Positions 1 through 64,000 of a stretch of DNA of 64,000 nucleotides are shown in pieces. The notes beneath the pieces were generated by a model that saw only the letters and a list, made by a program, of their open reading frames with translations, did not search any database and had not been told where the DNA came from. The position numbers and the translations under genes were made by a program. Origin of the DNA: Phocaeicola oris (GTDB lineage Bacteria; Bacteroidota; Bacteroidia; Bacteroidales; Bacteroidaceae); NCBI RefSeq assembly GCF_021295095.1, contig NZ_JAJLQX010000004.1, positions 62,001 through 126,000 of the forward strand. The letters are read 5' to 3'. Every line of letters begins with the position of its first letter. Position 1 is the stretch's first letter.

Positions 1-52
1 AAAAGAGAAACCAGTGTTTATACTTTATCAGGAAATCAAGCAGATTGTGCAT
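1..52 (-). CDS. mreC: Rod shape-determining protein MreC, N-terminal fragment
   Basis: Only the first 17 codons are in the window; the gene runs off the left edge. The visible start reads MHNLLDFLIKYKHWFLF, which matches the usual Bacteroidetes MreC N-terminus, a short cytoplasmic stretch leading into the single membrane anchor. It begins 8 bases after the mreB stop on the same strand, the standard mreB-mreC order. MreC is known to link the MreB filament to the periplasmic wall-synthesis complex. The identification rests on this short stretch plus gene order. Confidence 0.8.
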   Translation of the reverse strand, partial: MHNLLDFLIKYKHWFLF

Positions 53-59
53 TAGGCCA

Positions 60-1082
60 CTACCTCATCAGAAAAGAGAATCTATTCACATTCTTTAATG
101 CCACACCCGTCCCCTTTGCCACACTTAGTAAAGGATCTTCAGCAACATGGAAAGGAATATTAATCTTATCGGTGAGACGTTTATCCAAGCCACGCAATAA
201 TGCACCACCACCGGCTAAATAAATACCGTTCTGAACAATATCCGCGTATAATTCAGGCGGAGTCTGTTCCAAAGCACTCAAGATTGCGGTCTCAATCTTA
301 GCGATACTCTTTTCCAGACAATGAGCTATCTCTTGATAATTTACAGCTACTTCCATAGGCAATGCTGTAATACGATTTGGTCCTCGTACCACATAATCCT
401 CCGGAGCATCCTCTCCCAAATCAGTCAAAGCTGCACCGACATGAATCTTAATACGCTCTGCCATACGCTCACTGACTCTTACACTATGCTGACGACTCAT
501 ATAATCCTGAATATCCGAAGTCAAATCATCACCTGCTATACGAATGGAGGTATTAGAAACAATACCACCTAACGAAATAACCGCAATTTCTGTTGTTCCA
601 CCGCCGATATCTACAATCATATTTCCTTCCGGAGCTTCCACATCAACACCTATACCGATAGCAGCTGCCATAGGCTCAAAAATCAAGTACACGTCACGTC
701 CGCCTGCATGTTCCGCGCTATCACGGACTGCACGCAATTCAACTTCTGTACTGCCCGAAGGAACACCAATCACCATTCGAAGTGACGGAGAAAAGAGCCG
801 GCTACCCATATTCACTTTCTTAATCAGTCCGCGAATCATTTGCTCGCAAGCATTAAAATCGGCAATCACGCCATCTCTTAACGGACGGACTGTACGAATA
901 GTAGGGTTTTCCTTTTCATACATCATCTTAGCCTGCTCTCCAACAGCAATCATTTTATCGGTACGACGATCGAGCGCCACTACCGACGGTTCATCTACTA
1001 CGATCTTTCCATTACTGGTAATAATAGTATTCGCAGTACCAAGATCAATTGCTATTTCTTGTGTAAAAGACAATAATCCCAT
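60..1082 (-). CDS. mreB: Rod shape-determining protein MreB
   Basis: Actin-like cytoskeletal ATPase that organises lateral wall synthesis at the inner face of the membrane. The 340-residue length is typical. The phosphate-1 loop IDLGTANT is at residues 12-19, the phosphate-2 loop DIGGGTTE at about 158-165, and an adenosine-type motif LAGGGALLRG near residue 290. It lies 4 bases downstream of purH and just before mreC, so the three are probably co-transcribed. The purH-mreB-mreC order is common in Bacteroides. Nothing is missing or odd. Confidence 0.98.
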   Translation of the reverse strand: MGLLSFTQEIAIDLGTANTIITSNGKIVVDEPSVVALDRRTDKMIAVGEQAKMMYEKENPTIRTVRPLRDGVIADFNACEQMIRGLIKKVNMGSRLFSPSLRMVIGVPSGSTEVELRAVRDSAEHAGGRDVYLIFEPMAAAIGIGVDVEAPEGNMIVDIGGGTTEIAVISLGGIVSNTSIRIAGDDLTSDIQDYMSRQHSVRVSERMAERIKIHVGAALTDLGEDAPEDYVVRGPNRITALPMEVAVNYQEIAHCLEKSIAKIETAILSALEQTPPELYADIVQNGIYLAGGGALLRGLDKRLTDKINIPFHVAEDPLLSVAKGTGVALKNVNRFSFLMR

Positions 1083-1086
1083 AAAA

Positions 1087-2610
1087 TTAATGTTTAAAAT
1101 GGCGGATGCCTGTTAATACCATGGCAACCCCATGCTGATTACAATAGTCAAAAGTTTGTTGATCGCGAATGGACCCACCGGGCTGAATAACAGCCTTAAT
1201 GCCTTCCTTGTCGGCTAATTCTACACAATCAGGAAATGGAAAGAAAGCATCACTTGACATGACTGCACCATGCAAATCAAATCCGAAAGATTTTGCTTTA
1301 TCAATAGCCTGCTTAAGAGAATCAACACGAGAAGTCTGTCCTACACCACTCGCCAATAGCTGTTTTCCTTTTGCCAAAACAATTGCGTTACTCTTACTGT
1401 TCTTTACAATCTTATTGGCAAACAACATATCTTGAATTTCTTCCTGTGAAGGAGCTTTTTCCGTTACTTGCTTCAAGTCTGCTTCTGTTTCTATATCAAG
1501 GTCTTTGTCCTGAACCAGTACACCGTTCAATAATGAGCGGAACTGCATCTTTGGCAACTTAACATCCTTACGAACCAGAATAATGCGGTTCTTCTTCTGT
1601 CCTAAAATCCGCAAAGCATCTACATCATAATCCGGGGCAATAATGACTTCAAAGAAGAGTTTGTTAATTTCTTCCGCGGTAGCTCTATCAATCACCGCAT
1701 TCGTAATCAAAACACCGCCAAACGCAGAAACGGGATCGCCGGCTAAGGCATCTTTCCATGCCTCAAGTACTGTTGGACGAGAAGCCAAACCACATGGATT
1801 CATGTGCTTCAAGATAGCAAATGTAATCTCATCGTACTCATCAATCAAATCAATGGCAGCATTAATGTCTTGCAAGTTATTATATGAGATTTCCTTACCG
1901 TGAATCTGATCGAACATGGCATCCAAGTCACCATAGAAGTAACCTTTCTGGTGAGGGTTCTCACCATAGCGTAGCTGTTTTTGATTATCTTCAGCAAAAC
2001 GGAATGCAGACATGTCACCTCTATCAAAATAATGGAAAATATCTGTATCGTATTTAGATGAAACGGCAAATGCCTCTTTAGCAAACCAATGACGTTCTTC
2101 CAAAGATGTTTGCGCGCCGTGTTCTACCAGCATATCGCAGAATGGTTTGTACTGAGCTTTGCCGGCAATAATTACGACATCATTAAAGTTCTTTGCCGCG
2201 GCACGAATCAAGGAAATACCACCTATATCTATCTTTTCAATAATAGACGCGTCATCCGCCCCAGAAGCAACGGTATCTTCGAATGGATACAAGTCGACAA
2301 TAACAAGGTCAATCTCCGGAATTTCGTATTCCTGCATCTGCTGGCGATCTTCTTCCAAACCTCTACGCCCTAAAATACCTCCAAATACTTTAGGATGCAA
2401 CGTCTTTACCCGTCCTCCTAAAATAGAAGGATAAGTTGTCAATTCTTCAACGGCCTGACAAGCGTAACCCTTAGATTCGATAAAACGTTGTGTCCCTCCG
2501 GTTGAGAGGAATCTCACTCCTTCTTCATTCAATTTGGCCAAAATCTCGTCCAAACCTTCCTTGTGATAAACCGAAATCAATGCGGTTTTTATTCTCTTTG
2601 TATCCGACAT
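1087..2610 (-). CDS. purH: Bifunctional AICAR transformylase / IMP cyclohydrolase
   Basis: Catalyses the last two steps of de novo IMP synthesis in the cytoplasm: formylation of AICAR by 10-formyl-THF, then ring closure. The N-terminal part (about 1-150) has the MGS-like cyclohydrolase start (TALISVYHKEGLDE, FLSTGGT, GGRVKTLHPK). The rest is the transformylase domain, with RYGENPHQK near residue 216 and a C-terminal QPGGSIRDQ. The 507-residue length is normal. A TACCTTTG -7 box lies about 30 bases upstream (2636-2643), so this is probably the first gene of purH-mreB-mreC. Confidence 0.98.
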   Translation of the reverse strand: MSDTKRIKTALISVYHKEGLDEILAKLNEEGVRFLSTGGTQRFIESKGYACQAVEELTTYPSILGGRVKTLHPKVFGGILGRRGLEEDRQQMQEYEIPEIDLVIVDLYPFEDTVASGADDASIIEKIDIGGISLIRAAAKNFNDVVIIAGKAQYKPFCDMLVEHGAQTSLEERHWFAKEAFAVSSKYDTDIFHYFDRGDMSAFRFAEDNQKQLRYGENPHQKGYFYGDLDAMFDQIHGKEISYNNLQDINAAIDLIDEYDEITFAILKHMNPCGLASRPTVLEAWKDALAGDPVSAFGGVLITNAVIDRATAEEINKLFFEVIIAPDYDVDALRILGQKKNRIILVRKDVKLPKMQFRSLLNGVLVQDKDLDIETEADLKQVTEKAPSQEEIQDMLFANKIVKNSKSNAIVLAKGKQLLASGVGQTSRVDSLKQAIDKAKSFGFDLHGAVMSSDAFFPFPDCVELADKEGIKAVIQPGGSIRDQQTFDYCNQHGVAMVLTGIRHFKH

Positions 2611-3132
2611 ATTCTATAGATTATGTATGTAGGTACAAAGGTAATCTTTTCATGCTATAAAGCACATCAAAATCCGTGAAATATTATTTAATATGATAGT
2701 TTTTTTTATTAAAAAAAGATTTTTTGACTTTAAGAATAAAGATGCCTCTTTTTCTTCAACAAAGAGTCACAGACAGCTTTTCCTACAGATACTGTATCTT
2801 TACCGAGTGTTAGTATAACTTAAAACAGTGACGCGTACGAACGAATAAAGTGATCCGTATCAATCGGGCAACTCATCAGCATCAATCGAGTAACTCATCA
2901 GCATCAGTTGAGCAACTCATCAGCATCAGTTTTGTAACTCATCAACATCACTTTATAAGATGAAGCATATCTACTTGAATTCCGTTGTCCAACTCCTCAA
3001 CATACATAAAGGAACATCTTGAAAATGAAAACGTTTCAGCCAATGTATTTTGTAATACAAATGTAACATATATGTCACATCTCCATCACATATTAAAAAT
3101 ACTTTTGTCGTGCAAACGTAATTATAAGTTTA
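2611..3132. other. Divergent intergenic region purH / pit
   Basis: 522 bases between divergent genes. It holds the purH -7 box on the minus strand (CAAAGGTA on the plus strand at 2636-2643), A/T-rich sequence, a 22-base tandem array (2847-2954) preceded by an isolated start-like copy of the array edge at about 2826-2843, and a pit-facing -7 box TACTTTTG at 3100-3107. I see no gene here. Confidence 0.7.
2847..2954. repeat. Intergenic 22-bp tandem array no. 1
   Basis: Four consecutive 22-base units start at 2853, 2875, 2897 and 2919, followed by a partial unit. The common core reads ATCAGCATCA then TTGAGCAACTC with variation; AGTTG/CAACT forms a small palindrome in the third unit. The array is bordered by AAAGTGAT (2847-2854) and its inverse ATCACTTT (2947-2954). 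The same spacing and borders recur near 11.2 and 58.8 kb. No spacer sequences separate the units, so this is not CRISPR. Confidence 0.9.
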
Positions 3133-5238
3133 ATGGAAACAATGTTTTTGGGAATCGTAATCTTCCTATTCACGCTGGCAATCTTCGATCTTACCGTAGG
3201 CGTCAGTAATGATGCTGTCAATTTTCTCAATTCTGCAATTGGAGCTAAAGCAGCTTCGTTTAAAGTAATTATCGCAATCGCCGCTCTCGGTATCTTTTGT
3301 GGAGCAACCATGAGCAATGGCATGATGGAAATAGCTCGCCATGGAATCTTTCAACCAGAACAGTTTTATTTTCAAGAATTAATGTATATCTTCATCGCGG
3401 TTATGGTCACCGACGTGGTCGTTCTCGACATATTCAATACCTTAGGCATGCCTACGTCAACTACCGTATCCATGGTGTTCGAGCTGCTTGGCGGATCGGT
3501 CGCTCTTGCCATAGTGAAACTTATCAATGACGATAGCGGACTTTTAACCTTTGGAGAATTATTAAACACGAGTAAAGCTCTTTCCGTTATCATAGCCATA
3601 TTTGTATCTGTTGCTATTGCTTTCCTTTTTGGAGTAATCGCACAATGGATTTCACGTGTTATTTTTACATTCAATTATAAGAAACATTTAAAATATTCTA
3701 TTGGGATCTTTGGTGGTATCGCTATTACTTCCATCATTTATTTCATCTTTATAAAAGGATTAAGAGAATCTTCTGTGCTTTCTCCTGATTGGCAATCATG
3801 GATTCAACATAATACTTTTACTTTAGTACTCATATTCCTTGTTTTTTTCTCTGTTGTTATGCAGGTTTTGCACTGGTTCCACGTAAATATCTTCAAGATA
3901 ATCGTTCTGCTTGGAACTTTTGCTTTAGCAATGGCTTTTGCGGGAAACGACTTGGTTAATTTCATCGGTGTCCCTCTTGCCGGTTATTCCAGTTATCTCG
4001 ACTTTATTCATAATGGTAATGGCGAGCCGATGGGATATCTTATGGGAGCTCTTCGCGAACCGGCACGAACTCCTTTTCTATTTCTCTTTATAGCAGGAAT
4101 TATTATGGTGATTTCACTGATAAAATCAAAGAAAGCTCAAAATGTTATTAAAACATCTGTCGACTTGTCTCGTCAGGATGAAGGTGAAGAAATGTTCGGT
4201 TCCTCTATGGTTGCTCGAAGCTTGGTTAGAACATTCACGAATATATCTCAAAGTATTATATGTTATATACCAAGTTCTGTCAGGAACTGGATAAACAGTC
4301 GCTTCAATGCCGATGAAGCTATCATTGTCAATGGAGCCGCATTCGATCTTGTCCGTGCATCGGTCAACTTAGTTTTGGCGGCTTTATTGATAGCCCTTGG
4401 CACTTCACTGAAACTTCCTCTTTCCACTACTTATGTTGCCTTTATGGTAGCAATGGGCTCATCACTGGCAGATAGGGCATGGAGTCGCGACAGTGCGGTT
4501 TATCGTATCACCGGTGTTATATCTGTCATCGGCGGTTGGTTTATTACAGCCGGTGTAGCTTTCGTTGTCTGCTTCATTGTTACTCTTATCATTCACTTTG
4601 GAGGAATGATTGCAACCGTTTTGATGATTGCATTAGCTATCTTCCTCCTTATTCGCAGCAACATTAATTATGCGAAAAAAGAAAAAAGCAATAAGGGAAT
4701 AGATATGATTTTTAAACACATGATGAGTAGCAAAGATAAAACCGAGATATGGATACTGCTTAAAGAGCATGTAATAAATACACTCGTAAATTCTATGACA
4801 TACGCCATGGAAACCTATACGAAGATAACCGATGGTTTCTTTAACGAAGATCTTCACAATTTGCGTAAATGTATGAACAGTGCTGAAAATGAAAAAGAGT
4901 TACTGAAGAAAGAGCGACGCAAAGAGATACTTGGATTCCGCAAAATCGATCGATTCCTTGCGCTGGAAAAGAACACATGGTTCCATTTGGGAATAAACAG
5001 TTGCGAACAGATGTTATATTGCTTGAAGCGACTTTGCGAACCTTGTAAGGAGCATGTTGACAATAACTTTAATCCCATGAAAAAGACAGATATTGATAAA
5101 TTTATTCCGGTCCGTAATGAACTGATAGCTCTGATGGAGAAAGCCAGAGACATATTAAAAAGTGGCGATTACCTCCATACAGACGATTCTATCAGAGGGA
5201 GATATGCTAAAAGCAAAACTATCTGTCATGCGCCATAG
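3133..5238 (+). CDS. pit: PiT-family inorganic phosphate transporter (C-terminus frameshifted)
   Basis: Inner-membrane phosphate permease of the PiT/PHO-4 family, probably cation-coupled. The two signature repeats are visible: GVSNDAVNFLNSAIG near residues 23-37 and AFAGNDLVNFIGVPLAGYSS near 270-290. Many hydrophobic helices follow to about residue 510. Then comes a soluble, charged helical region of about 180 residues resembling PhoU. The open frame ends with DDSIRGRYAKSKTICHAP, which does not look like the family, while the +1 frame from about 5188 carries the expected C-terminus. A -7 box TACTTTTG at 3100-3107 precedes the start. Transport is confident; the end is probably disrupted by one extra base or a sequencing error. 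Confidence 0.9.
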   Translation: METMFLGIVIFLFTLAIFDLTVGVSNDAVNFLNSAIGAKAASFKVIIAIAALGIFCGATMSNGMMEIARHGIFQPEQFYFQELMYIFIAVMVTDVVVLDIFNTLGMPTSTTVSMVFELLGGSVALAIVKLINDDSGLLTFGELLNTSKALSVIIAIFVSVAIAFLFGVIAQWISRVIFTFNYKKHLKYSIGIFGGIAITSIIYFIFIKGLRESSVLSPDWQSWIQHNTFTLVLIFLVFFSVVMQVLHWFHVNIFKIIVLLGTFALAMAFAGNDLVNFIGVPLAGYSSYLDFIHNGNGEPMGYLMGALREPARTPFLFLFIAGIIMVISLIKSKKAQNVIKTSVDLSRQDEGEEMFGSSMVARSLVRTFTNISQSIICYIPSSVRNWINSRFNADEAIIVNGAAFDLVRASVNLVLAALLIALGTSLKLPLSTTYVAFMVAMGSSLADRAWSRDSAVYRITGVISVIGGWFITAGVAFVVCFIVTLIIHFGGMIATVLMIALAIFLLIRSNINYAKKEKSNKGIDMIFKHMMSSKDKTEIWILLKEHVINTLVNSMTYAMETYTKITDGFFNEDLHNLRKCMNSAENEKELLKKERRKEILGFRKIDRFLALEKNTWFHLGINSCEQMLYCLKRLCEPCKEHVDNNFNPMKKTDIDKFIPVRNELIALMEKARDILKSGDYLHTDDSIRGRYAKSKTICHAP

Positions 5239-5398
5239 TGAAATGAACCAAATGCAAGAGAATGATACAAACATAAAAACTGCATTGGTCTATCTTATCA
5301 TTCAGGAATCGCAAGAATTGGTTAGTATTTGGCGTCATCTGCTTCGTGCCGCACGTATGTTCCAATTAGAAGATAAACATATAGATAAAGTCGCATAA
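5188..5398 (+). pseudogene. Displaced C-terminal segment of the PiT transporter
   Basis: In the frame +1 relative to the upstream gene, the sequence reads ILSEGDMLKAKLSVMRHSE and continues through QESQELVSIWRHLLRAARM to a stop at 5398. This is the expected tail of the PhoU-like domain of Bacteroides PiT transporters. Skipping one base near 5187 joins KSGDYLHTD to ILSEGD smoothly. I read this as one gene split by a single-base indel, not as a separate gene. It has no promoter or start of its own. Confidence 0.8.
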
Positions 5399-5412
5399 TT
5401 TTACTCTACCAT

Positions 5413-5443
5413 TTTGTCAATATCAAAATTAGTATTACTTTTG
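5413..5443 (+). promoter_or_regulatory. Bacteroides-type promoter in the pit / K-channel gap
   Basis: TTTG at 5413-5416, a 19-base spacer, then TACTTTTG at 5436-5443. This fits the Bacteroides primary-sigma consensus exactly. It points to the right, but the next gene (potassium channel) is on the opposite strand, so no coding sequence lies downstream before a terminator at 5491-5524. Confidence 0.65.
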
Positions 5444-5449
5444 CAACGA

Positions 5450-5525
5450 CTTATTAAGATTTAATAAAATAGCTAAGGACATTAGCGATTCAGCGCCTTG
5501 ATGAGAATCACAGCGCTGTTTTTTA
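5450..5525 (+). ncRNA. Candidate small RNA between pit and the K+ channel gene
   Basis: The promoter at 5413-5443 predicts a start near 5450, and a hairpin with a T run ends at 5524, giving a transcript of about 75 bases with no reading frame of note. The 3' part is a CAGCGC/GCGCTG stem followed by six T, as in intrinsically terminated sRNAs. The hairpin could instead simply terminate pit, with the promoter match accidental. I do not recognise a known RNA family. Confidence 0.45.
5491..5524 (+). terminator. Intrinsic terminator
   Basis: CAGCGC (5491-5496) pairs with GCGCTG (5513-5518) around a 16-base loop, followed directly by TTTTTT. It ends transcription from pit and from the candidate sRNA promoter, before the convergent channel gene. 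Confidence 0.7.
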
Positions 5526-5541
5526 TTATCAAAAGAAACTC

Positions 5542-6297
5542 TTACATGTTTTTTATAGCTTCTTCCTTTCTCTCACGAATCTTTCTCAACTCATCCATGT
5601 AACTGGCAGTAATAACTCCGGAAGGGAGTGCAATAATCGCCACTCCAAATATGGCAGAAAGCATACTTATAAAACGCCCTAACTCAGTTACCGGACATAA
5701 ATCACCATAACCTACGGTGGTAAGTGTAACTGTCGCCCAATAGAGTGCGTCAAAGAATGAATTAAAGGTTACAGCTCCTGTATTGGGATTAATATGGGGT
5801 TCTGCATTAAACATGATAAGCGCGGTGAGAAAAATATAAAAAGAAGCCAAAACCAATACGGACAACAAAACATTCTTTTCCTTCTTTATCACTCCCATAA
5901 ATATAGTTATCTTATTGGTATAGCGAAAAATCTTTAACAATCGGACAATCTTTAATAACCTTGAGAGACGGAATATCTTAAAAGATGAACTAATGACATG
6001 CAAACTCGAAAGAATAGACAACAAATCTATGATTGCCATAAGAGTAAAAGGATAAACCAAAAAGGATTTCCATCCCTCTTTCAATTTCAAGTCCGCAGTC
6101 CCCCATCGTAGCAGATAATCAACAATAAAAATAATCGCTGTAATATACTCTGTATAAAAAAATATCGGATAGGTATTAATGGTCATCAACGGGAGAATAC
6201 TCACCATGATAACAATAAACATCCATACATCGTATATCCGGCTCAATACCAAATGCCGGTCACTTCTGTCTATGATACTAAAAATTAATTCTCTCAT
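5542..6297 (-). CDS. Voltage-gated-type potassium channel (ion transporter family)
   Basis: Inner-membrane channel protein of 251 residues with six predicted membrane segments. The S4-like segment at about 106-126 carries regularly spaced Arg/Lys (FRLSRLLKIVRLLKIFR). The pore loop has the potassium selectivity filter TTVGYGD at 193-199 between hydrophobic S5 and S6. There is only a short charged cytoplasmic tail and no RCK/TrkA nucleotide-binding domain, so it resembles the minimal Kv-like bacterial channels. It is a single gene, convergent with pit. Confidence 0.93.
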   Translation of the reverse strand: MRELIFSIIDRSDRHLVLSRIYDVWMFIVIMVSILPLMTINTYPIFFYTEYITAIIFIVDYLLRWGTADLKLKEGWKSFLVYPFTLMAIIDLLSILSSLHVISSSFKIFRLSRLLKIVRLLKIFRYTNKITIFMGVIKKEKNVLLSVLVLASFYIFLTALIMFNAEPHINPNTGAVTFNSFFDALYWATVTLTTVGYGDLCPVTELGRFISMLSAIFGVAIIALPSGVITASYMDELRKIRERKEEAIKNM

Positions 6298-6434
6298 TTT
6301 ATTCTATACATCATGTATCAAGTAAATTAGCAGGTATATTACAAATAGATTGCCAGAAACATTTTCACATCCAAAGCACGCAACCATTCCTCCAAGAAGA
6401 ATGGTTGCTATAACAAAAAAATATGTAACATAAA

Positions 6435-7295
6435 CTAAAGCTCCTCATCGCTACACTGGAATGTAGTACCCCTGCTGATATCTCCAGTCTGTAAACCAAG
6501 CTTGAACCACTTCATACGCTGAGCAGAAGTTCCATGATTAAAACTTTCAGGAATAGCATAGCCACGAGCTTTCTTCTGCAAATAATCATCACCGATTACG
6601 GCAGCACAATTAATAGCCTTTTCTATATCGCCATCCTCCAAAGAGCCAAACATCTTATTATCATAATTAGCCCAAACACCGGCATAGAAATCAGCCAAAA
6701 GTTCCAAGCGGACACTCAATTTGTTACTCTCCGTTTCATTAACAGTCTGCATCTTTTGATGAACCTGATCAAGCAAACCTGTCAAATACTCAACATGGTG
6801 CCCAACTTCATGAGCAATGACGTAAGCATAAGCGAAATCTCCATCAGCCCCCAACTGTTGTTTCATTGTACTAAAGAAAGACAAATCAAGATACAAAGCC
6901 TGATCCGCAGAACAATAGAACGGACCAACAGATGAAGTAGCACCGCCGCAACCTGTCTGAACACCATCAGTGAAGAGAACCATTCTTGGAACTTGATAAG
7001 TTGCGCCATGTTCTTTAAAAATTTGAGTCCAGACATCCTCGGTCCCCGCGAGAATCTGTTTAGAGAATTTTGCAAGTGCCTGTTCTTCTTCTGTAAATTC
7101 CCGTTGAGTAGTCTGTTGCTCTGTACCCATCATAGAACCGGCCTGCTGCAACACGTCAAGAGGATTGCCACCCATCAATAAAGTAATCAATCCGACAATA
7201 ATTATACCTCCAATTCCTAATCCGGTTTTCTGCCCGCCACTCAAACCGCGTCGGTCTTCAACATTGGAACTTTCTCTTCTACCGTTTAATTTCAT
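6435..7295 (-). CDS. YpfJ-type neutral zinc metallopeptidase
   Basis: Membrane-anchored putative zinc peptidase of the YpfJ/KPN_02809 family. A cytoplasmic basic start is followed by a single hydrophobic segment at about residues 25-42, then the periplasmic domain. The HEVGHH motif (162-167) gives two zinc-ligand histidines and the catalytic Glu, and ELLADFYAG near residue 198 supplies the downstream acidic ligand. The conserved CGGATSSVGPFYC and GTSAQR segments are present. The physiological substrate is not known. It stands alone with its own promoter at 7409-7439. Confidence 0.9.
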   Translation of the reverse strand: MKLNGRRESSNVEDRRGLSGGQKTGLGIGGIIIVGLITLLMGGNPLDVLQQAGSMMGTEQQTTQREFTEEEQALAKFSKQILAGTEDVWTQIFKEHGATYQVPRMVLFTDGVQTGCGGATSSVGPFYCSADQALYLDLSFFSTMKQQLGADGDFAYAYVIAHEVGHHVEYLTGLLDQVHQKMQTVNETESNKLSVRLELLADFYAGVWANYDNKMFGSLEDGDIEKAINCAAVIGDDYLQKKARGYAIPESFNHGTSAQRMKWFKLGLQTGDISRGTTFQCSDEEL

Positions 7296-7408
7296 AATAT
7301 TTATGCTTACGCTAATTTCTGCTTAATACAATTTAAATGTACTTGTAACCAACAATAACTACGCAAACTCTACGCTTTCAATCAGAATTTATAAAACTGT
7401 AAATCGTG

Positions 7409-7439
7409 CAAATATACATTCTTTTTCTTTTTATACAAT
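7409..7439 (-). promoter_or_regulatory. Promoter of the YpfJ-type peptidase gene
   Basis: On the minus strand the -7 box is TATATTTG (CAAATATA at 7409-7416 as written), with ATTG (7436-7439) 19 bases upstream as a near-match to TTTG. The predicted leader is about 105 bases. Confidence 0.5.
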
Positions 7440-7533
7440 ACAATCCATTAAAATCTATTGTTAGTTCGACACTATAAAATTCAAAAAATTAAAAATATGA
7501 CATTCGCTTTAATATATTAACAAAACAATTCGT

Positions 7534-7541
7534 TATCTTTG
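7534..7541 (+). promoter_or_regulatory. -7 promoter element of the carboxyltransferase gene
   Basis: TATCTTTG matches TAnnTTTG. The upstream element is only a weak TTTA near 7508. The predicted start is about 50 bases before the ATG at 7602. Confidence 0.5.
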
Positions 7542-7601
7542 CATATTACTTTACTTTTTAATATTATCAACTAATATAGAATAATTACTAATAACAAGAA
7601 T

Positions 7602-9371
7602 ATGAAGAAAGAAATAAAATTTAGTCTTGTTTATCGAGACATGTTCCAGTCTTCAGGCAAATACCAACCTCGTGTAGATCAGTTGGTTAAAATTGCTCCT
7701 GTAATCATTGATATGGGGTGTTTCGCCCGTGTTGAAACAAATGGCGGAGCCTTTGAACAGGTTAATTTGATGTATGGTGAAAACCCTAATACCGCTGTTC
7801 GTGCTTTCACTAAGCCTTTCAATGAAGTCGGCATTAAAACACACATGTTAGACCGTGGCTTGAATGCTTTACGAATGTTCCCTTGTCCGGCCGACCTTCG
7901 TAAATTGATGTATAAAGTTAAACATGCTCAAGGCGTTGATATTACTCGAATATTCTGTGGATTAAACGACCCTAACAACATTATCCCTTCCATTAAATAT
8001 GCAAAAGAAGGAAGAATGACTCCACAGGCCACTCTTTGTATTACTTACTCACCGGTTCATACGGTAGAGTATTACACTAAGTTGGCAGATACTTTAATTG
8101 AGGCCGGTGCAGAAGAAATTTGTTTAAAGGATATGGCCGGCATTGGTCGTCCATGGTCACTTGGTCAATTGGTTAAGAACATCAAAACAAAGCACCCTGA
8201 TATCATCATTCAGTATCACGGACACAGTGGTCCGGGACTTTCAATGGCTTCTATTCTTGAAGTTTGTGAAAATGGTGCCGATGTTATTGATACGGCTATT
8301 GAACCGTTATCATGGGGTAAGGTTCATCCGGATGTTATCTCCGTACAAGCCATGTTGAAAGACGCAGGCTTCCAAGTCCCTGAAATTAATATGAGTGCTT
8401 ACATGAAAGCTCGTGCTTTAACTCAAGAATTCATAGACGACTTTCTCGGTTACTTCATGGATCCGAACAATAAGTTGATGTCTTCATTACTGTTGACTTG
8501 TGGTTTGCCGGGAGGCATGATGGGATCTATGATGGCCGATTTGAAGGGTGTTCATTCCGGCATCAATATGATGCTAAAGGCTCAGAATAAGCCGGAAGTT
8601 AGTCTTGACGATCTGGTTATTCACCTATTCGACGAAGTTAAGAATGTATGGCCTAAGGTTGGTTATCCTCCATTGGTAACGCCATTCAGCCAATACACGA
8701 AGAATATTGCGTTGATGAATATTATGGCAGAAGTTCAGAATAAGCCGATGTTTAGTTTGCTCTCAGACAATAGTATCTGGGGTATGATACTCGGGAAGAG
8801 CGGAAAGTTGCCGGGTGAAGTCGCTCCCGAAATCAAAGAATTGGCTAAAGAACAAGGTCGCGAGTTCTTCACAGGTGATGTTCAGGCTCTATATCCTGAT
8901 TGCTTGGATAAATACCGTGAGGAGATGAAAAAGAATGGCTGGGAAACCGGTCCTGATGATGAGGAACTCTTCGAGTTCGCAATGCACGATACTCAATACC
9001 GTGACTTTAAGAGCGGTGTCGCAAAACAGCGTTTTGAAGCTGACTTACAGAAAGCTAAAGACGCGAGTATGGCAAAGAACGGCTTTTCTGAGGAAGACAT
9101 TATAAAGATGAAACGGGCTAAAGCTGAACCTATCACTGCAGAAGAAAAAGGCCAAGTTGTTTGGGAAATCGACGTTGAAAATCCATCTATGGCCCCATCT
9201 GTTGGCAAGGAATTCAAAGCTGACGATAAGTTCTGTTACATCATGACTCATTGGGGTGCCGTTAAACAGACAGCTAACTTCAATGGTCGCGTCATTGAAA
9301 TATGTGCTAAGCAAGGCGACCGTGTTGACAAAGGTGATGTCATTGCTTACATTCAGCGTAATGACGCTTAA
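7602..9371 (+). CDS. Pyruvate carboxylase / oxaloacetate decarboxylase-type carboxyltransferase, without biotin lysine
   Basis: 589-residue cytoplasmic enzyme of the HMGL-like TIM-barrel carboxyltransferase group. The metal-site features are present: RD at 12-13, Lys176 in CLKDMAG (the lysine carbamylated in known carboxyltransferases) and HGH at 206-208. A PYC_OADA-like domain follows. The last 60 residues resemble a biotinyl domain (NGRVIEICAKQGDRVDKGDVIAYI), but where the AMKM lysine loop is expected the sequence reads MTHWGAVKQ. It therefore probably cannot carry biotin itself. Databases usually call relatives oxaloacetate decarboxylase; the true reaction is uncertain. It is a single gene ended by a strong terminator. 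Confidence 0.8.
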   Translation: MKKEIKFSLVYRDMFQSSGKYQPRVDQLVKIAPVIIDMGCFARVETNGGAFEQVNLMYGENPNTAVRAFTKPFNEVGIKTHMLDRGLNALRMFPCPADLRKLMYKVKHAQGVDITRIFCGLNDPNNIIPSIKYAKEGRMTPQATLCITYSPVHTVEYYTKLADTLIEAGAEEICLKDMAGIGRPWSLGQLVKNIKTKHPDIIIQYHGHSGPGLSMASILEVCENGADVIDTAIEPLSWGKVHPDVISVQAMLKDAGFQVPEINMSAYMKARALTQEFIDDFLGYFMDPNNKLMSSLLLTCGLPGGMMGSMMADLKGVHSGINMMLKAQNKPEVSLDDLVIHLFDEVKNVWPKVGYPPLVTPFSQYTKNIALMNIMAEVQNKPMFSLLSDNSIWGMILGKSGKLPGEVAPEIKELAKEQGREFFTGDVQALYPDCLDKYREEMKKNGWETGPDDEELFEFAMHDTQYRDFKSGVAKQRFEADLQKAKDASMAKNGFSEEDIIKMKRAKAEPITAEEKGQVVWEIDVENPSMAPSVGKEFKADDKFCYIMTHWGAVKQTANFNGRVIEICAKQGDRVDKGDVIAYIQRNDA

Positions 9372-9391
9372 GTAAATAGTCAATAAATAAG

Positions 9392-9475
9392 AAAAGGCTG
9401 CAACATTCTGAAATAATCCCTAAAAGTCAGACAAAAAACTTTTAGGGTTCACTTCAGTTCGAAGCAGCCTTTTTA
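9392..9475. terminator. Long compound bidirectional terminator
   Basis: The outer stem AAAAGGCTGC (9392-9401) pairs with GCAGCCTTTT (9464-9473). Inside it, CCCTAAAAGT (9418-9427) pairs perfectly with ACTTTTAGGG (9438-9447), and a short CTGAA/TTCAG match lies between. T and A runs flank both sides. It serves the carboxyltransferase gene and the convergent DUF3256 gene. Confidence 0.85.
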
Positions 9476-9494
9476 GTATATATCATTTTATATT

Positions 9495-10127
9495 CTACAA
9501 AACATATTTTCCTCCTGCCCAATGATAGACAATCGGACTCTTTAAATAGCTCTGAATCTTTATTCTGTCTTCTTCATATAGATAGTCGGGCGTAGTATAT
9601 TCAAAACGAATATCTGTGTTCTTTTCCGAGAGACCGGCCTTTATTAAGCACATATCAGCCTTTTTTCGAAGCATTCGATATTCCTCATCGTCGTTTGCCG
9701 GGACATTATAAAACTGCTCTTCATCAGGCAATTTGATATATTCTTTTGCATTCAAAAGATGCCATTTCGAATCATAAAAGCTGATCTCACTGTCGCAAGC
9801 AGGTCCACAGACTGTGCGGACTACACAAACTACTTTTACTGTATCGTTAACCGTCAGCAACTTCATTTCGACAGCACTTTGCTCGGTGGTTTGCAAATAA
9901 AGATAATCAGTTGTAAGCTTCTTTAATTCGGACGTATTATCAAACCTGTTCTTCACCTCTGCCTTCATTTTACTGTCTATAAAGTCGATACAATCCATAC
10001 GGTTGTTTTTCGTAAGCAAAGGCAAAACAGAATCGGGCATAGCAATAAACAACGATCGCATATCCTGCGCCATTCCTCCAACTGTCAACAACAGTCCTAT
10101 GATACATAAAGTATAGACTCTCTTCAT
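9495..10127 (-). CDS. DUF3256 family secreted protein
   Basis: Exported protein of unknown function, with signal peptide MKRVYTLCIIGLLLTVGGMAQ. The mature part resembles the Bacteroidales DUF3256 family (DMRSLFIAMPDSVLPLLTKNNRMDCIDF). Two cysteines in VVCVVRTVCGPACDSE may form a disulfide. I place the start at 10127, because that Met opens a clean signal peptide 2 bases after the lgt stop; a longer start at 10145 would overlap lgt. Coupling with lgt suggests an envelope role, but this is inference. Confidence 0.85.
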   Translation of the reverse strand: MKRVYTLCIIGLLLTVGGMAQDMRSLFIAMPDSVLPLLTKNNRMDCIDFIDSKMKAEVKNRFDNTSELKKLTTDYLYLQTTEQSAVEMKLLTVNDTVKVVCVVRTVCGPACDSEISFYDSKWHLLNAKEYIKLPDEEQFYNVPANDDEEYRMLRKKADMCLIKAGLSEKNTDIRFEYTTPDYLYEEDRIKIQSYLKSPIVYHWAGGKYVL

Positions 10128-10129
10128 AA

Positions 10130-10951
10130 TCAAAGCACTAACCAACTATCTTTCCGTTTCTTGCAAGTAGCAATCAAATAAACACCTAATAAGATGAGCG
10201 GAATACTCAATTTTTGACCGATATTCAAAGCCATGCCTACCTCCTCGGCTACCTGAGGATTTTTCATAAACTCCAGTCCAAATCGGGTTCCAAAAAAGAT
10301 AATCAGCGCAACACCGGTAATCAGTCCGATATATTTCTCCAAATGGTATTTATGATACATTACCCAAGCAACAACTCCTGCTGCCAAGCAATAAAGCATC
10401 TCATAAATCTGTGTCGGGTGACAAGGTAAGCCTTCATAAAGTTCATGCCATTCCCTTGAACGAATAAATTCGAATCCCCAAGGCATCGTAGTAGGATAAC
10501 CAAAAATCTCAGAATTCATTAAATTTCCAAAACGGATACAGAAGCATAAAGCAGCAACGCCCGGAATCATCCTGTCGAACAGCCACCAAACATTCTTATG
10601 CGTAACACGCGCTGAGAAAAGAATCACACCAAGAATCACACCGATAGCTCCACCATGACTGGCGAGACCTCCTTTCCAAATCTTCAATATCTCCAACGGA
10701 TGAGCAGAATAATAATCCCATTCATAGAAAAGACAATGTCCCAAACGAGAGCCAAGCACTGTAAAAACAATGCAATAAACAAACAGTTTGTCAGGCCATT
10801 CTTTTGGACAGCCTTCTTTCAACATGGTACGACTAACTATCTCATAAGCTAAGATAAATCCCAAGCCCCACATCAATCCATACCAGCGTAACTCTATAGA
10901 ACCGAGACGTAAAAGAATCGGGTCTGCGTCCCATACGATACTTGCTAACAT
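10130..10951 (-). CDS. lgt: Prolipoprotein diacylglyceryl transferase
   Basis: Inner-membrane enzyme that moves a diacylglyceryl group from phosphatidylglycerol onto the lipobox cysteine of prolipoproteins. The 273-residue protein has about seven hydrophobic helices. Visible motifs are RWYGLMWGLGF near residue 23, GSRLGHCLFYE near 66, GGLASHGGAIG near 92 and the signature CIRFGNLMNSEIFG near 136, with HPTQIYE near 175. It is co-oriented with the DUF3256 gene downstream. It matters here because many proteins in the window (SusD and others) are lipoproteins. Confidence 0.97.
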   Translation of the reverse strand: MLASIVWDADPILLRLGSIELRWYGLMWGLGFILAYEIVSRTMLKEGCPKEWPDKLFVYCIVFTVLGSRLGHCLFYEWDYYSAHPLEILKIWKGGLASHGGAIGVILGVILFSARVTHKNVWWLFDRMIPGVAALCFCIRFGNLMNSEIFGYPTTMPWGFEFIRSREWHELYEGLPCHPTQIYEMLYCLAAGVVAWVMYHKYHLEKYIGLITGVALIIFFGTRFGLEFMKNPQVAEEVGMALNIGQKLSIPLILLGVYLIATCKKRKDSWLVL

Positions 10952-11026
10952 CTTACTTCGTTAATAATTGATTTTACAAAGGAAATAAAAAAATCACTTT
11001 GAAGGAAGAAAAAAGATGAGAATATT

Positions 11027-11060
11027 AAAATCCCCCCTACGAAGACCGCAGAGGGATTTT
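11027..11060. terminator. Hairpin with A/T flanks, probable terminator
   Basis: AAAATCCC (11027-11034) pairs with GGGATTTT (11053-11060) around an 18-base loop, and one further pair is possible after a mismatch. On the minus strand it would end read-through from ddh before lgt. Confidence 0.6.
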
Positions 11061-11185
11061 ATATGAACATGAGCCCGACGAATCTAAAAGAATACGAACC
11101 GTGCATTATTACTCTTCTTAAATAGATAAACGGCTTCTTGGAATATCAACTATATAAGCTACTGTTCCGACGCGGATGAAGATGA

Positions 11186-11316
11186 AAAGTGATACGTATG
11201 AGTTGCTCAACTGACGCGGATGAGTTGATCGATTCATGCGGATGAGTTGATCGATTCATGCGGATGAGTTGATCGGTTCATGCGGATGAGTTGGTTGATT
11301 CATACGTACGACTTTA
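11186..11316. repeat. Intergenic 22-bp tandem array no. 2
   Basis: Five units of exactly 22 bases start at 11192, 11214, 11236, 11258 and 11280, followed by a partial unit. The core is GGATGAGTTGATCGATTC preceded by ATGC. Units three to five are nearly identical; the first differs most. GAGTTGATCGATTC is a near-palindrome and TCATGCGGATGA a second one. The left border AAAGTGATACGTATGA is mirrored on the right by TCATACGTACGACTTT. Its units are close to those of the array at 58.8 kb. Confidence 0.92.
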
Positions 11317-11340
11317 CCTCCATCTCTTTATGACCATGTC

Positions 11341-11440
11341 AATGAACCAAACAAAAAGGGAAAAGCACCTTACCAACATGTTATAAGACCGTATTCTACC
11401 TTCGTCGGTTTCCGCGTGACCTCTCTGTTATTTCTTTGAA
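11341..11440 (+). repeat. Dispersed ~100-bp repeat, copy A
   Basis: Aligns with 46279-46379 over about 100 bases with only small gaps in the second half. The first 45 bases align without gaps and form a 14-codon frame in both copies (here MNQTKREKHLTNML then stop, 11342-11386). Shared blocks after that include CCGTATTC, TACCTT and CTGTTATTTC. Both copies lie just beyond the 3' end of a minus-strand gene. Strand and function are unknown. Confidence 0.75.
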
Positions 11441-11481
11441 CTCACGTTAATCCCAAATCGGTCAATATTTATAAGATATGA

Positions 11482-12381
11482 TTAAACCAAATGAGCAATC
11501 AAATCTTCACGCTCACCATAGAGCAAGTCAATAACAGGAATCTCAATCATGGTATAACACCCCGGAGCTTGTTTCATAGCTGCACGAGCCGCGCAAACCA
11601 AGACCTGTCCGGTCAATGCCGGATTATTAATCTTCATATCGAACTCGAACAACTGGTTTTGAGTTTTACCGGATACACCTTTACGAACTAAGTTCACGCC
11701 ATGACCGCGATCGAGCAAGTCTTCAACACAAGGCACCTGAATAACATGCGTTTCATCGTGCACAAAATAATCATCTTTTTTAATTGCGGCAGCCACATCC
11801 TCAAACTTATAGCCATCCTTCAGTTCTATGTAAACCATTCGACGATGAATGCCTGTACCTACAGGGATAGTCATAGATAAAGCAGCTTTCACACCATCAA
11901 TACTTTTAACGGCAACGGTATGCCCCATGCTCATACCCGGACCAAAATTAGTATACGTAATTCCTTTGGGAGCTATGGCCTGCAACAATGTACGGACAAT
12001 AGAATCTGAACCCGGGTCCCAACCCGATGAAATAATAGAAACAACCTTATTCGCTTTGGCAACCTCGGAAAGAGAACGTCGCAACGTAGGTATCTGCGTA
12101 TGAATATCAAAGCTATCCACGGTATGAATACCCATAGAAAGAATCTGTTTTGCATATTCCTCTACCTTTCGTGTCGGAGTAGCAAGAATGGCAACGTCCA
12201 CATTCTGCAACTCTTTCATTTCTTTAACTACCTTATACGGAGTCAACTCTACCGGTTTATCGGCATCACCATGACGACGAACAATTCCGGCAATCTCAAA
12301 GTCGGGAGCAACCTCCAATGCCTCAACAACATATTTGCCAATATTACCATATCCTACAACGGCAGCTTTAATCTTTTTCAT
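11482..12381 (-). CDS. ddh: meso-Diaminopimelate D-dehydrogenase
   Basis: NADP-dependent enzyme that interconverts meso-diaminopimelate with tetrahydrodipicolinate plus ammonia, giving a one-step route to DAP and lysine. The 299-residue length is usual. The N-terminal Rossmann fold has VVGYGNIGKYV at residues 8-18, and the substrate region shows SSGWDPGSDS near 117, FGPGMSMGHT near 146 and GTGIHRRMVYIEL near 175. A minus-strand -7 box (CAAAATTA at 12422-12429 as written) lies about 40 bases upstream. It is a stand-alone gene. Confidence 0.95.
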   Translation of the reverse strand: MKKIKAAVVGYGNIGKYVVEALEVAPDFEIAGIVRRHGDADKPVELTPYKVVKEMKELQNVDVAILATPTRKVEEYAKQILSMGIHTVDSFDIHTQIPTLRRSLSEVAKANKVVSIISSGWDPGSDSIVRTLLQAIAPKGITYTNFGPGMSMGHTVAVKSIDGVKAALSMTIPVGTGIHRRMVYIELKDGYKFEDVAAAIKKDDYFVHDETHVIQVPCVEDLLDRGHGVNLVRKGVSGKTQNQLFEFDMKINNPALTGQVLVCAARAAMKQAPGCYTMIEIPVIDLLYGEREDLIAHLV

Positions 12382-12504
12382 TTATTTGAAGTTCTAATTT
12401 CTTTTTTCTACATTTCTGTTACAAAATTAATCATTTTGATTTTAATCAGATGATAGTTTAGCTTAATAAATTAAAAAGAAAGATAGAAATTTCCACAAAA
12501 GCAT

Positions 12505-12628
12505 TATCTTTGTTTTAAGAAGTTACTAATATTTCTTGTAGTAATTAAAAGTAAACGAGTTAGATAGTCTTTTTATAAAGAAGGGGATTAGGCTCTCCCT
12601 TTCGTTGAAAGGGTGGTGACAAGCCCCT
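12505..12628. other. Promoter-like box and compound hairpin downstream of the barrel gene
   Basis: TATCTTTG at 12505-12512 is a plus-strand -7 match with no gene downstream on that strand. A compound hairpin spans 12582-12628: inner CCCTTTC (12597-12603) with GAAAGGG (12607-12613), and an outer AGGGG/CCCCT pairing. The hairpin could end minus-strand transcription of the TonB-receptor-like gene; the box may be chance or a small antisense transcript. Confidence 0.35.
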
Positions 12629-12658
12629 CTCCTGCAGATGACGTTTCTTTTGGTGGTT

Positions 12659-15241
12659 TTATATTTTCAAAAGAATTCGGAATAAAAATTCTTGTCCTCT
12701 TAATGGTAAATAAGAGCGAAAATTATTAATACCGCTATTCTGCATAATGGTATAATTGGATGCATTCAATAGATTTGAAATAGAACTTCCTATTTCCCAA
12801 TTTTTATTTATTTTATAATTTGCTGTTATGTCAAATATGCTACAAGTTTTATAATTAGATTTTGATATCTCATTCGTATAACTTTGATACATAAGTTTGA
12901 TATTCATATCCTTTATTGGGAAGATAAAAACAGATGCTTTGGATATAAGTGAAGATAAAACATTTGATTGGTAAATATTATTTTTATCCCAATAAACTGT
13001 ACCGGAGATTCCCATAGTGGCTCTTAACCATTTGAGTTTTTGGTAGGTGGCATTTAGATTTACTGCGAATATATTAGAATTGTTATGTGTGAGAATACCA
13101 GATTGAGATAACAGATAGGATCTTTTATTGTAACTTAATCCTGATTTCAAAGTTATACCAACATCTATAAAATTTTTATCAACAGCCGCATCAACTACTA
13201 ATAAGCGGTGATGATTATCTCCTTTTATATATGAAATAGTTGTAACTGAATCTGTGTGATTGTAATTTGCATAATTCTCTCTCTCTTCATCTGTGTATGA
13301 TACTAAGAAATTGGCAAAGAACATAGTAGCCAGATTGCGATAATTGAGCCTTGTATTAATGCTTTTACTGCTATTAAAAAAGACTTCATTATTTGGTATA
13401 AATGCAGTACGATAAGCAGTACGTAGGGTATAAGGTGAGTAGAATTCAGCAGTAATGTTGTCTCTATTCATGGAAGCAGATAATACAAATTTCCATTTAT
13501 CCGTTAACTCATATTTAAAGTAAAGGTTGGAAGCGAGTGAATGTTTTCCTTTGTTTCTGTTGTTTATTTGTGGAGAATTTAAGTCTATTTTTATCCACTC
13601 GATAGGGAACTCTATGGATAGTGCTCTTTCTGTACCAAATATGATTGTATAACTTGGTAGGAAACGGAGTTGCATTTTCTTGTGGTGTACGTTAGCTTTG
13701 TAGTCATAAAGGTTATCTCTATAATAAACTTTCGTACCTAAATCAAGGTAGTTTTTTCCTAATTGAAAAGATGTGGATAATTGATTTTTTGTAACAATAG
13801 ATTGAGTGGCATATCGTTCGTATATATTGTAAAATGATGTAGAATCGGATATATCCGTTAATGCTTCTTGCCTATTAAAATAACGGAAGAATGATTTTGC
13901 TTGCATAATCTGTTTTCCAATAGAAAACGAAGTTGTAAGATAATTCTGTAAATAATAAGGTCTGCTATTTATGTTTTCTGTAATCCCCATACCATTAGAA
14001 ACAAGTGTGTTGGAGGTTGAAGAACGATTAAATGAATAGCGAAGTTCATTCGAAATATATGCATTGGAGTTGTTCAATTCATATTTAAGAATAGGGAGTA
14101 CTGCATGCGTTTTGTGTGTTTTATTGTTTATTTCATTAATAGTTATACTGTTAGTCCCACCATACGTGTAATCGTAATGATTGGAATAGCTGGAACAATC
14201 TTCATAGAAAAGCACATTTATACGAAGTGTTGCTTCTTTTGATATGCTTGTTAGATAATTTGCTCCTAATGAATAGGATTTATTATATAGATAACGGTTT
14301 TGAGGGAGTGTTTCCATGTTGAGAAATGGCGATAGCATTCTCGGAAGAATAGGCTCATAAGCATCTATATCTGTTACATCAATATGCTCTTTTGTCTCAT
14401 CAGAGATGTCTGTACCAACATTGTTCATTTTTCCAGTAATTAATAATTGGCTTTTTCCAAGAATTTGCGTCAGAAATAAACGGTTTTGCCAAATAAAAGG
14501 AGAACATCCTATACCTCCCTCTATTTCTCCAAATGGTCTTAACTTGTGTTCTTTGTCCAATTTAATATTAAGAGCTGCCTTGTCTGTAAATTGATGTCCT
14601 TGTAGCATTTTCACAGGCTGATGATTTTCCAATATTTCTACTGTGGTTACAGCGTCTATTGGCATGTTACGGGTCGCTTGGTTATAGTTGCTTCCTAATA
14701 AATCTTTTCCTTCAATATAAAATTTATTAATACACTTCCCTTGGTATGATACAATCCCATTTTCAGCTACCTTAATACCGGGTAATTTTTTTAATACATC
14801 TTCAAGGTATGAATCTCCTTGTTTAACAAAAGATGCAATATTATAAACTAAAGTATCGTTTTTAGCACTGATTGGTGGGGCTATAATAGTTACTTCGCGG
14901 AGTTGTATTTCTTGTTCAGATAATTCTATAAGATTGATTCTCCCGGGAATATATGAAGTGACTTTATTTTTAAGTTTTCCGTATCCAATAAAGGAAAATT
15001 CCAAATAATCATCTTGATGTACTGAAACAGATAACCTACCTTTGTTGTCTGCTATCGAATAAGTATAAAACTCTCCTTCTCTCGTAAATACTCGACATGT
15101 CACATTGCTCAATGGCTCGTGATTATTTGCATCCTTAATTTCAAAGGATAACTTTACTATATTATCGAATGCTTGCGATAAGGAAGTTTCTATGTTAGAT
15201 AGAAATAGAATAAATCCTAAAAATAATAACTTATTATTCAA
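12659..15241 (-). CDS. TonB-dependent-receptor-like outer membrane protein
   Basis: 860-residue outer-membrane protein with a signal peptide ending near residue 22. It has a carboxypeptidase-regulatory-like beta domain at about 28-110 (LSFEIKDANNHEPLSNVTCRVF), then a plug-like region at about 125-230 (YLEDVLKKLPGIKVAENGIVSYQGK, FYIEGKDLLG) and a long C-terminal barrel. This fits the group that pairs with GLPGLI proteins, not the SusC type. Its start overlaps the upstream GLPGLI stop by 8 bases, so translation is probably coupled. Codon use is visibly more A/T-rich than in neighbouring genes, which hints at horizontal gain. The cargo is unknown. Confidence 0.85.
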   Translation of the reverse strand: MNNKLLFLGFILFLSNIETSLSQAFDNIVKLSFEIKDANNHEPLSNVTCRVFTREGEFYTYSIADNKGRLSVSVHQDDYLEFSFIGYGKLKNKVTSYIPGRINLIELSEQEIQLREVTIIAPPISAKNDTLVYNIASFVKQGDSYLEDVLKKLPGIKVAENGIVSYQGKCINKFYIEGKDLLGSNYNQATRNMPIDAVTTVEILENHQPVKMLQGHQFTDKAALNIKLDKEHKLRPFGEIEGGIGCSPFIWQNRLFLTQILGKSQLLITGKMNNVGTDISDETKEHIDVTDIDAYEPILPRMLSPFLNMETLPQNRYLYNKSYSLGANYLTSISKEATLRINVLFYEDCSSYSNHYDYTYGGTNSITINEINNKTHKTHAVLPILKYELNNSNAYISNELRYSFNRSSTSNTLVSNGMGITENINSRPYYLQNYLTTSFSIGKQIMQAKSFFRYFNRQEALTDISDSTSFYNIYERYATQSIVTKNQLSTSFQLGKNYLDLGTKVYYRDNLYDYKANVHHKKMQLRFLPSYTIIFGTERALSIEFPIEWIKIDLNSPQINNRNKGKHSLASNLYFKYELTDKWKFVLSASMNRDNITAEFYSPYTLRTAYRTAFIPNNEVFFNSSKSINTRLNYRNLATMFFANFLVSYTDEERENYANYNHTDSVTTISYIKGDNHHRLLVVDAAVDKNFIDVGITLKSGLSYNKRSYLLSQSGILTHNNSNIFAVNLNATYQKLKWLRATMGISGTVYWDKNNIYQSNVLSSLISKASVFIFPIKDMNIKLMYQSYTNEISKSNYKTCSIFDITANYKINKNWEIGSSISNLLNASNYTIMQNSGINNFRSYLPLRGQEFLFRILLKI

Positions 15242-16103
15242 GTTCTATAGGATTATAAGGTTTGGGGGCAACTGTAGCCTTGACATCATCTGGAATTTGT
15301 ATGCTGCCATCGCTTGTTAATGCACCTACCGGATCTGCACAGTAATTTTTATAAATCTCTCGAACCGTTTTTCGGTTTGTTTTTACTATGTTTTTGTTAT
15401 TCCAAAGATATATTGGAGTATATTTATTTGCTTTTTGTAAGCCATTCAGCGTGAATTCAAAATGACCTTGCGTATCCATAATACAAAATACAAGCCCTGG
15501 TAATCCATTGAATTTATATGGTCCATAAGGCATATTTACATCAGTGGAGTACCAAGCGATATAATCACGACCAAATAATCTTGTTTTAGCCTTATTACAA
15601 TGGTATCCAGCAATCGTTGTATCACCTTTTAGAACTTCCCATTCTAATTTAGGACAATCTTCTTCGTATTGGTATTTCTTTGTTAATAAACCTGCTGTAC
15701 GTTGAATTATTTCTTTATTTTTTTGCTTGTCGATAAGGATACTTTCTGTAAATACATTTTTCTTAAGTGCTGCCAACATTAGAGGGGATGCTTCAATCAT
15801 AGACATTTTGCCTTGTGATAATTCGTCACAAATAGAATCAAATCGTAGCTCATTATAGTCCCAAAAGCGATTATAGTGCTTTCCTACTTGCAGAATAGTC
15901 ATACCTGTTCTTTTGTCGTTAGGATAATTAGCATCTCTAACAAATCGATATGCATAAGTAATAAGGTATTGAGATGGTTCCAGTATTTTTTTTGCAATGC
16001 TATCAGCTTGCACATTAGAGTTAGATTTATTCCACTCTATTGTTTGAGCAGAAAGTTCCCCCAAAAAGCAAGCAAATGCCATTATAAACAAAATCTTTTT
16101 CAT
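15234..16103 (-). CDS. GLPGLI family protein
   Basis: 289-residue exported protein with signal peptide MKKILFIMAFACFLGELSAQ. The family motif is present as FNGLPGLVFCIMDTQGHFEF near residues 200-220, preceded by YIAWYSTDVNMPYGPY. GLPGLI proteins are Bacteroidetes envelope proteins of unknown function, often next to an outer-membrane receptor-like barrel, as here. It lies between a small secreted peptide gene (upstream, across a strong hairpin) and the barrel gene (overlapping). The three look like one transcription unit. Confidence 0.88.
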   Translation of the reverse strand: MKKILFIMAFACFLGELSAQTIEWNKSNSNVQADSIAKKILEPSQYLITYAYRFVRDANYPNDKRTGMTILQVGKHYNRFWDYNELRFDSICDELSQGKMSMIEASPLMLAALKKNVFTESILIDKQKNKEIIQRTAGLLTKKYQYEEDCPKLEWEVLKGDTTIAGYHCNKAKTRLFGRDYIAWYSTDVNMPYGPYKFNGLPGLVFCIMDTQGHFEFTLNGLQKANKYTPIYLWNNKNIVKTNRKTVREIYKNYCADPVGALTSDGSIQIPDDVKATVAPKPYNPIELE

Positions 16104-16127
16104 GGTAATACTGTTGATTAGATACTT

Positions 16128-16170
16128 TACAGCCCGATAAGGATATTCTCAAATCTCCTATCGGGCTGTA
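16128..16170 (-). promoter_or_regulatory. Strong hairpin between peptide gene and GLPGLI gene
   Basis: TACAGCCCGATA (16128-16139) pairs perfectly with TATCGGGCTGTA (16159-16170), extendable by AGGA/TCCT past a one-base bulge. No T run follows on the minus strand, so it is less likely a simple terminator than an RNA-stabilising or attenuating structure that raises peptide mRNA above the downstream genes. Confidence 0.65.
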
Positions 16171-16179
16171 GTCAATTTC

Positions 16180-16365
16180 TTAATCGCCACAAAGGATACG
16201 GTCTATTTCCATTATTTGCTTCATGGTGTTCTCAGCAGATGTTCTATCTGTGTCAATGTAAGCAACTTTTCCACATGAAGTTGTGACTTGGACTACATTT
16301 TTTGCAATAGCTACAGCCGTTGAAGTGAACAACACGGCTAACATAATAAAAACTTTCTTTTTCAT
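16180..16365 (-). CDS. Small secreted peptide with two cysteines
   Basis: 61 residues. A clear Sec signal peptide (MKKKVFIMLAVLFTSTAVAIA) leaves a mature part of about 40 residues, with Cys31 and Cys59 and a charged C-terminal helix (SAENTMKQIMEIDRIL). It has no NVEALA motif and no double-glycine leader, so it is neither of the known Bacteroides small-peptide types I can name. A minus-strand -7 box TATATTTG lies at 16393-16400. It is the first gene of the peptide/GLPGLI/barrel block. Its function is unknown; candidates are a cell-surface peptide, a signal or an antimicrobial. Confidence 0.7.
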   Translation of the reverse strand: MKKKVFIMLAVLFTSTAVAIAKNVVQVTTSCGKVAYIDTDRTSAENTMKQIMEIDRILCGD

Positions 16366-16392
16366 AAGTCATTGTGATTTGAAATTACAATG

Positions 16393-16400
16393 CAAATATA
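16393..16400 (-). promoter_or_regulatory. -7 element of the peptide/GLPGLI operon
   Basis: CAAATATA as written, TATATTTG on the minus strand, fitting TAnnTTTG about 28 bases before the peptide start. No good TTTG lies at the expected distance upstream. Confidence 0.45.
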
Positions 16401-16519
16401 CAAAAAAATATTCAATTTACATTTGTTTTCTGAAAAAATCACTTGAATACTTATTGTTTTTTGGCATCTCCTTTCCTTTAACTATCTTCCACATTCTTCC
16501 GTATTCCAAGAAATTGCAT

Positions 16520-16527
16520 TATCTTTG
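16520..16527 (+). promoter_or_regulatory. -7 element of ruvA
   Basis: TATCTTTG, exactly TAnnTTTG, about 20 bases before the ruvA ATG at 16549. Confidence 0.5.
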
Positions 16528-16548
16528 TTTTAATTATAATAAAATGTC

Positions 16549-17145
16549 ATGATAGAATACATTAAAGGCAAATTGGTTGAAGCCACACCAACAATGGCTG
16601 TTATCGACTGTAACGGAGTAGGTTATGGAATAAATATATCCTTAAATTCTTATACTTCCATTGCGAATCAGAAAGAAGTAAAACTATATGTATACGAAGC
16701 TATACGCGAAGACGCGTATGTACTTTACGGATTCACATCAAAGTTGGAACGTGATTTGTTTCTCCAGCTTATTTCTGTCCCCGGCATTGGCGGTGCCTCT
16801 GCACGAATGATTCTGTCAGCTTACTCTCCACAAGAACTCTGCACGATAATCAGCGAAGAAAATATCAAACTGCTGAAAACAATCAAAGGTATCGGACTGA
16901 AAACCGCGCAACGAATCGTTGTCGATTTGAAAGATAAAGTTGCCACATTGGATATCGAAGCAATTTCCGGAGAGCATACACCTATATCAGCAGCCGTATC
17001 TGAAGTTCATGATGAAGCAGTAGTTGCGTTAACCATGTTAGGATTTGCTCCTGCTCCTTCAACAAAAGTGGTAAACGCTATATTAAAAGAAAACGCAAGC
17101 TTACCGGTAGAGAAAGTCATCAAATTAGCATTAAAACGACTCTAA
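16549..17145 (+). CDS. ruvA: Holliday junction branch migration protein RuvA
   Basis: DNA-binding subunit of the RuvAB branch-migration complex in recombinational repair. The 198-residue protein has the N-terminal OB-fold ([26 protein letters not shown]), the acidic pin region, two helix-hairpin-helix motifs ([14 protein letters not shown] near 78 and [14 protein letters not shown] near 114) and the C-terminal RuvB-contact domain (about 150-198). I chose the ATG at 16549 because it opens the canonical MIEY start. Its 3' end overlaps the convergent lipoprotein gene by 4 bases. Confidence 0.97.
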
Positions 17146-17969
17146 TTCTTTTGAACATTTTCTCCGGCCATTTTACGCTTTACAAATTCTATCTTCAAAT
17201 TCGCTTCTTTCTGTTCTTTCTTTATTTCTTCGATACCGGAAAGAACACGGGCAAGATTGGTTAATTCAACCAATGCCTTGCGGTCATTCAATTGCATAAC
17301 AGTCCGATATGTACGATCTCCATTAAAAGTCAATTGAATATTTTCATTCGCGTGCTGAACAACAAACGCAGTTACTCCGCCATCATCGCCCAACTTATAA
17401 TCAGCCTTTTCTATTGGACGCCCTAAATCGGTAGTTTGATAACTATCTTTTGAAGAAGGTGTTTCCGCATAGCTGTCTCCCACACTTACACGAACGGAAG
17501 TATGATTAATGTTTCCACCCGCACAATAGATAGAGGTTAGAGACATCTCACCTTGTTCACTGACTTGTCCGCGAAGAAACGTCCGGCCTATATTTTTCTC
17601 TACGGTCTGAGTCGGATAAAAATAATTGCCTTTTTCCTGATAAGCAGTATCTTTTTCCAGTACAAAGTGCCCCTTGATAGCATCGAATTCTGCTTGTTTA
17701 ACGGTCATCATACTATCCAAATAAATCAGATTGCGCTGTTGCTCCTGTAAGTCAATCTGTTGCATCAGCTTCACGCCTTTCTTACGAACGTCGAATGCCT
17801 TTGGATAAAGCGTTCGGATACTGTCAATCTCCAATTTTGCCTCACTATAGTTCTGCTTATTCAGTGCCATCTCAGCCTTTTTTAAATATTCCTCTGCCTT
17901 TTGATTATCACTGTTATCACAAGCCGTCAGCCCTAAAACAAGCATTAAAATTATTCCTATTCGTTTCAT
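17142..17969 (-). CDS. Coiled-coil/TPR-like lipoprotein of unknown function
   Basis: Lipoprotein of about 275 residues. Signal peptide [17 protein letters not shown] ends in a lipobox cysteine, so the start at 17969 is preferred over the one 6 codons upstream. Residues 25-70 look like a single TPR-type helical pair ([28 protein letters not shown]). Later parts are beta-rich, and a helical tail ([25 protein letters not shown]) could form a coiled coil. I do not recognise a named family. Localisation to the periplasm or outer membrane is inferred from the lipobox. Confidence 0.8.
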
Positions 17970-18067
17970 TGTTCTACCATTTATCATGGCAAAATTACAA
18001 TTTAATTGACTATTCTACACGTTAGAAAGGCATTTTTTCGTAATTTTGTATTCGCTTATTAAGAATT

Positions 18068-19498
18068 ATGGAACTGAAAGAATATTTTACAGGCAAAATA
18101 TTTAAACTCATCTCGGAAACCGCTGATGAATTGGGACTTGAATGTTATGTTGTTGGTGGCTACGTTCGCGATTTGTTTTTGCAACGGTCATCTACAGACA
18201 TAGACGTGGTAGTAGTTGGAAGCGGAATAGAGATGGCCAAAGCCTTATCCGTGAAATTAGGAAAAGGAGCTCACTTGTCTGTCTTTAAGAATTTTGGAAC
18301 GGCACAAGTGAAATATTATGATACAGAAGTTGAATTTGTTGGAGCAAGAAAAGAATCTTACAGCCACGAAAGCAGGAAACCGGTGGTTGAAGATGGGACT
18401 TTGGAAGATGATCAGAATCGTCGCGACTTCACTATCAATGCCTTGGCTGTTTGCCTGAATAAAAATCATTTTGGAGAACTAATCGATCCATTTAACGGAC
18501 TCGATGATTTACACGATGGCATTATTCGTACCCCACTCGACCCGGACATTACTTTCAGTGACGACCCTTTACGCATGATGCGTTGCATCCGTTTTGCCAC
18601 TCAATTGAACTTTTTCATAGAAGATAAAACATTTGAAGCGCTTATCCGAAACAAAGAACGCATTAAAATCATCTCTAAGGAACGCATTGCGGACGAATTG
18701 AATAAAATTATCCTCTCACCTATTCCGTCCAAAGGATTCATTGATCTTGATCGATGCGGATTATTAGAACTTATCTTTCCTGAATTGGTTGCTCTTCAGG
18801 GCGTGGAAGTCAGGAACGGGCGGGCTCACAAAGATAATTTCTATCATACACTTGAAGTTTTAGATAATATCTCCAAACAGACGGACAACCTCTGGTTGCG
18901 TTGGGCTGCGTTGTTTCACGACATAGGAAAGCCTAAGACAAAACGCTGGGATCCACAAGTCGGCTGGACATTTCATAGTCATAACTTCGTCGGAGAGAAG
19001 ATGATTCCGGATATTTTCCGCAAGATGAAACTGCCGATGAATGAGAAGATGAAATATGTGCAGAAGATGGTCAGTCTCCACATGCGTCCCATTGTAATTG
19101 CTGATAATGAAGTAACCGATTCCGCTGTCCGTCGTCTGCTTTACGAGGCGGGCGATGATATTGACGATTTAATGTTACTGTGCGAAGCTGATATCACATC
19201 AAAGAATGAAGTCCGTAAGAAAAAGTTCTTAGACAATTTCAAACTTGTCAGAAAGAAATTAAAAGATTTACAAGAGAAAGATTATAAACGACTCCTTCAA
19301 CCTTGCATTAACGGAAACGAAATTATGGAAATGTTTCACCTTACTCCAAGTAAAGAAGTGGGGATACTGAAACAAACGTTAAAGAACGCCGTACTCGACA
19401 ATAAAGTGGAAAACAAACGGGAACCGTTAATGCAACTACTGATTGAAAAAGCAAAAGAACTCGGTTTGGCTATGTCGGATAATTATGATCTAATCTAA
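18068..19498 (+). CDS. cca: CCA-adding tRNA nucleotidyltransferase with HD domain
   Basis: Adds or repairs the 3' CCA of tRNAs. The class II polymerase head shows VGGYVRDLFLQRSSTDIDVVV near residues 27-47, giving the GG and DxD metal-binding motifs, then RRDFTINALA near 116 and the RNA-binding helical region. The C-terminal part carries an HD phosphohydrolase domain (LFHDIGKPKTKRW near 285). The 476-residue length is typical of Bacteroidetes versions. A -7 box TAATTTTG lies at 18041-18048. It overlaps the convergent GNAT gene by 4 bases. Confidence 0.95.
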   Translation: MELKEYFTGKIFKLISETADELGLECYVVGGYVRDLFLQRSSTDIDVVVVGSGIEMAKALSVKLGKGAHLSVFKNFGTAQVKYYDTEVEFVGARKESYSHESRKPVVEDGTLEDDQNRRDFTINALAVCLNKNHFGELIDPFNGLDDLHDGIIRTPLDPDITFSDDPLRMMRCIRFATQLNFFIEDKTFEALIRNKERIKIISKERIADELNKIILSPIPSKGFIDLDRCGLLELIFPELVALQGVEVRNGRAHKDNFYHTLEVLDNISKQTDNLWLRWAALFHDIGKPKTKRWDPQVGWTFHSHNFVGEKMIPDIFRKMKLPMNEKMKYVQKMVSLHMRPIVIADNEVTDSAVRRLLYEAGDDIDDLMLLCEADITSKNEVRKKKFLDNFKLVRKKLKDLQEKDYKRLLQPCINGNEIMEMFHLTPSKEVGILKQTLKNAVLDNKVENKREPLMQLLIEKAKELGLAMSDNYDLI

Positions 19499-19926
19499 AT
19501 TTTAAGTTTCATCCGATACACATTCGTTTCTTTCCTCTCAAAGTGCATGGATTGATATAGGCTATTGGCAGCCAGTCTCTTCGGATTCGATGTAAGCATC
19601 AACGCGCCTTCTTTATCTTTCAGATAAATCAACACATGCTCTACTAATTTTCTACCCAACTGTCGACCACGATACGCGCTGTCGACTATCACGTCTTCTA
19701 TCCACCATTTCTGTTCAAATGTAGTGATATAGGTAGCTAATGTTATCATCCCGATGACTTTTTCTTCCTCTTCCATGACAAACAAATGCACATTCCGATT
19801 ATCAATAATATTCTTTAAGCGTTCTGTGCTTAAAGTAACCGCATGCTCACTCAGCTGAACAAGTAAATTATTGATACCTTGAAGCACTCTTTCATTTACT
19901 TCCCGTAATTCAACAATTCGTATCAT
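19495..19926 (-). CDS. GNAT family N-acetyltransferase
   Basis: About 143 residues of a single GNAT fold. The acetyl-CoA-binding motif A is RGRQLGRKLVEH near residue 84, preceded by WWIEDVIVDSAY, and the end is SLYQSMHFERKETNVYRMKL, like other small-molecule or protein acetyltransferases. I prefer the ATG at 19926 (MIRIVELREVNE); an upstream Met at 19959 adds 11 residues that do not fit the fold. The substrate cannot be told from sequence. Confidence 0.88.
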   Translation of the reverse strand: MIRIVELREVNERVLQGINNLLVQLSEHAVTLSTERLKNIIDNRNVHLFVMEEEEKVIGMITLATYITTFEQKWWIEDVIVDSAYRGRQLGRKLVEHVLIYLKDKEGALMLTSNPKRLAANSLYQSMHFERKETNVYRMKLKI

Positions 19927-19992
19927 AACATAAAGTATAAAGAAAGCCCGATCGTTCAAGATTGAGCTTCCCGTAAAAACAGATCATTTAAA

Positions 19993-20859
19993 TTAAAAAG
20001 TATGTAACCAAGCCCTCAATTCCTCTAACATTAAGGTATGATATTTAAAACTCTCATTGATTCCCCAGCCATGACCTCCCGAAGGATACACATGCATGGT
20101 TGCCGGGACTTTATGTTCTTTCAATGCTGTATAATAACGTGCGGAGTTTAACGGAGGAACCGCTTCATCATCGTCCGACAACGCGATAAAAGCACGTGGA
20201 GTATGGTCTGTTACCTGTTTGTCATTGCTATATAGATTAAGTTGAGCCTCAGACGCGTCCTGTCCCAATAAATTTATAATCGAACCATTATGACGGATAG
20301 CGGGATCGCTTGAGATGACCGGATAAAAAAGAATCTGAAATGCCGGTATTACATCAGCCTTTGCATGGGTAGCAACAGTTGACGCAAGATGTCCGCCGGC
20401 AGAAAATCCCATAATGCCGATAGCATCCGGATTGATATTCCACTCCGAAGCATGGTTCTTCACCTGACGAATGGCTTCATAAGCATCACTCTGCGGAACA
20501 TCACAGTTGCCATGCGGCATACGATAGCGCAAAACGATGGTTGCCACATCCTCATTTAAAAAGAAATCTGCCCAATGCTTTCCTTCATGATTCATGGCTA
20601 AGCCCCCATAACCGCCCCCCGGACATACAACAACAGCCTTTGTCGGCCTTTCCGATTTTATCTGTGGCAAATAGACATAAATAGTTGGTTTGAAGTTCTG
20701 TTTGGAATCATCATAGCCTTGCGACTCTATACCATTTGTATTAGGCAAACCATTCTGCCACAAATCAATTATCATAGGTTTAACACCTATAGTCTGTGCT
20801 TTGACTGTCACCGACCCTGCCATTAAAAAGCACATCGCCAAATAAAGTAAATGCTTCAT
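19993..20859 (-). CDS. Secreted alpha/beta-hydrolase esterase (acetylxylan-esterase-like)
   Basis: 288 residues with signal peptide MKHLLYLAMCFLMAGSVTVKA. The fold markers are VVCPGGGYGGL (oxyanion region, about 77-87), the nucleophile elbow GFSAGGH with Ser153, an acidic SDDDEAVPP near 220 and the histidine segment YPSGGHGWG near 260. This pattern matches the BD-FAE/acetylxylan-esterase-like group that removes acetyl or other ester groups from plant polysaccharides. It starts 6 bases after the serine hydrolase gene, so the two form an operon. Confidence 0.88.
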   Translation of the reverse strand: MKHLLYLAMCFLMAGSVTVKAQTIGVKPMIIDLWQNGLPNTNGIESQGYDDSKQNFKPTIYVYLPQIKSERPTKAVVVCPGGGYGGLAMNHEGKHWADFFLNEDVATIVLRYRMPHGNCDVPQSDAYEAIRQVKNHASEWNINPDAIGIMGFSAGGHLASTVATHAKADVIPAFQILFYPVISSDPAIRHNGSIINLLGQDASEAQLNLYSNDKQVTDHTPRAFIALSDDDEAVPPLNSARYYTALKEHKVPATMHVYPSGGHGWGINESFKYHTLMLEELRAWLHTF

Positions 20860-20865
20860 ATTTAA

Positions 20866-22359
20866 TTATTTTATGGTTCCATATAGAATAAGAGGTTCAT
20901 GACTGTAATTCCGCTTAACAGTGATGGTAACGCCTTTATCAGATGGAGTGACGGATGCCTCAACAGCGCTGTACCAATCCACAAATTGCAGATTGAAAGC
21001 CAACGTATTGGTATTGATCCAACCATAGCAGCCGGCCACATTAAAAGGTCCGGCTATTCCGGTAAATTTCTCTTTTGCGTTGACGGTATAAGGCGGAGTC
21101 ATGGTAGTGGTTGTGGTTTCCCATTGTTTATGCCCCAATAGAATATCATAGCTCCCCGACTCTTTTTTTATCCTCAGAATCCATTTCTTTAAATCCTTGC
21201 GAACACTGATGGATGTCCAACCGAATTCATTTTCACCCAGCAGAATCTCCTTGTTCAGTAAAGCGGCCTGACGTGAGGATTCTGCACGACCTACCACGCA
21301 AGGATAAGCATAACTCTTTGTTTTTCGAAGTAATCGAACACATTCTTTCCGTGCATCCGAAGCAACAACTTCGTCATTTATACCGGGAACAAGAAGAGAG
21401 AACACTTTATGCAGCGGAGAATTGTTTGAACATTCGGTAATCACCACTACCATATCTTTTTCAGGCATCACGATGATAAATTGCCCGAACGCTCCATCCG
21501 CCCGAGCCGACCGATGATCTTCGCACACCCACATCTGATATCCGTATCCTTCACTGTCATTCTCTATCTGCTTCATCATCATCTGCTTCACCCAATCAGC
21601 GGGAATAAGTTGTTCTCCATTCCACGATCCGTAATGAAGAAGCAATTGCCCAAACTTAGCCATAGACTCCGGCTGTATATAAAGTCCCCAACCACCGGTA
21701 TTATAACCTTCCGGACTGACTTCCCATTCAACATCAGTGATGTGCATGGCATTGAACAATTTCAGTTTAAGATAATCGAGCACTTTCATCCCCACAACTT
21801 TCTGAACGATAGCCGACAACAGATAAGTGCAAAGCGAGTCATATTTAAATTTCTCTCCCGGCTTCAATACCGGTTTCTTTAACAAAGTAGGAATCCAATT
21901 ATCACATTGGCCGCGTAGGTCCCAATCAGGTTCAATACCCGATGCCATCATAAGCAAATCGCGAACAGTCATATCCGTCAGATTCTCGGACAAAGAATCG
22001 GGTAATGCTTCAGGAAAAAACAAAGCGACACGATCGGTAATCCTCAAACGATGCTCCGCGACTGCCAACCCGACCGCGGCACTGACAAATGTCTTGGAAC
22101 AAGAAAACATCGTATGTTTATAACTCGCGGCATAAGGCTTCGGATAAGTCTCGGCTATTACCTTTCCGTGTCTGAGCACCATCACACTATGTATATTATA
22201 GGTAGGATACTTAACGATGGAATCAAGAAATATGCCTATCTGTTTAGATGACACTCCTTCCGCCTCAGGAGTAGAACGGGGAATTTCATTTGTTTGAGCA
22301 GCTACAGACACCGCCATTAAAAAAGCTGATACCGTTATTAAAAGTTTTAATCGTTTCAT
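20866..22359 (-). CDS. Secreted serine hydrolase, class C beta-lactamase-like
   Basis: 497 residues with an export signal at 1-21. The penicillin-binding/beta-lactamase fold is shown by the SxxK motif SCSK (86-89), with Lys89 the expected general base, and YDSLCTYLL near 175 in the second-motif position. The C-terminal about 150 residues form an extra beta-rich domain. Members include esterases and D-peptidases rather than true beta-lactamases. It is the first gene of a two-gene unit with the acetylxylan-esterase-like hydrolase, so an esterase on a shared carbohydrate substrate is possible but unproven. Confidence 0.85.
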   Translation of the reverse strand: MKRLKLLITVSAFLMAVSVAAQTNEIPRSTPEAEGVSSKQIGIFLDSIVKYPTYNIHSVMVLRHGKVIAETYPKPYAASYKHTMFSCSKTFVSAAVGLAVAEHRLRITDRVALFFPEALPDSLSENLTDMTVRDLLMMASGIEPDWDLRGQCDNWIPTLLKKPVLKPGEKFKYDSLCTYLLSAIVQKVVGMKVLDYLKLKLFNAMHITDVEWEVSPEGYNTGGWGLYIQPESMAKFGQLLLHYGSWNGEQLIPADWVKQMMMKQIENDSEGYGYQMWVCEDHRSARADGAFGQFIIVMPEKDMVVVITECSNNSPLHKVFSLLVPGINDEVVASDARKECVRLLRKTKSYAYPCVVGRAESSRQAALLNKEILLGENEFGWTSISVRKDLKKWILRIKKESGSYDILLGHKQWETTTTTMTPPYTVNAKEKFTGIAGPFNVAGCYGWINTNTLAFNLQFVDWYSAVEASVTPSDKGVTITVKRNYSHEPLILYGTIK

Positions 22360-22667
22360 GGTAACTATATATTAGCATAGCAAATATAGAAAATTATATT
22401 TCAAACATCATAAATTTCTATACGTTATTATATAGAGATTCCATAAATTGCCTTTCCTCACTCATAACGAAGTTACTGATAAGAGAATTACATGACTAAA
22501 TATAAATAAGAATATGAACTATCGGTGGAAGCAGTGATGTCTCCTTGATAGTTCCATACTTACATTTATTTTCCATATAGCTCAAGCATTATAAAAACAG
22601 TCTTTCTTTTCATAGTTTTTGTACTATTTAATTAAATGACTAATTTTGCAGCACAAAACCAAACAAC
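22360..22667. other. Divergent intergenic region, hydrolase / PAP2 gene
   Basis: 308 bases. Besides the PAP2 promoter (22618-22648) it has one hairpin: GAACTATC (22516-22523) with GATAGTTC (22547-22554), extendable to TATG/CATA with a bulge. No T run follows. No gene is seen. Confidence 0.55.
22618..22648 (+). promoter_or_regulatory. Promoter of the PAP2 phosphatase gene
   Basis: TTTG at 22618-22621, a 19-base spacer, then TAATTTTG at 22641-22648. Both elements match the Bacteroides consensus. The predicted leader before the ATG at 22668 is about 13 bases. Confidence 0.75.
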
Positions 22668-24257
22668 ATGTTTAGATTCAGAGGACTTTTATTAAAAATG
22701 CTGTTTATCATCCTGTCGGGCATATTTCCACACATCTCCCTATATGCCCAACTCAAAGAAAAGACTGACAGCCTTATTAAACAAATGCCGAAACCGGAAC
22801 ATACTTTCCGCTCCGACATATCTTACACCAGTCTTCCATTGATAACGACAGGTATAATTTTACGACATGAGAGAAAGAATTTCAGAGACGCGAGGAATAA
22901 ATTCCAATATAATTTTCATCATACCACCGACAACTATACCCAGTATACTCCGCTATTATTAGCAACCGGCTTGAAGATTGCCGGATATGAGGGACGCAGC
23001 TCTTGGGGACGTTATCTAACCAGTACAGCTGCCTCGTATGCCGTTATGGGTGCTTTGGTCAATGGCATGAAATATTCTCTAAAGGAACAACGTCCCGACG
23101 GTTCCACATACAACAGTTTCCCTTCAGGACATACGGCAACGGCCTTCGCCGCCGCGACAATCCTACACAAAGAATATGGATTGACACGTACACCGTGGAT
23201 AAGCGTGGCAGGCTATGGACTGGCCACCATGACAGGAGTGATGCGAGTACTGAACAACCGTCATTGGATAAGTGACACCTTTGCGGGAGCAGGCATAGGA
23301 ATTCTATCAACAGAGCTTGGATATGCCATTGGCGACTTGTTTTTCAAAAATAAGGGACTTCTAAGATCCGACATTAAAGGGACTAATGATCTGCCTCATC
23401 ATCCATCGTTTTTTAGTGTACAAGTTGGAATGGGTATAGGCAAGCAGTCATTAGACATTGCAACAAAAATCCCTGAGATAGGAGCCTATTATGATGACGA
23501 ACCTATTAAGAAATTACGTCTCAGTCAGGCTACTGTCGTCAGCGCGGAAAGCGCATACTTCCTTACGCCCTACTTCGGACTTGGCGGACAGTTGAAAGTA
23601 ACATCACAATTGATGAAAAATTGGCAAATCTTTGCACAAGATCAACTTTCAGGACTTATTGAATTCGACCCGCAACTCGAAGGCTTCATTGATGAATTCA
23701 TTCTGAATGTAGAGTCGGATCACTTCTCTGACTTTATTTTTTCCATAGGGCCTTATTTTAGCCTTCCCATTTCGCCACGCATGGCATTGGGCGGAAAACT
23801 TCTGATAGGACGCAATTATACACAGGGTGTGGAAATAAACGCAACCGTACGCGGGCACCAGCGTGACATTGATCAGTCTGTCGAAATAGAAAACGGTCTC
23901 CATATACTTACTTACGAGGTTAAAGGTACCCCTGCCGACAATGGAAAAGAATATGAAACCAAGTGGGACTATATGGATATAAAAGCCAATCGTTCAATTA
24001 ACGTTGGAACAGGCATATCGTTTACCTATGCTTACAAATCATCAATGGCATGGCGCTTCTTTTTAGACTACGACTGGACACCGAGACACTATAAAGTTAG
24101 TTATCAGCCCACTGCATTCATTAAGGACGCAGCCAGAAACCTCACGTTTGATGGGAAGAAAATGTCTGTCGATAATCTTCCACAAGCTTTTACAACAGAC
24201 ATAAAAAAGAATATGTCCAAGTTCGTTTTGGGTGGGGCTCTTTGCATTTCTTTTTAA
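22668..24257 (+). CDS. PAP2 phosphatase fused to a probable outer-membrane beta-barrel
   Basis: 529 residues with a signal peptide to about residue 27. The PAP2 acid-phosphatase domain spans about 60-225, with all three motifs: KYSLKEQRP (135-143), PSGH (152-155) and RVLNNRHWISD (193-203). Residues about 245-529 are alternating beta strands rich in Gly and aromatics (YFLTPYFGLGGQLKV, SIGPYFSLPISPRMALGGKLLIG) ending in Phe, as in small outer-membrane barrels. The enzyme likely removes phosphate from a lipid or lipid-linked substrate. The barrel suggests placement at the outer membrane, which is inference. Confidence 0.85.
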   Translation: MFRFRGLLLKMLFIILSGIFPHISLYAQLKEKTDSLIKQMPKPEHTFRSDISYTSLPLITTGIILRHERKNFRDARNKFQYNFHHTTDNYTQYTPLLLATGLKIAGYEGRSSWGRYLTSTAASYAVMGALVNGMKYSLKEQRPDGSTYNSFPSGHTATAFAAATILHKEYGLTRTPWISVAGYGLATMTGVMRVLNNRHWISDTFAGAGIGILSTELGYAIGDLFFKNKGLLRSDIKGTNDLPHHPSFFSVQVGMGIGKQSLDIATKIPEIGAYYDDEPIKKLRLSQATVVSAESAYFLTPYFGLGGQLKVTSQLMKNWQIFAQDQLSGLIEFDPQLEGFIDEFILNVESDHFSDFIFSIGPYFSLPISPRMALGGKLLIGRNYTQGVEINATVRGHQRDIDQSVEIENGLHILTYEVKGTPADNGKEYETKWDYMDIKANRSINVGTGISFTYAYKSSMAWRFFLDYDWTPRHYKVSYQPTAFIKDAARNLTFDGKKMSVDNLPQAFTTDIKKNMSKFVLGGALCISF

Positions 24258-24361
24258 AATATTATCCACGAAGCCTTTCTCCACGATATACAAATCTGAT
24301 TACAACTATCTATTAAACAAGTCATCTTGTTAGTTAGCTGTTTCATGATTATAATTCAATC

Positions 24362-24445
24362 GTTTCACTGCAGTGAGACAATTGTTTCACTATTGTGAGA
24401 CGTTCGTTTCACTCTTGTGAGACACTTGTTTCACCCATGTGAAAC
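24362..24445. repeat. Intergenic 22-bp palindromic array no. 3
   Basis: Units start at 24362, 24384, 24406 and 24428. Each begins GTTTCAC, has four variable bases and then GTGAGAC (GTGAAAC in the last), forming an 18-base near-perfect palindrome, followed by a 4-base variable linker (AATT, GTTC, ACTT). The unit sequence is unrelated to arrays 1, 2 and 5, but the 22-base spacing is identical. Confidence 0.92.
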
Positions 24446-24543
24446 ATCCTTTTTATAAGCAAAAAATCGGAACATTATACTAACATCAAATCAATTGATG
24501 GGCATCTTTTCCCTTTATTGAAAAATAAAAACGTAAAAGAAAA

Positions 24544-24575
24544 CTTGCGAGAATATGAAAGATTAAATAATTTTG
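24544..24575 (+). promoter_or_regulatory. Promoter of the cardiolipin-synthase-like gene
   Basis: CTTG (24544-24547), a 20-base spacer, then TAATTTTG (24568-24575). The only possible ATG is at 24592, about 10 bases after the predicted start, so the leader would be very short. Confidence 0.6.
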
Positions 24576-24591
24576 TCCGATTGTTTTTTAT

Positions 24592-25848
24592 ATGGTGATA
24601 ATAATAAAAAATAGGATATTCAAGATAGCGGTATTATTCGTATTTTTGACGGCAATATCGTTGAATGCACAAACAACATCCAGCGATTCTATTGTTATTC
24701 AATATCTTACAGAGCTTGGCATTCCTACCACTTATAACAATGAAGTGAAACTGCTAAAGAGCGGAACGGAGAAATTTTCTGATTTATTTGAGCATATCCG
24801 TCAAGCTAAGCATCACATTCATTTGGAATATTTCAACTTCCGGAACGATTCTATAGCAAGAGCTGTATTTAATTTGCTCGGTCAGAAAGCCAAAGAGGGT
24901 GTTCAAGTACGTGCCTTATTCGATGCGTTTGGCAACATGTCGAACAACCGTCCGTTAAAGAAAGCTCATCTCGATTCCATCCGAGCATTAGGTATAGAAA
25001 TTCAGAAATTCGATCCGATTAATTTTCCATGGCTGAACCATGTATTCCATCGAGATCACCGGAAAATTGTAGTGATTGACGGAAAAGTAGGTTATACCGG
25101 TGGAATGAATATCGCTGACTACTACATTAAGGGTTTGGAAGGAATAGGACAATGGCGGGATATGCACGTTCGAATAGAAGGTGAAGCGGTCAGCTATTTA
25201 CAAGATATTTTCCTTACCACGTGGAACGCTGTTACGAAGCAACACATTGAAGGATTGGACTATTATCCATTCCGGCCGCATACCGACGAGACATTCGGCA
25301 ATACCGGCATCGCTATCATTGACCGTATGCCAAAGAAAACGCCGAAAATTATGCGACAGATATACGTTAAGTCGATTGATGCCGCTCAGAAAAAGATCCA
25401 GATAATTAATCCCTACTTCGTTCCGACACATAGCATTAAGAAAGCCATCAAGAAAGCGTTAAAGCGAAATGTAAAAGTAGAGATTATGATTCCGGGGAAA
25501 TCGGATATCAAGTTCACTCCTGCAGCGGCACTCTATACAGCAAACAAGTTACGTAAAAAAGGTGCCGGAATATACATATATAATAACGGCTTCCATCACT
25601 CAAAAATCATGATGGTCGACAGCCTATTCTGCATGGTAGGTAGTACAAATCTCAACAGTCGCAGTCTACGCTTCGATTGTGAGGTTAATGCTTTCATCTT
25701 TGACAAAACAACAACGGCCGAGCTTAGTGAAATGTTTGAAAACGATAAACATGACTCCACTCTTTTAACAAAAGAACAATACAAAAAGCGTTCTGCATGG
25801 AAACATTTCATAGCTTGGTTCGCTCACTTGTTCACTCCGGTATTGTAA
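24592..25848 (+). CDS. Phospholipase D family protein, cardiolipin-synthase-like
   Basis: 418 residues with an N-terminal hydrophobic stretch (about 8-26, ending LNAQ) that looks like a cleaved signal peptide or single anchor. Both HKD motifs are intact: HRKIVVID at 156-163 with the trailing GGMNIAD, and HSKIMMVD at 336-343 followed by GSTNLNSRS. These are the catalytic sites of cardiolipin synthases, which join phosphatidyl groups. The usual two N-terminal membrane helices of ClsA are absent, so it is closer to the short ClsB/C-like type. The phosphatidyl substrate is inferred. Confidence 0.88.
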   Translation: MVIIIKNRIFKIAVLFVFLTAISLNAQTTSSDSIVIQYLTELGIPTTYNNEVKLLKSGTEKFSDLFEHIRQAKHHIHLEYFNFRNDSIARAVFNLLGQKAKEGVQVRALFDAFGNMSNNRPLKKAHLDSIRALGIEIQKFDPINFPWLNHVFHRDHRKIVVIDGKVGYTGGMNIADYYIKGLEGIGQWRDMHVRIEGEAVSYLQDIFLTTWNAVTKQHIEGLDYYPFRPHTDETFGNTGIAIIDRMPKKTPKIMRQIYVKSIDAAQKKIQIINPYFVPTHSIKKAIKKALKRNVKVEIMIPGKSDIKFTPAAALYTANKLRKKGAGIYIYNNGFHHSKIMMVDSLFCMVGSTNLNSRSLRFDCEVNAFIFDKTTTAELSEMFENDKHDSTLLTKEQYKKRSAWKHFIAWFAHLFTPVL

Positions 25849-25939
25849 GTGCATTCCTATACATTGCTCGTCAGACAAAAAGTTTTTGCTTGATCAAAAA
25901 AATCATTCTGTCAATAGGCCATTGTCGTTTATTTTTCCG

Positions 25940-25947
25940 TAACTTTG
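25940..25947 (+). promoter_or_regulatory. -7 element of the GH78 gene
   Basis: TAACTTTG matches TAnnTTTG about 25 bases before the ATG at 25971. No clear TTTG is seen at the right distance upstream. Confidence 0.5.
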
Positions 25948-25970
25948 TATAATATCAATTTTTAGAAACT

Positions 25971-28691
25971 ATGAAGTCACGAAGCATTATTATTGCCTTA
26001 TTCACATTAAGCTACATTACAGCAACAGCAACTATCAGACCTATAAAACTAACTTGTGAATATTTAGAAAATCCTATGACTGTTGACATACGACATCCAC
26101 GTCTTTCATGGATCAACATCGCCGACAAGAATGAGAATGACCAATGGCAAACCGCTTGGCAGATACAGGTAGCCTCGTCAATCCAATCGCTTATACAGGG
26201 AAAAGCTGATCTGTGGGACTCTGGAAAAACTAACGGTAACACGTCCAATATCATTCCATACATCGGTAAAGCATTACAATCAGGACAAGACTGTTATTGG
26301 CGTGTACGCGTATGGGACAAAAACGGCAAGGCATCAGCATGGAGCAATACGGCAAACTGGCACATGGGATTACTCGACCAAAGTGACTGGAAAGCCCAAT
26401 GGATTGGTGCGCCGTGGGATGAGGAAGACGCCACAGTACGATCAAAGAACAAAAATGACAAGCCTGCGCCGTTAATGCGAAAACGCTTCGGTATCAACAA
26501 AAGCGTGAAAAAAGCACATATCTACGTTAGTGGTTTAGGATATTTCGAACTTTACATGAATGGCAAGAAAATAGGCGACGACGTGCTGGTACCCAATCAA
26601 ACAGACTACACACATCGTCCCGACATAGAACGAAAACGAGTCAGAATAGACAACAAATTCAAAGGTTATCGAGTTTTGTACCTATGTTACGATGTAAAGC
26701 CTTATCTCCATAAAGGCAACAATGCTATTGGATGTTTGCTCGGATGTGGATTCTTCAACTCCTTCAATTCTGCCGACATCATTATTCCGTATGGTTCTCC
26801 ACGCATGATTGCCCAAATGGAAATTGAATATAATGACGGAACGAAAGAAACGATATGTTCTGACACATCGTGGGAAGTCAAAAAAAGCTTTATTGTCTCG
26901 AATGGTATCTATACGGGTGAGCACGCTGACGGAACACTTATTGATCATAACTGGTGCAACTCTACTGAAAACTGGCTGCAAGCCGTGGAACGCAAGACAC
27001 CTGACGGACAACTTGAAGCACAGATGGGATATTCGGACAGAGTGAACAAAGAAATGAAGCCTTTAAGCATCCAAAAGATTAACGGCAATAAATGGCTCGT
27101 CGATTTCGGCGAAGAAATTACCGGTTGGATACATCTGAAGAAGATGAATGGCAAGCCTGGACAGAAAATAGATATACATTATATCTATGGAACAAACAAT
27201 CCTTTACCATACAAAAAATCAGATGTGCTTTCCGTGAATCAGAATGTATCGTCACAAGGCACTAACAGTTATACGCTGAATGGAAGCAAAGATGAGGATT
27301 ATCACGCGCGTTTCACTTGGTTTGTATTCAGCAAAGCCATAATCAGCGGATGGGAAGGAGAACTAAAACCCGATCAGATAACTGCTGAGGACATTCATAC
27401 GATATTGCCCCAGACCGCGCACTTTGCATGTTCCGATACGCTGATCAACAAGATACAGAAAATATGGTGTCGCAGTCTCCTCGACAATACGCATGGAGGC
27501 CTGTTCAGTGACTGCCCGCACCGCGAACGCATCGGCTACACCGGTGACGGGCAAGTTGAATGTGAGACGGTGATGTACAACTATGATAGCCGACCCGTCT
27601 ACACCAAGTGGATGCGTGACATTCTGCTTGCGCAAAACCCTATAACAGGATACGTTCCCAATGCCGCGCCTTGGGAATCCGGAGCAGGAGGAGGACCGGA
27701 ATGGGGGGCAGCTATGATCATCATCCCCTATACTTTTTATCAAATGTATCACGATACCGGCATTCTAAACAGTAACTACAAAGGGATGACTGAACTCATG
27801 AAATATTTTCACAACTGGGTAGACGAAGATGGTATCATGCTACACAACTATTGGGATTGGAACAATCCTATGGCACAATGGCTGAACTTAGGAGAATGGT
27901 GTGCCCCAACATCCGTACTGCCTCGGAAAGCCCTTATTCATACCTATTATTATTGGCTCTGCGCTCGCGACATCTCAAGAATCGCTGCTGCCATAGGTAA
28001 AGACGAGGACGCAAAGCAATATGAAGAATTAGCGGAACGTACACGAACGGCATTTCACAAACGATTCTATGATCACGATCTGCACACTTACGGAGAAGCC
28101 GGAAGCAATATCTTCGCTCTTGACATGGGTATTGACAATAGGAATCAGTTGGCTGATGTACTGAATACCCTAAAAGATGAGCTAAAACGTAATAACGGAC
28201 ACCTCAATACCGGTATCTTTGGCACAAAACTGTTCTTCGAAGTACTCACACGTTACGGTCTTAACGAGGAGGCCTATGAAGCCATAACCAAAACCGATTT
28301 CCCCAGCTTCGGTAACTGGATCAGACAAGGAGCAACTACAACATGGGAACAATGGGACGGCGGTGCGTCGCATAACCACCCGATGTTCGGCGGAGGGCTG
28401 ACATGGCTTTACCGATGTTTGGCAGGAGTCGATATTGATTTCATTAAAAACGGTGACCGACACTTCGTCATCAAGCCTTGTCCACCAAAAAATGTAAGCT
28501 GGGCAGAATACAGCAACGAAACTCCATACGGTAAAATAGGCATAAGATGGGAGAAGACTATTGGAGGAGGATATAAACTACAAATAATTGTACCTGTGGG
28601 GTGTACGGCAACTGTCATTCCTCCGGGGAAGGATGGCGCAGTAAATACTCGGCAATTAAAAAGCGGTAACCATGTCATAGATTGTTTATAA
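25971..28691 (+). CDS. Alpha-L-rhamnosidase, glycoside hydrolase family 78
   Basis: 906 residues with a signal peptide to about residue 22. The N-terminal beta domains (RPIKLTCEYLENPMTVDIRHPRLSW) and carbohydrate-binding region are typical of GH78, and the (alpha/alpha)6 catalytic domain begins around residue 480. Catalytic landmarks are FSDCPHRERIGYTGDGQ near 516 and TTWEQWDGGASHNHPMFGGG near 790, the expected acidic pair region. It removes terminal alpha-L-rhamnose from glycans in the periplasm or at the surface. It faces the GH106-like/SusD/SusC operon across a shared terminator and belongs functionally with it. Confidence 0.94.
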   Translation: MKSRSIIIALFTLSYITATATIRPIKLTCEYLENPMTVDIRHPRLSWINIADKNENDQWQTAWQIQVASSIQSLIQGKADLWDSGKTNGNTSNIIPYIGKALQSGQDCYWRVRVWDKNGKASAWSNTANWHMGLLDQSDWKAQWIGAPWDEEDATVRSKNKNDKPAPLMRKRFGINKSVKKAHIYVSGLGYFELYMNGKKIGDDVLVPNQTDYTHRPDIERKRVRIDNKFKGYRVLYLCYDVKPYLHKGNNAIGCLLGCGFFNSFNSADIIIPYGSPRMIAQMEIEYNDGTKETICSDTSWEVKKSFIVSNGIYTGEHADGTLIDHNWCNSTENWLQAVERKTPDGQLEAQMGYSDRVNKEMKPLSIQKINGNKWLVDFGEEITGWIHLKKMNGKPGQKIDIHYIYGTNNPLPYKKSDVLSVNQNVSSQGTNSYTLNGSKDEDYHARFTWFVFSKAIISGWEGELKPDQITAEDIHTILPQTAHFACSDTLINKIQKIWCRSLLDNTHGGLFSDCPHRERIGYTGDGQVECETVMYNYDSRPVYTKWMRDILLAQNPITGYVPNAAPWESGAGGGPEWGAAMIIIPYTFYQMYHDTGILNSNYKGMTELMKYFHNWVDEDGIMLHNYWDWNNPMAQWLNLGEWCAPTSVLPRKALIHTYYYWLCARDISRIAAAIGKDEDAKQYEELAERTRTAFHKRFYDHDLHTYGEAGSNIFALDMGIDNRNQLADVLNTLKDELKRNNGHLNTGIFGTKLFFEVLTRYGLNEEAYEAITKTDFPSFGNWIRQGATTTWEQWDGGASHNHPMFGGGLTWLYRCLAGVDIDFIKNGDRHFVIKPCPPKNVSWAEYSNETPYGKIGIRWEKTIGGGYKLQIIVPVGCTATVIPPGKDGAVNTRQLKSGNHVIDCL

Positions 28692-28692
28692 T

Positions 28693-28731
28693 GGAAAGGG
28701 CATTCTCTTGAATCAATAGGATGCCCTTTCC
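28693..28731. terminator. Bidirectional terminator
   Basis: GGAAAGGGCAT (28693-28703) pairs with ATGCCCTTTCC (28721-28731), an 11-base perfect stem with a 17-base loop. It separates the convergent GH78 and GH106-like genes. Confidence 0.8.
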
Positions 28732-28753
28732 CCTTTCTATAATCATATTCGAC

Positions 28754-31700
28754 TTAATCGGAATATATATCAAAATCCTCCATCAAACCGTAATCTATGA
28801 AATTATAAGCTGAAGGCTCAATAGGTTTCTCAACGTTCCTCCAATTCCATGGAGAAGCTAACCCTTTAGGGGGATTGTTATAATGTGGCCCATAGAGATT
28901 ATACAAACTGCCAATCACATGAACGTCAATCATATTTTCTCCTGATATTAAATATGGCGTAATATCTAAATTATTGGGATCTTTAAATATGATACCAGCC
29001 TTTACTCCGTTAACAAACACTTCTATAGCTGTTCCGTTCCACTTATTCAACTGTATAAAATAACGAGCGTTACCCTTGTCCACACGATACGATTTCGAGT
29101 AACTCATACCCCAAGAATAAAAGGGTAACTTTTGATCTTTCCAACTTCCAAGCCCAAGTACTGGAACAACTTGACCGATACTCCATCTATCATCGTCAGG
29201 GAAAACAGAGAAGTCACCTATCACATATATCTGTTCTATTTCGGCATACACACTCATTGGATTGATACTCACTTCCACATCATTTATCCCCGATCGGACA
29301 TTCTTCCGAATATCATACACTCCGAAATGACGATCTAACCACCACTTTCCGGGAATAGACTTAATTTCCATCCCGTTAATCTTAACCGTAAACAAACAAG
29401 AATTTTCTATCACTAATTGGATATTTCCAAAGTTGGCGGATCCGACAATGTTAAAGTGATAGGTAGTCACAAATCCGCCGCTCCGCACCGTATCCTTATC
29501 TATCACATTCTGCTTATACTGAATGGAGTGATTCCACGGGTTCCCATTCTTGAACCCGTATGTCTTATACGCCAAATCCGCCGCCTTGTAGAAATAGATA
29601 TCCCGATAATCCTTACCTTTCAGACTCAAATCGCAGAAATCTATTGGTAGTACATTGTCCTGTAAACGTGTAACCTTTACTATGGACGATGCCTCCAACT
29701 TCATTCCTCTCTCAAATTTAACTTCCTTTGGATATTCATTTTCTAAAACTTTATGCGAGACATACAAGATAAGACTTCCGCAAGGTTCAATCTCAAAAGA
29801 AGCTTCCAAACCTCTGTCGGAAGCATGGCTTGGATAACCGTAGATTTTTCCTGCCAAGGCATCCAACTTCAGTAAAGCAGTACCTTTCATTCTAATTGTA
29901 CCCTTTGTCGACTGATCTAATGATGAATTAACCATAAATACAAGTTCTCCACCTTCGTATTCTCTCCGCTGATGATACAAGTCTCCATTATGATAAGAAA
30001 TCTCGAAGTCTTTGTCTGATAAATATCGTTTTATGGTATCAAAATCCAATTCAGTCAAATGGATCACCGACGGTTCGTCTATAAGCGAGATAAGTTCAGG
30101 ACTCACTTTGCCTCCCACCTCTTTCAGTTGAGAAAATGTAATCAATTGACCTCCCTGAGCAACAAAATTCTTCAATAACCAGAATGTGGATGCATCGACC
30201 GACTCCATCATTGGAGGAAGCACTACAGTAGTGTATGATGCTTCACCGACTTTCAGTGTTCCGTTCGTTACACTACCATTACCTCTTATGATAGCTTCCG
30301 AACCTAAGTCATACTCCACTTGCGACACTTCCAATTTTGTTACAAAGCGTTGAAAAGCAGTACCAATATCCCATATAACCGAAGGACAGTTGTTTACAGA
30401 ATAGTGGCACCAAATGGTAGTTGTAGGTTCAATAACAAGTATTTTATTTTTTTGGATCCCATTGCTCAATAACATGGATAGTCGACCAAAATAATCATTC
30501 ACAACGTTATAATCATTCCACCAAGGAGAGACAGAAGAAAACTCCGGTGGGTAATCATATTTTCTTGCTCCCGTCAAAGTCATGTGAGAAAGATGCTGGT
30601 TCATAAAATTGACTCCCAGCACATATTCCCAGTCACCTAACCTCTTGAAGTCACGTAAAGATTCATCCCAACCACCTCCACCATACGTTTCACTCAGCAC
30701 ACGCTTGTATCCTTTCTGATTAGCTACGCTACTAAGCTCCTTCACGCTGCGAATATTGCCAAACTGTCCTTGAAGACTATCCTCATCTAATTGATTGAAT
30801 AGCATATCAATAGCAGGCATCTGATGCCACTCGTACATAGCCATATTATCCGGACCGGAATCTATATTCGGCCAATCATGTTCCCAATAATGCCCTGTCC
30901 ATTTTAGATGATGCTTCTCACAATACTCATGATAGGGCTCCGACCAATGCTTGATAAATAAGCTAAGCAAGGTTGAGAAATAATCGTGCCGTACTTTTTT
31001 CCAATCACCTATTTCCTCATCAAGCAAAGGTAAATGAGTCTTCAAATCATACCCCCATTGAGCTATAAACGTATCAAATAACAAAGGAGTCCATCTTATC
31101 CCTCCAGAAGATGGAATCTCCGGCTCGTCGGTAAACACACCCAATATGGATTGACCAAATTCATGACTGAATCTTTTTTGATAACCATCCATTGTTAGCG
31201 CGTTAAATTTTTCTGTTACGCCTGGAACCATCAAATCAACATACGAATAACCACCATACCAATCGGAATTACTATAATAAGTTTTTTTATAAAGATAATA
31301 ATCATCTACTTTCCCCTTATAAAAAGCCTTATCCTCCGTAATATCAACCCATTTATCTTCCTCTTTCCGCAAACAAAGAAAATAACGGTCAATATCTTTT
31401 GGTAGTAACCTAACTTTCTCTAACTTCAGTCCTTGTCCCTGATTAAAGGATTCCGGCATTTCGGCGGGCACATGCCCACCACCAAATCCACTGGGATAAG
31501 AATTCTCGTCATAAATCCAAATAGTTATTCCATTCTCCTTTGCCTTCTCTATAGCATAAGCATATAAATCAAACCATTCATCGGAAAGATATTCCGTTAT
31601 CAATCCTGGGCGTGGATGGATAATGACTGCACCTGATCCCTGCGCCTTGTATTCGTCAATCATGCGTGCAATATCACTCTTCGTCACCTTATAGTTCCAT

Positions 31701-31861
31701 ACCATGAATGGTGCTGTACGGTACTCAGCGGGTGGATTGAGAAAATGAGGAAGTAAGGTGTTAAAATCCAAAGTCCTCTCTGTCTGCCCGAAAACAAATA
31801 GAATATCTACCAATGCAAACACGCCAAATAGTAGCAGTTTCTTCTTGTTCAATATCTTCAT
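28754..31861 (-). CDS. GH106-like glycoside hydrolase, putative alpha-L-rhamnosidase
   Basis: About 1,035 residues. I start at 31861, where MKILNKKKLLLFGVFALVDILFVFG is a proper signal peptide; 20 further upstream codons are open but not signal-like. The catalytic part begins FLNPPAEYRTAPFMVWNYKVTKSDIARMIDEYKAQG and contains acidic motifs such as WIYDENSYPSG, VFTDEPEIP and LSETYGGGGW. C-terminal beta-sandwich domains bear a galactose-binding-like look. This layout matches large Bacteroides hydrolases annotated as GH106 or related families from pectin/rhamnoside loci. The exact family is moderately sure; the rhamnose specificity is inferred from the GH78 neighbour. Confidence 0.75.
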   Translation of the reverse strand: MKILNKKKLLLFGVFALVDILFVFGQTERTLDFNTLLPHFLNPPAEYRTAPFMVWNYKVTKSDIARMIDEYKAQGSGAVIIHPRPGLITEYLSDEWFDLYAYAIEKAKENGITIWIYDENSYPSGFGGGHVPAEMPESFNQGQGLKLEKVRLLPKDIDRYFLCLRKEEDKWVDITEDKAFYKGKVDDYYLYKKTYYSNSDWYGGYSYVDLMVPGVTEKFNALTMDGYQKRFSHEFGQSILGVFTDEPEIPSSGGIRWTPLLFDTFIAQWGYDLKTHLPLLDEEIGDWKKVRHDYFSTLLSLFIKHWSEPYHEYCEKHHLKWTGHYWEHDWPNIDSGPDNMAMYEWHQMPAIDMLFNQLDEDSLQGQFGNIRSVKELSSVANQKGYKRVLSETYGGGGWDESLRDFKRLGDWEYVLGVNFMNQHLSHMTLTGARKYDYPPEFSSVSPWWNDYNVVNDYFGRLSMLLSNGIQKNKILVIEPTTTIWCHYSVNNCPSVIWDIGTAFQRFVTKLEVSQVEYDLGSEAIIRGNGSVTNGTLKVGEASYTTVVLPPMMESVDASTFWLLKNFVAQGGQLITFSQLKEVGGKVSPELISLIDEPSVIHLTELDFDTIKRYLSDKDFEISYHNGDLYHQRREYEGGELVFMVNSSLDQSTKGTIRMKGTALLKLDALAGKIYGYPSHASDRGLEASFEIEPCGSLILYVSHKVLENEYPKEVKFERGMKLEASSIVKVTRLQDNVLPIDFCDLSLKGKDYRDIYFYKAADLAYKTYGFKNGNPWNHSIQYKQNVIDKDTVRSGGFVTTYHFNIVGSANFGNIQLVIENSCLFTVKINGMEIKSIPGKWWLDRHFGVYDIRKNVRSGINDVEVSINPMSVYAEIEQIYVIGDFSVFPDDDRWSIGQVVPVLGLGSWKDQKLPFYSWGMSYSKSYRVDKGNARYFIQLNKWNGTAIEVFVNGVKAGIIFKDPNNLDITPYLISGENMIDVHVIGSLYNLYGPHYNNPPKGLASPWNWRNVEKPIEPSAYNFIDYGLMEDFDIYSD

Positions 31862-31935
31862 AACATAAACTAAAAAGTCCTTATGATAGAAACTAAACGT
31901 TCCATACCATAAGGACAGCAAAACAATTCATTTAG

Positions 31936-33525
31936 TTAATAACCCGGATTTTGCGTCAATTGGGGATTGATTTCCAACTCACGGGTCGGGATGGCATAAA
32001 TCATACGAAAGTTTTCGATATTAAAGCAAGTCCCATTGTTCAAAGCTGCGACCCACGCAAAGTTTGCCTTCATCCATTGACCATAGTTAGTCATTACACT
32101 CTTCGCTAAACCTTGACGCTTTAAATCACTCCAACGATGGTTCTCGAAAGCTAACTCATGCTTCTGCTCATTGGATACATCCTCCAAGGTACAGGTGGTC
32201 AAATTAGCTAATCCGGCACGAGCACGGACTTTATTAATGTACGGTAAAGCCTCTGCACTTTTGCCTTCTTGAACCAAACATTCTGCTAAAAGGAGCAATG
32301 CCCCTGAATAACGATATACGGGAAAGTTTTCCACACCACGCATCGTGTACTTATAAGGCGGATGATAATACTTCTTTACCATATATCGGAAGTCCTTTCC
32401 AGCAGGGCATACATAATTCCGCACATCATCTACAATCTGCTCAAACGTAAAGCTATCGCCGCTGGATGTTCCTTCGGCTACCACAATGGAAGCAAACAAC
32501 CGCAGATCACCGTCCTCATACGAATCTACCATGTGCTTGGTGGGAACTACCCAGCCTCCACTGGTACCAGTTACAGTCCCGCCACCTGCATAATTAGAAC
32601 CGGCAATACCCATCATGTCAACGACATTGCTACACTTCGGAATCATCCGAAATGCGATAGTACTATACTGCTCCGAAGCACCATCTTCCGTGTACTGCAC
32701 TTCCAATATCGACTCCCTGTTGTTCTTGTTGGTTGGATTGAAGCACTCGGCATAATCATTCAATAATTCATAGTTCATCTGGGTAATCGCCTTCAGGTCG
32801 GACTCTGCAGTCGCATAGTCAGGCGATGACTTTGTCATGTTTACTTCAGCACGAAGCATCCGTGCAGCCCCCATCGTTGCCCTTCCACCGTTTTCATCAG
32901 GGAATCGAGCCGGAATAGGTAGCCCTATCGAAATAGCTTCATTCAGGTCAGCAAGAATCTGTGTATAACATTCCTCTACTGATGCTCGAGCAGTAAACAC
33001 TCCATCCGTGCCAGTCACCTCGTTCAGAGTCAGAGGTACACCACCGAAGCATTTCACCAAATCAAAATAATAGAAAGCCCGAAGAAACAGAGCCTCTGCA
33101 CGATAAGATGACTTCTCTACATTCGTCATCTCTGATGCTTCTATTCTGTCCAACACAGTATTAGTTTTCGCAATATTTTGATAATCCACCTGCCAACGTT
33201 CTAAAATTGGTCCTGCATTGGCAGAAACCTCATCATCGATAAAGAGACATGGTTTCTCATAAGCATTGAACGGACCACGATCACCATAATAATAGGTATA
33301 GAATGCGTTGTCTGAACGCATTTCATCCATAAATAAGCCATCTGATGCTATATAACGCAAACCTGTATAAGCAGCATTCATTGCCTGATCAAACTGGTCA
33401 GCAGTCCTATAAAATGTTCCCGATGACTGTGCCGTCTCCGGATACAACTCCAGGAACGAACTTGAGCAGGAAGAGATAATGGTCCCACTCAAAAGTAAAC
33501 CCAAAACTATATTGTATTTCTTCAT
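31936..33525 (-). CDS. SusD-like surface glycan-binding lipoprotein
   Basis: About 529 residues. The signal peptide MKKYNIVLGLLLSGTIISSC ends at a lipobox cysteine, so the start at 33525 is preferred; it leaves 13 bases after the SusC stop. The body begins SSFLELYPETAQSSGTFYRTADQFDQAMNAAYTGL and has the RagB/SusD helical repeats (YRAEALFLRAFYYFDLVKCFGGVPLTL near 155, and the C-terminal NKVRARAGL, ELAFENHRWSDLKRQG). It caps the SusC transporter and binds the glycan at the cell surface. Confidence 0.95.
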   Translation of the reverse strand: MKKYNIVLGLLLSGTIISSCSSSFLELYPETAQSSGTFYRTADQFDQAMNAAYTGLRYIASDGLFMDEMRSDNAFYTYYYGDRGPFNAYEKPCLFIDDEVSANAGPILERWQVDYQNIAKTNTVLDRIEASEMTNVEKSSYRAEALFLRAFYYFDLVKCFGGVPLTLNEVTGTDGVFTARASVEECYTQILADLNEAISIGLPIPARFPDENGGRATMGAARMLRAEVNMTKSSPDYATAESDLKAITQMNYELLNDYAECFNPTNKNNRESILEVQYTEDGASEQYSTIAFRMIPKCSNVVDMMGIAGSNYAGGGTVTGTSGGWVVPTKHMVDSYEDGDLRLFASIVVAEGTSSGDSFTFEQIVDDVRNYVCPAGKDFRYMVKKYYHPPYKYTMRGVENFPVYRYSGALLLLAECLVQEGKSAEALPYINKVRARAGLANLTTCTLEDVSNEQKHELAFENHRWSDLKRQGLAKSVMTNYGQWMKANFAWVAALNNGTCFNIENFRMIYAIPTRELEINPQLTQNPGY

Positions 33526-33538
33526 CTTCTGATCCTTT

Positions 33539-36500
33539 TTAAAATGTAACATTCAAACCTACCGTATAAACCCGTGATACAGGATATGCCGTGTGATCGA
33601 CACCATAAAAATTCAGACCACCAGTACCACTACGGCTGACTTCTGGGTTCATGCCTGAATACTTCGTAAACGTCAGCAGATTCTGACCCGTGAGATACAG
33701 ACGTAAAGATTTCACATAAGGATTACGCTTAAACGGAAAAGTGTAGCCCACTGTCACATTCTTAACCATCAGGTAACTGCCATCAAATACCCAACGTGAA
33801 TTGGTGAAACGAAATAATTCTGTAGTACCAGCCTTTGTCCTTGGAATTTCACCTTTACCAGGATTCTCCAACGAACGCCATCGGTCTTTCACACACTTGC
33901 GCACGTTGAACACGCCATCAATGTTTTCAGTCCATTCATAGGTAGCATCAATAATGTCATTGCCTACCGAGCCTGACATCACAATGCTGGCATCAAAATT
34001 CTTCCATGTGAAAGAATTAGTGATACCGAACAGAAAATCCGGATTCGGATTACCGATAAAAGTTTTGTCATTACTATCGACGATACCATCACCGTTGACA
34101 TCCTTCATTCGCACCGTACCTACGTCCGAAGAATTGTGCTTTGGCTGAGTGCGATATTCCTCCTCTGTCATGTACACACCGTCGTACACATAACCGTAGA
34201 ACATGCCCAACGGATGTCCGACAGCCGTGCGGTTATAATCTACTTGATTCTGATAACCTCCGATAGGTGCATCATTTGCACCGAGCTTGATGGCCTTGTT
34301 ACGGTCAATTGTCAAATTGAAGTCTGTATTCCATGTGAACTTGCCCACCATATTCTTTGTTTGTAAGGTGAACTCGTGTCCCCAAAAATGGAACTCACCG
34401 ATATTCGACATAATGGTGCTGAATCCTGTGGAGTAAGGGATGTCCATCTGATAAAGCAAACCGTTTGTGCTCTTGGTATAAAAATCGTACATGAAGTAGA
34501 TACGGTCATTGAACAGTCCCATGTCCAAACCGATGTCCCATGACTTCGTGGTTTCCCATGTCAACGCTCGATTGCCGATTCCACTTAGTCTGCGGCCTGC
34601 CACAATAGCGCCATTGCTGACATAGTTATTGGTGGACATGGAAGCGATAAAAGTATAGTTACCGATGTTGTTGTTACCTACCTTGCCCCAACTGCCGCGC
34701 AACTTCAGAAAGTTGATAACAGGAAACTTCTTCATGAATTTCTCCTCGGTAAGCACCCATCCAAGTGATATAGAAGGAAAGCTTGCCCAACGAGCATCAG
34801 TACCGAAACGGGAACAACCATCGCGGCGAAATGAGAAAGAAGCGATGTACTTCCCCATATAATCATAATTGACACGTGCTAACCAAGATGCTAAGGACCA
34901 TGCCCCCTTGCTACCGCTACCGACCTTTGTCACGGCCGCATTGAAAAAGCCGATGGAATCGTCCGCATAGTCCGACGCATTGATGGTAGAATTGATATCA
35001 TCCGATCGCTGAGCGGAATAACCCAACAGCACATCTACGTTATGTTTGTCGAGAAACGTTTTCTGACACGTCAGTAGGTTTTCGACCATCCAGTTGTAAT
35101 AATTGTAAGAACTATAAGAGCCATATGCCGGATTGGGAGGAGCAGAAAACATACCGCCGCTGACCGTTGAGGGAACCCAACGTTCCTGCGAGTAATTGCC
35201 CACATCAGCATTACCGCTAAGACGATATTTCAAACCATCTATCAACTTAATTTCGGCGTAGCCCGTGGCAGTACCGCGAATAGTCTTTCGCGGGTTCTTC
35301 CTGTCGCGCAACACCAAATAATAGTTCGCGTTGGCAAACATACCCGGTTGGTTATACGAAATAGGATAGGACCCATCGTCATTCTTATACTTTAACTGCG
35401 GGTCCATCAGGAAGGAGGATCCAATAATCTGACGGTCGATGCCAAGATTGTCTTGTATCTGACTCTTGATATATGAACCAGAAAGATTCAGGCCAAACGT
35501 TAGCCGGTCACTCGCATTAAAGATGTTGTTCGCACGGGCAGTGATTTTCTTTGCGTACGAATTGATGACAGTACCCTCAGTATCACTATAATTTACATTT
35601 ACAGCTGACTTTACTACCTTGGTTCCCGTCTGTAAGCTGAAGTTATAGTCCTGTACCTTAGCATCACGGAGCAGTACCTTGTACCAGTTCGTACCATCCT
35701 TCACCGTCTCAGGATGGGCATAGCATTCTGGTACTGATGTAGTAGACCCTTCATAACGCTGAGCATCCTCATAGAACTCTTTCTTAAACTGTGCGAACTC
35801 CTGCGCGTTCATCACGTCAGGCATACCTCTACCTGATACAGAAGAAATACCATAATCAGCACTCAGGTTGATAGTAGTCTTACCTTCCTTGCCTTGTTTA
35901 GTCGTGACAAGAATGACACCGTTGGCAGCACGCGAACCGTAAAGTGAGGTGGACGCCGCATCTTTCAGTACCGAGATAGATTCAACTTCTTCCGGCGCTA
36001 TACTCTCTAAACCTGATGAAGTAGGAAAACCATCTATAACGATTAACGGACTGTTACCACCATTGATAGAAGCCTGACCGCGAATTCGAATTGACAAAGT
36101 TCCGTTTGGTTCTCCTGAATTATGCAAGATTTGTACGCCTGCAAATTTACCTTGCAGCTTCTGTGAAAGATTTGATACCGGCATATCTTTCAATTCCGAA
36201 GAATTGATTTTACTCATAGCTGCCGTCACTGATCTGGCTTTCTGTGTACCATAAGCAACAACGATTACTTCATCCAGAGCTTCGTTATCATCCTTTAATT
36301 CTATGATCATAACCTTCTCTGAAGTAACTTTAACGTCTGCCGACTTATATCCAATATAAGAAACAGCCAATATAGCAGAACTACTTTTCACATTCAAAGT
36401 AAAGTTACCATCCATATCTGTTATCGTACCGTTAGTAGTACCTTTTTCCAAGATATTGGCACCGATAATTGGTTCACCTTTACTATCGACAACTTTTCCT

Positions 36501-36919
36501 GATATTTTATATGTTTGTTCTGCATTAGTTACTTCTTTCATTCTCGGAAAAGTTTCATTTCTATAAATGATTATCTGGCGATCATTGATGGCATACGCTG
36601 TGTCTGTTCCCTCAAAGAGCTTATCAAGAACCTTTTCTATTTGCTGTTTCTTGACATTAATCTTCACTTTCCTGTTTAGATCAACCGTATTATCCATATA
36701 AAATATGATATACTCACTATTTTGTTCTATCATGCTAAAGACCTCTTTAACTGTTTGACCATTAGCTGTTATAGACATAAGTGTCTCTTGTGAATAGGTA
36801 TTCGAAGCAAAACAAATACTCATTCCCAAAAACAAGAATAAAGCAGATAACTTCATTTTTCGAAGAAATTGTTTTTCTTCTGCACTTCTTATGCAGATTT
36901 TAGATTTAAAATTATACAT
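33539..36919 (-). CDS. SusC/RagA-type TonB-dependent transporter with STN domain
   Basis: 1,126 residues. A long signal region is followed by an STN secretin/TonB N-terminal domain (about 47-120, LMSITANGQTVKEVFSMIEQ), a carboxypeptidase-regulatory-like domain (about 132-215, ISGKVVDSKGEPIIGANI), the plug (SKINSSELKDMPVSNLSQKLQGKFAGVQI) and a 22-strand-type barrel ending VYTVGLNVTF. The STN domain is what contacts FecR anti-sigma factors, and fecR and an ECF sigma gene lie directly upstream on the same strand. The transporter therefore probably also acts as the sensor for the locus. Confidence 0.96.
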   Translation of the reverse strand: MYNFKSKICIRSAEEKQFLRKMKLSALFLFLGMSICFASNTYSQETLMSITANGQTVKEVFSMIEQNSEYIIFYMDNTVDLNRKVKINVKKQQIEKVLDKLFEGTDTAYAINDRQIIIYRNETFPRMKEVTNAEQTYKISGKVVDSKGEPIIGANILEKGTTNGTITDMDGNFTLNVKSSSAILAVSYIGYKSADVKVTSEKVMIIELKDDNEALDEVIVVAYGTQKARSVTAAMSKINSSELKDMPVSNLSQKLQGKFAGVQILHNSGEPNGTLSIRIRGQASINGGNSPLIVIDGFPTSSGLESIAPEEVESISVLKDAASTSLYGSRAANGVILVTTKQGKEGKTTINLSADYGISSVSGRGMPDVMNAQEFAQFKKEFYEDAQRYEGSTTSVPECYAHPETVKDGTNWYKVLLRDAKVQDYNFSLQTGTKVVKSAVNVNYSDTEGTVINSYAKKITARANNIFNASDRLTFGLNLSGSYIKSQIQDNLGIDRQIIGSSFLMDPQLKYKNDDGSYPISYNQPGMFANANYYLVLRDRKNPRKTIRGTATGYAEIKLIDGLKYRLSGNADVGNYSQERWVPSTVSGGMFSAPPNPAYGSYSSYNYYNWMVENLLTCQKTFLDKHNVDVLLGYSAQRSDDINSTINASDYADDSIGFFNAAVTKVGSGSKGAWSLASWLARVNYDYMGKYIASFSFRRDGCSRFGTDARWASFPSISLGWVLTEEKFMKKFPVINFLKLRGSWGKVGNNNIGNYTFIASMSTNNYVSNGAIVAGRRLSGIGNRALTWETTKSWDIGLDMGLFNDRIYFMYDFYTKSTNGLLYQMDIPYSTGFSTIMSNIGEFHFWGHEFTLQTKNMVGKFTWNTDFNLTIDRNKAIKLGANDAPIGGYQNQVDYNRTAVGHPLGMFYGYVYDGVYMTEEEYRTQPKHNSSDVGTVRMKDVNGDGIVDSNDKTFIGNPNPDFLFGITNSFTWKNFDASIVMSGSVGNDIIDATYEWTENIDGVFNVRKCVKDRWRSLENPGKGEIPRTKAGTTELFRFTNSRWVFDGSYLMVKNVTVGYTFPFKRNPYVKSLRLYLTGQNLLTFTKYSGMNPEVSRSGTGGLNFYGVDHTAYPVSRVYTVGLNVTF

Positions 36920-37035
36920 TTGTAAAAATTGTAGGTTAATAATCGGGTTAACTTATAATTCTCCGAGCCGAATGGTAGTACCAGTACCTTTCGGCTCATC
37001 TTTATCAATCTATACTTTTCCCATAGGCAACTTCC

Positions 37036-38247
37036 TCATTCTTTATTGATTCGACTTATAATTAGTTTATCTTCATTTCTATTTATACAAATGGGGGCAG
37101 CTCTGCGCAGATATCCCAAAACCTCGTCTATTTGGTTCTTCAAATCTAATTTGCCACTACATGTAAGTCCGCCGACATTTTCGTCACATTCTATCTGAAC
37201 ATTATAATATCTGCTCAACCGCTTGAATACTTGTGCTAACGGTTCCTTCTCGAAAATATAATAACCATTCTTCCAAGCTACATAATTTGCAACGTCAACA
37301 TTCCTAACGTGTCCGTTACCTTTCATTATATTCAAAGCAAATTGCTGATTTGGTTTCAGTTCTGTCGAAATACCTTTAGCACTAACCTCTACTTTCCCCT
37401 CAACCAAGGTAACCTGTAAATCGTCATCATTATCGTATGCCGAAACATTAAAGGTAGTTCCATGAACTAATACATCCAATAATCTCGTCTTGACAATAAA
37501 AGGAACTGAAGGATTGTGAGCCACGCTTAAATAAACCTCTCCTTCAACAAATATTTCCCGTTTCTTCGTATTGAAATCTGTAGGATAGATCACTTTTGAA
37601 CCGGAATTTACCCAAATTTGAGTTCCATCGGAAAAAGTAATTGAAGAACGTTTACCATACGGAACTATGAGTTGGTTCAAAGATTGTGATGATTCCTGTC
37701 CTTTCATATTGTCCACCATTTGAGAGTTTACCGTTACTTCACCATCTGAAGTATATTCTACCCGACTCTCTTTCTCCTGAATACTAATCTTCTTATCTTT
37801 TCCTAAGACCAATTGTACATCATCTGAAGTACTTGCCACATTCTTATTCGATTCAATAACTGACAAATAATCAAGTTCCCGCGTGCTATCGGAATTATAT
37901 CTCCAAAATCCCCAGACACATGCAAAGAAAACAGCAGCTGCCGTCACCCATTTAAAACATTGAATAAACCTTTTACGAGATAAATACAACTTATTTTCAT
38001 GTCGGATACGCTGCCACAATTCTTGTTCTTCCTGTTGAGTAAAATCAGGAGTATATAAGTCTTGACGCAAATGCGTAACGAACACACATGCTTTGTCAAT
38101 TTCTTCACTTAACAAAGGGTCATTTTCTTTCAATAAATGCCAATAAACATTGCTTTCGTCCTCCGGTGACAGACACCATTGAACGAATCTTTCATCGTTT
38201 AAAAGCTGATTTGCCGTATACCCTTTATAATCTTTTTCTGGAATCAT
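37036..38247 (-). CDS. FecR-type anti-sigma factor
   Basis: 403 residues. The cytoplasmic N-terminal part (about 1-95) would bind the sigma factor. A membrane segment follows at about 98-115 (WVTAAAVFFACVWGFW), then the periplasmic FecR domain (LIVPYGKRSSITFSDGTQIWVNSGSKVIYP near 192-222, VEGEVYLSVAHNPSVPFIVKT) and a C-terminal DUF4974-like domain (EPLAQVFKRLSRYYNVQIE). It is known to relay the signal from the STN domain of a SusC partner. It lies between the sigma gene and susC. Confidence 0.95.
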   Translation of the reverse strand: MIPEKDYKGYTANQLLNDERFVQWCLSPEDESNVYWHLLKENDPLLSEEIDKACVFVTHLRQDLYTPDFTQQEEQELWQRIRHENKLYLSRKRFIQCFKWVTAAAVFFACVWGFWRYNSDSTRELDYLSVIESNKNVASTSDDVQLVLGKDKKISIQEKESRVEYTSDGEVTVNSQMVDNMKGQESSQSLNQLIVPYGKRSSITFSDGTQIWVNSGSKVIYPTDFNTKKREIFVEGEVYLSVAHNPSVPFIVKTRLLDVLVHGTTFNVSAYDNDDDLQVTLVEGKVEVSAKGISTELKPNQQFALNIMKGNGHVRNVDVANYVAWKNGYYIFEKEPLAQVFKRLSRYYNVQIECDENVGGLTCSGKLDLKNQIDEVLGYLRRAAPICINRNEDKLIISRINKE

Positions 38248-38331
38248 AGTTTTCCTCTATTTCAATTATAAGAGTCGTTCAGCAAGAAAATATACTCACT
38301 GAATAGAATTTATTTTCAATTGTTTTAACTT

Positions 38332-38904
38332 TTAATGAAAAAAGAAAGAGAGCACAAACAGAAGACAAAGGTCTTTTTGTTGTTCACGCAATTTATTTAA
38401 CGAACGTTGAATAAGGTTTTGAGCCGATTGATAATTTAAATTCATGATAGAGCAAATTTCATCCATACTCATTTCCTGAATGAAGCGGAAATAAATAATC
38501 TCTTTCTGACGAGGTGTCAGCAATGATAATAACTGAGACACTTTTTTCTTTTCCAGAAGATATTTCTCATCAGCAATAAATTGTTCTTCCGCGGAAAGAT
38601 CTAAAGAAAAATGGATATCGTCCGTTATACCTTCTCTCATCTGTTTCCTTTGTACCTCCTTAAAAAGATTATTTTTCAATGCAGAAAACAGATAAACTTT
38701 AATGTTTTTCGGTTGATTAGTCTGAAAACGATTTTTAAACAAATCAGTAAATAAAGACTGAATGCAATCTTTCACTAACTCTTTATCCGGACAGAAACAA
38801 ACGCCATAATGAAAAAGTCTTTGAACATAAGCAGCATATATCCAAGCGAAAGCGTTATCATCGCCGGATACAAACTGTTCCCATTTTATCTGACTTTCCT
38901 CCAT
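38332..38904 (-). CDS. ECF RNA polymerase sigma factor
   Basis: 190 residues. Region 2 is visible as WIYAAYVQRLFHYGVCFCPDKELVKDCIQSLFTDLF (about 20-55) and region 4 as LLTPRQKEIIYFRFIQEMSMDEICSIMNLNYQSAQNLIQRSLNKLR (about 128-173), a helix-turn-helix for the -35 element. It would activate the adjacent fecR-susC-susD-hydrolase operon when the STN/FecR relay releases it. A minus-strand -7 box (CAAAAATA at 38931-38938) with GAAA 19 bases further upstream fits a housekeeping promoter. Confidence 0.95.
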   Translation of the reverse strand: MEESQIKWEQFVSGDDNAFAWIYAAYVQRLFHYGVCFCPDKELVKDCIQSLFTDLFKNRFQTNQPKNIKVYLFSALKNNLFKEVQRKQMREGITDDIHFSLDLSAEEQFIADEKYLLEKKKVSQLLSLLTPRQKEIIYFRFIQEMSMDEICSIMNLNYQSAQNLIQRSLNKLREQQKDLCLLFVLSFFFH

Positions 38905-39361
38905 AGAGTATTAAATGCTATAACCTCATACAAAAATATGAAATTTCTATTTAAAATGAAATTATTACATTAAACATATTGACAGTCCGCAGCCATCATC
39001 AAACCGGCACCACCATAGCTCGTATGCTACCATTGGTCTGATAAATAAGAACGTGAAAGGAGATAGGGTTGAGTTTTTTAATTCAAAGAGAATGTTCAGC
39101 ACAATCTTTCTGTTGACGGCATAAGCAATGCCGTTATTCATAAAAATCATCATAAGGCAAGTTGTATTACCCAATACATGGTAAAACAATCATCCAATTA
39201 AAAAAGACTCATATTTCATTAAACTCGCATATTATAAAAGATGAAAGCAAATCTTTACCATTACTTCCCAAATTATGTTCTCAAACATAAAGAATTTATT
39301 TGGATGTTTAAAAATTTATTCTGTTTTTTGTGATATCAAAATAATATCAAAATTAAATCTT
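38905..39361. other. Divergent intergenic region, ECF sigma / SPFH gene
   Basis: 457 bases. The sigma-gene promoter is at 38931-38961. A minus-strand open frame (38965-39189) and a plus-strand 30-codon frame from 39241 exist, but neither has a recognisable product, so this may be decayed sequence. No repeat array or hairpin stands out. Confidence 0.5.
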
Positions 39362-40327
39362 ATGAAACAGTCAGAATTTACATTTAACGGATTTAAAATG
39401 AATGGCTTTTTAGCCTTGTTTCTCGCCTTTATGATATTAGTAGTTATAGGTTTAATCATAACCTATGCAGCTACGACAAGTGGAAATTCTTTAACCATGC
39501 CTATAATAGGTATTATCATCTTGGCGATTATGTTTTTCATCGGTTTGGCAGGCTTCTTTTCACAAGAGCCGAACGAAACCCGAGTAATGATCCTCTTCGG
39601 AAAATATAAAGGAACATTCAGTCGGACAGGCTTCTTCTGGGTAAATCCTTTCTTAAACAAAAAGAAACTCTCCCTTCGTGCCAGAAATTTGAATGGTGAA
39701 CCTATCAAGGTAAACGATAAAATAGGTAACCCCATCATGATTGGTCTGGTACTGGTTTGGAAATTAAAAGATACCTATAAAGCAATGTTCGAAATTGACG
39801 CACAAACTATGGCTTCGTCTATCAGTAACAAAAAAGACGGCATCCAGACAAGTGTAGCAGAAAGAATGAATGCCTTTGAAGAGTTTGTCCGTGTACAGAG
39901 TGACGCGGCTCTTCGTCAAGTTGCGGGAGAATATGCGTACGATGACAGCACCTCTGATACCGGAGAACTGACACTCCGTGGCGGTAACAAAGAAATTAAC
40001 GACCAGTTGGTTAATCAATTGAATGAGCGTCTGGAGATGGCCGGTATAGAAATAGTTGAAGCACGCATTAATTATTTGGCCTATGCTCCGGAAATCGCGG
40101 CCGTTATGCTTCGTCGTCAGCAGGCAAGCGCAATCATTACAGCCCGAGAGAAGATAGTTGAAGGCGCTGTTTCTATGGTAAAGATGGCACTCGACAAATT
40201 GTCAGCAGAAGAAGTTGTCGAATTGGATGATGACAAAAGAGCTGCTATGGTTAGCAACCTGATGGTTGTGCTTTGCGCTGATGAACCGGCTCAACCGGTA
40301 GTGAACTCCGGTACACTAAACATGTGA
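39362..40327 (+). CDS. SPFH/Band 7 domain membrane protein
   Basis: About 321 residues, with two adjacent N-terminal hydrophobic segments (about 15-40 and 47-66), then the SPFH domain ([29 protein letters not shown] near 70-100) and an Ala/Glu-rich helical part ([39 protein letters not shown]). SPFH proteins build oligomeric scaffolds in the inner membrane. The ATG at 39362 ([10 protein letters not shown]) is preferred over 39275, which adds 29 unlikely residues. It is followed after 2 bases by an Arc-like small gene and then a DUF1648 gene. Confidence 0.9.
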
Positions 40328-40329
40328 TA

Positions 40330-40503
40330 ATGGCAAAGAAAGATACTACGACGAAGAGCTTCATTCTGCGTGTTGATACCGAAACCATGAACGCGATAGA
40401 AAAATGGGCTGCAGATGAGTTCCGTTCCACAAACGGTCAGTTGCAGTGGATCATTACGGAAGCTCTTCGTAAAAGTGGCAGGTTAAAGAAAAAGAAAGAA
40501 TAA
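40330..40503 (+). CDS. Arc-like ribbon-helix-helix small DNA-binding protein
   Basis: 57 codons. The sequence runs MAKKDTTTKSFILRVDTETM and NAIEKWAADEF, then STNGQLQWIITEAL and a Lys-rich tail. The FILRVD strand followed by two helices is the ribbon-helix-helix layout of Arc/CopG-type proteins. It starts 2 bases after the SPFH stop, with the DUF1648 gene 21 bases on, so the three are one operon. It may autoregulate the operon; there is no toxin gene beside it, so a toxin-antitoxin role is not supported. Confidence 0.85.
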   Translation: MAKKDTTTKSFILRVDTETMNAIEKWAADEFRSTNGQLQWIITEALRKSGRLKKKKE

Positions 40504-40524
40504 ACAACTAATCCGTAATAATCT

Positions 40525-41010
40525 ATGAGAATTTTTATTACCTCGCATACTGATAAGATACTGATACTTGTGAGTATCTTCATCGTTCTAATAACCATCA
40601 TTCTTTCCATCATTATTTATCCCAGATTACCGGAAACTATTCCAACGCACTTTAATGCGTTGATGGAGGCAGATGGTTTTGGGTCAAAAAGCAATATATA
40701 CTTTATAAACGGAATTAATATTGTTTGTGTAACACTGACTATTCTTTCCTCTTTCTTCCCAAATTTAGTAAATTTGCCGATAAGGTTAAACCCGGAAAGG
40801 TTAGCCATACAACAAAATATGTGCAGTCGTATGTGCAGAGTACTTAGTGTATGGTGCTCCATTCTTTTCCTTTCCATCATACTCTCCATGTCTGCTTTTG
40901 TTCTACCGAGCTGTAGCATACTATGGCGAATACTCTTCTTTATCAGTATAACAGGTGTTATCGGGACAAGCGTTGTTTATACGATAAAGATATATCGGGC
41001 GGGAAAATAA
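40525..41010 (+). CDS. DUF1648 domain membrane protein
   Basis: 161 residues with about four hydrophobic segments (near 10-32, 58-77, 106-127 and 130-155). The DUF1648 signature lies between the first two: YPRLPETIPTHFNALMEADGFGSK. This domain occurs in SdpI-like immunity proteins and other small membrane proteins, but the function here is unknown. It is the third gene of the SPFH/Arc-like operon, which suggests a shared membrane-related job. Confidence 0.82.
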   Translation: MRIFITSHTDKILILVSIFIVLITIILSIIIYPRLPETIPTHFNALMEADGFGSKSNIYFINGINIVCVTLTILSSFFPNLVNLPIRLNPERLAIQQNMCSRMCRVLSVWCSILFLSIILSMSAFVLPSCSILWRILFFISITGVIGTSVVYTIKIYRAGK

Positions 41011-41078
41011 ACAATCAGTCCGACTATATGTTCATAAAAAATATCGGTAGAAGTACTTTATGGGTAAAAAGAAAATGT

Positions 41079-41086
41079 TATCTTTG
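41079..41086 (+). promoter_or_regulatory. -7 element of the carboxynorspermidine-synthase-like gene
   Basis: TATCTTTG matches TAnnTTTG, with TTTA 18 bases upstream (41057-41060). The predicted leader before the ATG at 41154 is about 60 bases. It may also drive recA. Confidence 0.5.
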
Positions 41087-41153
41087 CTTTCCAAGTAAAA
41101 TTAATTCGGCAGAAACTCTGCTGAGCTTTATTTTTAATTTTTGAAAACAGAAA

Positions 41154-42347
41154 ATGGGTAGAGTATTAATTATCGGCGCAGGCGGCGTAGCAACCGTTGC
41201 GGCACACAAGGTAGCTCAGAATCCTGACGTATTCACAGATATCATGATTGCGAGCCGTACCAAGTCGAAATGTGATGCCATTGTGAAGGCAATCGGTAAT
41301 CCGGCAATCAAAACAGCACAAGTTGACGCGGATAACGTGGACGAACTGGTTAAGCTGTTCGACAGTTTTAAACCCGAAATAGTCATCAACTTAGCCTTGC
41401 CTTATCAAGACCTTACCATTATGGAAGCTTGTCTGAAAAGTGGCGTGAACTATGAAGATACTGCCAATTATGAGCCTAAAGATATTGCCCATTTTGAATA
41501 CAGTTGGCAGTGGGCATATAAGAAACGTTTTGAAGAAGCCGGCCTGACTGCCATTCTCGGCTGCGGATTTGACCCGGGAGTCAGTCAGATATACACAGCA
41601 TACGCCGCAAAGCACATCTTCGATGAAATTCAATATTTGGATATTGTAGACTGTAACGCAGGTAATCACCATAAAGCATTTGCTACGAACTTTAATCCGG
41701 AGATTAATATCCGTGAGATTACACAGAAAGGGCAGTACTACGAAGACGGAAAATGGCAAGAAACAGAACCATTAGAAGTTCACAAGACGTTAAACTACCC
41801 GAACATCGGGCCACGTGAGAGCTATTTAATGCACCATGAAGAATTGGAATCGCTGGTTAAAAACTATCCAACCATAAAACGTGCCCGTTTCTGGATGACA
41901 TTCGGGCAAGAGTACCTCACTCATTTGAGAGTTATTCAAGACATTGGAATGGCAAGTATCAAACCTATTAATTATAACGGAATGGAGATTGTACCACTAC
42001 AATTCCTAAAAGCCGTATTACCAAATCCACAAGACTTGGGTAAGAATTATGAAGGTGAGACTTCTATCGGTTGCCGTATCCGCGGATTAAAAAACGGAAA
42101 AGAACATACTTATTATGTATACAACAATTGCAGCCATCAGGCAGCATACGAAGAAACCGGCATGCAGGGAGTTAGCTATACTACCGGTGTACCGGCCATG
42201 ATTGGAGCGATGATGTTCATGAAAGGCATTTGGAAAAAGCCGGGAGTATGGAATACTGAAGAATTCGACCCGGACCCCTTTATGGAACAACTGAACAAAC
42301 AAGGCTTACCTTGGCATGAAGTATTCGATGGTGATTTGGAACTATAA
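41154..42347 (+). CDS. Carboxynorspermidine synthase / saccharopine dehydrogenase family
   Basis: 397 residues. The N-terminal Rossmann fold has VLIIGAGGVATVAAHK at 4-19, followed by INLALPYQDLTIMEACLKSGVNYEDTANYE and GCGFDPGVSQIYTAYA near 138, typical of the Lys1/LYS9-like group. In Bacteroidetes this subgroup is thought to make carboxynorspermidine or carboxyspermidine from a diamine and aspartate semialdehyde for polyamine synthesis. No other polyamine gene lies in the window. It ends 27 bases before recA, so co-transcription is likely. Confidence 0.88.
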   Translation: MGRVLIIGAGGVATVAAHKVAQNPDVFTDIMIASRTKSKCDAIVKAIGNPAIKTAQVDADNVDELVKLFDSFKPEIVINLALPYQDLTIMEACLKSGVNYEDTANYEPKDIAHFEYSWQWAYKKRFEEAGLTAILGCGFDPGVSQIYTAYAAKHIFDEIQYLDIVDCNAGNHHKAFATNFNPEINIREITQKGQYYEDGKWQETEPLEVHKTLNYPNIGPRESYLMHHEELESLVKNYPTIKRARFWMTFGQEYLTHLRVIQDIGMASIKPINYNGMEIVPLQFLKAVLPNPQDLGKNYEGETSIGCRIRGLKNGKEHTYYVYNNCSHQAAYEETGMQGVSYTTGVPAMIGAMMFMKGIWKKPGVWNTEEFDPDPFMEQLNKQGLPWHEVFDGDLEL

Positions 42348-42374
42348 TAACAAACTATTCTAAAACATGTATCT

Positions 42375-43406
42375 ATGGCAAAAAATGAAGAAAAGAAAAT
42401 GACTGAAGCGAACGATAATGCCGAAAAGCTAAAAGCACTACAGGCGGCAATGGACAAGATTGAGAAAAACTTCGGAAAAGGATCCATCATGAAATTGGGG
42501 GATAACAGTGTAGAACAAGTAGATGTAATACCTACCGGCTCTATTGCATTAAACGCGGCTTTAGGAGTTGGTGGTTATCCGAAAGGCCGAATTATTGAAA
42601 TCTATGGTCCGGAGTCTTCCGGTAAAACAACCTTGGCTATCCATGCTATTGCAGAAGCTCAGAAACGAGGCGGTATCGCCGCGTTTATTGACGCAGAACA
42701 TGCATTCGATCGTTTCTACGCGGCGAACTTAGGCGTAGATGTTGATAATCTGTGGATTTCACAACCGGATAATGGAGAACAGGCTCTGGAAATCGCAGAG
42801 CAGTTAATACGCTCATCCGCAATAGATATCATTGTCATTGATTCTGTAGCGGCTTTAACTCCAAAAGCTGAAATAGAAGGTGATATGGGAGATAACAAAC
42901 TTGGCTTACAAGCCAGACTAATGTCGCAAGCCTTGCGAAAACTGACTGCGGCAATTAGTAAAACTAACACCACTTGTATCTTTATTAATCAGTTACGTGA
43001 AAAGATTGGTGTCATGTTCGGTAATCCGGAGACTACAACCGGAGGTAATGCCCTGAAATTCTACGCATCTGTCCGTTTGGACATCCGTAAAACAGGTCAG
43101 TTAAAGAACGGTGATGAGGTTATCGGAAACCAAGTTCGCGTAAAGATTGTTAAGAATAAAGTAGCTCCTCCTTTCCGAAAGGCGGAATTCGATATTATGT
43201 TCGGTAAAGGAATATCTAAGTCCGGTGAAATCGTTGACTTAGGTTCTGAATTGGGTGTTATTAAAAAGAGCGGATCATGGTTCAGTTACGAAGATACAAG
43301 GTTAGCCCAAGGACGTGACGCTTGTAAACAAGTCATAGAAGATAATCCCGAATTGGCTGAAGAACTTGAAAAGAAAGTGTTCGACGCGCTGAAAGACAAA
43401 GAATAA
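42375..43406 (+). CDS. recA: Recombinase RecA
   Basis: 343-residue DNA strand-exchange ATPase and SOS coprotease. The Walker A loop is GPESSGKTT near residue 77 and Walker B is [10 protein letters not shown] near 155. Loop 1 and loop 2 regions ([54 protein letters not shown]) are intact. The C-terminus is acidic ([20 protein letters not shown]), as usual. It lacks a LexA neighbour. It is followed by a strong terminator at 43444-43473. Confidence 0.99.
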
Positions 43407-43443
43407 TTAATAATAACAAAAATAATCATCTGAAAACGAAAAT

Positions 43444-43473
43444 AAAAAGGCGAGTCTCACGATTCGCCTTTTT
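43444..43473 (+). terminator. recA terminator
   Basis: AAAAAGGCGA (43444-43453) pairs with TCGCCTTTTT (43464-43473), a 10-base perfect stem with a 10-base loop, ending in T-rich sequence. Confidence 0.9.
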
Positions 43474-43679
43474 ATTTAACCTATTCACAACCTATTTTAC
43501 CTTAACCCCATTAATTTATATATCCCATTAAGTATGTTAATTATAATCTTCTACCGCTTAACCGCTTAATATTGGCACAAATATAAAACATGCAAGAAGA
43601 GAGAGAAAATAAAACAGACAAACAGTCGTTTTTTGTCGACAATCGCTTATTTTTGTAGAATGAACCAATATCTTCGCTG

Positions 43680-44153
43680 ATGAAATTTGTTTTACTCGTT
43701 GTCGGGCGCACTATCGACAAGCTTTATACGAAAAGCATAGCCGACTATATAGAACGTATCAAACATTATGTTCCCTTTGAAATGGAAATTATTCCTGAAT
43801 TGAAAAATACAAAGAACCTGAATGAGACTCAGCAAAAAGAAAAAGAAGGCGAACTGATTTTAAAAGCTATACAACAAGGCGACATTCCTATACTACTCGA
43901 TGAGCACGGCAAAGAGTTCCGGTCGGTAGAGTTCGCTCAATGGATGAACCGGAAAATGCAAACAGTAAACAAACGATTAATATTCATCATCGGAGGACCT
44001 TATGGATTCTCACAAAAAGTTTATGAGGCAGCACAGGGAAAAATATCACTTTCAAAAATGACTTTCAATCACCAGATGATTCGTCTGATCTTTGTAGAGC
44101 AGTTTTACAGGGCTATGACCATCTTAAAAGGAGAGCCCTATCATCACGAATAA
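43680..44153 (+). CDS. rlmH: 23S rRNA (pseudouridine1915-N3)-methyltransferase RlmH
   Basis: 157-residue SPOUT methyltransferase that methylates pseudouridine 1915 in helix 69 of 23S rRNA. The C-terminal trefoil knot is visible: FIIGGPYGFSQKVYEAAQGKISLSKMTFNHQMIRLIFVEQFYRA, then ILKGEPYHHE at the extreme end, as in all RlmH. A -7 box TATTTTTG lies at 43648-43655. It is a single gene, convergent with the DnaJ-like gene across a 22-base array. Confidence 0.97.
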   Translation: MKFVLLVVGRTIDKLYTKSIADYIERIKHYVPFEMEIIPELKNTKNLNETQQKEKEGELILKAIQQGDIPILLDEHGKEFRSVEFAQWMNRKMQTVNKRLIFIIGGPYGFSQKVYEAAQGKISLSKMTFNHQMIRLIFVEQFYRAMTILKGEPYHHE

Positions 44154-44261
44154 ATCAAAGCCTTTCTTTTTCATCTATTAGGTGTATTATACCCATGAAC
44201 TAAGTATATTATAAGGCAATCTATCTGTTTTATAACAACAACTAAGCACGTCTCGAAGGAG

Positions 44262-44352
44262 ATACACGTGTACCACGCACGTGGTGCAACTTCCTCACGC
44301 ACGTGGTGCACGTGTATCACGCACGTGGTACAACCTCCCCACGCACGTGAGG
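44262..44352. repeat. Intergenic 22-bp palindromic array no. 4
   Basis: The core CACGCACGTG occurs at 44274, 44296, 44318 and 44340, exactly 22 bases apart, with related CACGTG copies between. Each core sits in a small palindrome (CCACGcaCGTGG). The linkers (TGCAACTTCCT, TGCACGTGTAT, TACAACCTCCC) vary more than the core. It is G/C-rich in an A/T-rich gap between the convergent rlmH and DnaJ-like genes. Confidence 0.92.
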
Positions 44353-44410
44353 AGATTAAATTGTAAAAAGAATCTGCAAAAAGAATAGGAGAAGCAAGTA
44401 AATTAAACGA

Positions 44411-45202
44411 TCATTTTATTCCACGGGCTTTATAAATCCGCTCTTTTGCGTTATTAATTTCCTGAAACTTTTGCTCTGCAGCCTTGCGTACATCCTCGCC
44501 TAACGTGGCAACCTTATCGGGATGATGTTTCAAGGCCAGCTTCCGGTATGCCGCACGAACTTCATCATCTGTAGCAGAAGGAGAAATTTCGAGTACTTTA
44601 TAAGCATCCTCCAATGTATTACCGCCTAAGTTCAGTAGTGAATCAACTTCAGAATCGGAGACTTGCATATAGCCGGCTAACTCTTTCAGAGCAGTAATCT
44701 CCTCTTGCGACACTTTCCCGTCACTTTGTGCTATACGAACAAGGAAATCAAGCAGCTGAAGTCGCTGACTGTAATCTAAATTCGCCGCAATCTGCCGACT
44801 GCAATCGCGGATGGTATTCTTAAACGCTCCCGGAGTCTTGGCATCCATCTGCTTCTGTTGTTCAAAAAGATTCTTCAAAATCTTCTCTCCCTGATCAACA
44901 GCGGCCTCACCAAAATTCATACGCAAAAAGTTTCGGACATACTCCATCTCACTGTGCATAATCTTTCCGTCCGCCTTAATTACATAAGAAGCCAGAACCA
45001 ACATGGAGAAAAGAAAACTGTTTCGTTGCCCCTGATATGTCTGCTGCTGTGAATACCCTCCTGAGGAATCCCCGAAAGTTCTACCATTGAAACTTACAGA
45101 AGAGTCATCGAACAACGAACCGATAAAATACCCCGCCAATGCCCCCAAAGGACCAAAGGTCATAAATCCTAATATTCCACCTATCCACTTAGCTGTGCTC
45201 AC
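44411..45202 (-). CDS. TerB and DnaJ domain protein (DjlA-like co-chaperone)
   Basis: 263 residues. The N-terminus is a Gly-rich hydrophobic segment (GGILGFMTFGPLGALAGYFIGSLF) that probably anchors or associates with the membrane. A TerB-like helical domain follows at about 60-190, then a C-terminal J domain (EDAYKVLEISPSATDDEVRAAYRKLALKHHPDKV) with the intact HPD motif that stimulates DnaK. This order matches DjlA. It starts 4 bases downstream of the glutathione peroxidase stop, so the two are an operon. Confidence 0.93.
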   Translation of the reverse strand: MSTAKWIGGILGFMTFGPLGALAGYFIGSLFDDSSVSFNGRTFGDSSGGYSQQQTYQGQRNSFLFSMLVLASYVIKADGKIMHSEMEYVRNFLRMNFGEAAVDQGEKILKNLFEQQKQMDAKTPGAFKNTIRDCSRQIAANLDYSQRLQLLDFLVRIAQSDGKVSQEEITALKELAGYMQVSDSEVDSLLNLGGNTLEDAYKVLEISPSATDDEVRAAYRKLALKHHPDKVATLGEDVRKAAEQKFQEINNAKERIYKARGIK

Positions 45203-45206
45203 GTTT

Positions 45207-45782
45207 CTACAATAATTTCTTTACATCCGCTTCGATAAACATCATTTTTGTTGTAGGCTCAAAACGATTTATCACATTTCCCTGTCTGTCAATAAGGAAT
45301 TTGGTGAAATTCCATTTAATATCAGGGTTACTCTTATAATTCTTATCATTCTTCTGCAGCATTTGGTCCATAAACTTTCCTGTCGGATCGGATAAATCGA
45401 ATCCTGCAAACCCTTTCTTCTCTTTCAGATAAGTATAAAGCGGATCGGCATTCGTTCCATTCACTTCAATCTTATCGAACTGAGGAAAGGAGATATCGAA
45501 ATTTGCTGTACAATAGCTATGTATCTCAGCAATTGTACCGGGAGCCTGCTCTCCAAACTGATTACAAGGAAAATCCAAAATAACAAATCCTTGGTCTTTA
45601 TATTTCTCGTAGAGTGCCTGAAGTTCTTTATACTGCGGTGTGAAACCACACTTTGTCGCAGTATTCACAATAAGAAGTACTTTTCCTTTATAATTCGAAA
45701 GGGGCACATTCTTTCCATCAGCATCCTTAACCGAAAACTGATATACGTCTTTCTGAGCCACAACAATAGTTGAGATCAGCAT
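45207..45782 (-). CDS. Glutathione-peroxidase family thiol peroxidase, signal peptide frameshifted
   Basis: Reduces hydroperoxides; the enzyme uses Cys, not selenocysteine. The peroxidatic Cys sits in NTATKCGFTPQYKEL near residue 45, and the other family motifs FPCNQFGEQAPG and WNFTKFLIDRQG are present. The first in-frame ATG (45782) gives only MLISTIVVAQ before the domain. A better start at 45808 reads MRKVF, then a run of seven T throws it out of frame; eight T would give a full signal peptide MRKVFFLLAMLISTIVVAQ. A -7 box (CAAATGTA at 45833-45840) fits the 45808 start. Export to the periplasm is therefore likely if the frame is restored. Confidence 0.88.
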   Translation of the reverse strand: MLISTIVVAQKDVYQFSVKDADGKNVPLSNYKGKVLLIVNTATKCGFTPQYKELQALYEKYKDQGFVILDFPCNQFGEQAPGTIAEIHSYCTANFDISFPQFDKIEVNGTNADPLYTYLKEKKGFAGFDLSDPTGKFMDQMLQKNDKNYKSNPDIKWNFTKFLIDRQGNVINRFEPTTKMMFIEADVKKLL

Positions 45783-45957
45783 CGCCAATAAAAAAATACT
45801 TTACGCATACGTCATTAATTTAACAATTCGGCCAAATGTACAAAATAAAACACAATCAACACTTGTTGTTAAGAATAAATAAGAAAAAAAAAACTTTACA
45901 TCAAAAAAGAAAGTGTCTCTAAAAAATAGATATCAATTATATTATTAACACAATTAA

Positions 45958-46173
45958 CTTGAATATGCGCAAAATATAGTCATCTCCGGATTCGTATTGG
46001 AAAAGAGTTCTCATTCTCCTCTTATTGGCGCTAATACTTATTCCGATTCGGAGCAATATGGTTTCATCACCGATGAAGACGGAAACTATCTCAAAATAGA
46101 CTTGAGACGGCATTTATTTTTATTCCCCAGATATAAGGTTCCAGAAATTTCCTTTCTCAAAAGACCTTGCTAA
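45958..46173 (+). pseudogene. Remnant of a carboxypeptidase-regulatory-like / TonB-receptor N-terminus
   Basis: Read on the plus strand, the frame gives VISGFVLEKSSHSPLIGANT then YGFITDEDGNYLKI, the typical start of the CarboxypepD_reg-like domain found at the front of TonB-dependent receptors. After 40 residues it loses resemblance and stops at 46171-46173. It has no start codon and no barrel, so it is a decayed or deleted gene. The nearby SusC genes are on the other strand and have different sequences here, so this is a separate relic. Confidence 0.75.
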
Positions 46174-46220
46174 TTTTCGATTAAAGAAATTTTATTGTAA
46201 CAGGCTGTTTTAAACGTAAA

Positions 46221-46255
46221 GAGACTGTCGCAAAATCATTTTGGAACAGCCTCTC
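46221..46255. terminator. Imperfect hairpin, possible bidirectional terminator
   Basis: GAGACTGT pairs with ACAGCCTCTC (two-base bulge), and CAAAAT with ATTTTG inside it. The pattern resembles the GAGGCTGTCTCAAAA-type terminators frequent in Bacteroidetes, and also some insertion-sequence ends; no transposase is nearby. Confidence 0.45.
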
Positions 46256-46278
46256 TTACCAGTCTTTATAACAATTTT

Positions 46279-46379
46279 AATGAACCTAACGGAAAGAAGA
46301 AAACACCGCTTAAACATACTATAAGGCCGTATTCCCTACCTTGTAAGTTTCTACATAACCTTTCTGTTATTTCATCAAA
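46279..46379 (+). repeat. Dispersed ~100-bp repeat, copy B
   Basis: Partner of 11341-11440. The matching frame here reads MNLTERRKHRLNIL then stop (46280-46324). Against copy A, several codon differences are synonymous (Thr ACG/ACA, Arg AGA/AGG, Lys AAA/AAG, Leu CTA/TTA). It lies 11 bases from the stop of the DUF5107/TPR gene. Confidence 0.75.
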
Positions 46380-46389
46380 TCATCTTATT

Positions 46390-49300
46390 TTAGAATATAA
46401 TTCCTTTACTCATCCATTCAGCCCATACATTACCGGAATATAATTTCAAAGCATCAGAGAAAGACTTCTGTGCTTCAGAATTATTGCCTTGCAACAATTC
46501 AATCAGGCCGCTGAAATAATTAAGATTACTCTGCTGAACATTCTTGTCAGCTTCACCAAACTTGGCATAATTATCCATTAAGTTCTTTTGCAAATTGGTA
46601 CGAGTCTGCGCCATCTGGCTTAACAGTTGGTCTGCGTCAGCAGTTTTACCTAATTTACGCAAAGATTTAACCTTATAATACTGCAAATCGGAAGAACCAA
46701 ACGCCTTAGCTGTTGCAGACTTCTCGAAAGCCTCATTTGCTTTATCAACCTGATTCAACCCTTCGTAAGCGACACCCTGCAAATAATAAGCTTTAGCCTC
46801 GTATCCGCCTCTTGATGAAGGGGCAACCTCCAAATTAGCCGGATACTGCATAGCCAAATCAAACTCATTAATAGCCTTTTGATAATACTTTCTTTTCAAG
46901 AGGTTCATACCATTCAGCATGTGAGAATTCGCATAAATAACATGGATTTCTCCACCACCTTCCCACAAATGGAAATGACGATTATCCATAATCTTAGCAG
47001 CCTTCTCATAATTACCTGTTTCATTATACAGCGAAAGTAATCTCATAACAGCATCATCGTGTTTCAACACCGTTTTGTAGTTCTTCTCCAAGCGTTTCAT
47101 ACGAATATCAGAAGAAGTTCCGGCTTTTTCATAAATCTTATCCGATTCGGTCAACAACAATGGATCGTTAGGATTTGCTTTAACAGCCATGTCATAGTAC
47201 TTCATAGATGCTGCATAATTGGCTTTCTGTCCTTCGCCAAAGCCCACATTTCTGCATGCTAACGCAAAATTCGGATTTAAATCAACAGACTGATGCCATT
47301 CCTGCAATCCGTAATCCTTTTGACCGAGATAATATAGAAGATTACCATAATAATAATGCAAATAAGAATCCTGTGGTTGAAGTTTCAACAAACACTCAAA
47401 TATTGGAATCTCTTCTATTCTGAAAGGGAAGTTATTATTCGGTAAAAGAACACCGGCTTTCCTGATTTCCTGAACAGCTTCAGCCTCATTACTATCAACT
47501 AAAGTATACGCTTTATAAAGATGAACCAATGGATAATCGGCAAAAGGAGTGCCAATAGCCATAGCCGTATCAAGTACCTCCCCCGCAGCAATCTTATCTC
47601 CCAATGTCAAATAATTGGCAACAACTTCTAATAATTCCTGAACAGCAATGATTCCTTCACTTCTATACTTACGACCTGATGAAAGGAACGACAAATTATC
47701 ATTATCAATGTAGCTCTTCTCAAACTCACTCCAATAATCTAACGGATCAACAGACTTAATAATTTTTATGACTTCATTAGCCTCACTTTTCTTTTCTAAA
47801 TGACGAAGGATGTAAGCCTTAACGCTTAAAGCCTGCAAATCGTGAGCACCTACCAACAATGACTGATCGATTAAATCCAAAGCCTCAGCATAATTCTTTT
47901 CATTGACCGCTTGCACAGCCAACTGATAGAATGCCGGATGCTTATAATCAGGAGTATAAGTGGCAGCCCACAAATTCTCTTCTGCATCTACGGTTTTACC
48001 CATCAGCCGATAGAGATATCCTAAATAATAATCGGCTTCCGTATTCTTGGCACGCGTATAATCATGCTCCAAACGAGCCTGAGCTCGAAGCAAATGTTTT
48101 TCGGCCTTTGCCCATTCTCCCTGACGAATAAAATGCTTCCCAACTTCAATATTTACTCTGGCATCCATAGAATCGCGACTCAAAGCCTCTTGATAAAAAT
48201 CCATATATGATAGCCGTGCATTATTAAACTGATCGACCCGTAAACCCGCAAGATACAATTCTTCATTCGTCTTATACTCCTTAACCGGTTTTGTCCCATC
48301 AATCACTTTTGGCAATTCTTTCTTCTCCAACTTAACAGGCGTATAGTCGACCAATATATTCCCGTCCGCATCATAAAGCGCAGTATACAATTCCCATGAT
48401 TGAGCTTCAGAAGGAACCTTGACGTTTTCCAAGAAATATTTATCAGGATCAATATTAATTTTCCGCTCCATCAATATTCGATCTTTGAATTTCACTACCA
48501 CGCGAGCATTATCATACTTTGTTGAAGCATTATATCCTACCAGATAAGTTCCGTTTTCAGCAGGTTGAAAGTTAACGGCAGCGTCAACAGTTGCATTCTT
48601 ACAACCCTTAATACCCTTCAATGGGTACCATATCTGAGAAAACTCACGAATTTCACCTGGATTAATCCAACTATAATCCGGCTGATTATCGGAATACGCG
48701 CCAACCATTAGTTCCAAATAATGTCCATCATTGTCAGACAAAATTTTGTTCCACATGTGTCCGCTCGGATTATTCCCCCACAGGAAAAATTTCTTTCCCG
48801 GGACTTTGAAACGATTGGCAACATGAACTGTTCCCGCGTCTTTACCATAATCATATCCGGCCAAGAAGTTCATTTTACTTCCCCACGCAAAGATAGAACG
48901 ACTCGATTCTGTGAAATTCTTCCACCATGAAAGATCAATATTTGTTTTGTTACCTTGCGTGATTGGTCCATCCGGCCAAGGAGTAAAATAAACCTTATGA
49001 TGATCTACACCTGCTTGCACATCCGATGGAAATATCACTTGATATTGCTCATTACAATGAACGGATACATTTGCCCAATAAAGCATAGACTGAATCATTG
49101 GAGTCGGATTAATCACTCTCACCTTTGCTTCCACCCATGAACGATTCGGATAAACTGTAATGCCTACCGACCATTTTAAACGATGGCGTAACTCTGTTTC
49201 TCCAACCCAAACAGTCTTGCTCCCATCAGCATTCTCCTCCATCTTATAATCTACCGGCATATAACTACTGGCACGATGATGATCAGGAATATTCCACTCT

Positions 49301-49701
49301 ACTCCTCCTGAAAGCCAGGCTCCCAGCATACCAATCAAAGCAGGCTTAATACCGGTCTGTGTATAAAAGAAATGATAATCATTCGTTAAATCAGTTGCCT
49401 GAAGAATACGTCCACCAATTTCAGGAAGTACTCCAATATTGACATACTGATTATCAAGACGAAGGATCTCATATTCCTTATCTACTTTCTCTTCTGTCAA
49501 GACATCATATAAAGGATACGGATAAATGTACCCCTCAGCACCTTGATAAACTCTGCCTGTAAAGAATATTGGGTCTACCTCCGGACTCCCTAACTTATAC
49601 GTTGGAAGACTTTCTTTCTCAACGCTCATGTTCACGTTTTGTCCCATCATAGAGATAACACCACAAAACATGAATAACAATAGTTTCGATTTCAAATTCA
49701 T
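46390..49701 (-). CDS. DUF5107 and tetratricopeptide repeat protein
   Basis: 1,103 residues with signal peptide MNLKSKLLLFMFCGVISMMG. The N-terminal about 330 residues are DUF5107 (YPYPLYDVLTEEKVDKEYEILRLDNQYVNIGVLPEIGGRI), a beta-rich fold with a galactose-mutarotase-like look. From about residue 480 to the end there are many TPR-type helical pairs (AEKHLLRAQARLEHDYTRA, AINEFDLAMQYPANLEV, AQKSFSDALKLYSG). It probably works as a periplasmic or surface scaffold. It is the last gene of a locus with SusC, SusD, a PD40 lipoprotein and DUF6057. No catalytic role can be assigned. Confidence 0.85.
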   Translation of the reverse strand: MNLKSKLLLFMFCGVISMMGQNVNMSVEKESLPTYKLGSPEVDPIFFTGRVYQGAEGYIYPYPLYDVLTEEKVDKEYEILRLDNQYVNIGVLPEIGGRILQATDLTNDYHFFYTQTGIKPALIGMLGAWLSGGVEWNIPDHHRASSYMPVDYKMEENADGSKTVWVGETELRHRLKWSVGITVYPNRSWVEAKVRVINPTPMIQSMLYWANVSVHCNEQYQVIFPSDVQAGVDHHKVYFTPWPDGPITQGNKTNIDLSWWKNFTESSRSIFAWGSKMNFLAGYDYGKDAGTVHVANRFKVPGKKFFLWGNNPSGHMWNKILSDNDGHYLELMVGAYSDNQPDYSWINPGEIREFSQIWYPLKGIKGCKNATVDAAVNFQPAENGTYLVGYNASTKYDNARVVVKFKDRILMERKINIDPDKYFLENVKVPSEAQSWELYTALYDADGNILVDYTPVKLEKKELPKVIDGTKPVKEYKTNEELYLAGLRVDQFNNARLSYMDFYQEALSRDSMDARVNIEVGKHFIRQGEWAKAEKHLLRAQARLEHDYTRAKNTEADYYLGYLYRLMGKTVDAEENLWAATYTPDYKHPAFYQLAVQAVNEKNYAEALDLIDQSLLVGAHDLQALSVKAYILRHLEKKSEANEVIKIIKSVDPLDYWSEFEKSYIDNDNLSFLSSGRKYRSEGIIAVQELLEVVANYLTLGDKIAAGEVLDTAMAIGTPFADYPLVHLYKAYTLVDSNEAEAVQEIRKAGVLLPNNNFPFRIEEIPIFECLLKLQPQDSYLHYYYGNLLYYLGQKDYGLQEWHQSVDLNPNFALACRNVGFGEGQKANYAASMKYYDMAVKANPNDPLLLTESDKIYEKAGTSSDIRMKRLEKNYKTVLKHDDAVMRLLSLYNETGNYEKAAKIMDNRHFHLWEGGGEIHVIYANSHMLNGMNLLKRKYYQKAINEFDLAMQYPANLEVAPSSRGGYEAKAYYLQGVAYEGLNQVDKANEAFEKSATAKAFGSSDLQYYKVKSLRKLGKTADADQLLSQMAQTRTNLQKNLMDNYAKFGEADKNVQQSNLNYFSGLIELLQGNNSEAQKSFSDALKLYSGNVWAEWMSKGIIF

Positions 49702-49719
49702 GGTTTATTAGATTAATTA

Positions 49720-51168
49720 TTAATTAACATGTGCTTCACTTTCTATATTCGGATCATCAGGAAAAGTCATAAAGTAATAGTTATACCAATAAGTAAACTT
49801 ATATTTAGCAGCAATAGCCGGTTGATTCCGCGTTTTAATCAAAGATTGAAATTCATTAAATCTTTGAATATACAAATCAGGAATAGATACTCCTTCTACC
49901 GTATATCCTTGAGTTGCGGCCAATACCAATGCTTCCATATAATGAATGGGAATACCATCTTTCAACAAATATTTATGAGTATTCAAATGGGCAGTGAATG
50001 CTAACATATTTTTATGAATAAGCAAAGCACACAAATAATAATTATTCAGCGCGACATTCTCATTCCCCGCCTGAACAAAACTATATAAATTACGTAAAGT
50101 AGTATTTGTCATATAAACAGTCTGAGGATCTTCTTTCCGTTCAGACTTTAAAGAAGCAGCCAGTTCAATTCTCCTCTTTACAATCCATTCCGCATAACAA
50201 GAAGCATGTGAAAGTATATCCATATACTTATTAGCCATCTGCTCATTCCCAATAGCAATATTATACTTTATCAGATTCATTATTACCCTAAAACTCATCC
50301 CGTTTTTAGTTTTGGTAGCTTCTTGAAAAGCCTGATGAATGGCCTGATTATAAAGTCCGATATTGGAATAAAACAACTGATTAAAAAATGTTCCCTGTTC
50401 AGAAGCAACTCCCAAATTCAGAAAATACTCTTCCGAATTAACGGGATAATGAAAGATATAATCACCTAACTTCCCCTGTTGGTTCAAAGCCAACGTAATA
50501 TAGCACAAATCCCTTCCTGTAGCATTTGTATTATTACCTATCAGATTTAAAATATCGTTCCAACGACTTGTATAAGCATAATAATCCAACCGATTTGTCC
50601 GTTCTGTCAACTTATACTCTGCATTTGAAACTGCTTTCACATAGAAACATGCCATCAAAATCAACGAAACGGCACTTAGCACTATTCTCTTCGCTAAGCC
50701 ATTCTGAGACCGGATAACGGTTTCTTTTTTGAATACGCGGAACAGGATTTCTATAATAATAGCAATCATTATAAAAATAAGAACCCAACGAACGGATATT
50801 ATAAGCTGATTCTCCGTAAACTGATACCATGCAACTACCAAAGCCGGAAGTAAAGCTATAATATACCAATCTTTCGATATGGGAAGTCGATATATAACAT
50901 GCATTACTGCCAATAAAATCAATGTAGGAAAAACGGCTTGGAATGTCGCGCCTATTAATGGCCAACGATAAAACTGCAATAAAAAGTTACCAATTAAAGC
51001 CGGAATTCCACCATTTCCGGACATCGTCAGGTGAATATAATCAGGAGTCCAAATAAAAAAACTTGTTGCTTCCTTCGCCCAAAGAGTATAAGGATAATAC
51101 ACAAACCAAATGAAGAAGATGAGCGGCGCTATCAGACACAACAATAATATTAAATACCTATTTCTCAT
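49720..51168 (-). CDS. DUF6057 family membrane protein
   Basis: 482 residues. The N-terminal part has about five hydrophobic helices (near 6-24, 50-70, 75-93, 100-117, 127-147), then one more near 160-178. The C-terminal about 300 residues are soluble, helical and TPR-like (LCYITLALNQQGKLGDYIFHYPVNSEEYFLNL). It has the look of Bacteroidales DUF6057 proteins, whose function is unknown. Its ATG overlaps the stop of the PD40 lipoprotein gene (ATGA arrangement), and the DUF5107 gene follows after 18 bases, so the three are translated as a unit. Confidence 0.8.
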   Translation of the reverse strand: MRNRYLILLLCLIAPLIFFIWFVYYPYTLWAKEATSFFIWTPDYIHLTMSGNGGIPALIGNFLLQFYRWPLIGATFQAVFPTLILLAVMHVIYRLPISKDWYIIALLPALVVAWYQFTENQLIISVRWVLIFIMIAIIIEILFRVFKKETVIRSQNGLAKRIVLSAVSLILMACFYVKAVSNAEYKLTERTNRLDYYAYTSRWNDILNLIGNNTNATGRDLCYITLALNQQGKLGDYIFHYPVNSEEYFLNLGVASEQGTFFNQLFYSNIGLYNQAIHQAFQEATKTKNGMSFRVIMNLIKYNIAIGNEQMANKYMDILSHASCYAEWIVKRRIELAASLKSERKEDPQTVYMTNTTLRNLYSFVQAGNENVALNNYYLCALLIHKNMLAFTAHLNTHKYLLKDGIPIHYMEALVLAATQGYTVEGVSIPDLYIQRFNEFQSLIKTRNQPAIAAKYKFTYWYNYYFMTFPDDPNIESEAHVN

Positions 51169-52601
51169 TTCTTCATCGTTTTAAAGATTTCTTTTAACGC
51201 ATTTCCTGTCGTTTTAATCTCGTCCAAAACAAACTCAGGGACATTATATGATCGCAATCGGGTGACATTATCTTCCGGATCTTTTTGAGGCAACAAGAAA
51301 GGCTTATGGAACTTTCCGTTCTTATCAAAATAAGCAATAAAAAGTCGGGTATAACGCCCGTCTATACGCCTACTGGTAAAAAGCACCCATCGCCCATTTG
51401 ACGACCAAGAATGATAACTTTCAGTATCGCTACTATTAATAATATTCGTATCAACTTCCTCTCCATCAATAAGATTCATCATTTTTAAATCAGCTTCTTT
51501 ATGCCAAATAGGAAAAGTTCCATATCCGGCTAATGTATAAAGAAGGTATTTCCCATCGGGTGAAATACGAGGCCATGAAGCACTCGTTGTATCTGTAGCG
51601 GCATAAAGAGTGTCAACATGTTCGGAAAACATTCCCTTTTCTTTATCGAATGCAACTCTAACTATACTATAATGTATATTCTTCACGCTATCCGGAACAT
51701 TTTTCTTCTTCGCGGAAGAAAAATATAAACTGTTGCCGTCAGGAGCCCATGCAGGGAAAGTCTCGAAGATGGAATCACCACTAATAGACTCAGCTGTTGA
51801 AGTTTCATTCTTTTGCGTGTCATAAAGAATGATATTAGATTCTTGGTCAAAAACCTCTAATGGTTTCTCCCCTTGATGATAAAATACTTGGAATGTTTTA
51901 TTTGAAGCAAAAGCTACAAAACGTCCATCTGGATGCCACATCGGATAAACTCCCTGCTTTCTTAAAGACAATTTTGTCAAATCGACTTTATTGACTTGCC
52001 CGTTCTTATAAAATACCGTCCCGCCATTCTTTCCTCTGACATGAAACAAAAAAGTATCAGGAGAATAGTTATAAAAAGAATGACAATTCAGACATGCATT
52101 TTCCGCTGTCTTATTACTCACGAATACTTTTTCCTTGAATGAAGATAATTGCCTTTCACAAAGTTCTATCCGTTTCCAGCTTTCGTATCCGGGCTCTATC
52201 AAGCGGTATGCTATATAAGGATCTATATCATCTGTTGCAATGTGGATGGGGAAACTCTGATATCTAATACCATTAGGATGCTCCTTCGTCCATACGGAAA
52301 CTGTTACTTGAATATCATTACCTTTATTTTCTTTCAAGAGAGTAGTCCATTTCTTTGAGAAATCAATCAGCCTTTTTCCAAAGAAAGAAATGACTTCGCC
52401 TTTTGCGTCTTTTACATCGACTTGAATTGCCTCAGCATCAGCTACGCTAAAATTTAAAGGAGCAACAGAATATGGTACAGTTACATCAACATAATCCGGA
52501 AAAATATTAGGATATGTGTCAGACACTTCTTGAGTTATTCGTTGGTGCTGACAACTACTCAACAAAACTATCAAAATAACTATACAAGATTTAAAATCCA
52601 T
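51165..52601 (-). CDS. PD40/TolB-like beta-propeller lipoprotein with a CxxCH motif
   Basis: About 478 residues. Starting at 52601, MDFKSCIVILIVLLSSC is a lipoprotein signal; a longer frame to 52652 lies upstream of the predicted transcript start and is rejected. After a beta domain (about 30-150) comes ACLNCHSF (CxxCH at about 170-174), then WD40-like PD40 repeats (GVYPMWHPDGRFVAFASNK, TFPAWAPDGNSLYFSSAKK, ASWPRISPDGKYLLYTL, YHSWSSNGRWVLFTSRR). CxxCH could attach heme c or bind metal; neither is proven. It is the first gene of the downstream half of the second SusC/D locus. Confidence 0.82.
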   Translation of the reverse strand: MDFKSCIVILIVLLSSCQHQRITQEVSDTYPNIFPDYVDVTVPYSVAPLNFSVADAEAIQVDVKDAKGEVISFFGKRLIDFSKKWTTLLKENKGNDIQVTVSVWTKEHPNGIRYQSFPIHIATDDIDPYIAYRLIEPGYESWKRIELCERQLSSFKEKVFVSNKTAENACLNCHSFYNYSPDTFLFHVRGKNGGTVFYKNGQVNKVDLTKLSLRKQGVYPMWHPDGRFVAFASNKTFQVFYHQGEKPLEVFDQESNIILYDTQKNETSTAESISGDSIFETFPAWAPDGNSLYFSSAKKKNVPDSVKNIHYSIVRVAFDKEKGMFSEHVDTLYAATDTTSASWPRISPDGKYLLYTLAGYGTFPIWHKEADLKMMNLIDGEEVDTNIINSSDTESYHSWSSNGRWVLFTSRRIDGRYTRLFIAYFDKNGKFHKPFLLPQKDPEDNVTRLRSYNVPEFVLDEIKTTGNALKEIFKTMKK

Positions 52602-52623
52602 TATGGGTAAAAAGTTATTGCTA

Positions 52624-52631
52624 CAAATATA
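52624..52631 (-). promoter_or_regulatory. -7 element for the PD40/DUF6057/DUF5107 genes
   Basis: CAAATATA as written, TATATTTG on the minus strand. It sits between the susD terminator and the PD40 start at 52601. The upstream element is off spacing. It suggests the downstream genes have their own promoter. Confidence 0.45.
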
Positions 52632-52635
52632 ATAA

Positions 52636-52669
52636 AAAACGGGCTTTAGCAAAAACCAAAGCCCGTTTT
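52636..52669 (-). terminator. Terminator after susD
   Basis: AAAACGGGCTTT (52636-52647) pairs with AAAGCCCGTTTT (52658-52669), a 12-base perfect stem followed by TTTTATT on the minus strand. It separates susC-susD from the three downstream genes, at least in part. Confidence 0.85.
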
Positions 52670-52683
52670 ATACTCATATTAAA

Positions 52684-54312
52684 TTATTTTTTCAAATTCG
52701 GATTCAAATCTTGATCAACTGCCGGATAAGGAGCATAAATATTTTTAGCTTCCGAGAAAGAACCTTCCGGAGATATTGACTCCTTAATAACAACGCCCGG
52801 AACAACTTCTACACCGGTGGTATGATCTTCTTGACGATCAGCCCATACCTTACCTAACAAACTCATACGCTGCAAGTCCATACGACGAGTCTGGCAAGCC
52901 ATCCAATAGCCTGCAACCTCCCATCCATGTTCTTTGAAGCAAAGTTCCGCGAAATCATCAGCTGATAAAGAACCTGCTACTATAGGATTTTCACCTGCAC
53001 GAACGCGAACTTTATTCAAGCATTCCAAAGCCTGAGTATTAACAGAGCCTGTCGCACGAGCAGAGCATTCTGCATACCACAAAAGAACCTCTGAATAACG
53101 GATACAAAGAACACGTTTTTCTGTACAAGCATGGTCAACAGAAGGAGTTGCGCTGCCACCATACGTATAATCAAAATCTGCTGTACCATTATTTGAAGCA
53201 CAGAAAATTTGATAACATGGATGAGCCTCAGGAATGATAAAATTGCCTTCCGGATCTTTATCCCAGAAATTATGCAATTGCCCTCTATAACCACCTACGA
53301 GTACCATAATTTTAGGCATGAAAGTTGCGTCCTTACGAGCTCCTTCCGGAAAATCCTTCCAGAAACGTAAAGCACCCCAACCGTCTCCCCAACCACCTTG
53401 GGACTCGAATACATTACTCTTACCTGTTTCATTATCTTGTGACCAAGTAAAAGCCGCGCTCTTATTAATACCAACAACCGTTTCATTGTTATAGTTATGG
53501 CTTAATGAATAAACCTGACTATATTCCGGTAACAAATTGTATTCGAAAGTACCACTGTTGCTACCATCAATAACCTGCTTTGCCACATCTGCAGCCTTAG
53601 CGTAATATTCTGTTCCTTTATTCAAAGGCCAACCTGCCATATTCATATATACGCAAGACAACGTTGCCATAGCTGCCTGTTTAGTTATATAAGTAGCTAC
53701 TCCCTGATAAGCACGAGGAGCTGCAGTATACTTGGTAGGCAAATTAGCAACACAATACTCCAAATCAGAAACAATTATATTATAAACATCCTGAACACTT
53801 GACAACGGAGTCTCCTGAGAAATCTCATTAGTCAAATTCAATGGTAACTCACCAAACAGGCGTACCAAATAGAAATAATTATATGCTCTCCAATAATGAG
53901 CTTGTCCCAATGCAATCTTAATCTCTTCTTCCGAAACAGGAGTTTTTTCTGCGTTAGCAATCAAATAGTTTGCTGCTTTAATTATCGCATAAGAAGTATC
54001 CCATGCCGTAACAACCGTTTTATTATCATTAACCATAACAAATCGGTCATACTGTGCATAAGCTTGCTTGTTTGAAGCCGGATGGGTAGTTAAGTCATCT
54101 CCCATCCATGCCGGTCCGTATGCATTCGTATTGTTGGCAGGGTCATTAACTTTCTTCCAAAGGGCAGTTACTGCCATATCCAAATCACTCTGTGATGAGA
54201 AGAATGTGTCTGCAGATAACTTACCTTTCGGATCTTCATCTAAAAAATCACTGCACGATGTTGCAAATAAAGAACTTATGAGCAAGCATCCAATTAATAT
54301 TTTATTCTTCAT
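52684..54312 (-). CDS. SusD-like surface nutrient-binding lipoprotein
   Basis: 542 residues with the lipoprotein signal MKNKILIGCLLISSLFATSC. The mature start SDFLDEDPKGKLSADTFFSSQSDLDMAVTALW is typical, and the RagB/SusD helical core shows ALGQAHYWRAYNYFYLVRLFGELPLNL near 135-160 and CLNKVRVRAGENPIV with ELCFKEHGWEVAGYW near the end. It partners the SusC upstream. The ligand is unknown because no hydrolase lies in the locus. Confidence 0.95.
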   Translation of the reverse strand: MKNKILIGCLLISSLFATSCSDFLDEDPKGKLSADTFFSSQSDLDMAVTALWKKVNDPANNTNAYGPAWMGDDLTTHPASNKQAYAQYDRFVMVNDNKTVVTAWDTSYAIIKAANYLIANAEKTPVSEEEIKIALGQAHYWRAYNYFYLVRLFGELPLNLTNEISQETPLSSVQDVYNIIVSDLEYCVANLPTKYTAAPRAYQGVATYITKQAAMATLSCVYMNMAGWPLNKGTEYYAKAADVAKQVIDGSNSGTFEYNLLPEYSQVYSLSHNYNNETVVGINKSAAFTWSQDNETGKSNVFESQGGWGDGWGALRFWKDFPEGARKDATFMPKIMVLVGGYRGQLHNFWDKDPEGNFIIPEAHPCYQIFCASNNGTADFDYTYGGSATPSVDHACTEKRVLCIRYSEVLLWYAECSARATGSVNTQALECLNKVRVRAGENPIVAGSLSADDFAELCFKEHGWEVAGYWMACQTRRMDLQRMSLLGKVWADRQEDHTTGVEVVPGVVIKESISPEGSFSEAKNIYAPYPAVDQDLNPNLKK

Positions 54313-54331
54313 AATTATATACTCTTAATGA

Positions 54332-57300
54332 TTAGAAATTAAACTTGGCTCCAAGCGTGAAGGTACGTGGAGTAGGATAACCACCCATATCAACACCGCT
54401 TGTTACGTCAGCATGTCCATCTGAGAAAGAATAAGCTGCAGGGTCCATACCGCTATAGCCGGAAATAGTAAACAAATTCTGGCAACTTAAAGACAAGCGA
54501 ATATCAGCAAAATGTGTAACCGATTTCTTCAACGTATACGACAAGCTTAAATTCTGTAAACGCAAAAAGTCGGCATTCTCCAGATATTGAGTTGAATTAG
54601 GATACATATTATTTGTCGTACTTGTCTGAGAAGCGCAATACGGATTCTCTTTATTCTTATCCCAATTGTTATAATAAGCATCACGAATAGTGATAAAACG
54701 AGAGTCACCAACCATATTCTCACCGGCAAAACGAACAATATTCAAACGTTTAGCTCCAAGAGAGGCATTGAAAAATACATTCAAATCCCAATTCCCGTAT
54801 GATAAAGAGTTGTTCCAGCCGAAAGTCCAATCCGGAGTTGCTTTTCCTGTTAATATACGGTCATTACTATCAACCTTTCCATCGTTATTGACGTCACGAT
54901 AAATATTATTACCGGTATTTTTATCAATGCCATCCCACTGATACAAATAGAATACACCCATAGGATAGCCTACCTGTGCACGAGTTACACCATCGGGTGG
55001 AATCATACCGGCTGCAGGGGTAGTACCTGAAAGATATTCATCACCTGCCAAATCGATAACCTTATTCTTATTATAAGTGCCGGTCAAAGTAAAGTTCCAA
55101 TTAAACTTATCACTTTGAACAGGACGAGCATTAATAGCAGCTTCAAAACCATGATTCTTGATTTTACCGGCATTCACCCAGTATGTACCACCTCCGTCAT
55201 AATGAGGGATCTGTTTCTGTAACAATGCGTCGGTGGTAGTTTTGGTATAATAATCTAAGGTAAAACTCAAACGACGGTCTAATACAGAGAATTCAACACC
55301 CAAGTCGAACTGTTTAGTCTTTTCCCAAGTCAAATCCGGAGTTGCCAAACTATTCAACCAATAACCGGAGTAATTTGAACTTGCGCCATAACCATAGTCT
55401 GCAGCAGAAAGCATACCCAATGTTTCATAAGAACCTAAAGCCTGAGAACCCACAATACCATAGCTGACACGAAGCTTAATGTCTTGTATTCCTTGAAAAT
55501 CTTTCAAGAAACTTTCATTACTTGCATTCCATGCAAGAGCAATTGATGGGAAATAGCCCCACTTTTTCTTTGTGAACTTAGAAGAACCATCGGCACGGAA
55601 TGTACCGGTTAACAAATAACGATCACCGTAGTTATACATAACACGGCCAACTCCTGATAACAAAGCCCAATCGGAATAGCCGTTATCGCCTGTACGAGTA
55701 GCAGCCAAATTATAGTTCCAATAGCCTACGCTTTCTGTCAGTAAATCTTTGCCGTTTAAGCTCATCGAACGACTTTCATTCTTTGTGATTTCCCAAACGC
55801 CTGTTGCAGTCAAGCCATGTTTTCCCCACTGACCAACATAAGTCAGGTTGTTAGACGATTGCAACTGCATGTTCTGATAATCATAATTACCCATGGAGTT
55901 TCTTTGTTCAACTCGTTTTGTCGAGAAAGAATATGACTTGTAATTACGGAAATCCATACCATTTGTAGTAGTGAATGTTAAACCTTTAAGGATGTTGAAA
56001 CGTAAATCAACCATAGCATTTACGGTATTGATTACGACATCAGAACCCTCTTCTTTGGCAATACCATAAGGGTTACGACCGATAGCATTATAGTTATCGA
56101 ATGCGTACGATCCATCTTCAAGATACATATTCATTGAAGGAGAATAACTGATAGCCTGCCAAATAGGATTAGCCTTGCTTGCCGACCAACCGCTTGTGCT
56201 GTAACGATCGCCATGCGATACATTCACATCCGCCGTAACATGGAACCATTTTGTTACATCAGAAGAGACATTAACACGACCGGTGTAACGTTTATTATTA
56301 CTGAACACAAAGATACCGTCCTGGTTCAAATAATTTCCGGAAATATAATATTGAGTATCTTTATTTCCGTTGGAAATGGCAACTTTATAGTTCTGCGTAA
56401 CAGCTGTACGGAACATAGTATCCTGCCAGTCAATACCGCCTCCATTCTTATACGACTCTAATTCCGCTGCAGTGAATGCGTTCGGATTGCCTTTTATATC
56501 CATATATGCTTGAGCATATTCATAAGCATTCATCAAATCGTATGTTTTGTATATATTGGAAATTCCTACCTCTGCGTCAAATGAAATGATCTTCTGGTCG
56601 GCACGACCTTTTTTCGTAGTAATCAAAACAACACCATTTGAACCACGAGAACCGTAAATTGCAGTAGAAGAAGCATCCTTCAACACTTGAATAGCCTGAA
56701 TATCATCGGAATTGATACCTTCCAAACCCGATTCACGAACAATACCATCAACTACATAAAGCGGATCGTTACTCTTATTAACAGAGTTAGCACCACGAAC
56801 ACGAATCTTGACAGAACCACCCGGTACACCGGAATTCTCAACTTGCACACCGGCCAAACGTCCCTGCAAAGCCTCAGATACATGCGTAATAGGCTGGTCA
56901 CGGAAATTCTTGTCATCAACTACAGCAACAGCTCCGGCCAAGTCGGCCTTTTTTACTGTACCGTAACCAATAACAACTACCTCTTCCAATGCTTCCGAAT
57001 CCTCAGACAAAGTAATCTTTAAAGTACGTTGATTGTTAACGGCTACTTCCTGAGCGGTATAGCCGATATAAGAAACGACTAAAGTAGCATTAGACCTCAC
57101 ATTCAAAGTAAAATTACCGTCCATGTCGGTAATTGTTCCATTAGTTGTACCTTTTTCCAAAACGTTGGCACCAATAATCGGATCACCATTAGAATCAAGT
57201 ACTTGTCCTTTTACAGTAATTGCCTGTTGGACAGCTTCAATTGCATCTGAACTCAGACTCGTTGCGTTTACAGCACTGAATGAGCTACCAGCAATCAAAC

Positions 57301-57382
57301 ATACGGACATTCCTAAAGTTTTTAAGAATTGACCGCGTCGCAGAAATATATTATTCCCGCCAGTCAAATGATTGTTGTTCAT
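54332..57382 (-). CDS. SusC/RagA-type TonB-dependent transporter without STN domain
   Basis: 1,016 residues. After a long signal region (to about 40) it goes directly to the carboxypeptidase-regulatory-like domain (about 52-130, VKGQVLDSNGDPIIGANVLEKG), the plug (AVVDDKNFRDQPITHVSEALQGRLAGVQVEN) and the barrel ending PRTFTLGAKFNF. With no STN domain and no sigma/anti-sigma genes nearby, it is not regulated by the FecR relay used at the first locus. A minus-strand promoter candidate lies at 57557-57588, giving a leader of about 170 bases. Confidence 0.96.
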   Translation of the reverse strand: MNNNHLTGGNNIFLRRGQFLKTLGMSVCLIAGSSFSAVNATSLSSDAIEAVQQAITVKGQVLDSNGDPIIGANVLEKGTTNGTITDMDGNFTLNVRSNATLVVSYIGYTAQEVAVNNQRTLKITLSEDSEALEEVVVIGYGTVKKADLAGAVAVVDDKNFRDQPITHVSEALQGRLAGVQVENSGVPGGSVKIRVRGANSVNKSNDPLYVVDGIVRESGLEGINSDDIQAIQVLKDASSTAIYGSRGSNGVVLITTKKGRADQKIISFDAEVGISNIYKTYDLMNAYEYAQAYMDIKGNPNAFTAAELESYKNGGGIDWQDTMFRTAVTQNYKVAISNGNKDTQYYISGNYLNQDGIFVFSNNKRYTGRVNVSSDVTKWFHVTADVNVSHGDRYSTSGWSASKANPIWQAISYSPSMNMYLEDGSYAFDNYNAIGRNPYGIAKEEGSDVVINTVNAMVDLRFNILKGLTFTTTNGMDFRNYKSYSFSTKRVEQRNSMGNYDYQNMQLQSSNNLTYVGQWGKHGLTATGVWEITKNESRSMSLNGKDLLTESVGYWNYNLAATRTGDNGYSDWALLSGVGRVMYNYGDRYLLTGTFRADGSSKFTKKKWGYFPSIALAWNASNESFLKDFQGIQDIKLRVSYGIVGSQALGSYETLGMLSAADYGYGASSNYSGYWLNSLATPDLTWEKTKQFDLGVEFSVLDRRLSFTLDYYTKTTTDALLQKQIPHYDGGGTYWVNAGKIKNHGFEAAINARPVQSDKFNWNFTLTGTYNKNKVIDLAGDEYLSGTTPAAGMIPPDGVTRAQVGYPMGVFYLYQWDGIDKNTGNNIYRDVNNDGKVDSNDRILTGKATPDWTFGWNNSLSYGNWDLNVFFNASLGAKRLNIVRFAGENMVGDSRFITIRDAYYNNWDKNKENPYCASQTSTTNNMYPNSTQYLENADFLRLQNLSLSYTLKKSVTHFADIRLSLSCQNLFTISGYSGMDPAAYSFSDGHADVTSGVDMGGYPTPRTFTLGAKFNF

Positions 57383-57710
57383 ACCATTGTGATTAATAAA
57401 TTGTGAAATTAAATTATTTCCATCATAAAATCCGGACGAAATATACCTTCATCCTGACAATACATATTTACACCTATAACAACAATATACAATACTAATT
57501 AAATAAAAAAAGATAAAAAATTATCCACTTTTTATACTTTCACACATATCCCGTGGCAAATGTAGCATCTTTTTCACACATTGTGCAATACTTATCGAGT
57601 TTTTTAACATAACTAATTCTATATCCCCTTTTGTAGGTATTTTTAAGTCAGATACGTATCGAAAATTCATAAAAAACATTACCTTTACAGCCGTAAAACT
57701 GTAAATCATC
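57383..57710. other. Divergent intergenic region susC / RidA-like gene
   Basis: 328 bases, A/T-rich. The susC promoter candidate is at 57557-57588 (minus). A plus-strand TACCTTTA near 57680 could serve the RidA-like gene. No regulator gene or repeat array is present. Confidence 0.55.
57557..57588 (-). promoter_or_regulatory. Candidate promoter of the second susC
   Basis: The minus-strand -7 box TACATTTG (CAAATGTA at 57557-57564 as written) has ATTG (57585-57588) 20 bases upstream. The leader of about 170 bases is long enough for post-transcriptional control, which many Bacteroides susC leaders have. Confidence 0.45.
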
Positions 57711-58733
57711 ATGGATAAATACGAAATACTATCATGTCAGAATAGAAATCTATTTCCTGAAAGGCTGGACGAAATAAAAGTTCGTACGCTTTCCTACCTG
57801 AGTGAGGAAGAAAAAGAAGGACGCCATTTACAATATTCTAAAATATTCCTCAGCGATGCTCAAAACCAATATTTGCAATTAATAGCATCTCCACTTTACA
57901 CCGATATACTGAGGCATAAGGCTTGCTCTATCATCGAACAAGCCCCACTCGACGGGTCGAAAATCTCCATTCTGCTGAAGACTTCCGATGCAGATGCCCC
58001 ATTCATATTCCAATCATACCGCTTGAGTAAGGAGGATGCCGCATGTAACAATTCATATCTGGAACTGACCATTATATTCGAAAAATATCTTAAAACACTA
58101 AAAGCTAAAGGCTTGGACATGGCAACTCACTTGGTTCGTACATGGATCTACGTCAGCGATATAGATAACAATTATAATGGTGTAGTCAAAGCCCGAAATG
58201 ATGTGTTTAAAAGTTATGGACTGAGTACGGATACTCATTTTATTGCCAGTACCGGAATAGGAGGTAATACCGAGACTCAAAATGCCTTTGTGGGAATGGA
58301 TTTTCTTACTTATCCGCATATCAAAGAAGAAGACAAACTCTATTTAAAAGCATTGGATCATTTAAGTCCGACACATGATTATGGTGTTTCTTTCGAACGG
58401 GGAACTCGCTTAGAACTATCGGACAAGTACATTTATTACATATCGGGTACCGCCAGCATTGATAAAGAAGGCAATACCATTAATATAGGAAATCTGTCAA
58501 AGCAAACTGATCGCCTGATTGAAAATATCAATGCCTTGCTGAAAGAAGGTGATGCCACACTAAATGACGTTCGTTATTTCATCGTTTACCTGCGCGATGT
58601 GTCAGATTATCTGGAAACGGAACATTACATGAAGAAACATTTTCCACATATACCTTATATCATAGTAAATGCTAAAGTGTGCCGTCCGTCGTGGCTCATC
58701 GAAATGGAATGTATTGCCGAGAAAGCTAAATAA
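57711..58733 (+). CDS. RidA/chorismatase-like protein
   Basis: 340 residues, cytoplasmic, no signal. The middle (THLVRTWIYVSDIDNNYNGVVKARNDVFKSYGL, about 142-174) and the end (YFIVYLRDVSDYLETEHYMKKHFPHIPYIIVNAKVCRPSWLIEMEC) look like two halves of YjgF/RidA-type trimeric folds. This is the arrangement of FkbO/Hyg5-type chorismatases. The ISGTASID segment near 244 and the terminal Arg and Glu of CRPSWLIEME could be active-site residues. A specific reaction cannot be given. It is a single gene divergent from susC. Confidence 0.65.
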   Translation: MDKYEILSCQNRNLFPERLDEIKVRTLSYLSEEEKEGRHLQYSKIFLSDAQNQYLQLIASPLYTDILRHKACSIIEQAPLDGSKISILLKTSDADAPFIFQSYRLSKEDAACNNSYLELTIIFEKYLKTLKAKGLDMATHLVRTWIYVSDIDNNYNGVVKARNDVFKSYGLSTDTHFIASTGIGGNTETQNAFVGMDFLTYPHIKEEDKLYLKALDHLSPTHDYGVSFERGTRLELSDKYIYYISGTASIDKEGNTINIGNLSKQTDRLIENINALLKEGDATLNDVRYFIVYLRDVSDYLETEHYMKKHFPHIPYIIVNAKVCRPSWLIEMECIAEKAK

Positions 58734-58775
58734 AGCAGTCAAAGTCTTTTTTATTGTTCATGAAATAAAAATCAA

Positions 58776-58882
58776 AAAGTGACGCGGATGAATCGCTTGG
58801 TTCATGCGTATCATTTGCTAAACTCATGCGTATGAGTTGATCGATTCATCCGCATGAGTTGAACGGTTCATACGTATCACTT
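58776..58882. repeat. Intergenic 22-bp tandem array no. 5
   Basis: Units start at 58782, 58804, 58826 and 58848, followed by a partial unit. Cores are CGGATGAATCGCTTGGTTC, CGTATGAGTTGATCGATTC and close variants. The borders are AAAGTGA (58776-58782) and the inverse TCACTT (58877-58882). The third unit matches the array-2 units at most positions, so arrays 1, 2 and 5 are one sequence family. It lies between convergent genes. Confidence 0.92.
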
Positions 58883-58939
58883 CACACATTGATAATCATC
58901 AATCACAAAGATAATAGTCATCATTCTTTCATAACACAT

Positions 58940-59653
58940 TTAAAATTCATAACTTAACGAGAGAGTAGCCTGCATATTCTTCGGATGCTTTCCTAAGAAG
59001 CTTTTGTTAACCGTATTTAGCAACCCGTATTGGAAATCGGCTCCTATTATATAATGGTTATTAAAACGCAAATCAATTCCGACCTGAAGCCCAACATCAA
59101 ACCGGTTCATCTTCGGTAAAGTGACCGGTGTTCCTGAATTAAAATACACAGCCTCATCATAAGTGCATTCTTTATCAAAATGATTTGTTTTAAATGTACC
59201 CTTAAACTTATTAAATTCAGGCACTTCCATCTGTGTTTTACTGCTAATTCCGTATGCCACATACGGACCAAACTTCAATGATATATTCCGATAATCACTA
59301 TCATCAAACAGTTCTATGTTATACAAAACCAAAAATGGAACTTCTATATAATCCATGTAGGTTCCCAATTTTGCTTTCAGCACATTATCCTTTATTGATT
59401 CCGGTCCGTATGCGCCATTCCAGTTAAAACCTTTTCTGGAATAATAGATCCCGGGAGAAAACAACCAGAAATCGGAATCAAAGATATCAAGATATACGTC
59501 TGCACCGGCCTTATAAGCAAAACGCCACTTTACCTTCTCTGATGTTGAGAAATTACTCACTCCCGCTCCAGCACGCACACCCCATCGAACAAACTGGGCC
59601 GAAATATTGGTTGCACACAGCAAACATATCATTCCGAATAAAAACTTTTTCAT
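58940..59653 (-). CDS. Porin-family outer membrane beta-barrel protein
   Basis: 237 residues with signal peptide MKKFLFGMICLLCATNISAQ. The rest is a small barrel of the PorT/outer-membrane-protein-beta-barrel type: VRWGVRAGAGVSNF at the start of the mature part, LFSPGIYYSRKGFNW, ISLKFGPYVAYGIS, FDVGLQVGIDLRFNNHYIIGADFQYGLLN and the closing ATLSLSYEF with terminal Phe. It is probably an outer-membrane channel or structural protein; the substrate is unknown. It is a single gene. Confidence 0.85.
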   Translation of the reverse strand: MKKFLFGMICLLCATNISAQFVRWGVRAGAGVSNFSTSEKVKWRFAYKAGADVYLDIFDSDFWLFSPGIYYSRKGFNWNGAYGPESIKDNVLKAKLGTYMDYIEVPFLVLYNIELFDDSDYRNISLKFGPYVAYGISSKTQMEVPEFNKFKGTFKTNHFDKECTYDEAVYFNSGTPVTLPKMNRFDVGLQVGIDLRFNNHYIIGADFQYGLLNTVNKSFLGKHPKNMQATLSLSYEF

Positions 59654-59731
59654 ATCTACTACTTTTTTAGCTTAAACACACAAGATAAGAAATAACTGCA
59701 TATTCTTTATACAAAAATATGAATTTAAGCC

Positions 59732-59739
59732 TAACTTTG
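59732..59739 (+). promoter_or_regulatory. -7 element of prmA
   Basis: TAACTTTG matches TAnnTTTG, 22 bases before the ATG at 59762. Confidence 0.5.
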
Positions 59740-59761
59740 CAACAGAACAAAGAAAACAATC

Positions 59762-60610
59762 ATGAAATACCTTGAAGTTACGTTTACCATTGAACCTTTT
59801 AACGAGAATTATACTGATGTACTTTCTGCCATGGCAGGAGAGATTGGTTTCGAGAGTTTCCTTGAAACAGAAAGCGGTATAAAAGCATACATTCAAGACA
59901 CTCTTTATAATACCAATGCGCTGAAACAAATGGTAGAAGAATTCCCATTACCAAATGTAAAAGTGATTTATTCTGTTGCAAATGCTGAAGATAAAGACTG
60001 GAATGAGGAATGGGAAACGAATGTATTCCAACCGATTATCATCGATAATCGGCTTTGCGTCCACAGTTCAACACATACCGATACACCAAAAGTGAAATAC
60101 GATATTGTCATTAATCCCCAAATGGCTTTCGGGACCGGATCACACGAAACAACCCGGAATATACTTTCCGAACTGTTAAATATGGATTTAACCGGTAAAA
60201 CAGTGCTTGACATGGGATGTGGAACAAGTATCTTAGGCATTCTTGCTTCCATGAAAGGAGCTGAAAGTGTCACCGGAATCGACATTGACGAGTGGAGCAT
60301 TAACAATTCGAAGAAAAATATCGAACTGAATCGCTTACATAATATAAAGATAGAACTGGGTGATGCCGGATGTCTGAAAGAAAAACAACCGTTTGATTTG
60401 ATTCTTGCTAATATTAACAGGAATATTCTGCTAAACGATATGCCGCAGTATGTCCACTGTATGCATTCAGGATCAACATTGATCATGAGTGGATTTTATA
60501 AAGAAGACCTACCTCTTATCCAACAAAAAGCCCAAGGTTTAGGCCTAACTTTCGACCATTCAAAAGAAAATAATAATTGGGTAGTTGCGGTCTTTAAGTG
60601 TAAGTCGTGA
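59762..60610 (+). CDS. prmA: Ribosomal protein L11 methyltransferase PrmA
   Basis: 282-residue SAM-dependent enzyme that trimethylates amino groups of ribosomal protein L11. The N-terminal substrate-recognition domain spans about 1-95. The methyltransferase domain shows NPQMAFGTGSHETTRN near 119-134, the SAM loop VLDMGCGTSILGI near 155 and LILANINRNILL near 217, the NPPY-like position. The length is close to other Bacteroidetes PrmA. It is convergent with the GH25 gene, 33 bases away. Confidence 0.95.
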   Translation: MKYLEVTFTIEPFNENYTDVLSAMAGEIGFESFLETESGIKAYIQDTLYNTNALKQMVEEFPLPNVKVIYSVANAEDKDWNEEWETNVFQPIIIDNRLCVHSSTHTDTPKVKYDIVINPQMAFGTGSHETTRNILSELLNMDLTGKTVLDMGCGTSILGILASMKGAESVTGIDIDEWSINNSKKNIELNRLHNIKIELGDAGCLKEKQPFDLILANINRNILLNDMPQYVHCMHSGSTLIMSGFYKEDLPLIQQKAQGLGLTFDHSKENNNWVVAVFKCKS

Positions 60611-60643
60611 GTATCCAACAGCTATTCATTTACACGCTAAACC

Positions 60644-61510
60644 CTAAAAATCTTTCTTCAACGTCATAGATTTCAAGTCATGCAACGAACCATTGAATAC
60701 GTTGAGGTCAACCTTTTCCTGAATTCCCGGAAGGGTTCCCACATCGGTATGCTGCCAAAATTTCCATTGCCCTTGATATTGAACGGAATCGACATAGTAA
60801 TGAGCTATCCAATATGGATAAGAATTAAAAACAGAATCGTTGAGATACTTCAACTTAAATTTATACGAAGCATAGATAATAGGTTTTACCCTGTAATGTT
60901 CTTCAATGCGCTGCAACCATATCCGCACATCATTGCGGAACTTTTGCAAATCATCCCCTTTCTTCTCTATATCAAGCACCGGAGGTAAGTCGAGAGAGTC
61001 AAGATCTGCATTGGCAATAAAGAAATCGGCCTGTTTAATCGGGTCACTCTTCGGATTAAAGAAATGATAAGCCCCACGAATAAAATCATGAGCACGGGCA
61101 GAATCAAAATTCGACCTAAATGTACTATCTTCCAAATCACCGCCTTCAGACGCCTTCATAAAAATAAAACGAATGCCGAACGGGCCCTGTTGAACATCAT
61201 CCAACTGATTCCAATTAATCTTCCCCTGATAATGTGAAAGATCGATGCCATGAATATAATCACCCGACGGCATACATACACCATAGGCTTTCTGTCCATA
61301 GCAAGGCTTCCAACGGTAAGAATAAGGACGAATAAAGAAATAAAAGAATACCGTAAGAAATACTACCGCAATGAAGACGGATAAAACATAAAACAACCAC
61401 CTTGGAAGATCCTTCGAAGAAGTGCGACGCGATTTACGCCTTTTCACCAACTTTCTCTTTACAGTCTTCCGATTATTAGTTGTTTTCGATTTACGTCTCA
61501 ACTTGTTCAT
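60644..61510 (-). CDS. Membrane-anchored GH25 lysozyme (muramidase)
   Basis: 288 residues. A very basic cytoplasmic start (about 1-36, many Lys/Arg) leads into one membrane helix (WLFYVLSVFIAVVFLTVFFYFF, about 39-60). The GH25 domain (about 83-285) shows HGIDLSHYQGKINWNQL, FMKASEGGD, RGAYHFFNP and the catalytic acidic pair region PPVLDIEKKGDD. GH25 enzymes cut beta-1,4 bonds between MurNAc and GlcNAc. The inner-membrane anchor places the domain in the periplasm, which suggests cell-wall remodelling instead of defence. Confidence 0.92.
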   Translation of the reverse strand: MNKLRRKSKTTNNRKTVKRKLVKRRKSRRTSSKDLPRWLFYVLSVFIAVVFLTVFFYFFIRPYSYRWKPCYGQKAYGVCMPSGDYIHGIDLSHYQGKINWNQLDDVQQGPFGIRFIFMKASEGGDLEDSTFRSNFDSARAHDFIRGAYHFFNPKSDPIKQADFFIANADLDSLDLPPVLDIEKKGDDLQKFRNDVRIWLQRIEEHYRVKPIIYASYKFKLKYLNDSVFNSYPYWIAHYYVDSVQYQGQWKFWQHTDVGTLPGIQEKVDLNVFNGSLHDLKSMTLKKDF

Positions 61511-61578
61511 TTAGCATTCCTTTCGTTTTGCTCTTATCACAGATTTCTTTAAAGAATTCTATTTTATTATAAAATTAA

Positions 61579-61625
61579 AGGTGCATCAAAAGTAATGAAA
61601 TTATCTCATACTTTTTGATGCACCT
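61579..61625 (-). terminator. Terminator of the phosphofructokinase gene
   Basis: AGGTGCATCAAAAGTA (61579-61594) pairs with TACTTTTTGATGCACCT (61609-61625) with a one-base bulge, around a 14-base loop, followed on the minus strand by T-rich sequence. It separates pfp from the GH25 gene. Confidence 0.85.
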
Positions 61626-61693
61626 ACTTATTTTTTATAAAGGTCTCGGAGTTTAACATTTATCCAATCTCCGATGCCTTCGATGTTTCCAAA

Positions 61694-63352
61694 TTACTTC
61701 TTAAAAGCATTTTTGTTCTCCAACTGTAAAGTTTTGGTTGGTTGGTCACAAACCTCAGTCGGTCCAAAATACTGAATAGGTCCCGGATAAACATAACAAG
61801 TTTCCTTTGCCCATTTCTCGCGCAAAGAAGCAAATTTCTTGAATGGTGCACCATTAAGCTCAACGAATGCTTTCTGGATAACAGGTTTCATCTTACCGTT
61901 ACGGCGCTCCATATTCATCATAGCTGTAATAGGAATACCACCGGCAACCCAATCAGTTGCAGGAGCAGTCAAGTTACGAACAGAAGCCATATAACCGGTC
62001 TTACCGTTAGCTATCAACTGAGCAGCGGTGTAACCCAAAGAGTAGCAATAATCTGAATCGAAATTAGATGGTGTTGCGCAACGACCTTCATAACCGAAGA
62101 AATGATGCAGAGCAGCGAACTTGCCGACATACTTACCTTCTTTCTTCCAAGCGGCCAACTTCTTGCCTACCATATTACTCAACAATTTCTCTGTTTCAAT
62201 TAAAGAAACCTGAACATTTCCATGAGGGTCACGGTCCAGAGACAACTGACGAGCCACCTCTTCAGGAAGAGAAGCGTAAATCTCAGCATTTTCTTTCGAC
62301 AACTTAGAAATAATATACTCACGCTGTTTTGCAGGAGCTACCTCTGCAAACTCCTTACCATTCTTTGCAAGGAAATCGTTCAATTCAGCGATCAAGCGTT
62401 CAACTGCAGGAATAAACTCAATTAAGCCCTCCGGAACTAAAACTGTACCGAAATTATTACCATCGGCCGCACGGTCAGCAACAATCTGAGCAATGTAAGT
62501 TACAACATCATCCAATGTCATATCCTTTTTCTGAATTTCCTCAGAAATCAAGCAGATATTCGGTTGAACTTGTAAAGCACATTCCAAAGCGATGTGAGAA
62601 GCTGAACGGCCCATCAATTTAATAAAGTGCCAATACTTACGAGCAGAATTACAGTCACGTTGAATATTGCCAATAACTTCAGCATACGTTTTTGTAGCAG
62701 TATCGAAACCGAAAGAAGTTTCAATCATCGCGTTCTTCAAATCACCATCAATAGTCTTAGGACAGCCTATTACCTGAACACCATATTTCTGAGCAGCATA
62801 ATATTCAGCCAATACACAAGCATTCGTATTAGAGTCATCTCCACCGATAATAACGATAGCTTTGATTCCCAACTCACGGATAATCTTCAAACCACTCTCA
62901 AACTGATCAATAGTCTCCAATTTAGTACGGCCGGAACCAATCATATCAAAACCACCGGTATTACGGTAGTCGTCGATAACCTTTGAAGTCAACTCAATAT
63001 AATTATGTTCAATCAATCCGCTTGGTCCCATCAAGAATCCAAACAGACGATTAGATCTATTCAAATTCTTAATGCCGTCAAACAAACCTGAGATTACGTT
63101 ATGACCGCCGGGGGCCTGACCTCCGGATAAAATAACGCTGACATTAAATGCTGGCACTTTTTTCTTTGTACCTTTTACGAACTCAATCAAAGGCATACCG
63201 TAAGTATTAGGAAACAGCTCCTTAATCTCTTTCCTATCCGCAACAGACTGTGTAGCTTTTCCTTCTTGTACTTTTACCGGACCCTTCAATGCTTCCGGAA
63301 GCTTTGGCTGATAAGCAGCACGGGCAATTTGTAATGCACTTTTCATTCTCAT
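61694..63352 (-). CDS. pfp: Diphosphate--fructose-6-phosphate 1-phosphotransferase
   Basis: 552-residue PPi-dependent phosphofructokinase, working in glycolysis and reversibly in gluconeogenesis. The long-form markers are present: [12 protein letters not shown] near 92, [12 protein letters not shown] near 168 (Asp in place of the Gly used by ATP enzymes), [10 protein letters not shown] near 199 with the catalytic Asp, and [18 protein letters not shown] near 244. A second Met two codons in could be the true start. It is preceded by a gap of about 150 bases and followed by a strong terminator. Confidence 0.95.
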
Positions 63353-63500
63353 ATTTCTATATCAATTTTATAATGTAATATTTCCTATTTTCTTAAAGCT
63401 CTGCAAATTTCGCTTTTTTTTCGGAAATATAAAAAGGAAGACTGATAAAAAATGCCTATCTTTACACCGAATATATTAATCATCATAAAAAAAATAGATT

Positions 63501-63752
63501 ATGGCAAAAAGAAGATTATTAAAGAAAAAACTTTCATATATTGCCGGTGAATTGCTCACAGCAAGCCTCGTCGATGGTGTTAACCGTGAAAAAGTTGTTG
63601 AATCAGTCAGTAACGTTTTGAATCTTATACCTCGTGTCAGCCATACAGAACCTGGAAATGTGAAAGGCTTTTATAAAACTTTAATGACTGACTTGGATAA
63701 GGAGATTCAGGCTGTAGCCAACGAATTAAACAAGGTTGCAAGCGCTAAATAA
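63501..63752 (+). CDS. Conserved hypothetical protein, 83 residues
   Basis: Small soluble protein with a basic start (MAKRRLLKKKLSYIAGELL) and mostly helical prediction (VDGVNREKVVESVSNVLNLIPRVSH; LMTDLDKEIQAVANELNKVASAK). It has no signal peptide, membrane segment or cysteine. I do not recognise a named domain. A near-consensus -7 TATCTTTA lies at about 63457-63464. It overlaps the acyltransferase start by one base (TAATG), so the two are translationally coupled. Confidence 0.75.
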   Translation: MAKRRLLKKKLSYIAGELLTASLVDGVNREKVVESVSNVLNLIPRVSHTEPGNVKGFYKTLMTDLDKEIQAVANELNKVASAK

Positions 63753-64000
63753 TGAAGAATCGCTTTTTTGAGTTCATTTTTCATAAGGTAATGGGGTGGC
63801 ATGAGCGTGTCACTATCACCTTACCTGAGAAATGCATTATAGCAATCGCCCCTCATACATCGAATTGGGACTTTATCATTGGTGAAATGTTTATTCATTA
63901 TTATGGATGGCGTTCAGGTTTTATGATGAAGAAAGATTGGTTTTTCTGGCCCATGGGACCTATCCTTAAAAAAATGGGCGGTGTCCCCATAGACCGTAAT
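63752..64000 (+). CDS. PlsC-like 1-acylglycerol-phosphate acyltransferase, N-terminal part
   Basis: The first 83 codons are present; the gene runs off the right edge. APHTSNWDF is the acyltransferase HxxxxD motif, with His and Asp as the catalytic pair, and WFFWPMGPILKKMGGVPIDR is the following block II/III region. Members transfer acyl groups in phospholipid or lipid synthesis at the inner membrane. The ATG overlaps the stop of the preceding small gene by one base. Confidence 0.85.
   Translation, partial: MKNRFFEFIFHKVMGWHERVTITLPEKCIIAIAPHTSNWDFIIGEMFIHYYGWRSGFMMKKDWFFWPMGPILKKMGGVPIDRN

What the first reader, a model, noticed from the sequence alone, without database searches (positions are those of the whole stretch)
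2847..58882. Five intergenic tandem arrays share an exact 22-base period but not one sequence
At 2847-2954, 11186-11316, 24362-24445, 44262-44352 and 58776-58882 short units repeat every 22 bases with no length drift (for example CACGCACGTG at 44274, 44296, 44318 and 44340). Three arrays share a sequence theme and AAGTGA/TCACTT borders; the other two have unrelated units. Most units contain a palindrome. They occur in divergent, convergent and co-oriented gaps next to unrelated housekeeping genes. The constant spacing (about two helical turns) with local homogenisation suggests a protein-binding or structural array, not CRISPR, REP or a simple mobile repeat. I know of no described family that fits.
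Basis: seen in the sequence. Interest (0 to 1): 0.85.

Follow-up and report, generated by a model that had tools for sequence, protein, structure and literature searches.

The report
Scattered DNA arrays of HU-HIG proteins
Gut Bacteroidales carry short DNA arrays, repeated every 22 or so bases and built of mirror-symmetric units, that usually stand just in front of genes for a poorly known histone-like protein family (HU-HIG) and also lie scattered between unrelated genes, which suggests that each such protein marks the chromosome with its own array.

Summary
The five arrays are real: exact 22-bp period, 0% indels, intergenic; only 22 and its multiple 44 pass a scan of the window, nothing in shuffles. 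In 464 kb of this Phocaeicola genome 34 arrays have period 22. Units carry a dyad: 30 of 34 here, 36 of 54 in 2.8 Mb of relatives, with unrelated sequences.

The key lies outside the window. Genes of HU-HIG proteins (PF18291, HU/IHF-like) mostly have a 20-24 bp array directly upstream: 42 of 49, against 77 of 571 gap-matched other genes and 2 of 48 downstream; 17 of 20 in a second set; 10 of 12 in B. finegoldii and Parabacteroides. Window arrays 3 and 4 match the arrays upstream of two HU-HIG genes of the same genome. Arrays 1, 2 and 5 (class A, 28 of 34 sampled) have no HU-HIG partner in the 95% complete assembly. Some copies, array 2 included, ride in IS982-related MITEs.

Best reading: arrays bound by HU-HIG proteins, upstream copies as operators, other copies dispersed partly by mobile elements. 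Binding is inferred, not shown.

The parts
2822..2972 (-). Array 1, class A (minus-strand unit ATGAGTTGCTCGATTGATGCTG), divergent gap between purH (1087-2610, minus) and the ORF 3133-5238 (plus)
11176..11323 (+). Array 2, class A (unit ATGAGTTGATCGATTCATGCGG), gap between lgt (10130-10951, minus) and ddh (11482-12381, minus)
11068..11447 (+). MITE that carries array 2: left end ACATGAGCCCGACGAA.., leader 11068-11188, tail 11305-11445, right end 11425-11447 (ACGTGAGTTCAAAGAAATAACAG on the minus strand)
24336..24460 (+). Array 3, class C (GTTTCACTnTTGTGAGAC..); matches the array upstream of the HU-HIG gene at G000:C6:45060-45416 (locus L418)
44254..44352 (+). Array 4, class B (CACGCACGTGGTGCAACTTCCT); matches the array upstream of the HU-HIG gene at G000:C11:131577-131942 (loci L416, L037); convergent gap between rlmH and a djlA-like gene
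46262..46379 (+).
58779..58903 (+). Array 5, class A, convergent gap between 57711-58733 (plus) and 58940-59653 (minus)

Best explanation
The arrays are DNA binding lattices of HU-HIG proteins. A HU-HIG protein has an HU/IHF-like domain (shown by Pfam) and, in the 49 genes counted, a further C-terminal domain; Pfam matches a helix-turn-helix there over its cut-off in one of four own proteins and below it in a second, and I take it to be a winged helix in the others by alignment (inferred). Most such genes (42 of 49) are preceded by an array of units every 20-23 bp, mostly with a dyad, that ends a median 53 bp before the protein start (shown). I infer that the protein binds this array as stacked dimers, one per unit, on the same face of the helix because 22 bp is about two turns, with the HU part bending the DNA; the upstream copy would be the gene's own operator. 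Copies of such arrays lie in other intergenic gaps (shown for classes B, C and D here, for the family of G043 and for that of the P. vulgatus clade), some of them inside IS982-related MITEs (shown), and would bring those gaps under the same protein, as regulatory or nucleoid-organising sites (inferred). Class A, the commonest here, would be the array of a HU-HIG protein that is lost or lies in the unassembled part (inferred, the weakest step).
For: Association: 42 of 49 HU-HIG genes with the C-terminal domain have a 20-24 bp array within 300 bp upstream; 36 of 43 after leaving out six loci met through their arrays; 77 of 571 other genes with a gap of at least 150 bp (odds ratio 33, p 2e-22 for 36/43); 2 of 48 downstream (first count 42/49 against 108/1670). 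Second set, chosen by gene hits only: 17 of 20 upstream, 1 of 20 downstream. B. finegoldii (8) and Parabacteroides distasonis (4): 10 of 12, all ten with a significant dyad. Dyads in 31 of the 42. Cognacy: window array 3 is 0.77 identical to the own L418 array (best of 38 arrays from other genomes 0.68), window array 4 0.86 to L037/L416 (0.68), C11:185149 0.86 to L395 (0.50). In G043 four of six dispersed arrays reach 0.77-0.86 with the array of its HU-HIG gene. In P. vulgatus, G008, G011 and G019 the amplified unit is the one upstream of their HU-HIG gene. At that orthologous site the array of G055 aligns without gaps inside the array, yet all its units have changed sequence and it still has a significant dyad. 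No G.U excess on the mRNA strand of 69 HU-HIG-upstream arrays (146 GU, 211 AC), which favours DNA over RNA.
Against: No binding data exist here. Class A, 28 of 34 sampled arrays and three of the five in the window, matches no HU-HIG upstream array of its own genome (at most 0.64) nor of the others (at most 0.64, but for one unclear array at C11:86899, 0.73). The unit comparison is noisy: eight of the 17 own arrays that match an own HU-HIG array at 0.72 or more also reach 0.72 with some array of another genome, and so do three of the four in G043. Of five full HU-HIG genes in this genome, the one on C22 (no C-terminal domain) has no 21-23 bp array, only a weak period-20 hit. 13 of the 42 upstream arrays have period 21, not 22. 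The 49 genes include orthologues from related species, so they are not all independent and the p-values are too small. Dispersed arrays of Bacteroides loci were not compared with HU-HIG genes of their own genomes. In G027 the orthologue of the P. vulgatus gene has no array within 290 bp, only one of another unit further out. A Bacteroides promoter motif (TAnnTTTG, recalled) was found in or after only 7 of 42 upstream arrays, so operator function is unplaced.
Confidence: 0.7

Rival explanations
1. The arrays are only the minisatellite interior of IS982-derived MITEs (BrickBuilt-like selfish DNA); period and dyad are accidents of the founding element, spread by transposition and slippage.
For: Leader found 20 times and tail 30 times in the genome; full-length copies with inverted ends and 7-bp target duplications (L270, L271, L272); the same ends on an element with an IS982 transposase fragment; directly neighbouring units are most alike (0.68 against 0.565 for inverted neighbours), as slippage gives; no array in the orthologous gaps of the nearest relatives.
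Against: Only 10 of 34 sampled arrays keep any recognisable shell, and a blind search for inverted ends plus target duplication finds 1 of 34, control 1. The same shell carries unrelated array classes. The dyad and the 22-bp rule recur in unrelated sequences across relatives, and most HU-HIG genes have an array upstream.
Confidence: 0.15
2. RNA-level function: tandem 7-bp hairpins with 4-nt loops in transcripts (5' leaders, terminators or mRNA stabilisers).
For: Units fold on paper as 7+4+7+4 (my reading); convergent gaps carry arrays more often (of gaps of at least 150 bp: 11 of 23 convergent, 16 of 51 co-directional, 6 of 37 divergent, a seventh in a shorter divergent gap); in co-directional gaps of the own sample the summed pairs on the coding strand are 163 G.U against 81 A.C.
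Against: Adjacent arms pair no better than distant ones (0.565 against 0.556); array by array the own co-directional gaps split 9 for G.U and 7 against, and relatives give 32 G.U against 68 A.C; upstream of HU-HIG genes 23 arrays lean to G.U and 39 to A.C; arrays also lie in divergent gaps; no Rfam family at gathering score in the window.
Confidence: 0.07
3. A structural DNA element without a dedicated protein, for example cruciform extrusion or phased curvature that absorbs supercoiling, or a by-product of palindrome-prone replication.
For: Sequence differs freely while dyad and period stay; 200 kb of E. coli shows none at period 22 and a sample of other Bacteroidales families only 2 in 317 kb, like other periods, so it would be a lineage habit.
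Against: Does not explain why arrays stand upstream, not downstream, of one protein family, or why dispersed units resemble the array of the same genome's own HU-HIG gene.
Confidence: 0.08

Closest known systems
BrickBuilt minisatellite/MITE of Porphyromonas gingivalis (PMC4596501, passages read)
   Same: Intergenic tandem units without spacers inside a MITE with terminal inverted repeats; the paper also mentions unlocated 22-nt direct repeats in strain W83; its table gives MITE239 and MITE700 ends (ACGTGAGTTCGA.., ..TCGAACTCACGT) that resemble the ends here
   Different: 23-nt unit of one sequence, ends like IS5-family elements, 19 copies in ATCC 33277; no link to HU-HIG genes in the passages read; here several unrelated classes, and most sampled arrays show no shell
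HU-HIG proteins (Pfam PF18291; NCBIfam TIGR01201 HU_rel)
   Same: The genes with upstream arrays that I scanned are members by Pfam score; L069, L414 and L415 also pass TIGR01201, L416 and L418 stay below its cut-off
   Different: The searches of the held library that I made found no paper on their DNA targets or on an upstream array
Iteron and centromere arrays with the binding protein encoded alongside (R6K, RK2, ParR-parC, TubR-tubC; recalled, from no call)
   Same: Tandem sites, in several cases at about two helical turns, beside and probably regulating the gene of the binder
   Different: Plasmid replication or partition there; here chromosomal, several paralogous pairs per genome, HU fold, and copies dispersed in the genome
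REP elements with RAYT transposases (recalled, from no call)
   Same: Palindromic intergenic repeats, dispersed copies, a protein gene flanked by the repeat
   Different: RAYTs are tyrosine transposases; here the linked protein is an HU-like DNA binder

Membership tests
BrickBuilt MITE | 23-nt tandem unit of the BrickBuilt sequence | tested here: not met
   Period 22 with 0% indels; the BrickBuilt unit sequence itself was not available for comparison
BrickBuilt MITE | Minisatellite inside a MITE with inverted ends | tested here: inconclusive
   Met for array 2 and for L270-L272; shell recognisable in 10 of 34 sampled arrays
IS982-derived MITE (array 2 element) | Inverted ends shared with an IS982 transposase-bearing element of the genome | tested here: met
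   transposase fragment NF033520 E 7.8e-7, 28.9 bits, below the cut-off of 130, as only an N-terminal part is present; no Pfam match; two plasmid homologues annotated IS982
IS982-derived MITE | Target site duplication | tested here: met
   7 bp at L270, L271, L272, read by eye; none clear at array 2 itself
CRISPR | Repeats separated by unique spacers | tested here: not met
   Units are contiguous
REP/RAYT | RAYT transposase gene flanked by the repeat | not tested
   No search for RAYT genes was made
Rfam RNA family | Match at gathering score | tested here: not met
   0 in the window; 1 in six other loci, not overlapping an array
HU-HIG protein with cognate array | Adjacent gene scores as HU-HIG | tested here: met
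   L069 2.7e-39; own L414, L415, L416, L418; other genes by a profile built from nine of these proteins
HU-HIG protein with cognate array | Dispersed arrays share the unit of the array upstream of an own HU-HIG gene | tested here: inconclusive
   Met for classes B, C, D, not for class A
HU-HIG protein with cognate array | The protein binds the array | not testable with these tools
   Needs gel shift or ChIP-seq

The most novel reading that the evidence does not exclude
Bacteroidales carry a set of parallel, mutually private chromosome-marking systems: each HU-HIG paralogue reads only its own 21-23 bp dyad lattice, nucleates a bent, stacked nucleoprotein filament on it, represses or tunes itself through the upstream copy, and through copies carried by mobile elements gains up to hundreds of sites across the genome. 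The dyad code and the protein drift together, so each species ends up with its own code.
Probability: 0.4. Interest if true: 0.92.

Novelty: new variant of a known kind. Interest (0 to 1): 0.82.

Why it matters
HU-HIG-type proteins are numerous in Phocaeicola (up to 16 matches in one genome with one query), and the searches that I could make found no paper stating what they bind. The arrays give a concrete, sequence-level answer that can be tested at once, turn a puzzling class of intergenic repeats into candidate regulatory or nucleoid sites, and offer a natural experiment in protein-DNA co-evolution: an orthologous array that changed every unit yet kept dyad and register.

Tried and rejected
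RNA hairpin reading: tested by pairing of adjacent against distant arms, by G.U against A.C on the coding strand, and by Rfam; not supported, though the summed pair counts in the own co-directional gaps lean to G.U, 163 to 81. My first reading, a MITE minisatellite as the whole account, was dropped when the HU-HIG link appeared, but kept as the vehicle of some copies. A blind search for inverted ends plus target duplications around arrays gave no clear excess (own 1 of 34, control 1; relatives 3 of 39, control 1). Mirror symmetry of the flanks beyond the arrays: not above control in own arrays (p 0.83) nor in relatives (p 0.35); with the outermost unit included, relatives p 1.3e-5, own p 0.81. 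A dyad test on consensus units from short cores found few significant families (four at 22, two at 21, two at 23) and was replaced by the column-permutation test. A search for class A in viral contigs found nothing. Structure prediction was never accepted because the queue was full. The 2017 paper that I recall as the source of the name HU-HIG is not held, so nothing from it is used. In one search, 73 HMM hits became 56 genes after dropping redundant ones, those with under 180 bp upstream and those whose match begins after model position 15; seven of the 56 lack the C-terminus (4 of 7 with a weak array) and are not in the 49. The relatives include loci L160-L218, some of which overlap genomes of L051-L130. 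Of 19 plasmid-collection records with a homologue, 12 were fetched; six P. massiliensis records (a species already sampled) and one P. distasonis record with a partial match were not.
Full report
What was claimed and whether it is there. All five are confirmed with period 22 and 0% indels. A scan of periods 8 to 60 finds only 22 and 44, at these places, and five dinucleotide-Markov shuffles give nothing. The TRF consensus unit of array 2 has 220 matches in the window's own genome with up to three mismatches, against none for the reversed pattern. In 464 kb of that genome (window plus 400 kb taken from contigs C11 and C22), 34 arrays have period 22; no period that is not a multiple of 22 exceeds 4. 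In a scan at another threshold 33 of 34 are intergenic, while none of the few arrays at other periods from 15 to 30 is. At this density the 2.98 Mb genome would hold about 218 (my arithmetic; the rest was not scanned).

Where it is. The window is G000:C44:62001-126000. The tool places G060 in the same genus as G000, and the ddh gene of G060 has the coordinates of the P. vulgatus ATCC 8482 locus found by name, so the host is a Phocaeicola species. Its nearest relatives in the set of 61 genomes by these two proteins, G043 and G054, share 86% of ddh and 76% of rlmH.

Anatomy. The 34 arrays fall into four classes by best match to a class unit (at least 15 of 22 bases): A 28, B 4 (one of them upstream of a HU-HIG gene), C 1, D 1. 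Window arrays 1, 2 and 5 are class A, array 3 class C, array 4 class B. Units are imperfect palindromes. With the 22 columns permuted as a null, 30 of 34 own arrays have a significant dyad (p up to 0.02) and none of 13 arrays at other periods has; in 2.83 Mb of relatives (166 sequences, partly redundant) the figures are 36 of 54 at period 22 and 15 of 83 at all other periods from 14 to 35, with 23 (5) and 21 (4) leading. The units of relatives mostly have unrelated sequences. Samples of other Bacteroidales families (317 kb) show 2 at period 22, no more than other periods, and 200 kb of E. coli shows none. Neighbouring units in direct orientation are most alike (0.68), while inverted neighbours are no more alike (0.565) than inverted half-units three steps away (0.556), which speaks for tandem homogenisation and against selection on single hairpins.

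Mobile vehicle. Array 2 sits in an element of about 380 bp, window 11068-11447. Its leader has 20 matches and its tail 30 in the genome (E up to 0.01). Copies with the same tail carry class A or class C cores, and a few have no detected array. L270, L271 and L272 have inverted ends ACGTGA.TTCGA and 7-bp target duplications (read by eye). An element at C1:1195-1842 has the same ends and an N-terminal part of an IS982 transposase. In L245 a class C dyad and a class A-like dyad of one element are 33 bp apart, three half-periods. Yet only 10 of the 34 sampled arrays keep leader or tail at E up to 0.05, so the MITE is a vehicle and not the explanation. The class A arrays look recent in this lineage: of 61 genus genomes only the own one has them, apart from a single two-mismatch hit in G021, with single hits at most in 2 of 12 named relatives and in 2 of 147 other genomes of the order. 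The two nearest relatives have no array in the rlmH downstream gap (16 and 70 bp against 263), and G043 none in the ddh-lgt gap (129 against 530).

The turn. In P. vulgatus an array of the unit GTGGACTGTACGGTCTGC lies beside a gene of an HU-like protein. This unit is amplified in G011 (50 matches), G019 (38), G008 (13) and G060 (12), and absent here; 12 of 61 genomes have any match, the other eight with one or two, as the reversed control also gives. The gene is HU-HIG (PF18291, E 2.7e-39). The array lies in the same upstream gap in G060, G008, G011 and G019; in G055 it lies about 120 bp further out and aligns without a gap inside the array while every unit has changed and a significant dyad remains. 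In G027 only an array of another unit begins 295 bp away. This led to asking whether HU-HIG genes in general have arrays upstream.

The association. With a profile built from nine HU-HIG proteins, 56 non-redundant genes with enough upstream sequence were found in the loci held; 49 have the C-terminal domain. Of these, 42 have a 20-24 bp array within 300 bp upstream (26 at 22, 13 at 21, two at 23, one at 20), against 108 of 1670 other genes (odds ratio 87, p 5e-40). Against genes with an upstream gap of at least 150 bp, and leaving out six loci met through their arrays, it is 36 of 43 against 77 of 571 (odds ratio 33, p 2e-22); downstream of the HU-HIG genes it is 2 of 48. Some control arrays may be genuine dispersed arrays; some HU-HIG genes are orthologues of each other, so the p-values overstate. 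A second Phocaeicola set, one gene from each of 20 genomes picked from the hit list without regard to arrays, gives 17 of 20 upstream, 14 with a significant dyad, and 1 of 20 downstream. B. finegoldii and Parabacteroides distasonis genes give 10 of 12, all ten with a significant dyad; one of the two failures is a short protein beside an annotated amidase gene. The array ends a median 53 bp (quartiles 39 and 66) before the protein start. Apparent orthologues keep their period: the arrays at L399, L404 and L409 share a period-21 unit, as do those at L385, L387 and L388, as expected if the protein sets the ruler.

Back to the window. The own genome has nine matches to PF18291, of which five cover nearly the whole model; I read three of the rest as ordinary HU-type genes. 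Upstream of the one on C6 is GTTTCACTATTGTGATTCACTC, class C, the class of window array 3; upstream of the one on C11 is ATCACGCACGTGGTACACGTTG, class B, the class of window array 4; upstream of the one on C13 is TTGAGATTCGAGCACATCACAG, class D, found dispersed at C11:185149; upstream of the one on C16 is a 23-bp array; the fifth, on C22, lacks the C-terminal domain and has no 21-23 bp array, only a weak period-20 hit. Unit identities of window arrays 3 and 4 and of C11:185149 to the own HU-HIG arrays are 0.77, 0.86 and 0.86, above the best of 38 arrays from other genomes (0.68, 0.68, 0.50). The measure is noisy: of 17 own dispersed arrays that reach 0.72 with an own HU-HIG array, eight also reach it with some foreign one. 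In G043, four of six dispersed arrays match the array of its HU-HIG gene, three of them also some foreign array. Class A matches no own HU-HIG array. The assembly is 95% complete and a few class A arrays lie within some hundred bases of contig ends, so a missing partner is possible, but this is a gap in the case.

Mechanism. Shown: the gene-array pairing, the dyad, the 21-23 bp period, dispersal, the MITE vehicle, change of all units of one orthologous array with the dyad kept. Inferred: that the protein binds the array; that it does so as one dimer per unit on one face of the DNA, since HU and IHF act as dimers that bend DNA and 22 bp is about two turns (general knowledge of that family; the profile matches solved HU and IHF chains; a helix-turn-helix is matched over the cut-off in L414 only); that the upstream array is an operator; that dispersed arrays extend the protein's reach. 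RNA-level readings are disfavoured: on the mRNA strand of 69 HU-HIG-upstream arrays there are 146 G.U and 211 A.C pairs, and 23 arrays lean to G.U against 39 to A.C; the own co-directional gaps lean to G.U in summed pairs (163 to 81) but not by array (9 to 7), relatives the other way (32 to 68).

Known or new. The closest described repeat is BrickBuilt of P. gingivalis (passages of PMC4596501; passages of PMC5771137). Searches of the held library for HU-HIG, for HU-family proteins with repeats, and for 22-bp palindromic repeats in Bacteroides listed nothing on this pairing (listings and abstract starts only). The library lacks most subscription papers. I rate it a new variant of a known kind, since a DNA-binding protein beside its tandem sites is a known theme (iterons, ParR-parC; recalled), with a bolder reading stated separately.

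Noticed in passing
window 46262-46379: Tail of the IS982-type MITE without any detectable array, between the ORFs ending at 45788 and 49701.
   Followed up: partly
L421 (G000:C11 near 115904-117385): A class A array lies about 800 bp upstream of a pair of HU-type genes that are not full HU-HIG; possibly chance, but no other class A array was seen near an HU-type gene in what I looked at.
   Followed up: no
L128:11862-11931 minus: Rfam FopS sRNA (RF04319) in B. xylanisolvens, about 200 bp from a 22-bp dyad array at 12128-12191.
   Followed up: no
L425 (Parabacteroides distasonis, upstream of an HU-HIG gene next to rpsL): Its unit contains TTTCACCTATGTGAAA, very like class C here and the G043 family, although the genus is in another family; convergence or old orthology.
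   Followed up: no
L211, downstream of rlmH in G049: Long inverted repeat built of 11-bp half-units (AATGAACGGCA..) in a Phocaeicola rlmH downstream gap; L212 and L213 have simple terminator-like hairpins there (read by eye).
   Followed up: no
L100, L115 and others: Period 7/14/21 arrays of GATTAGT/ATCATTA-like heptamers in Bacteroides loci, a different repeat type.
   Followed up: no
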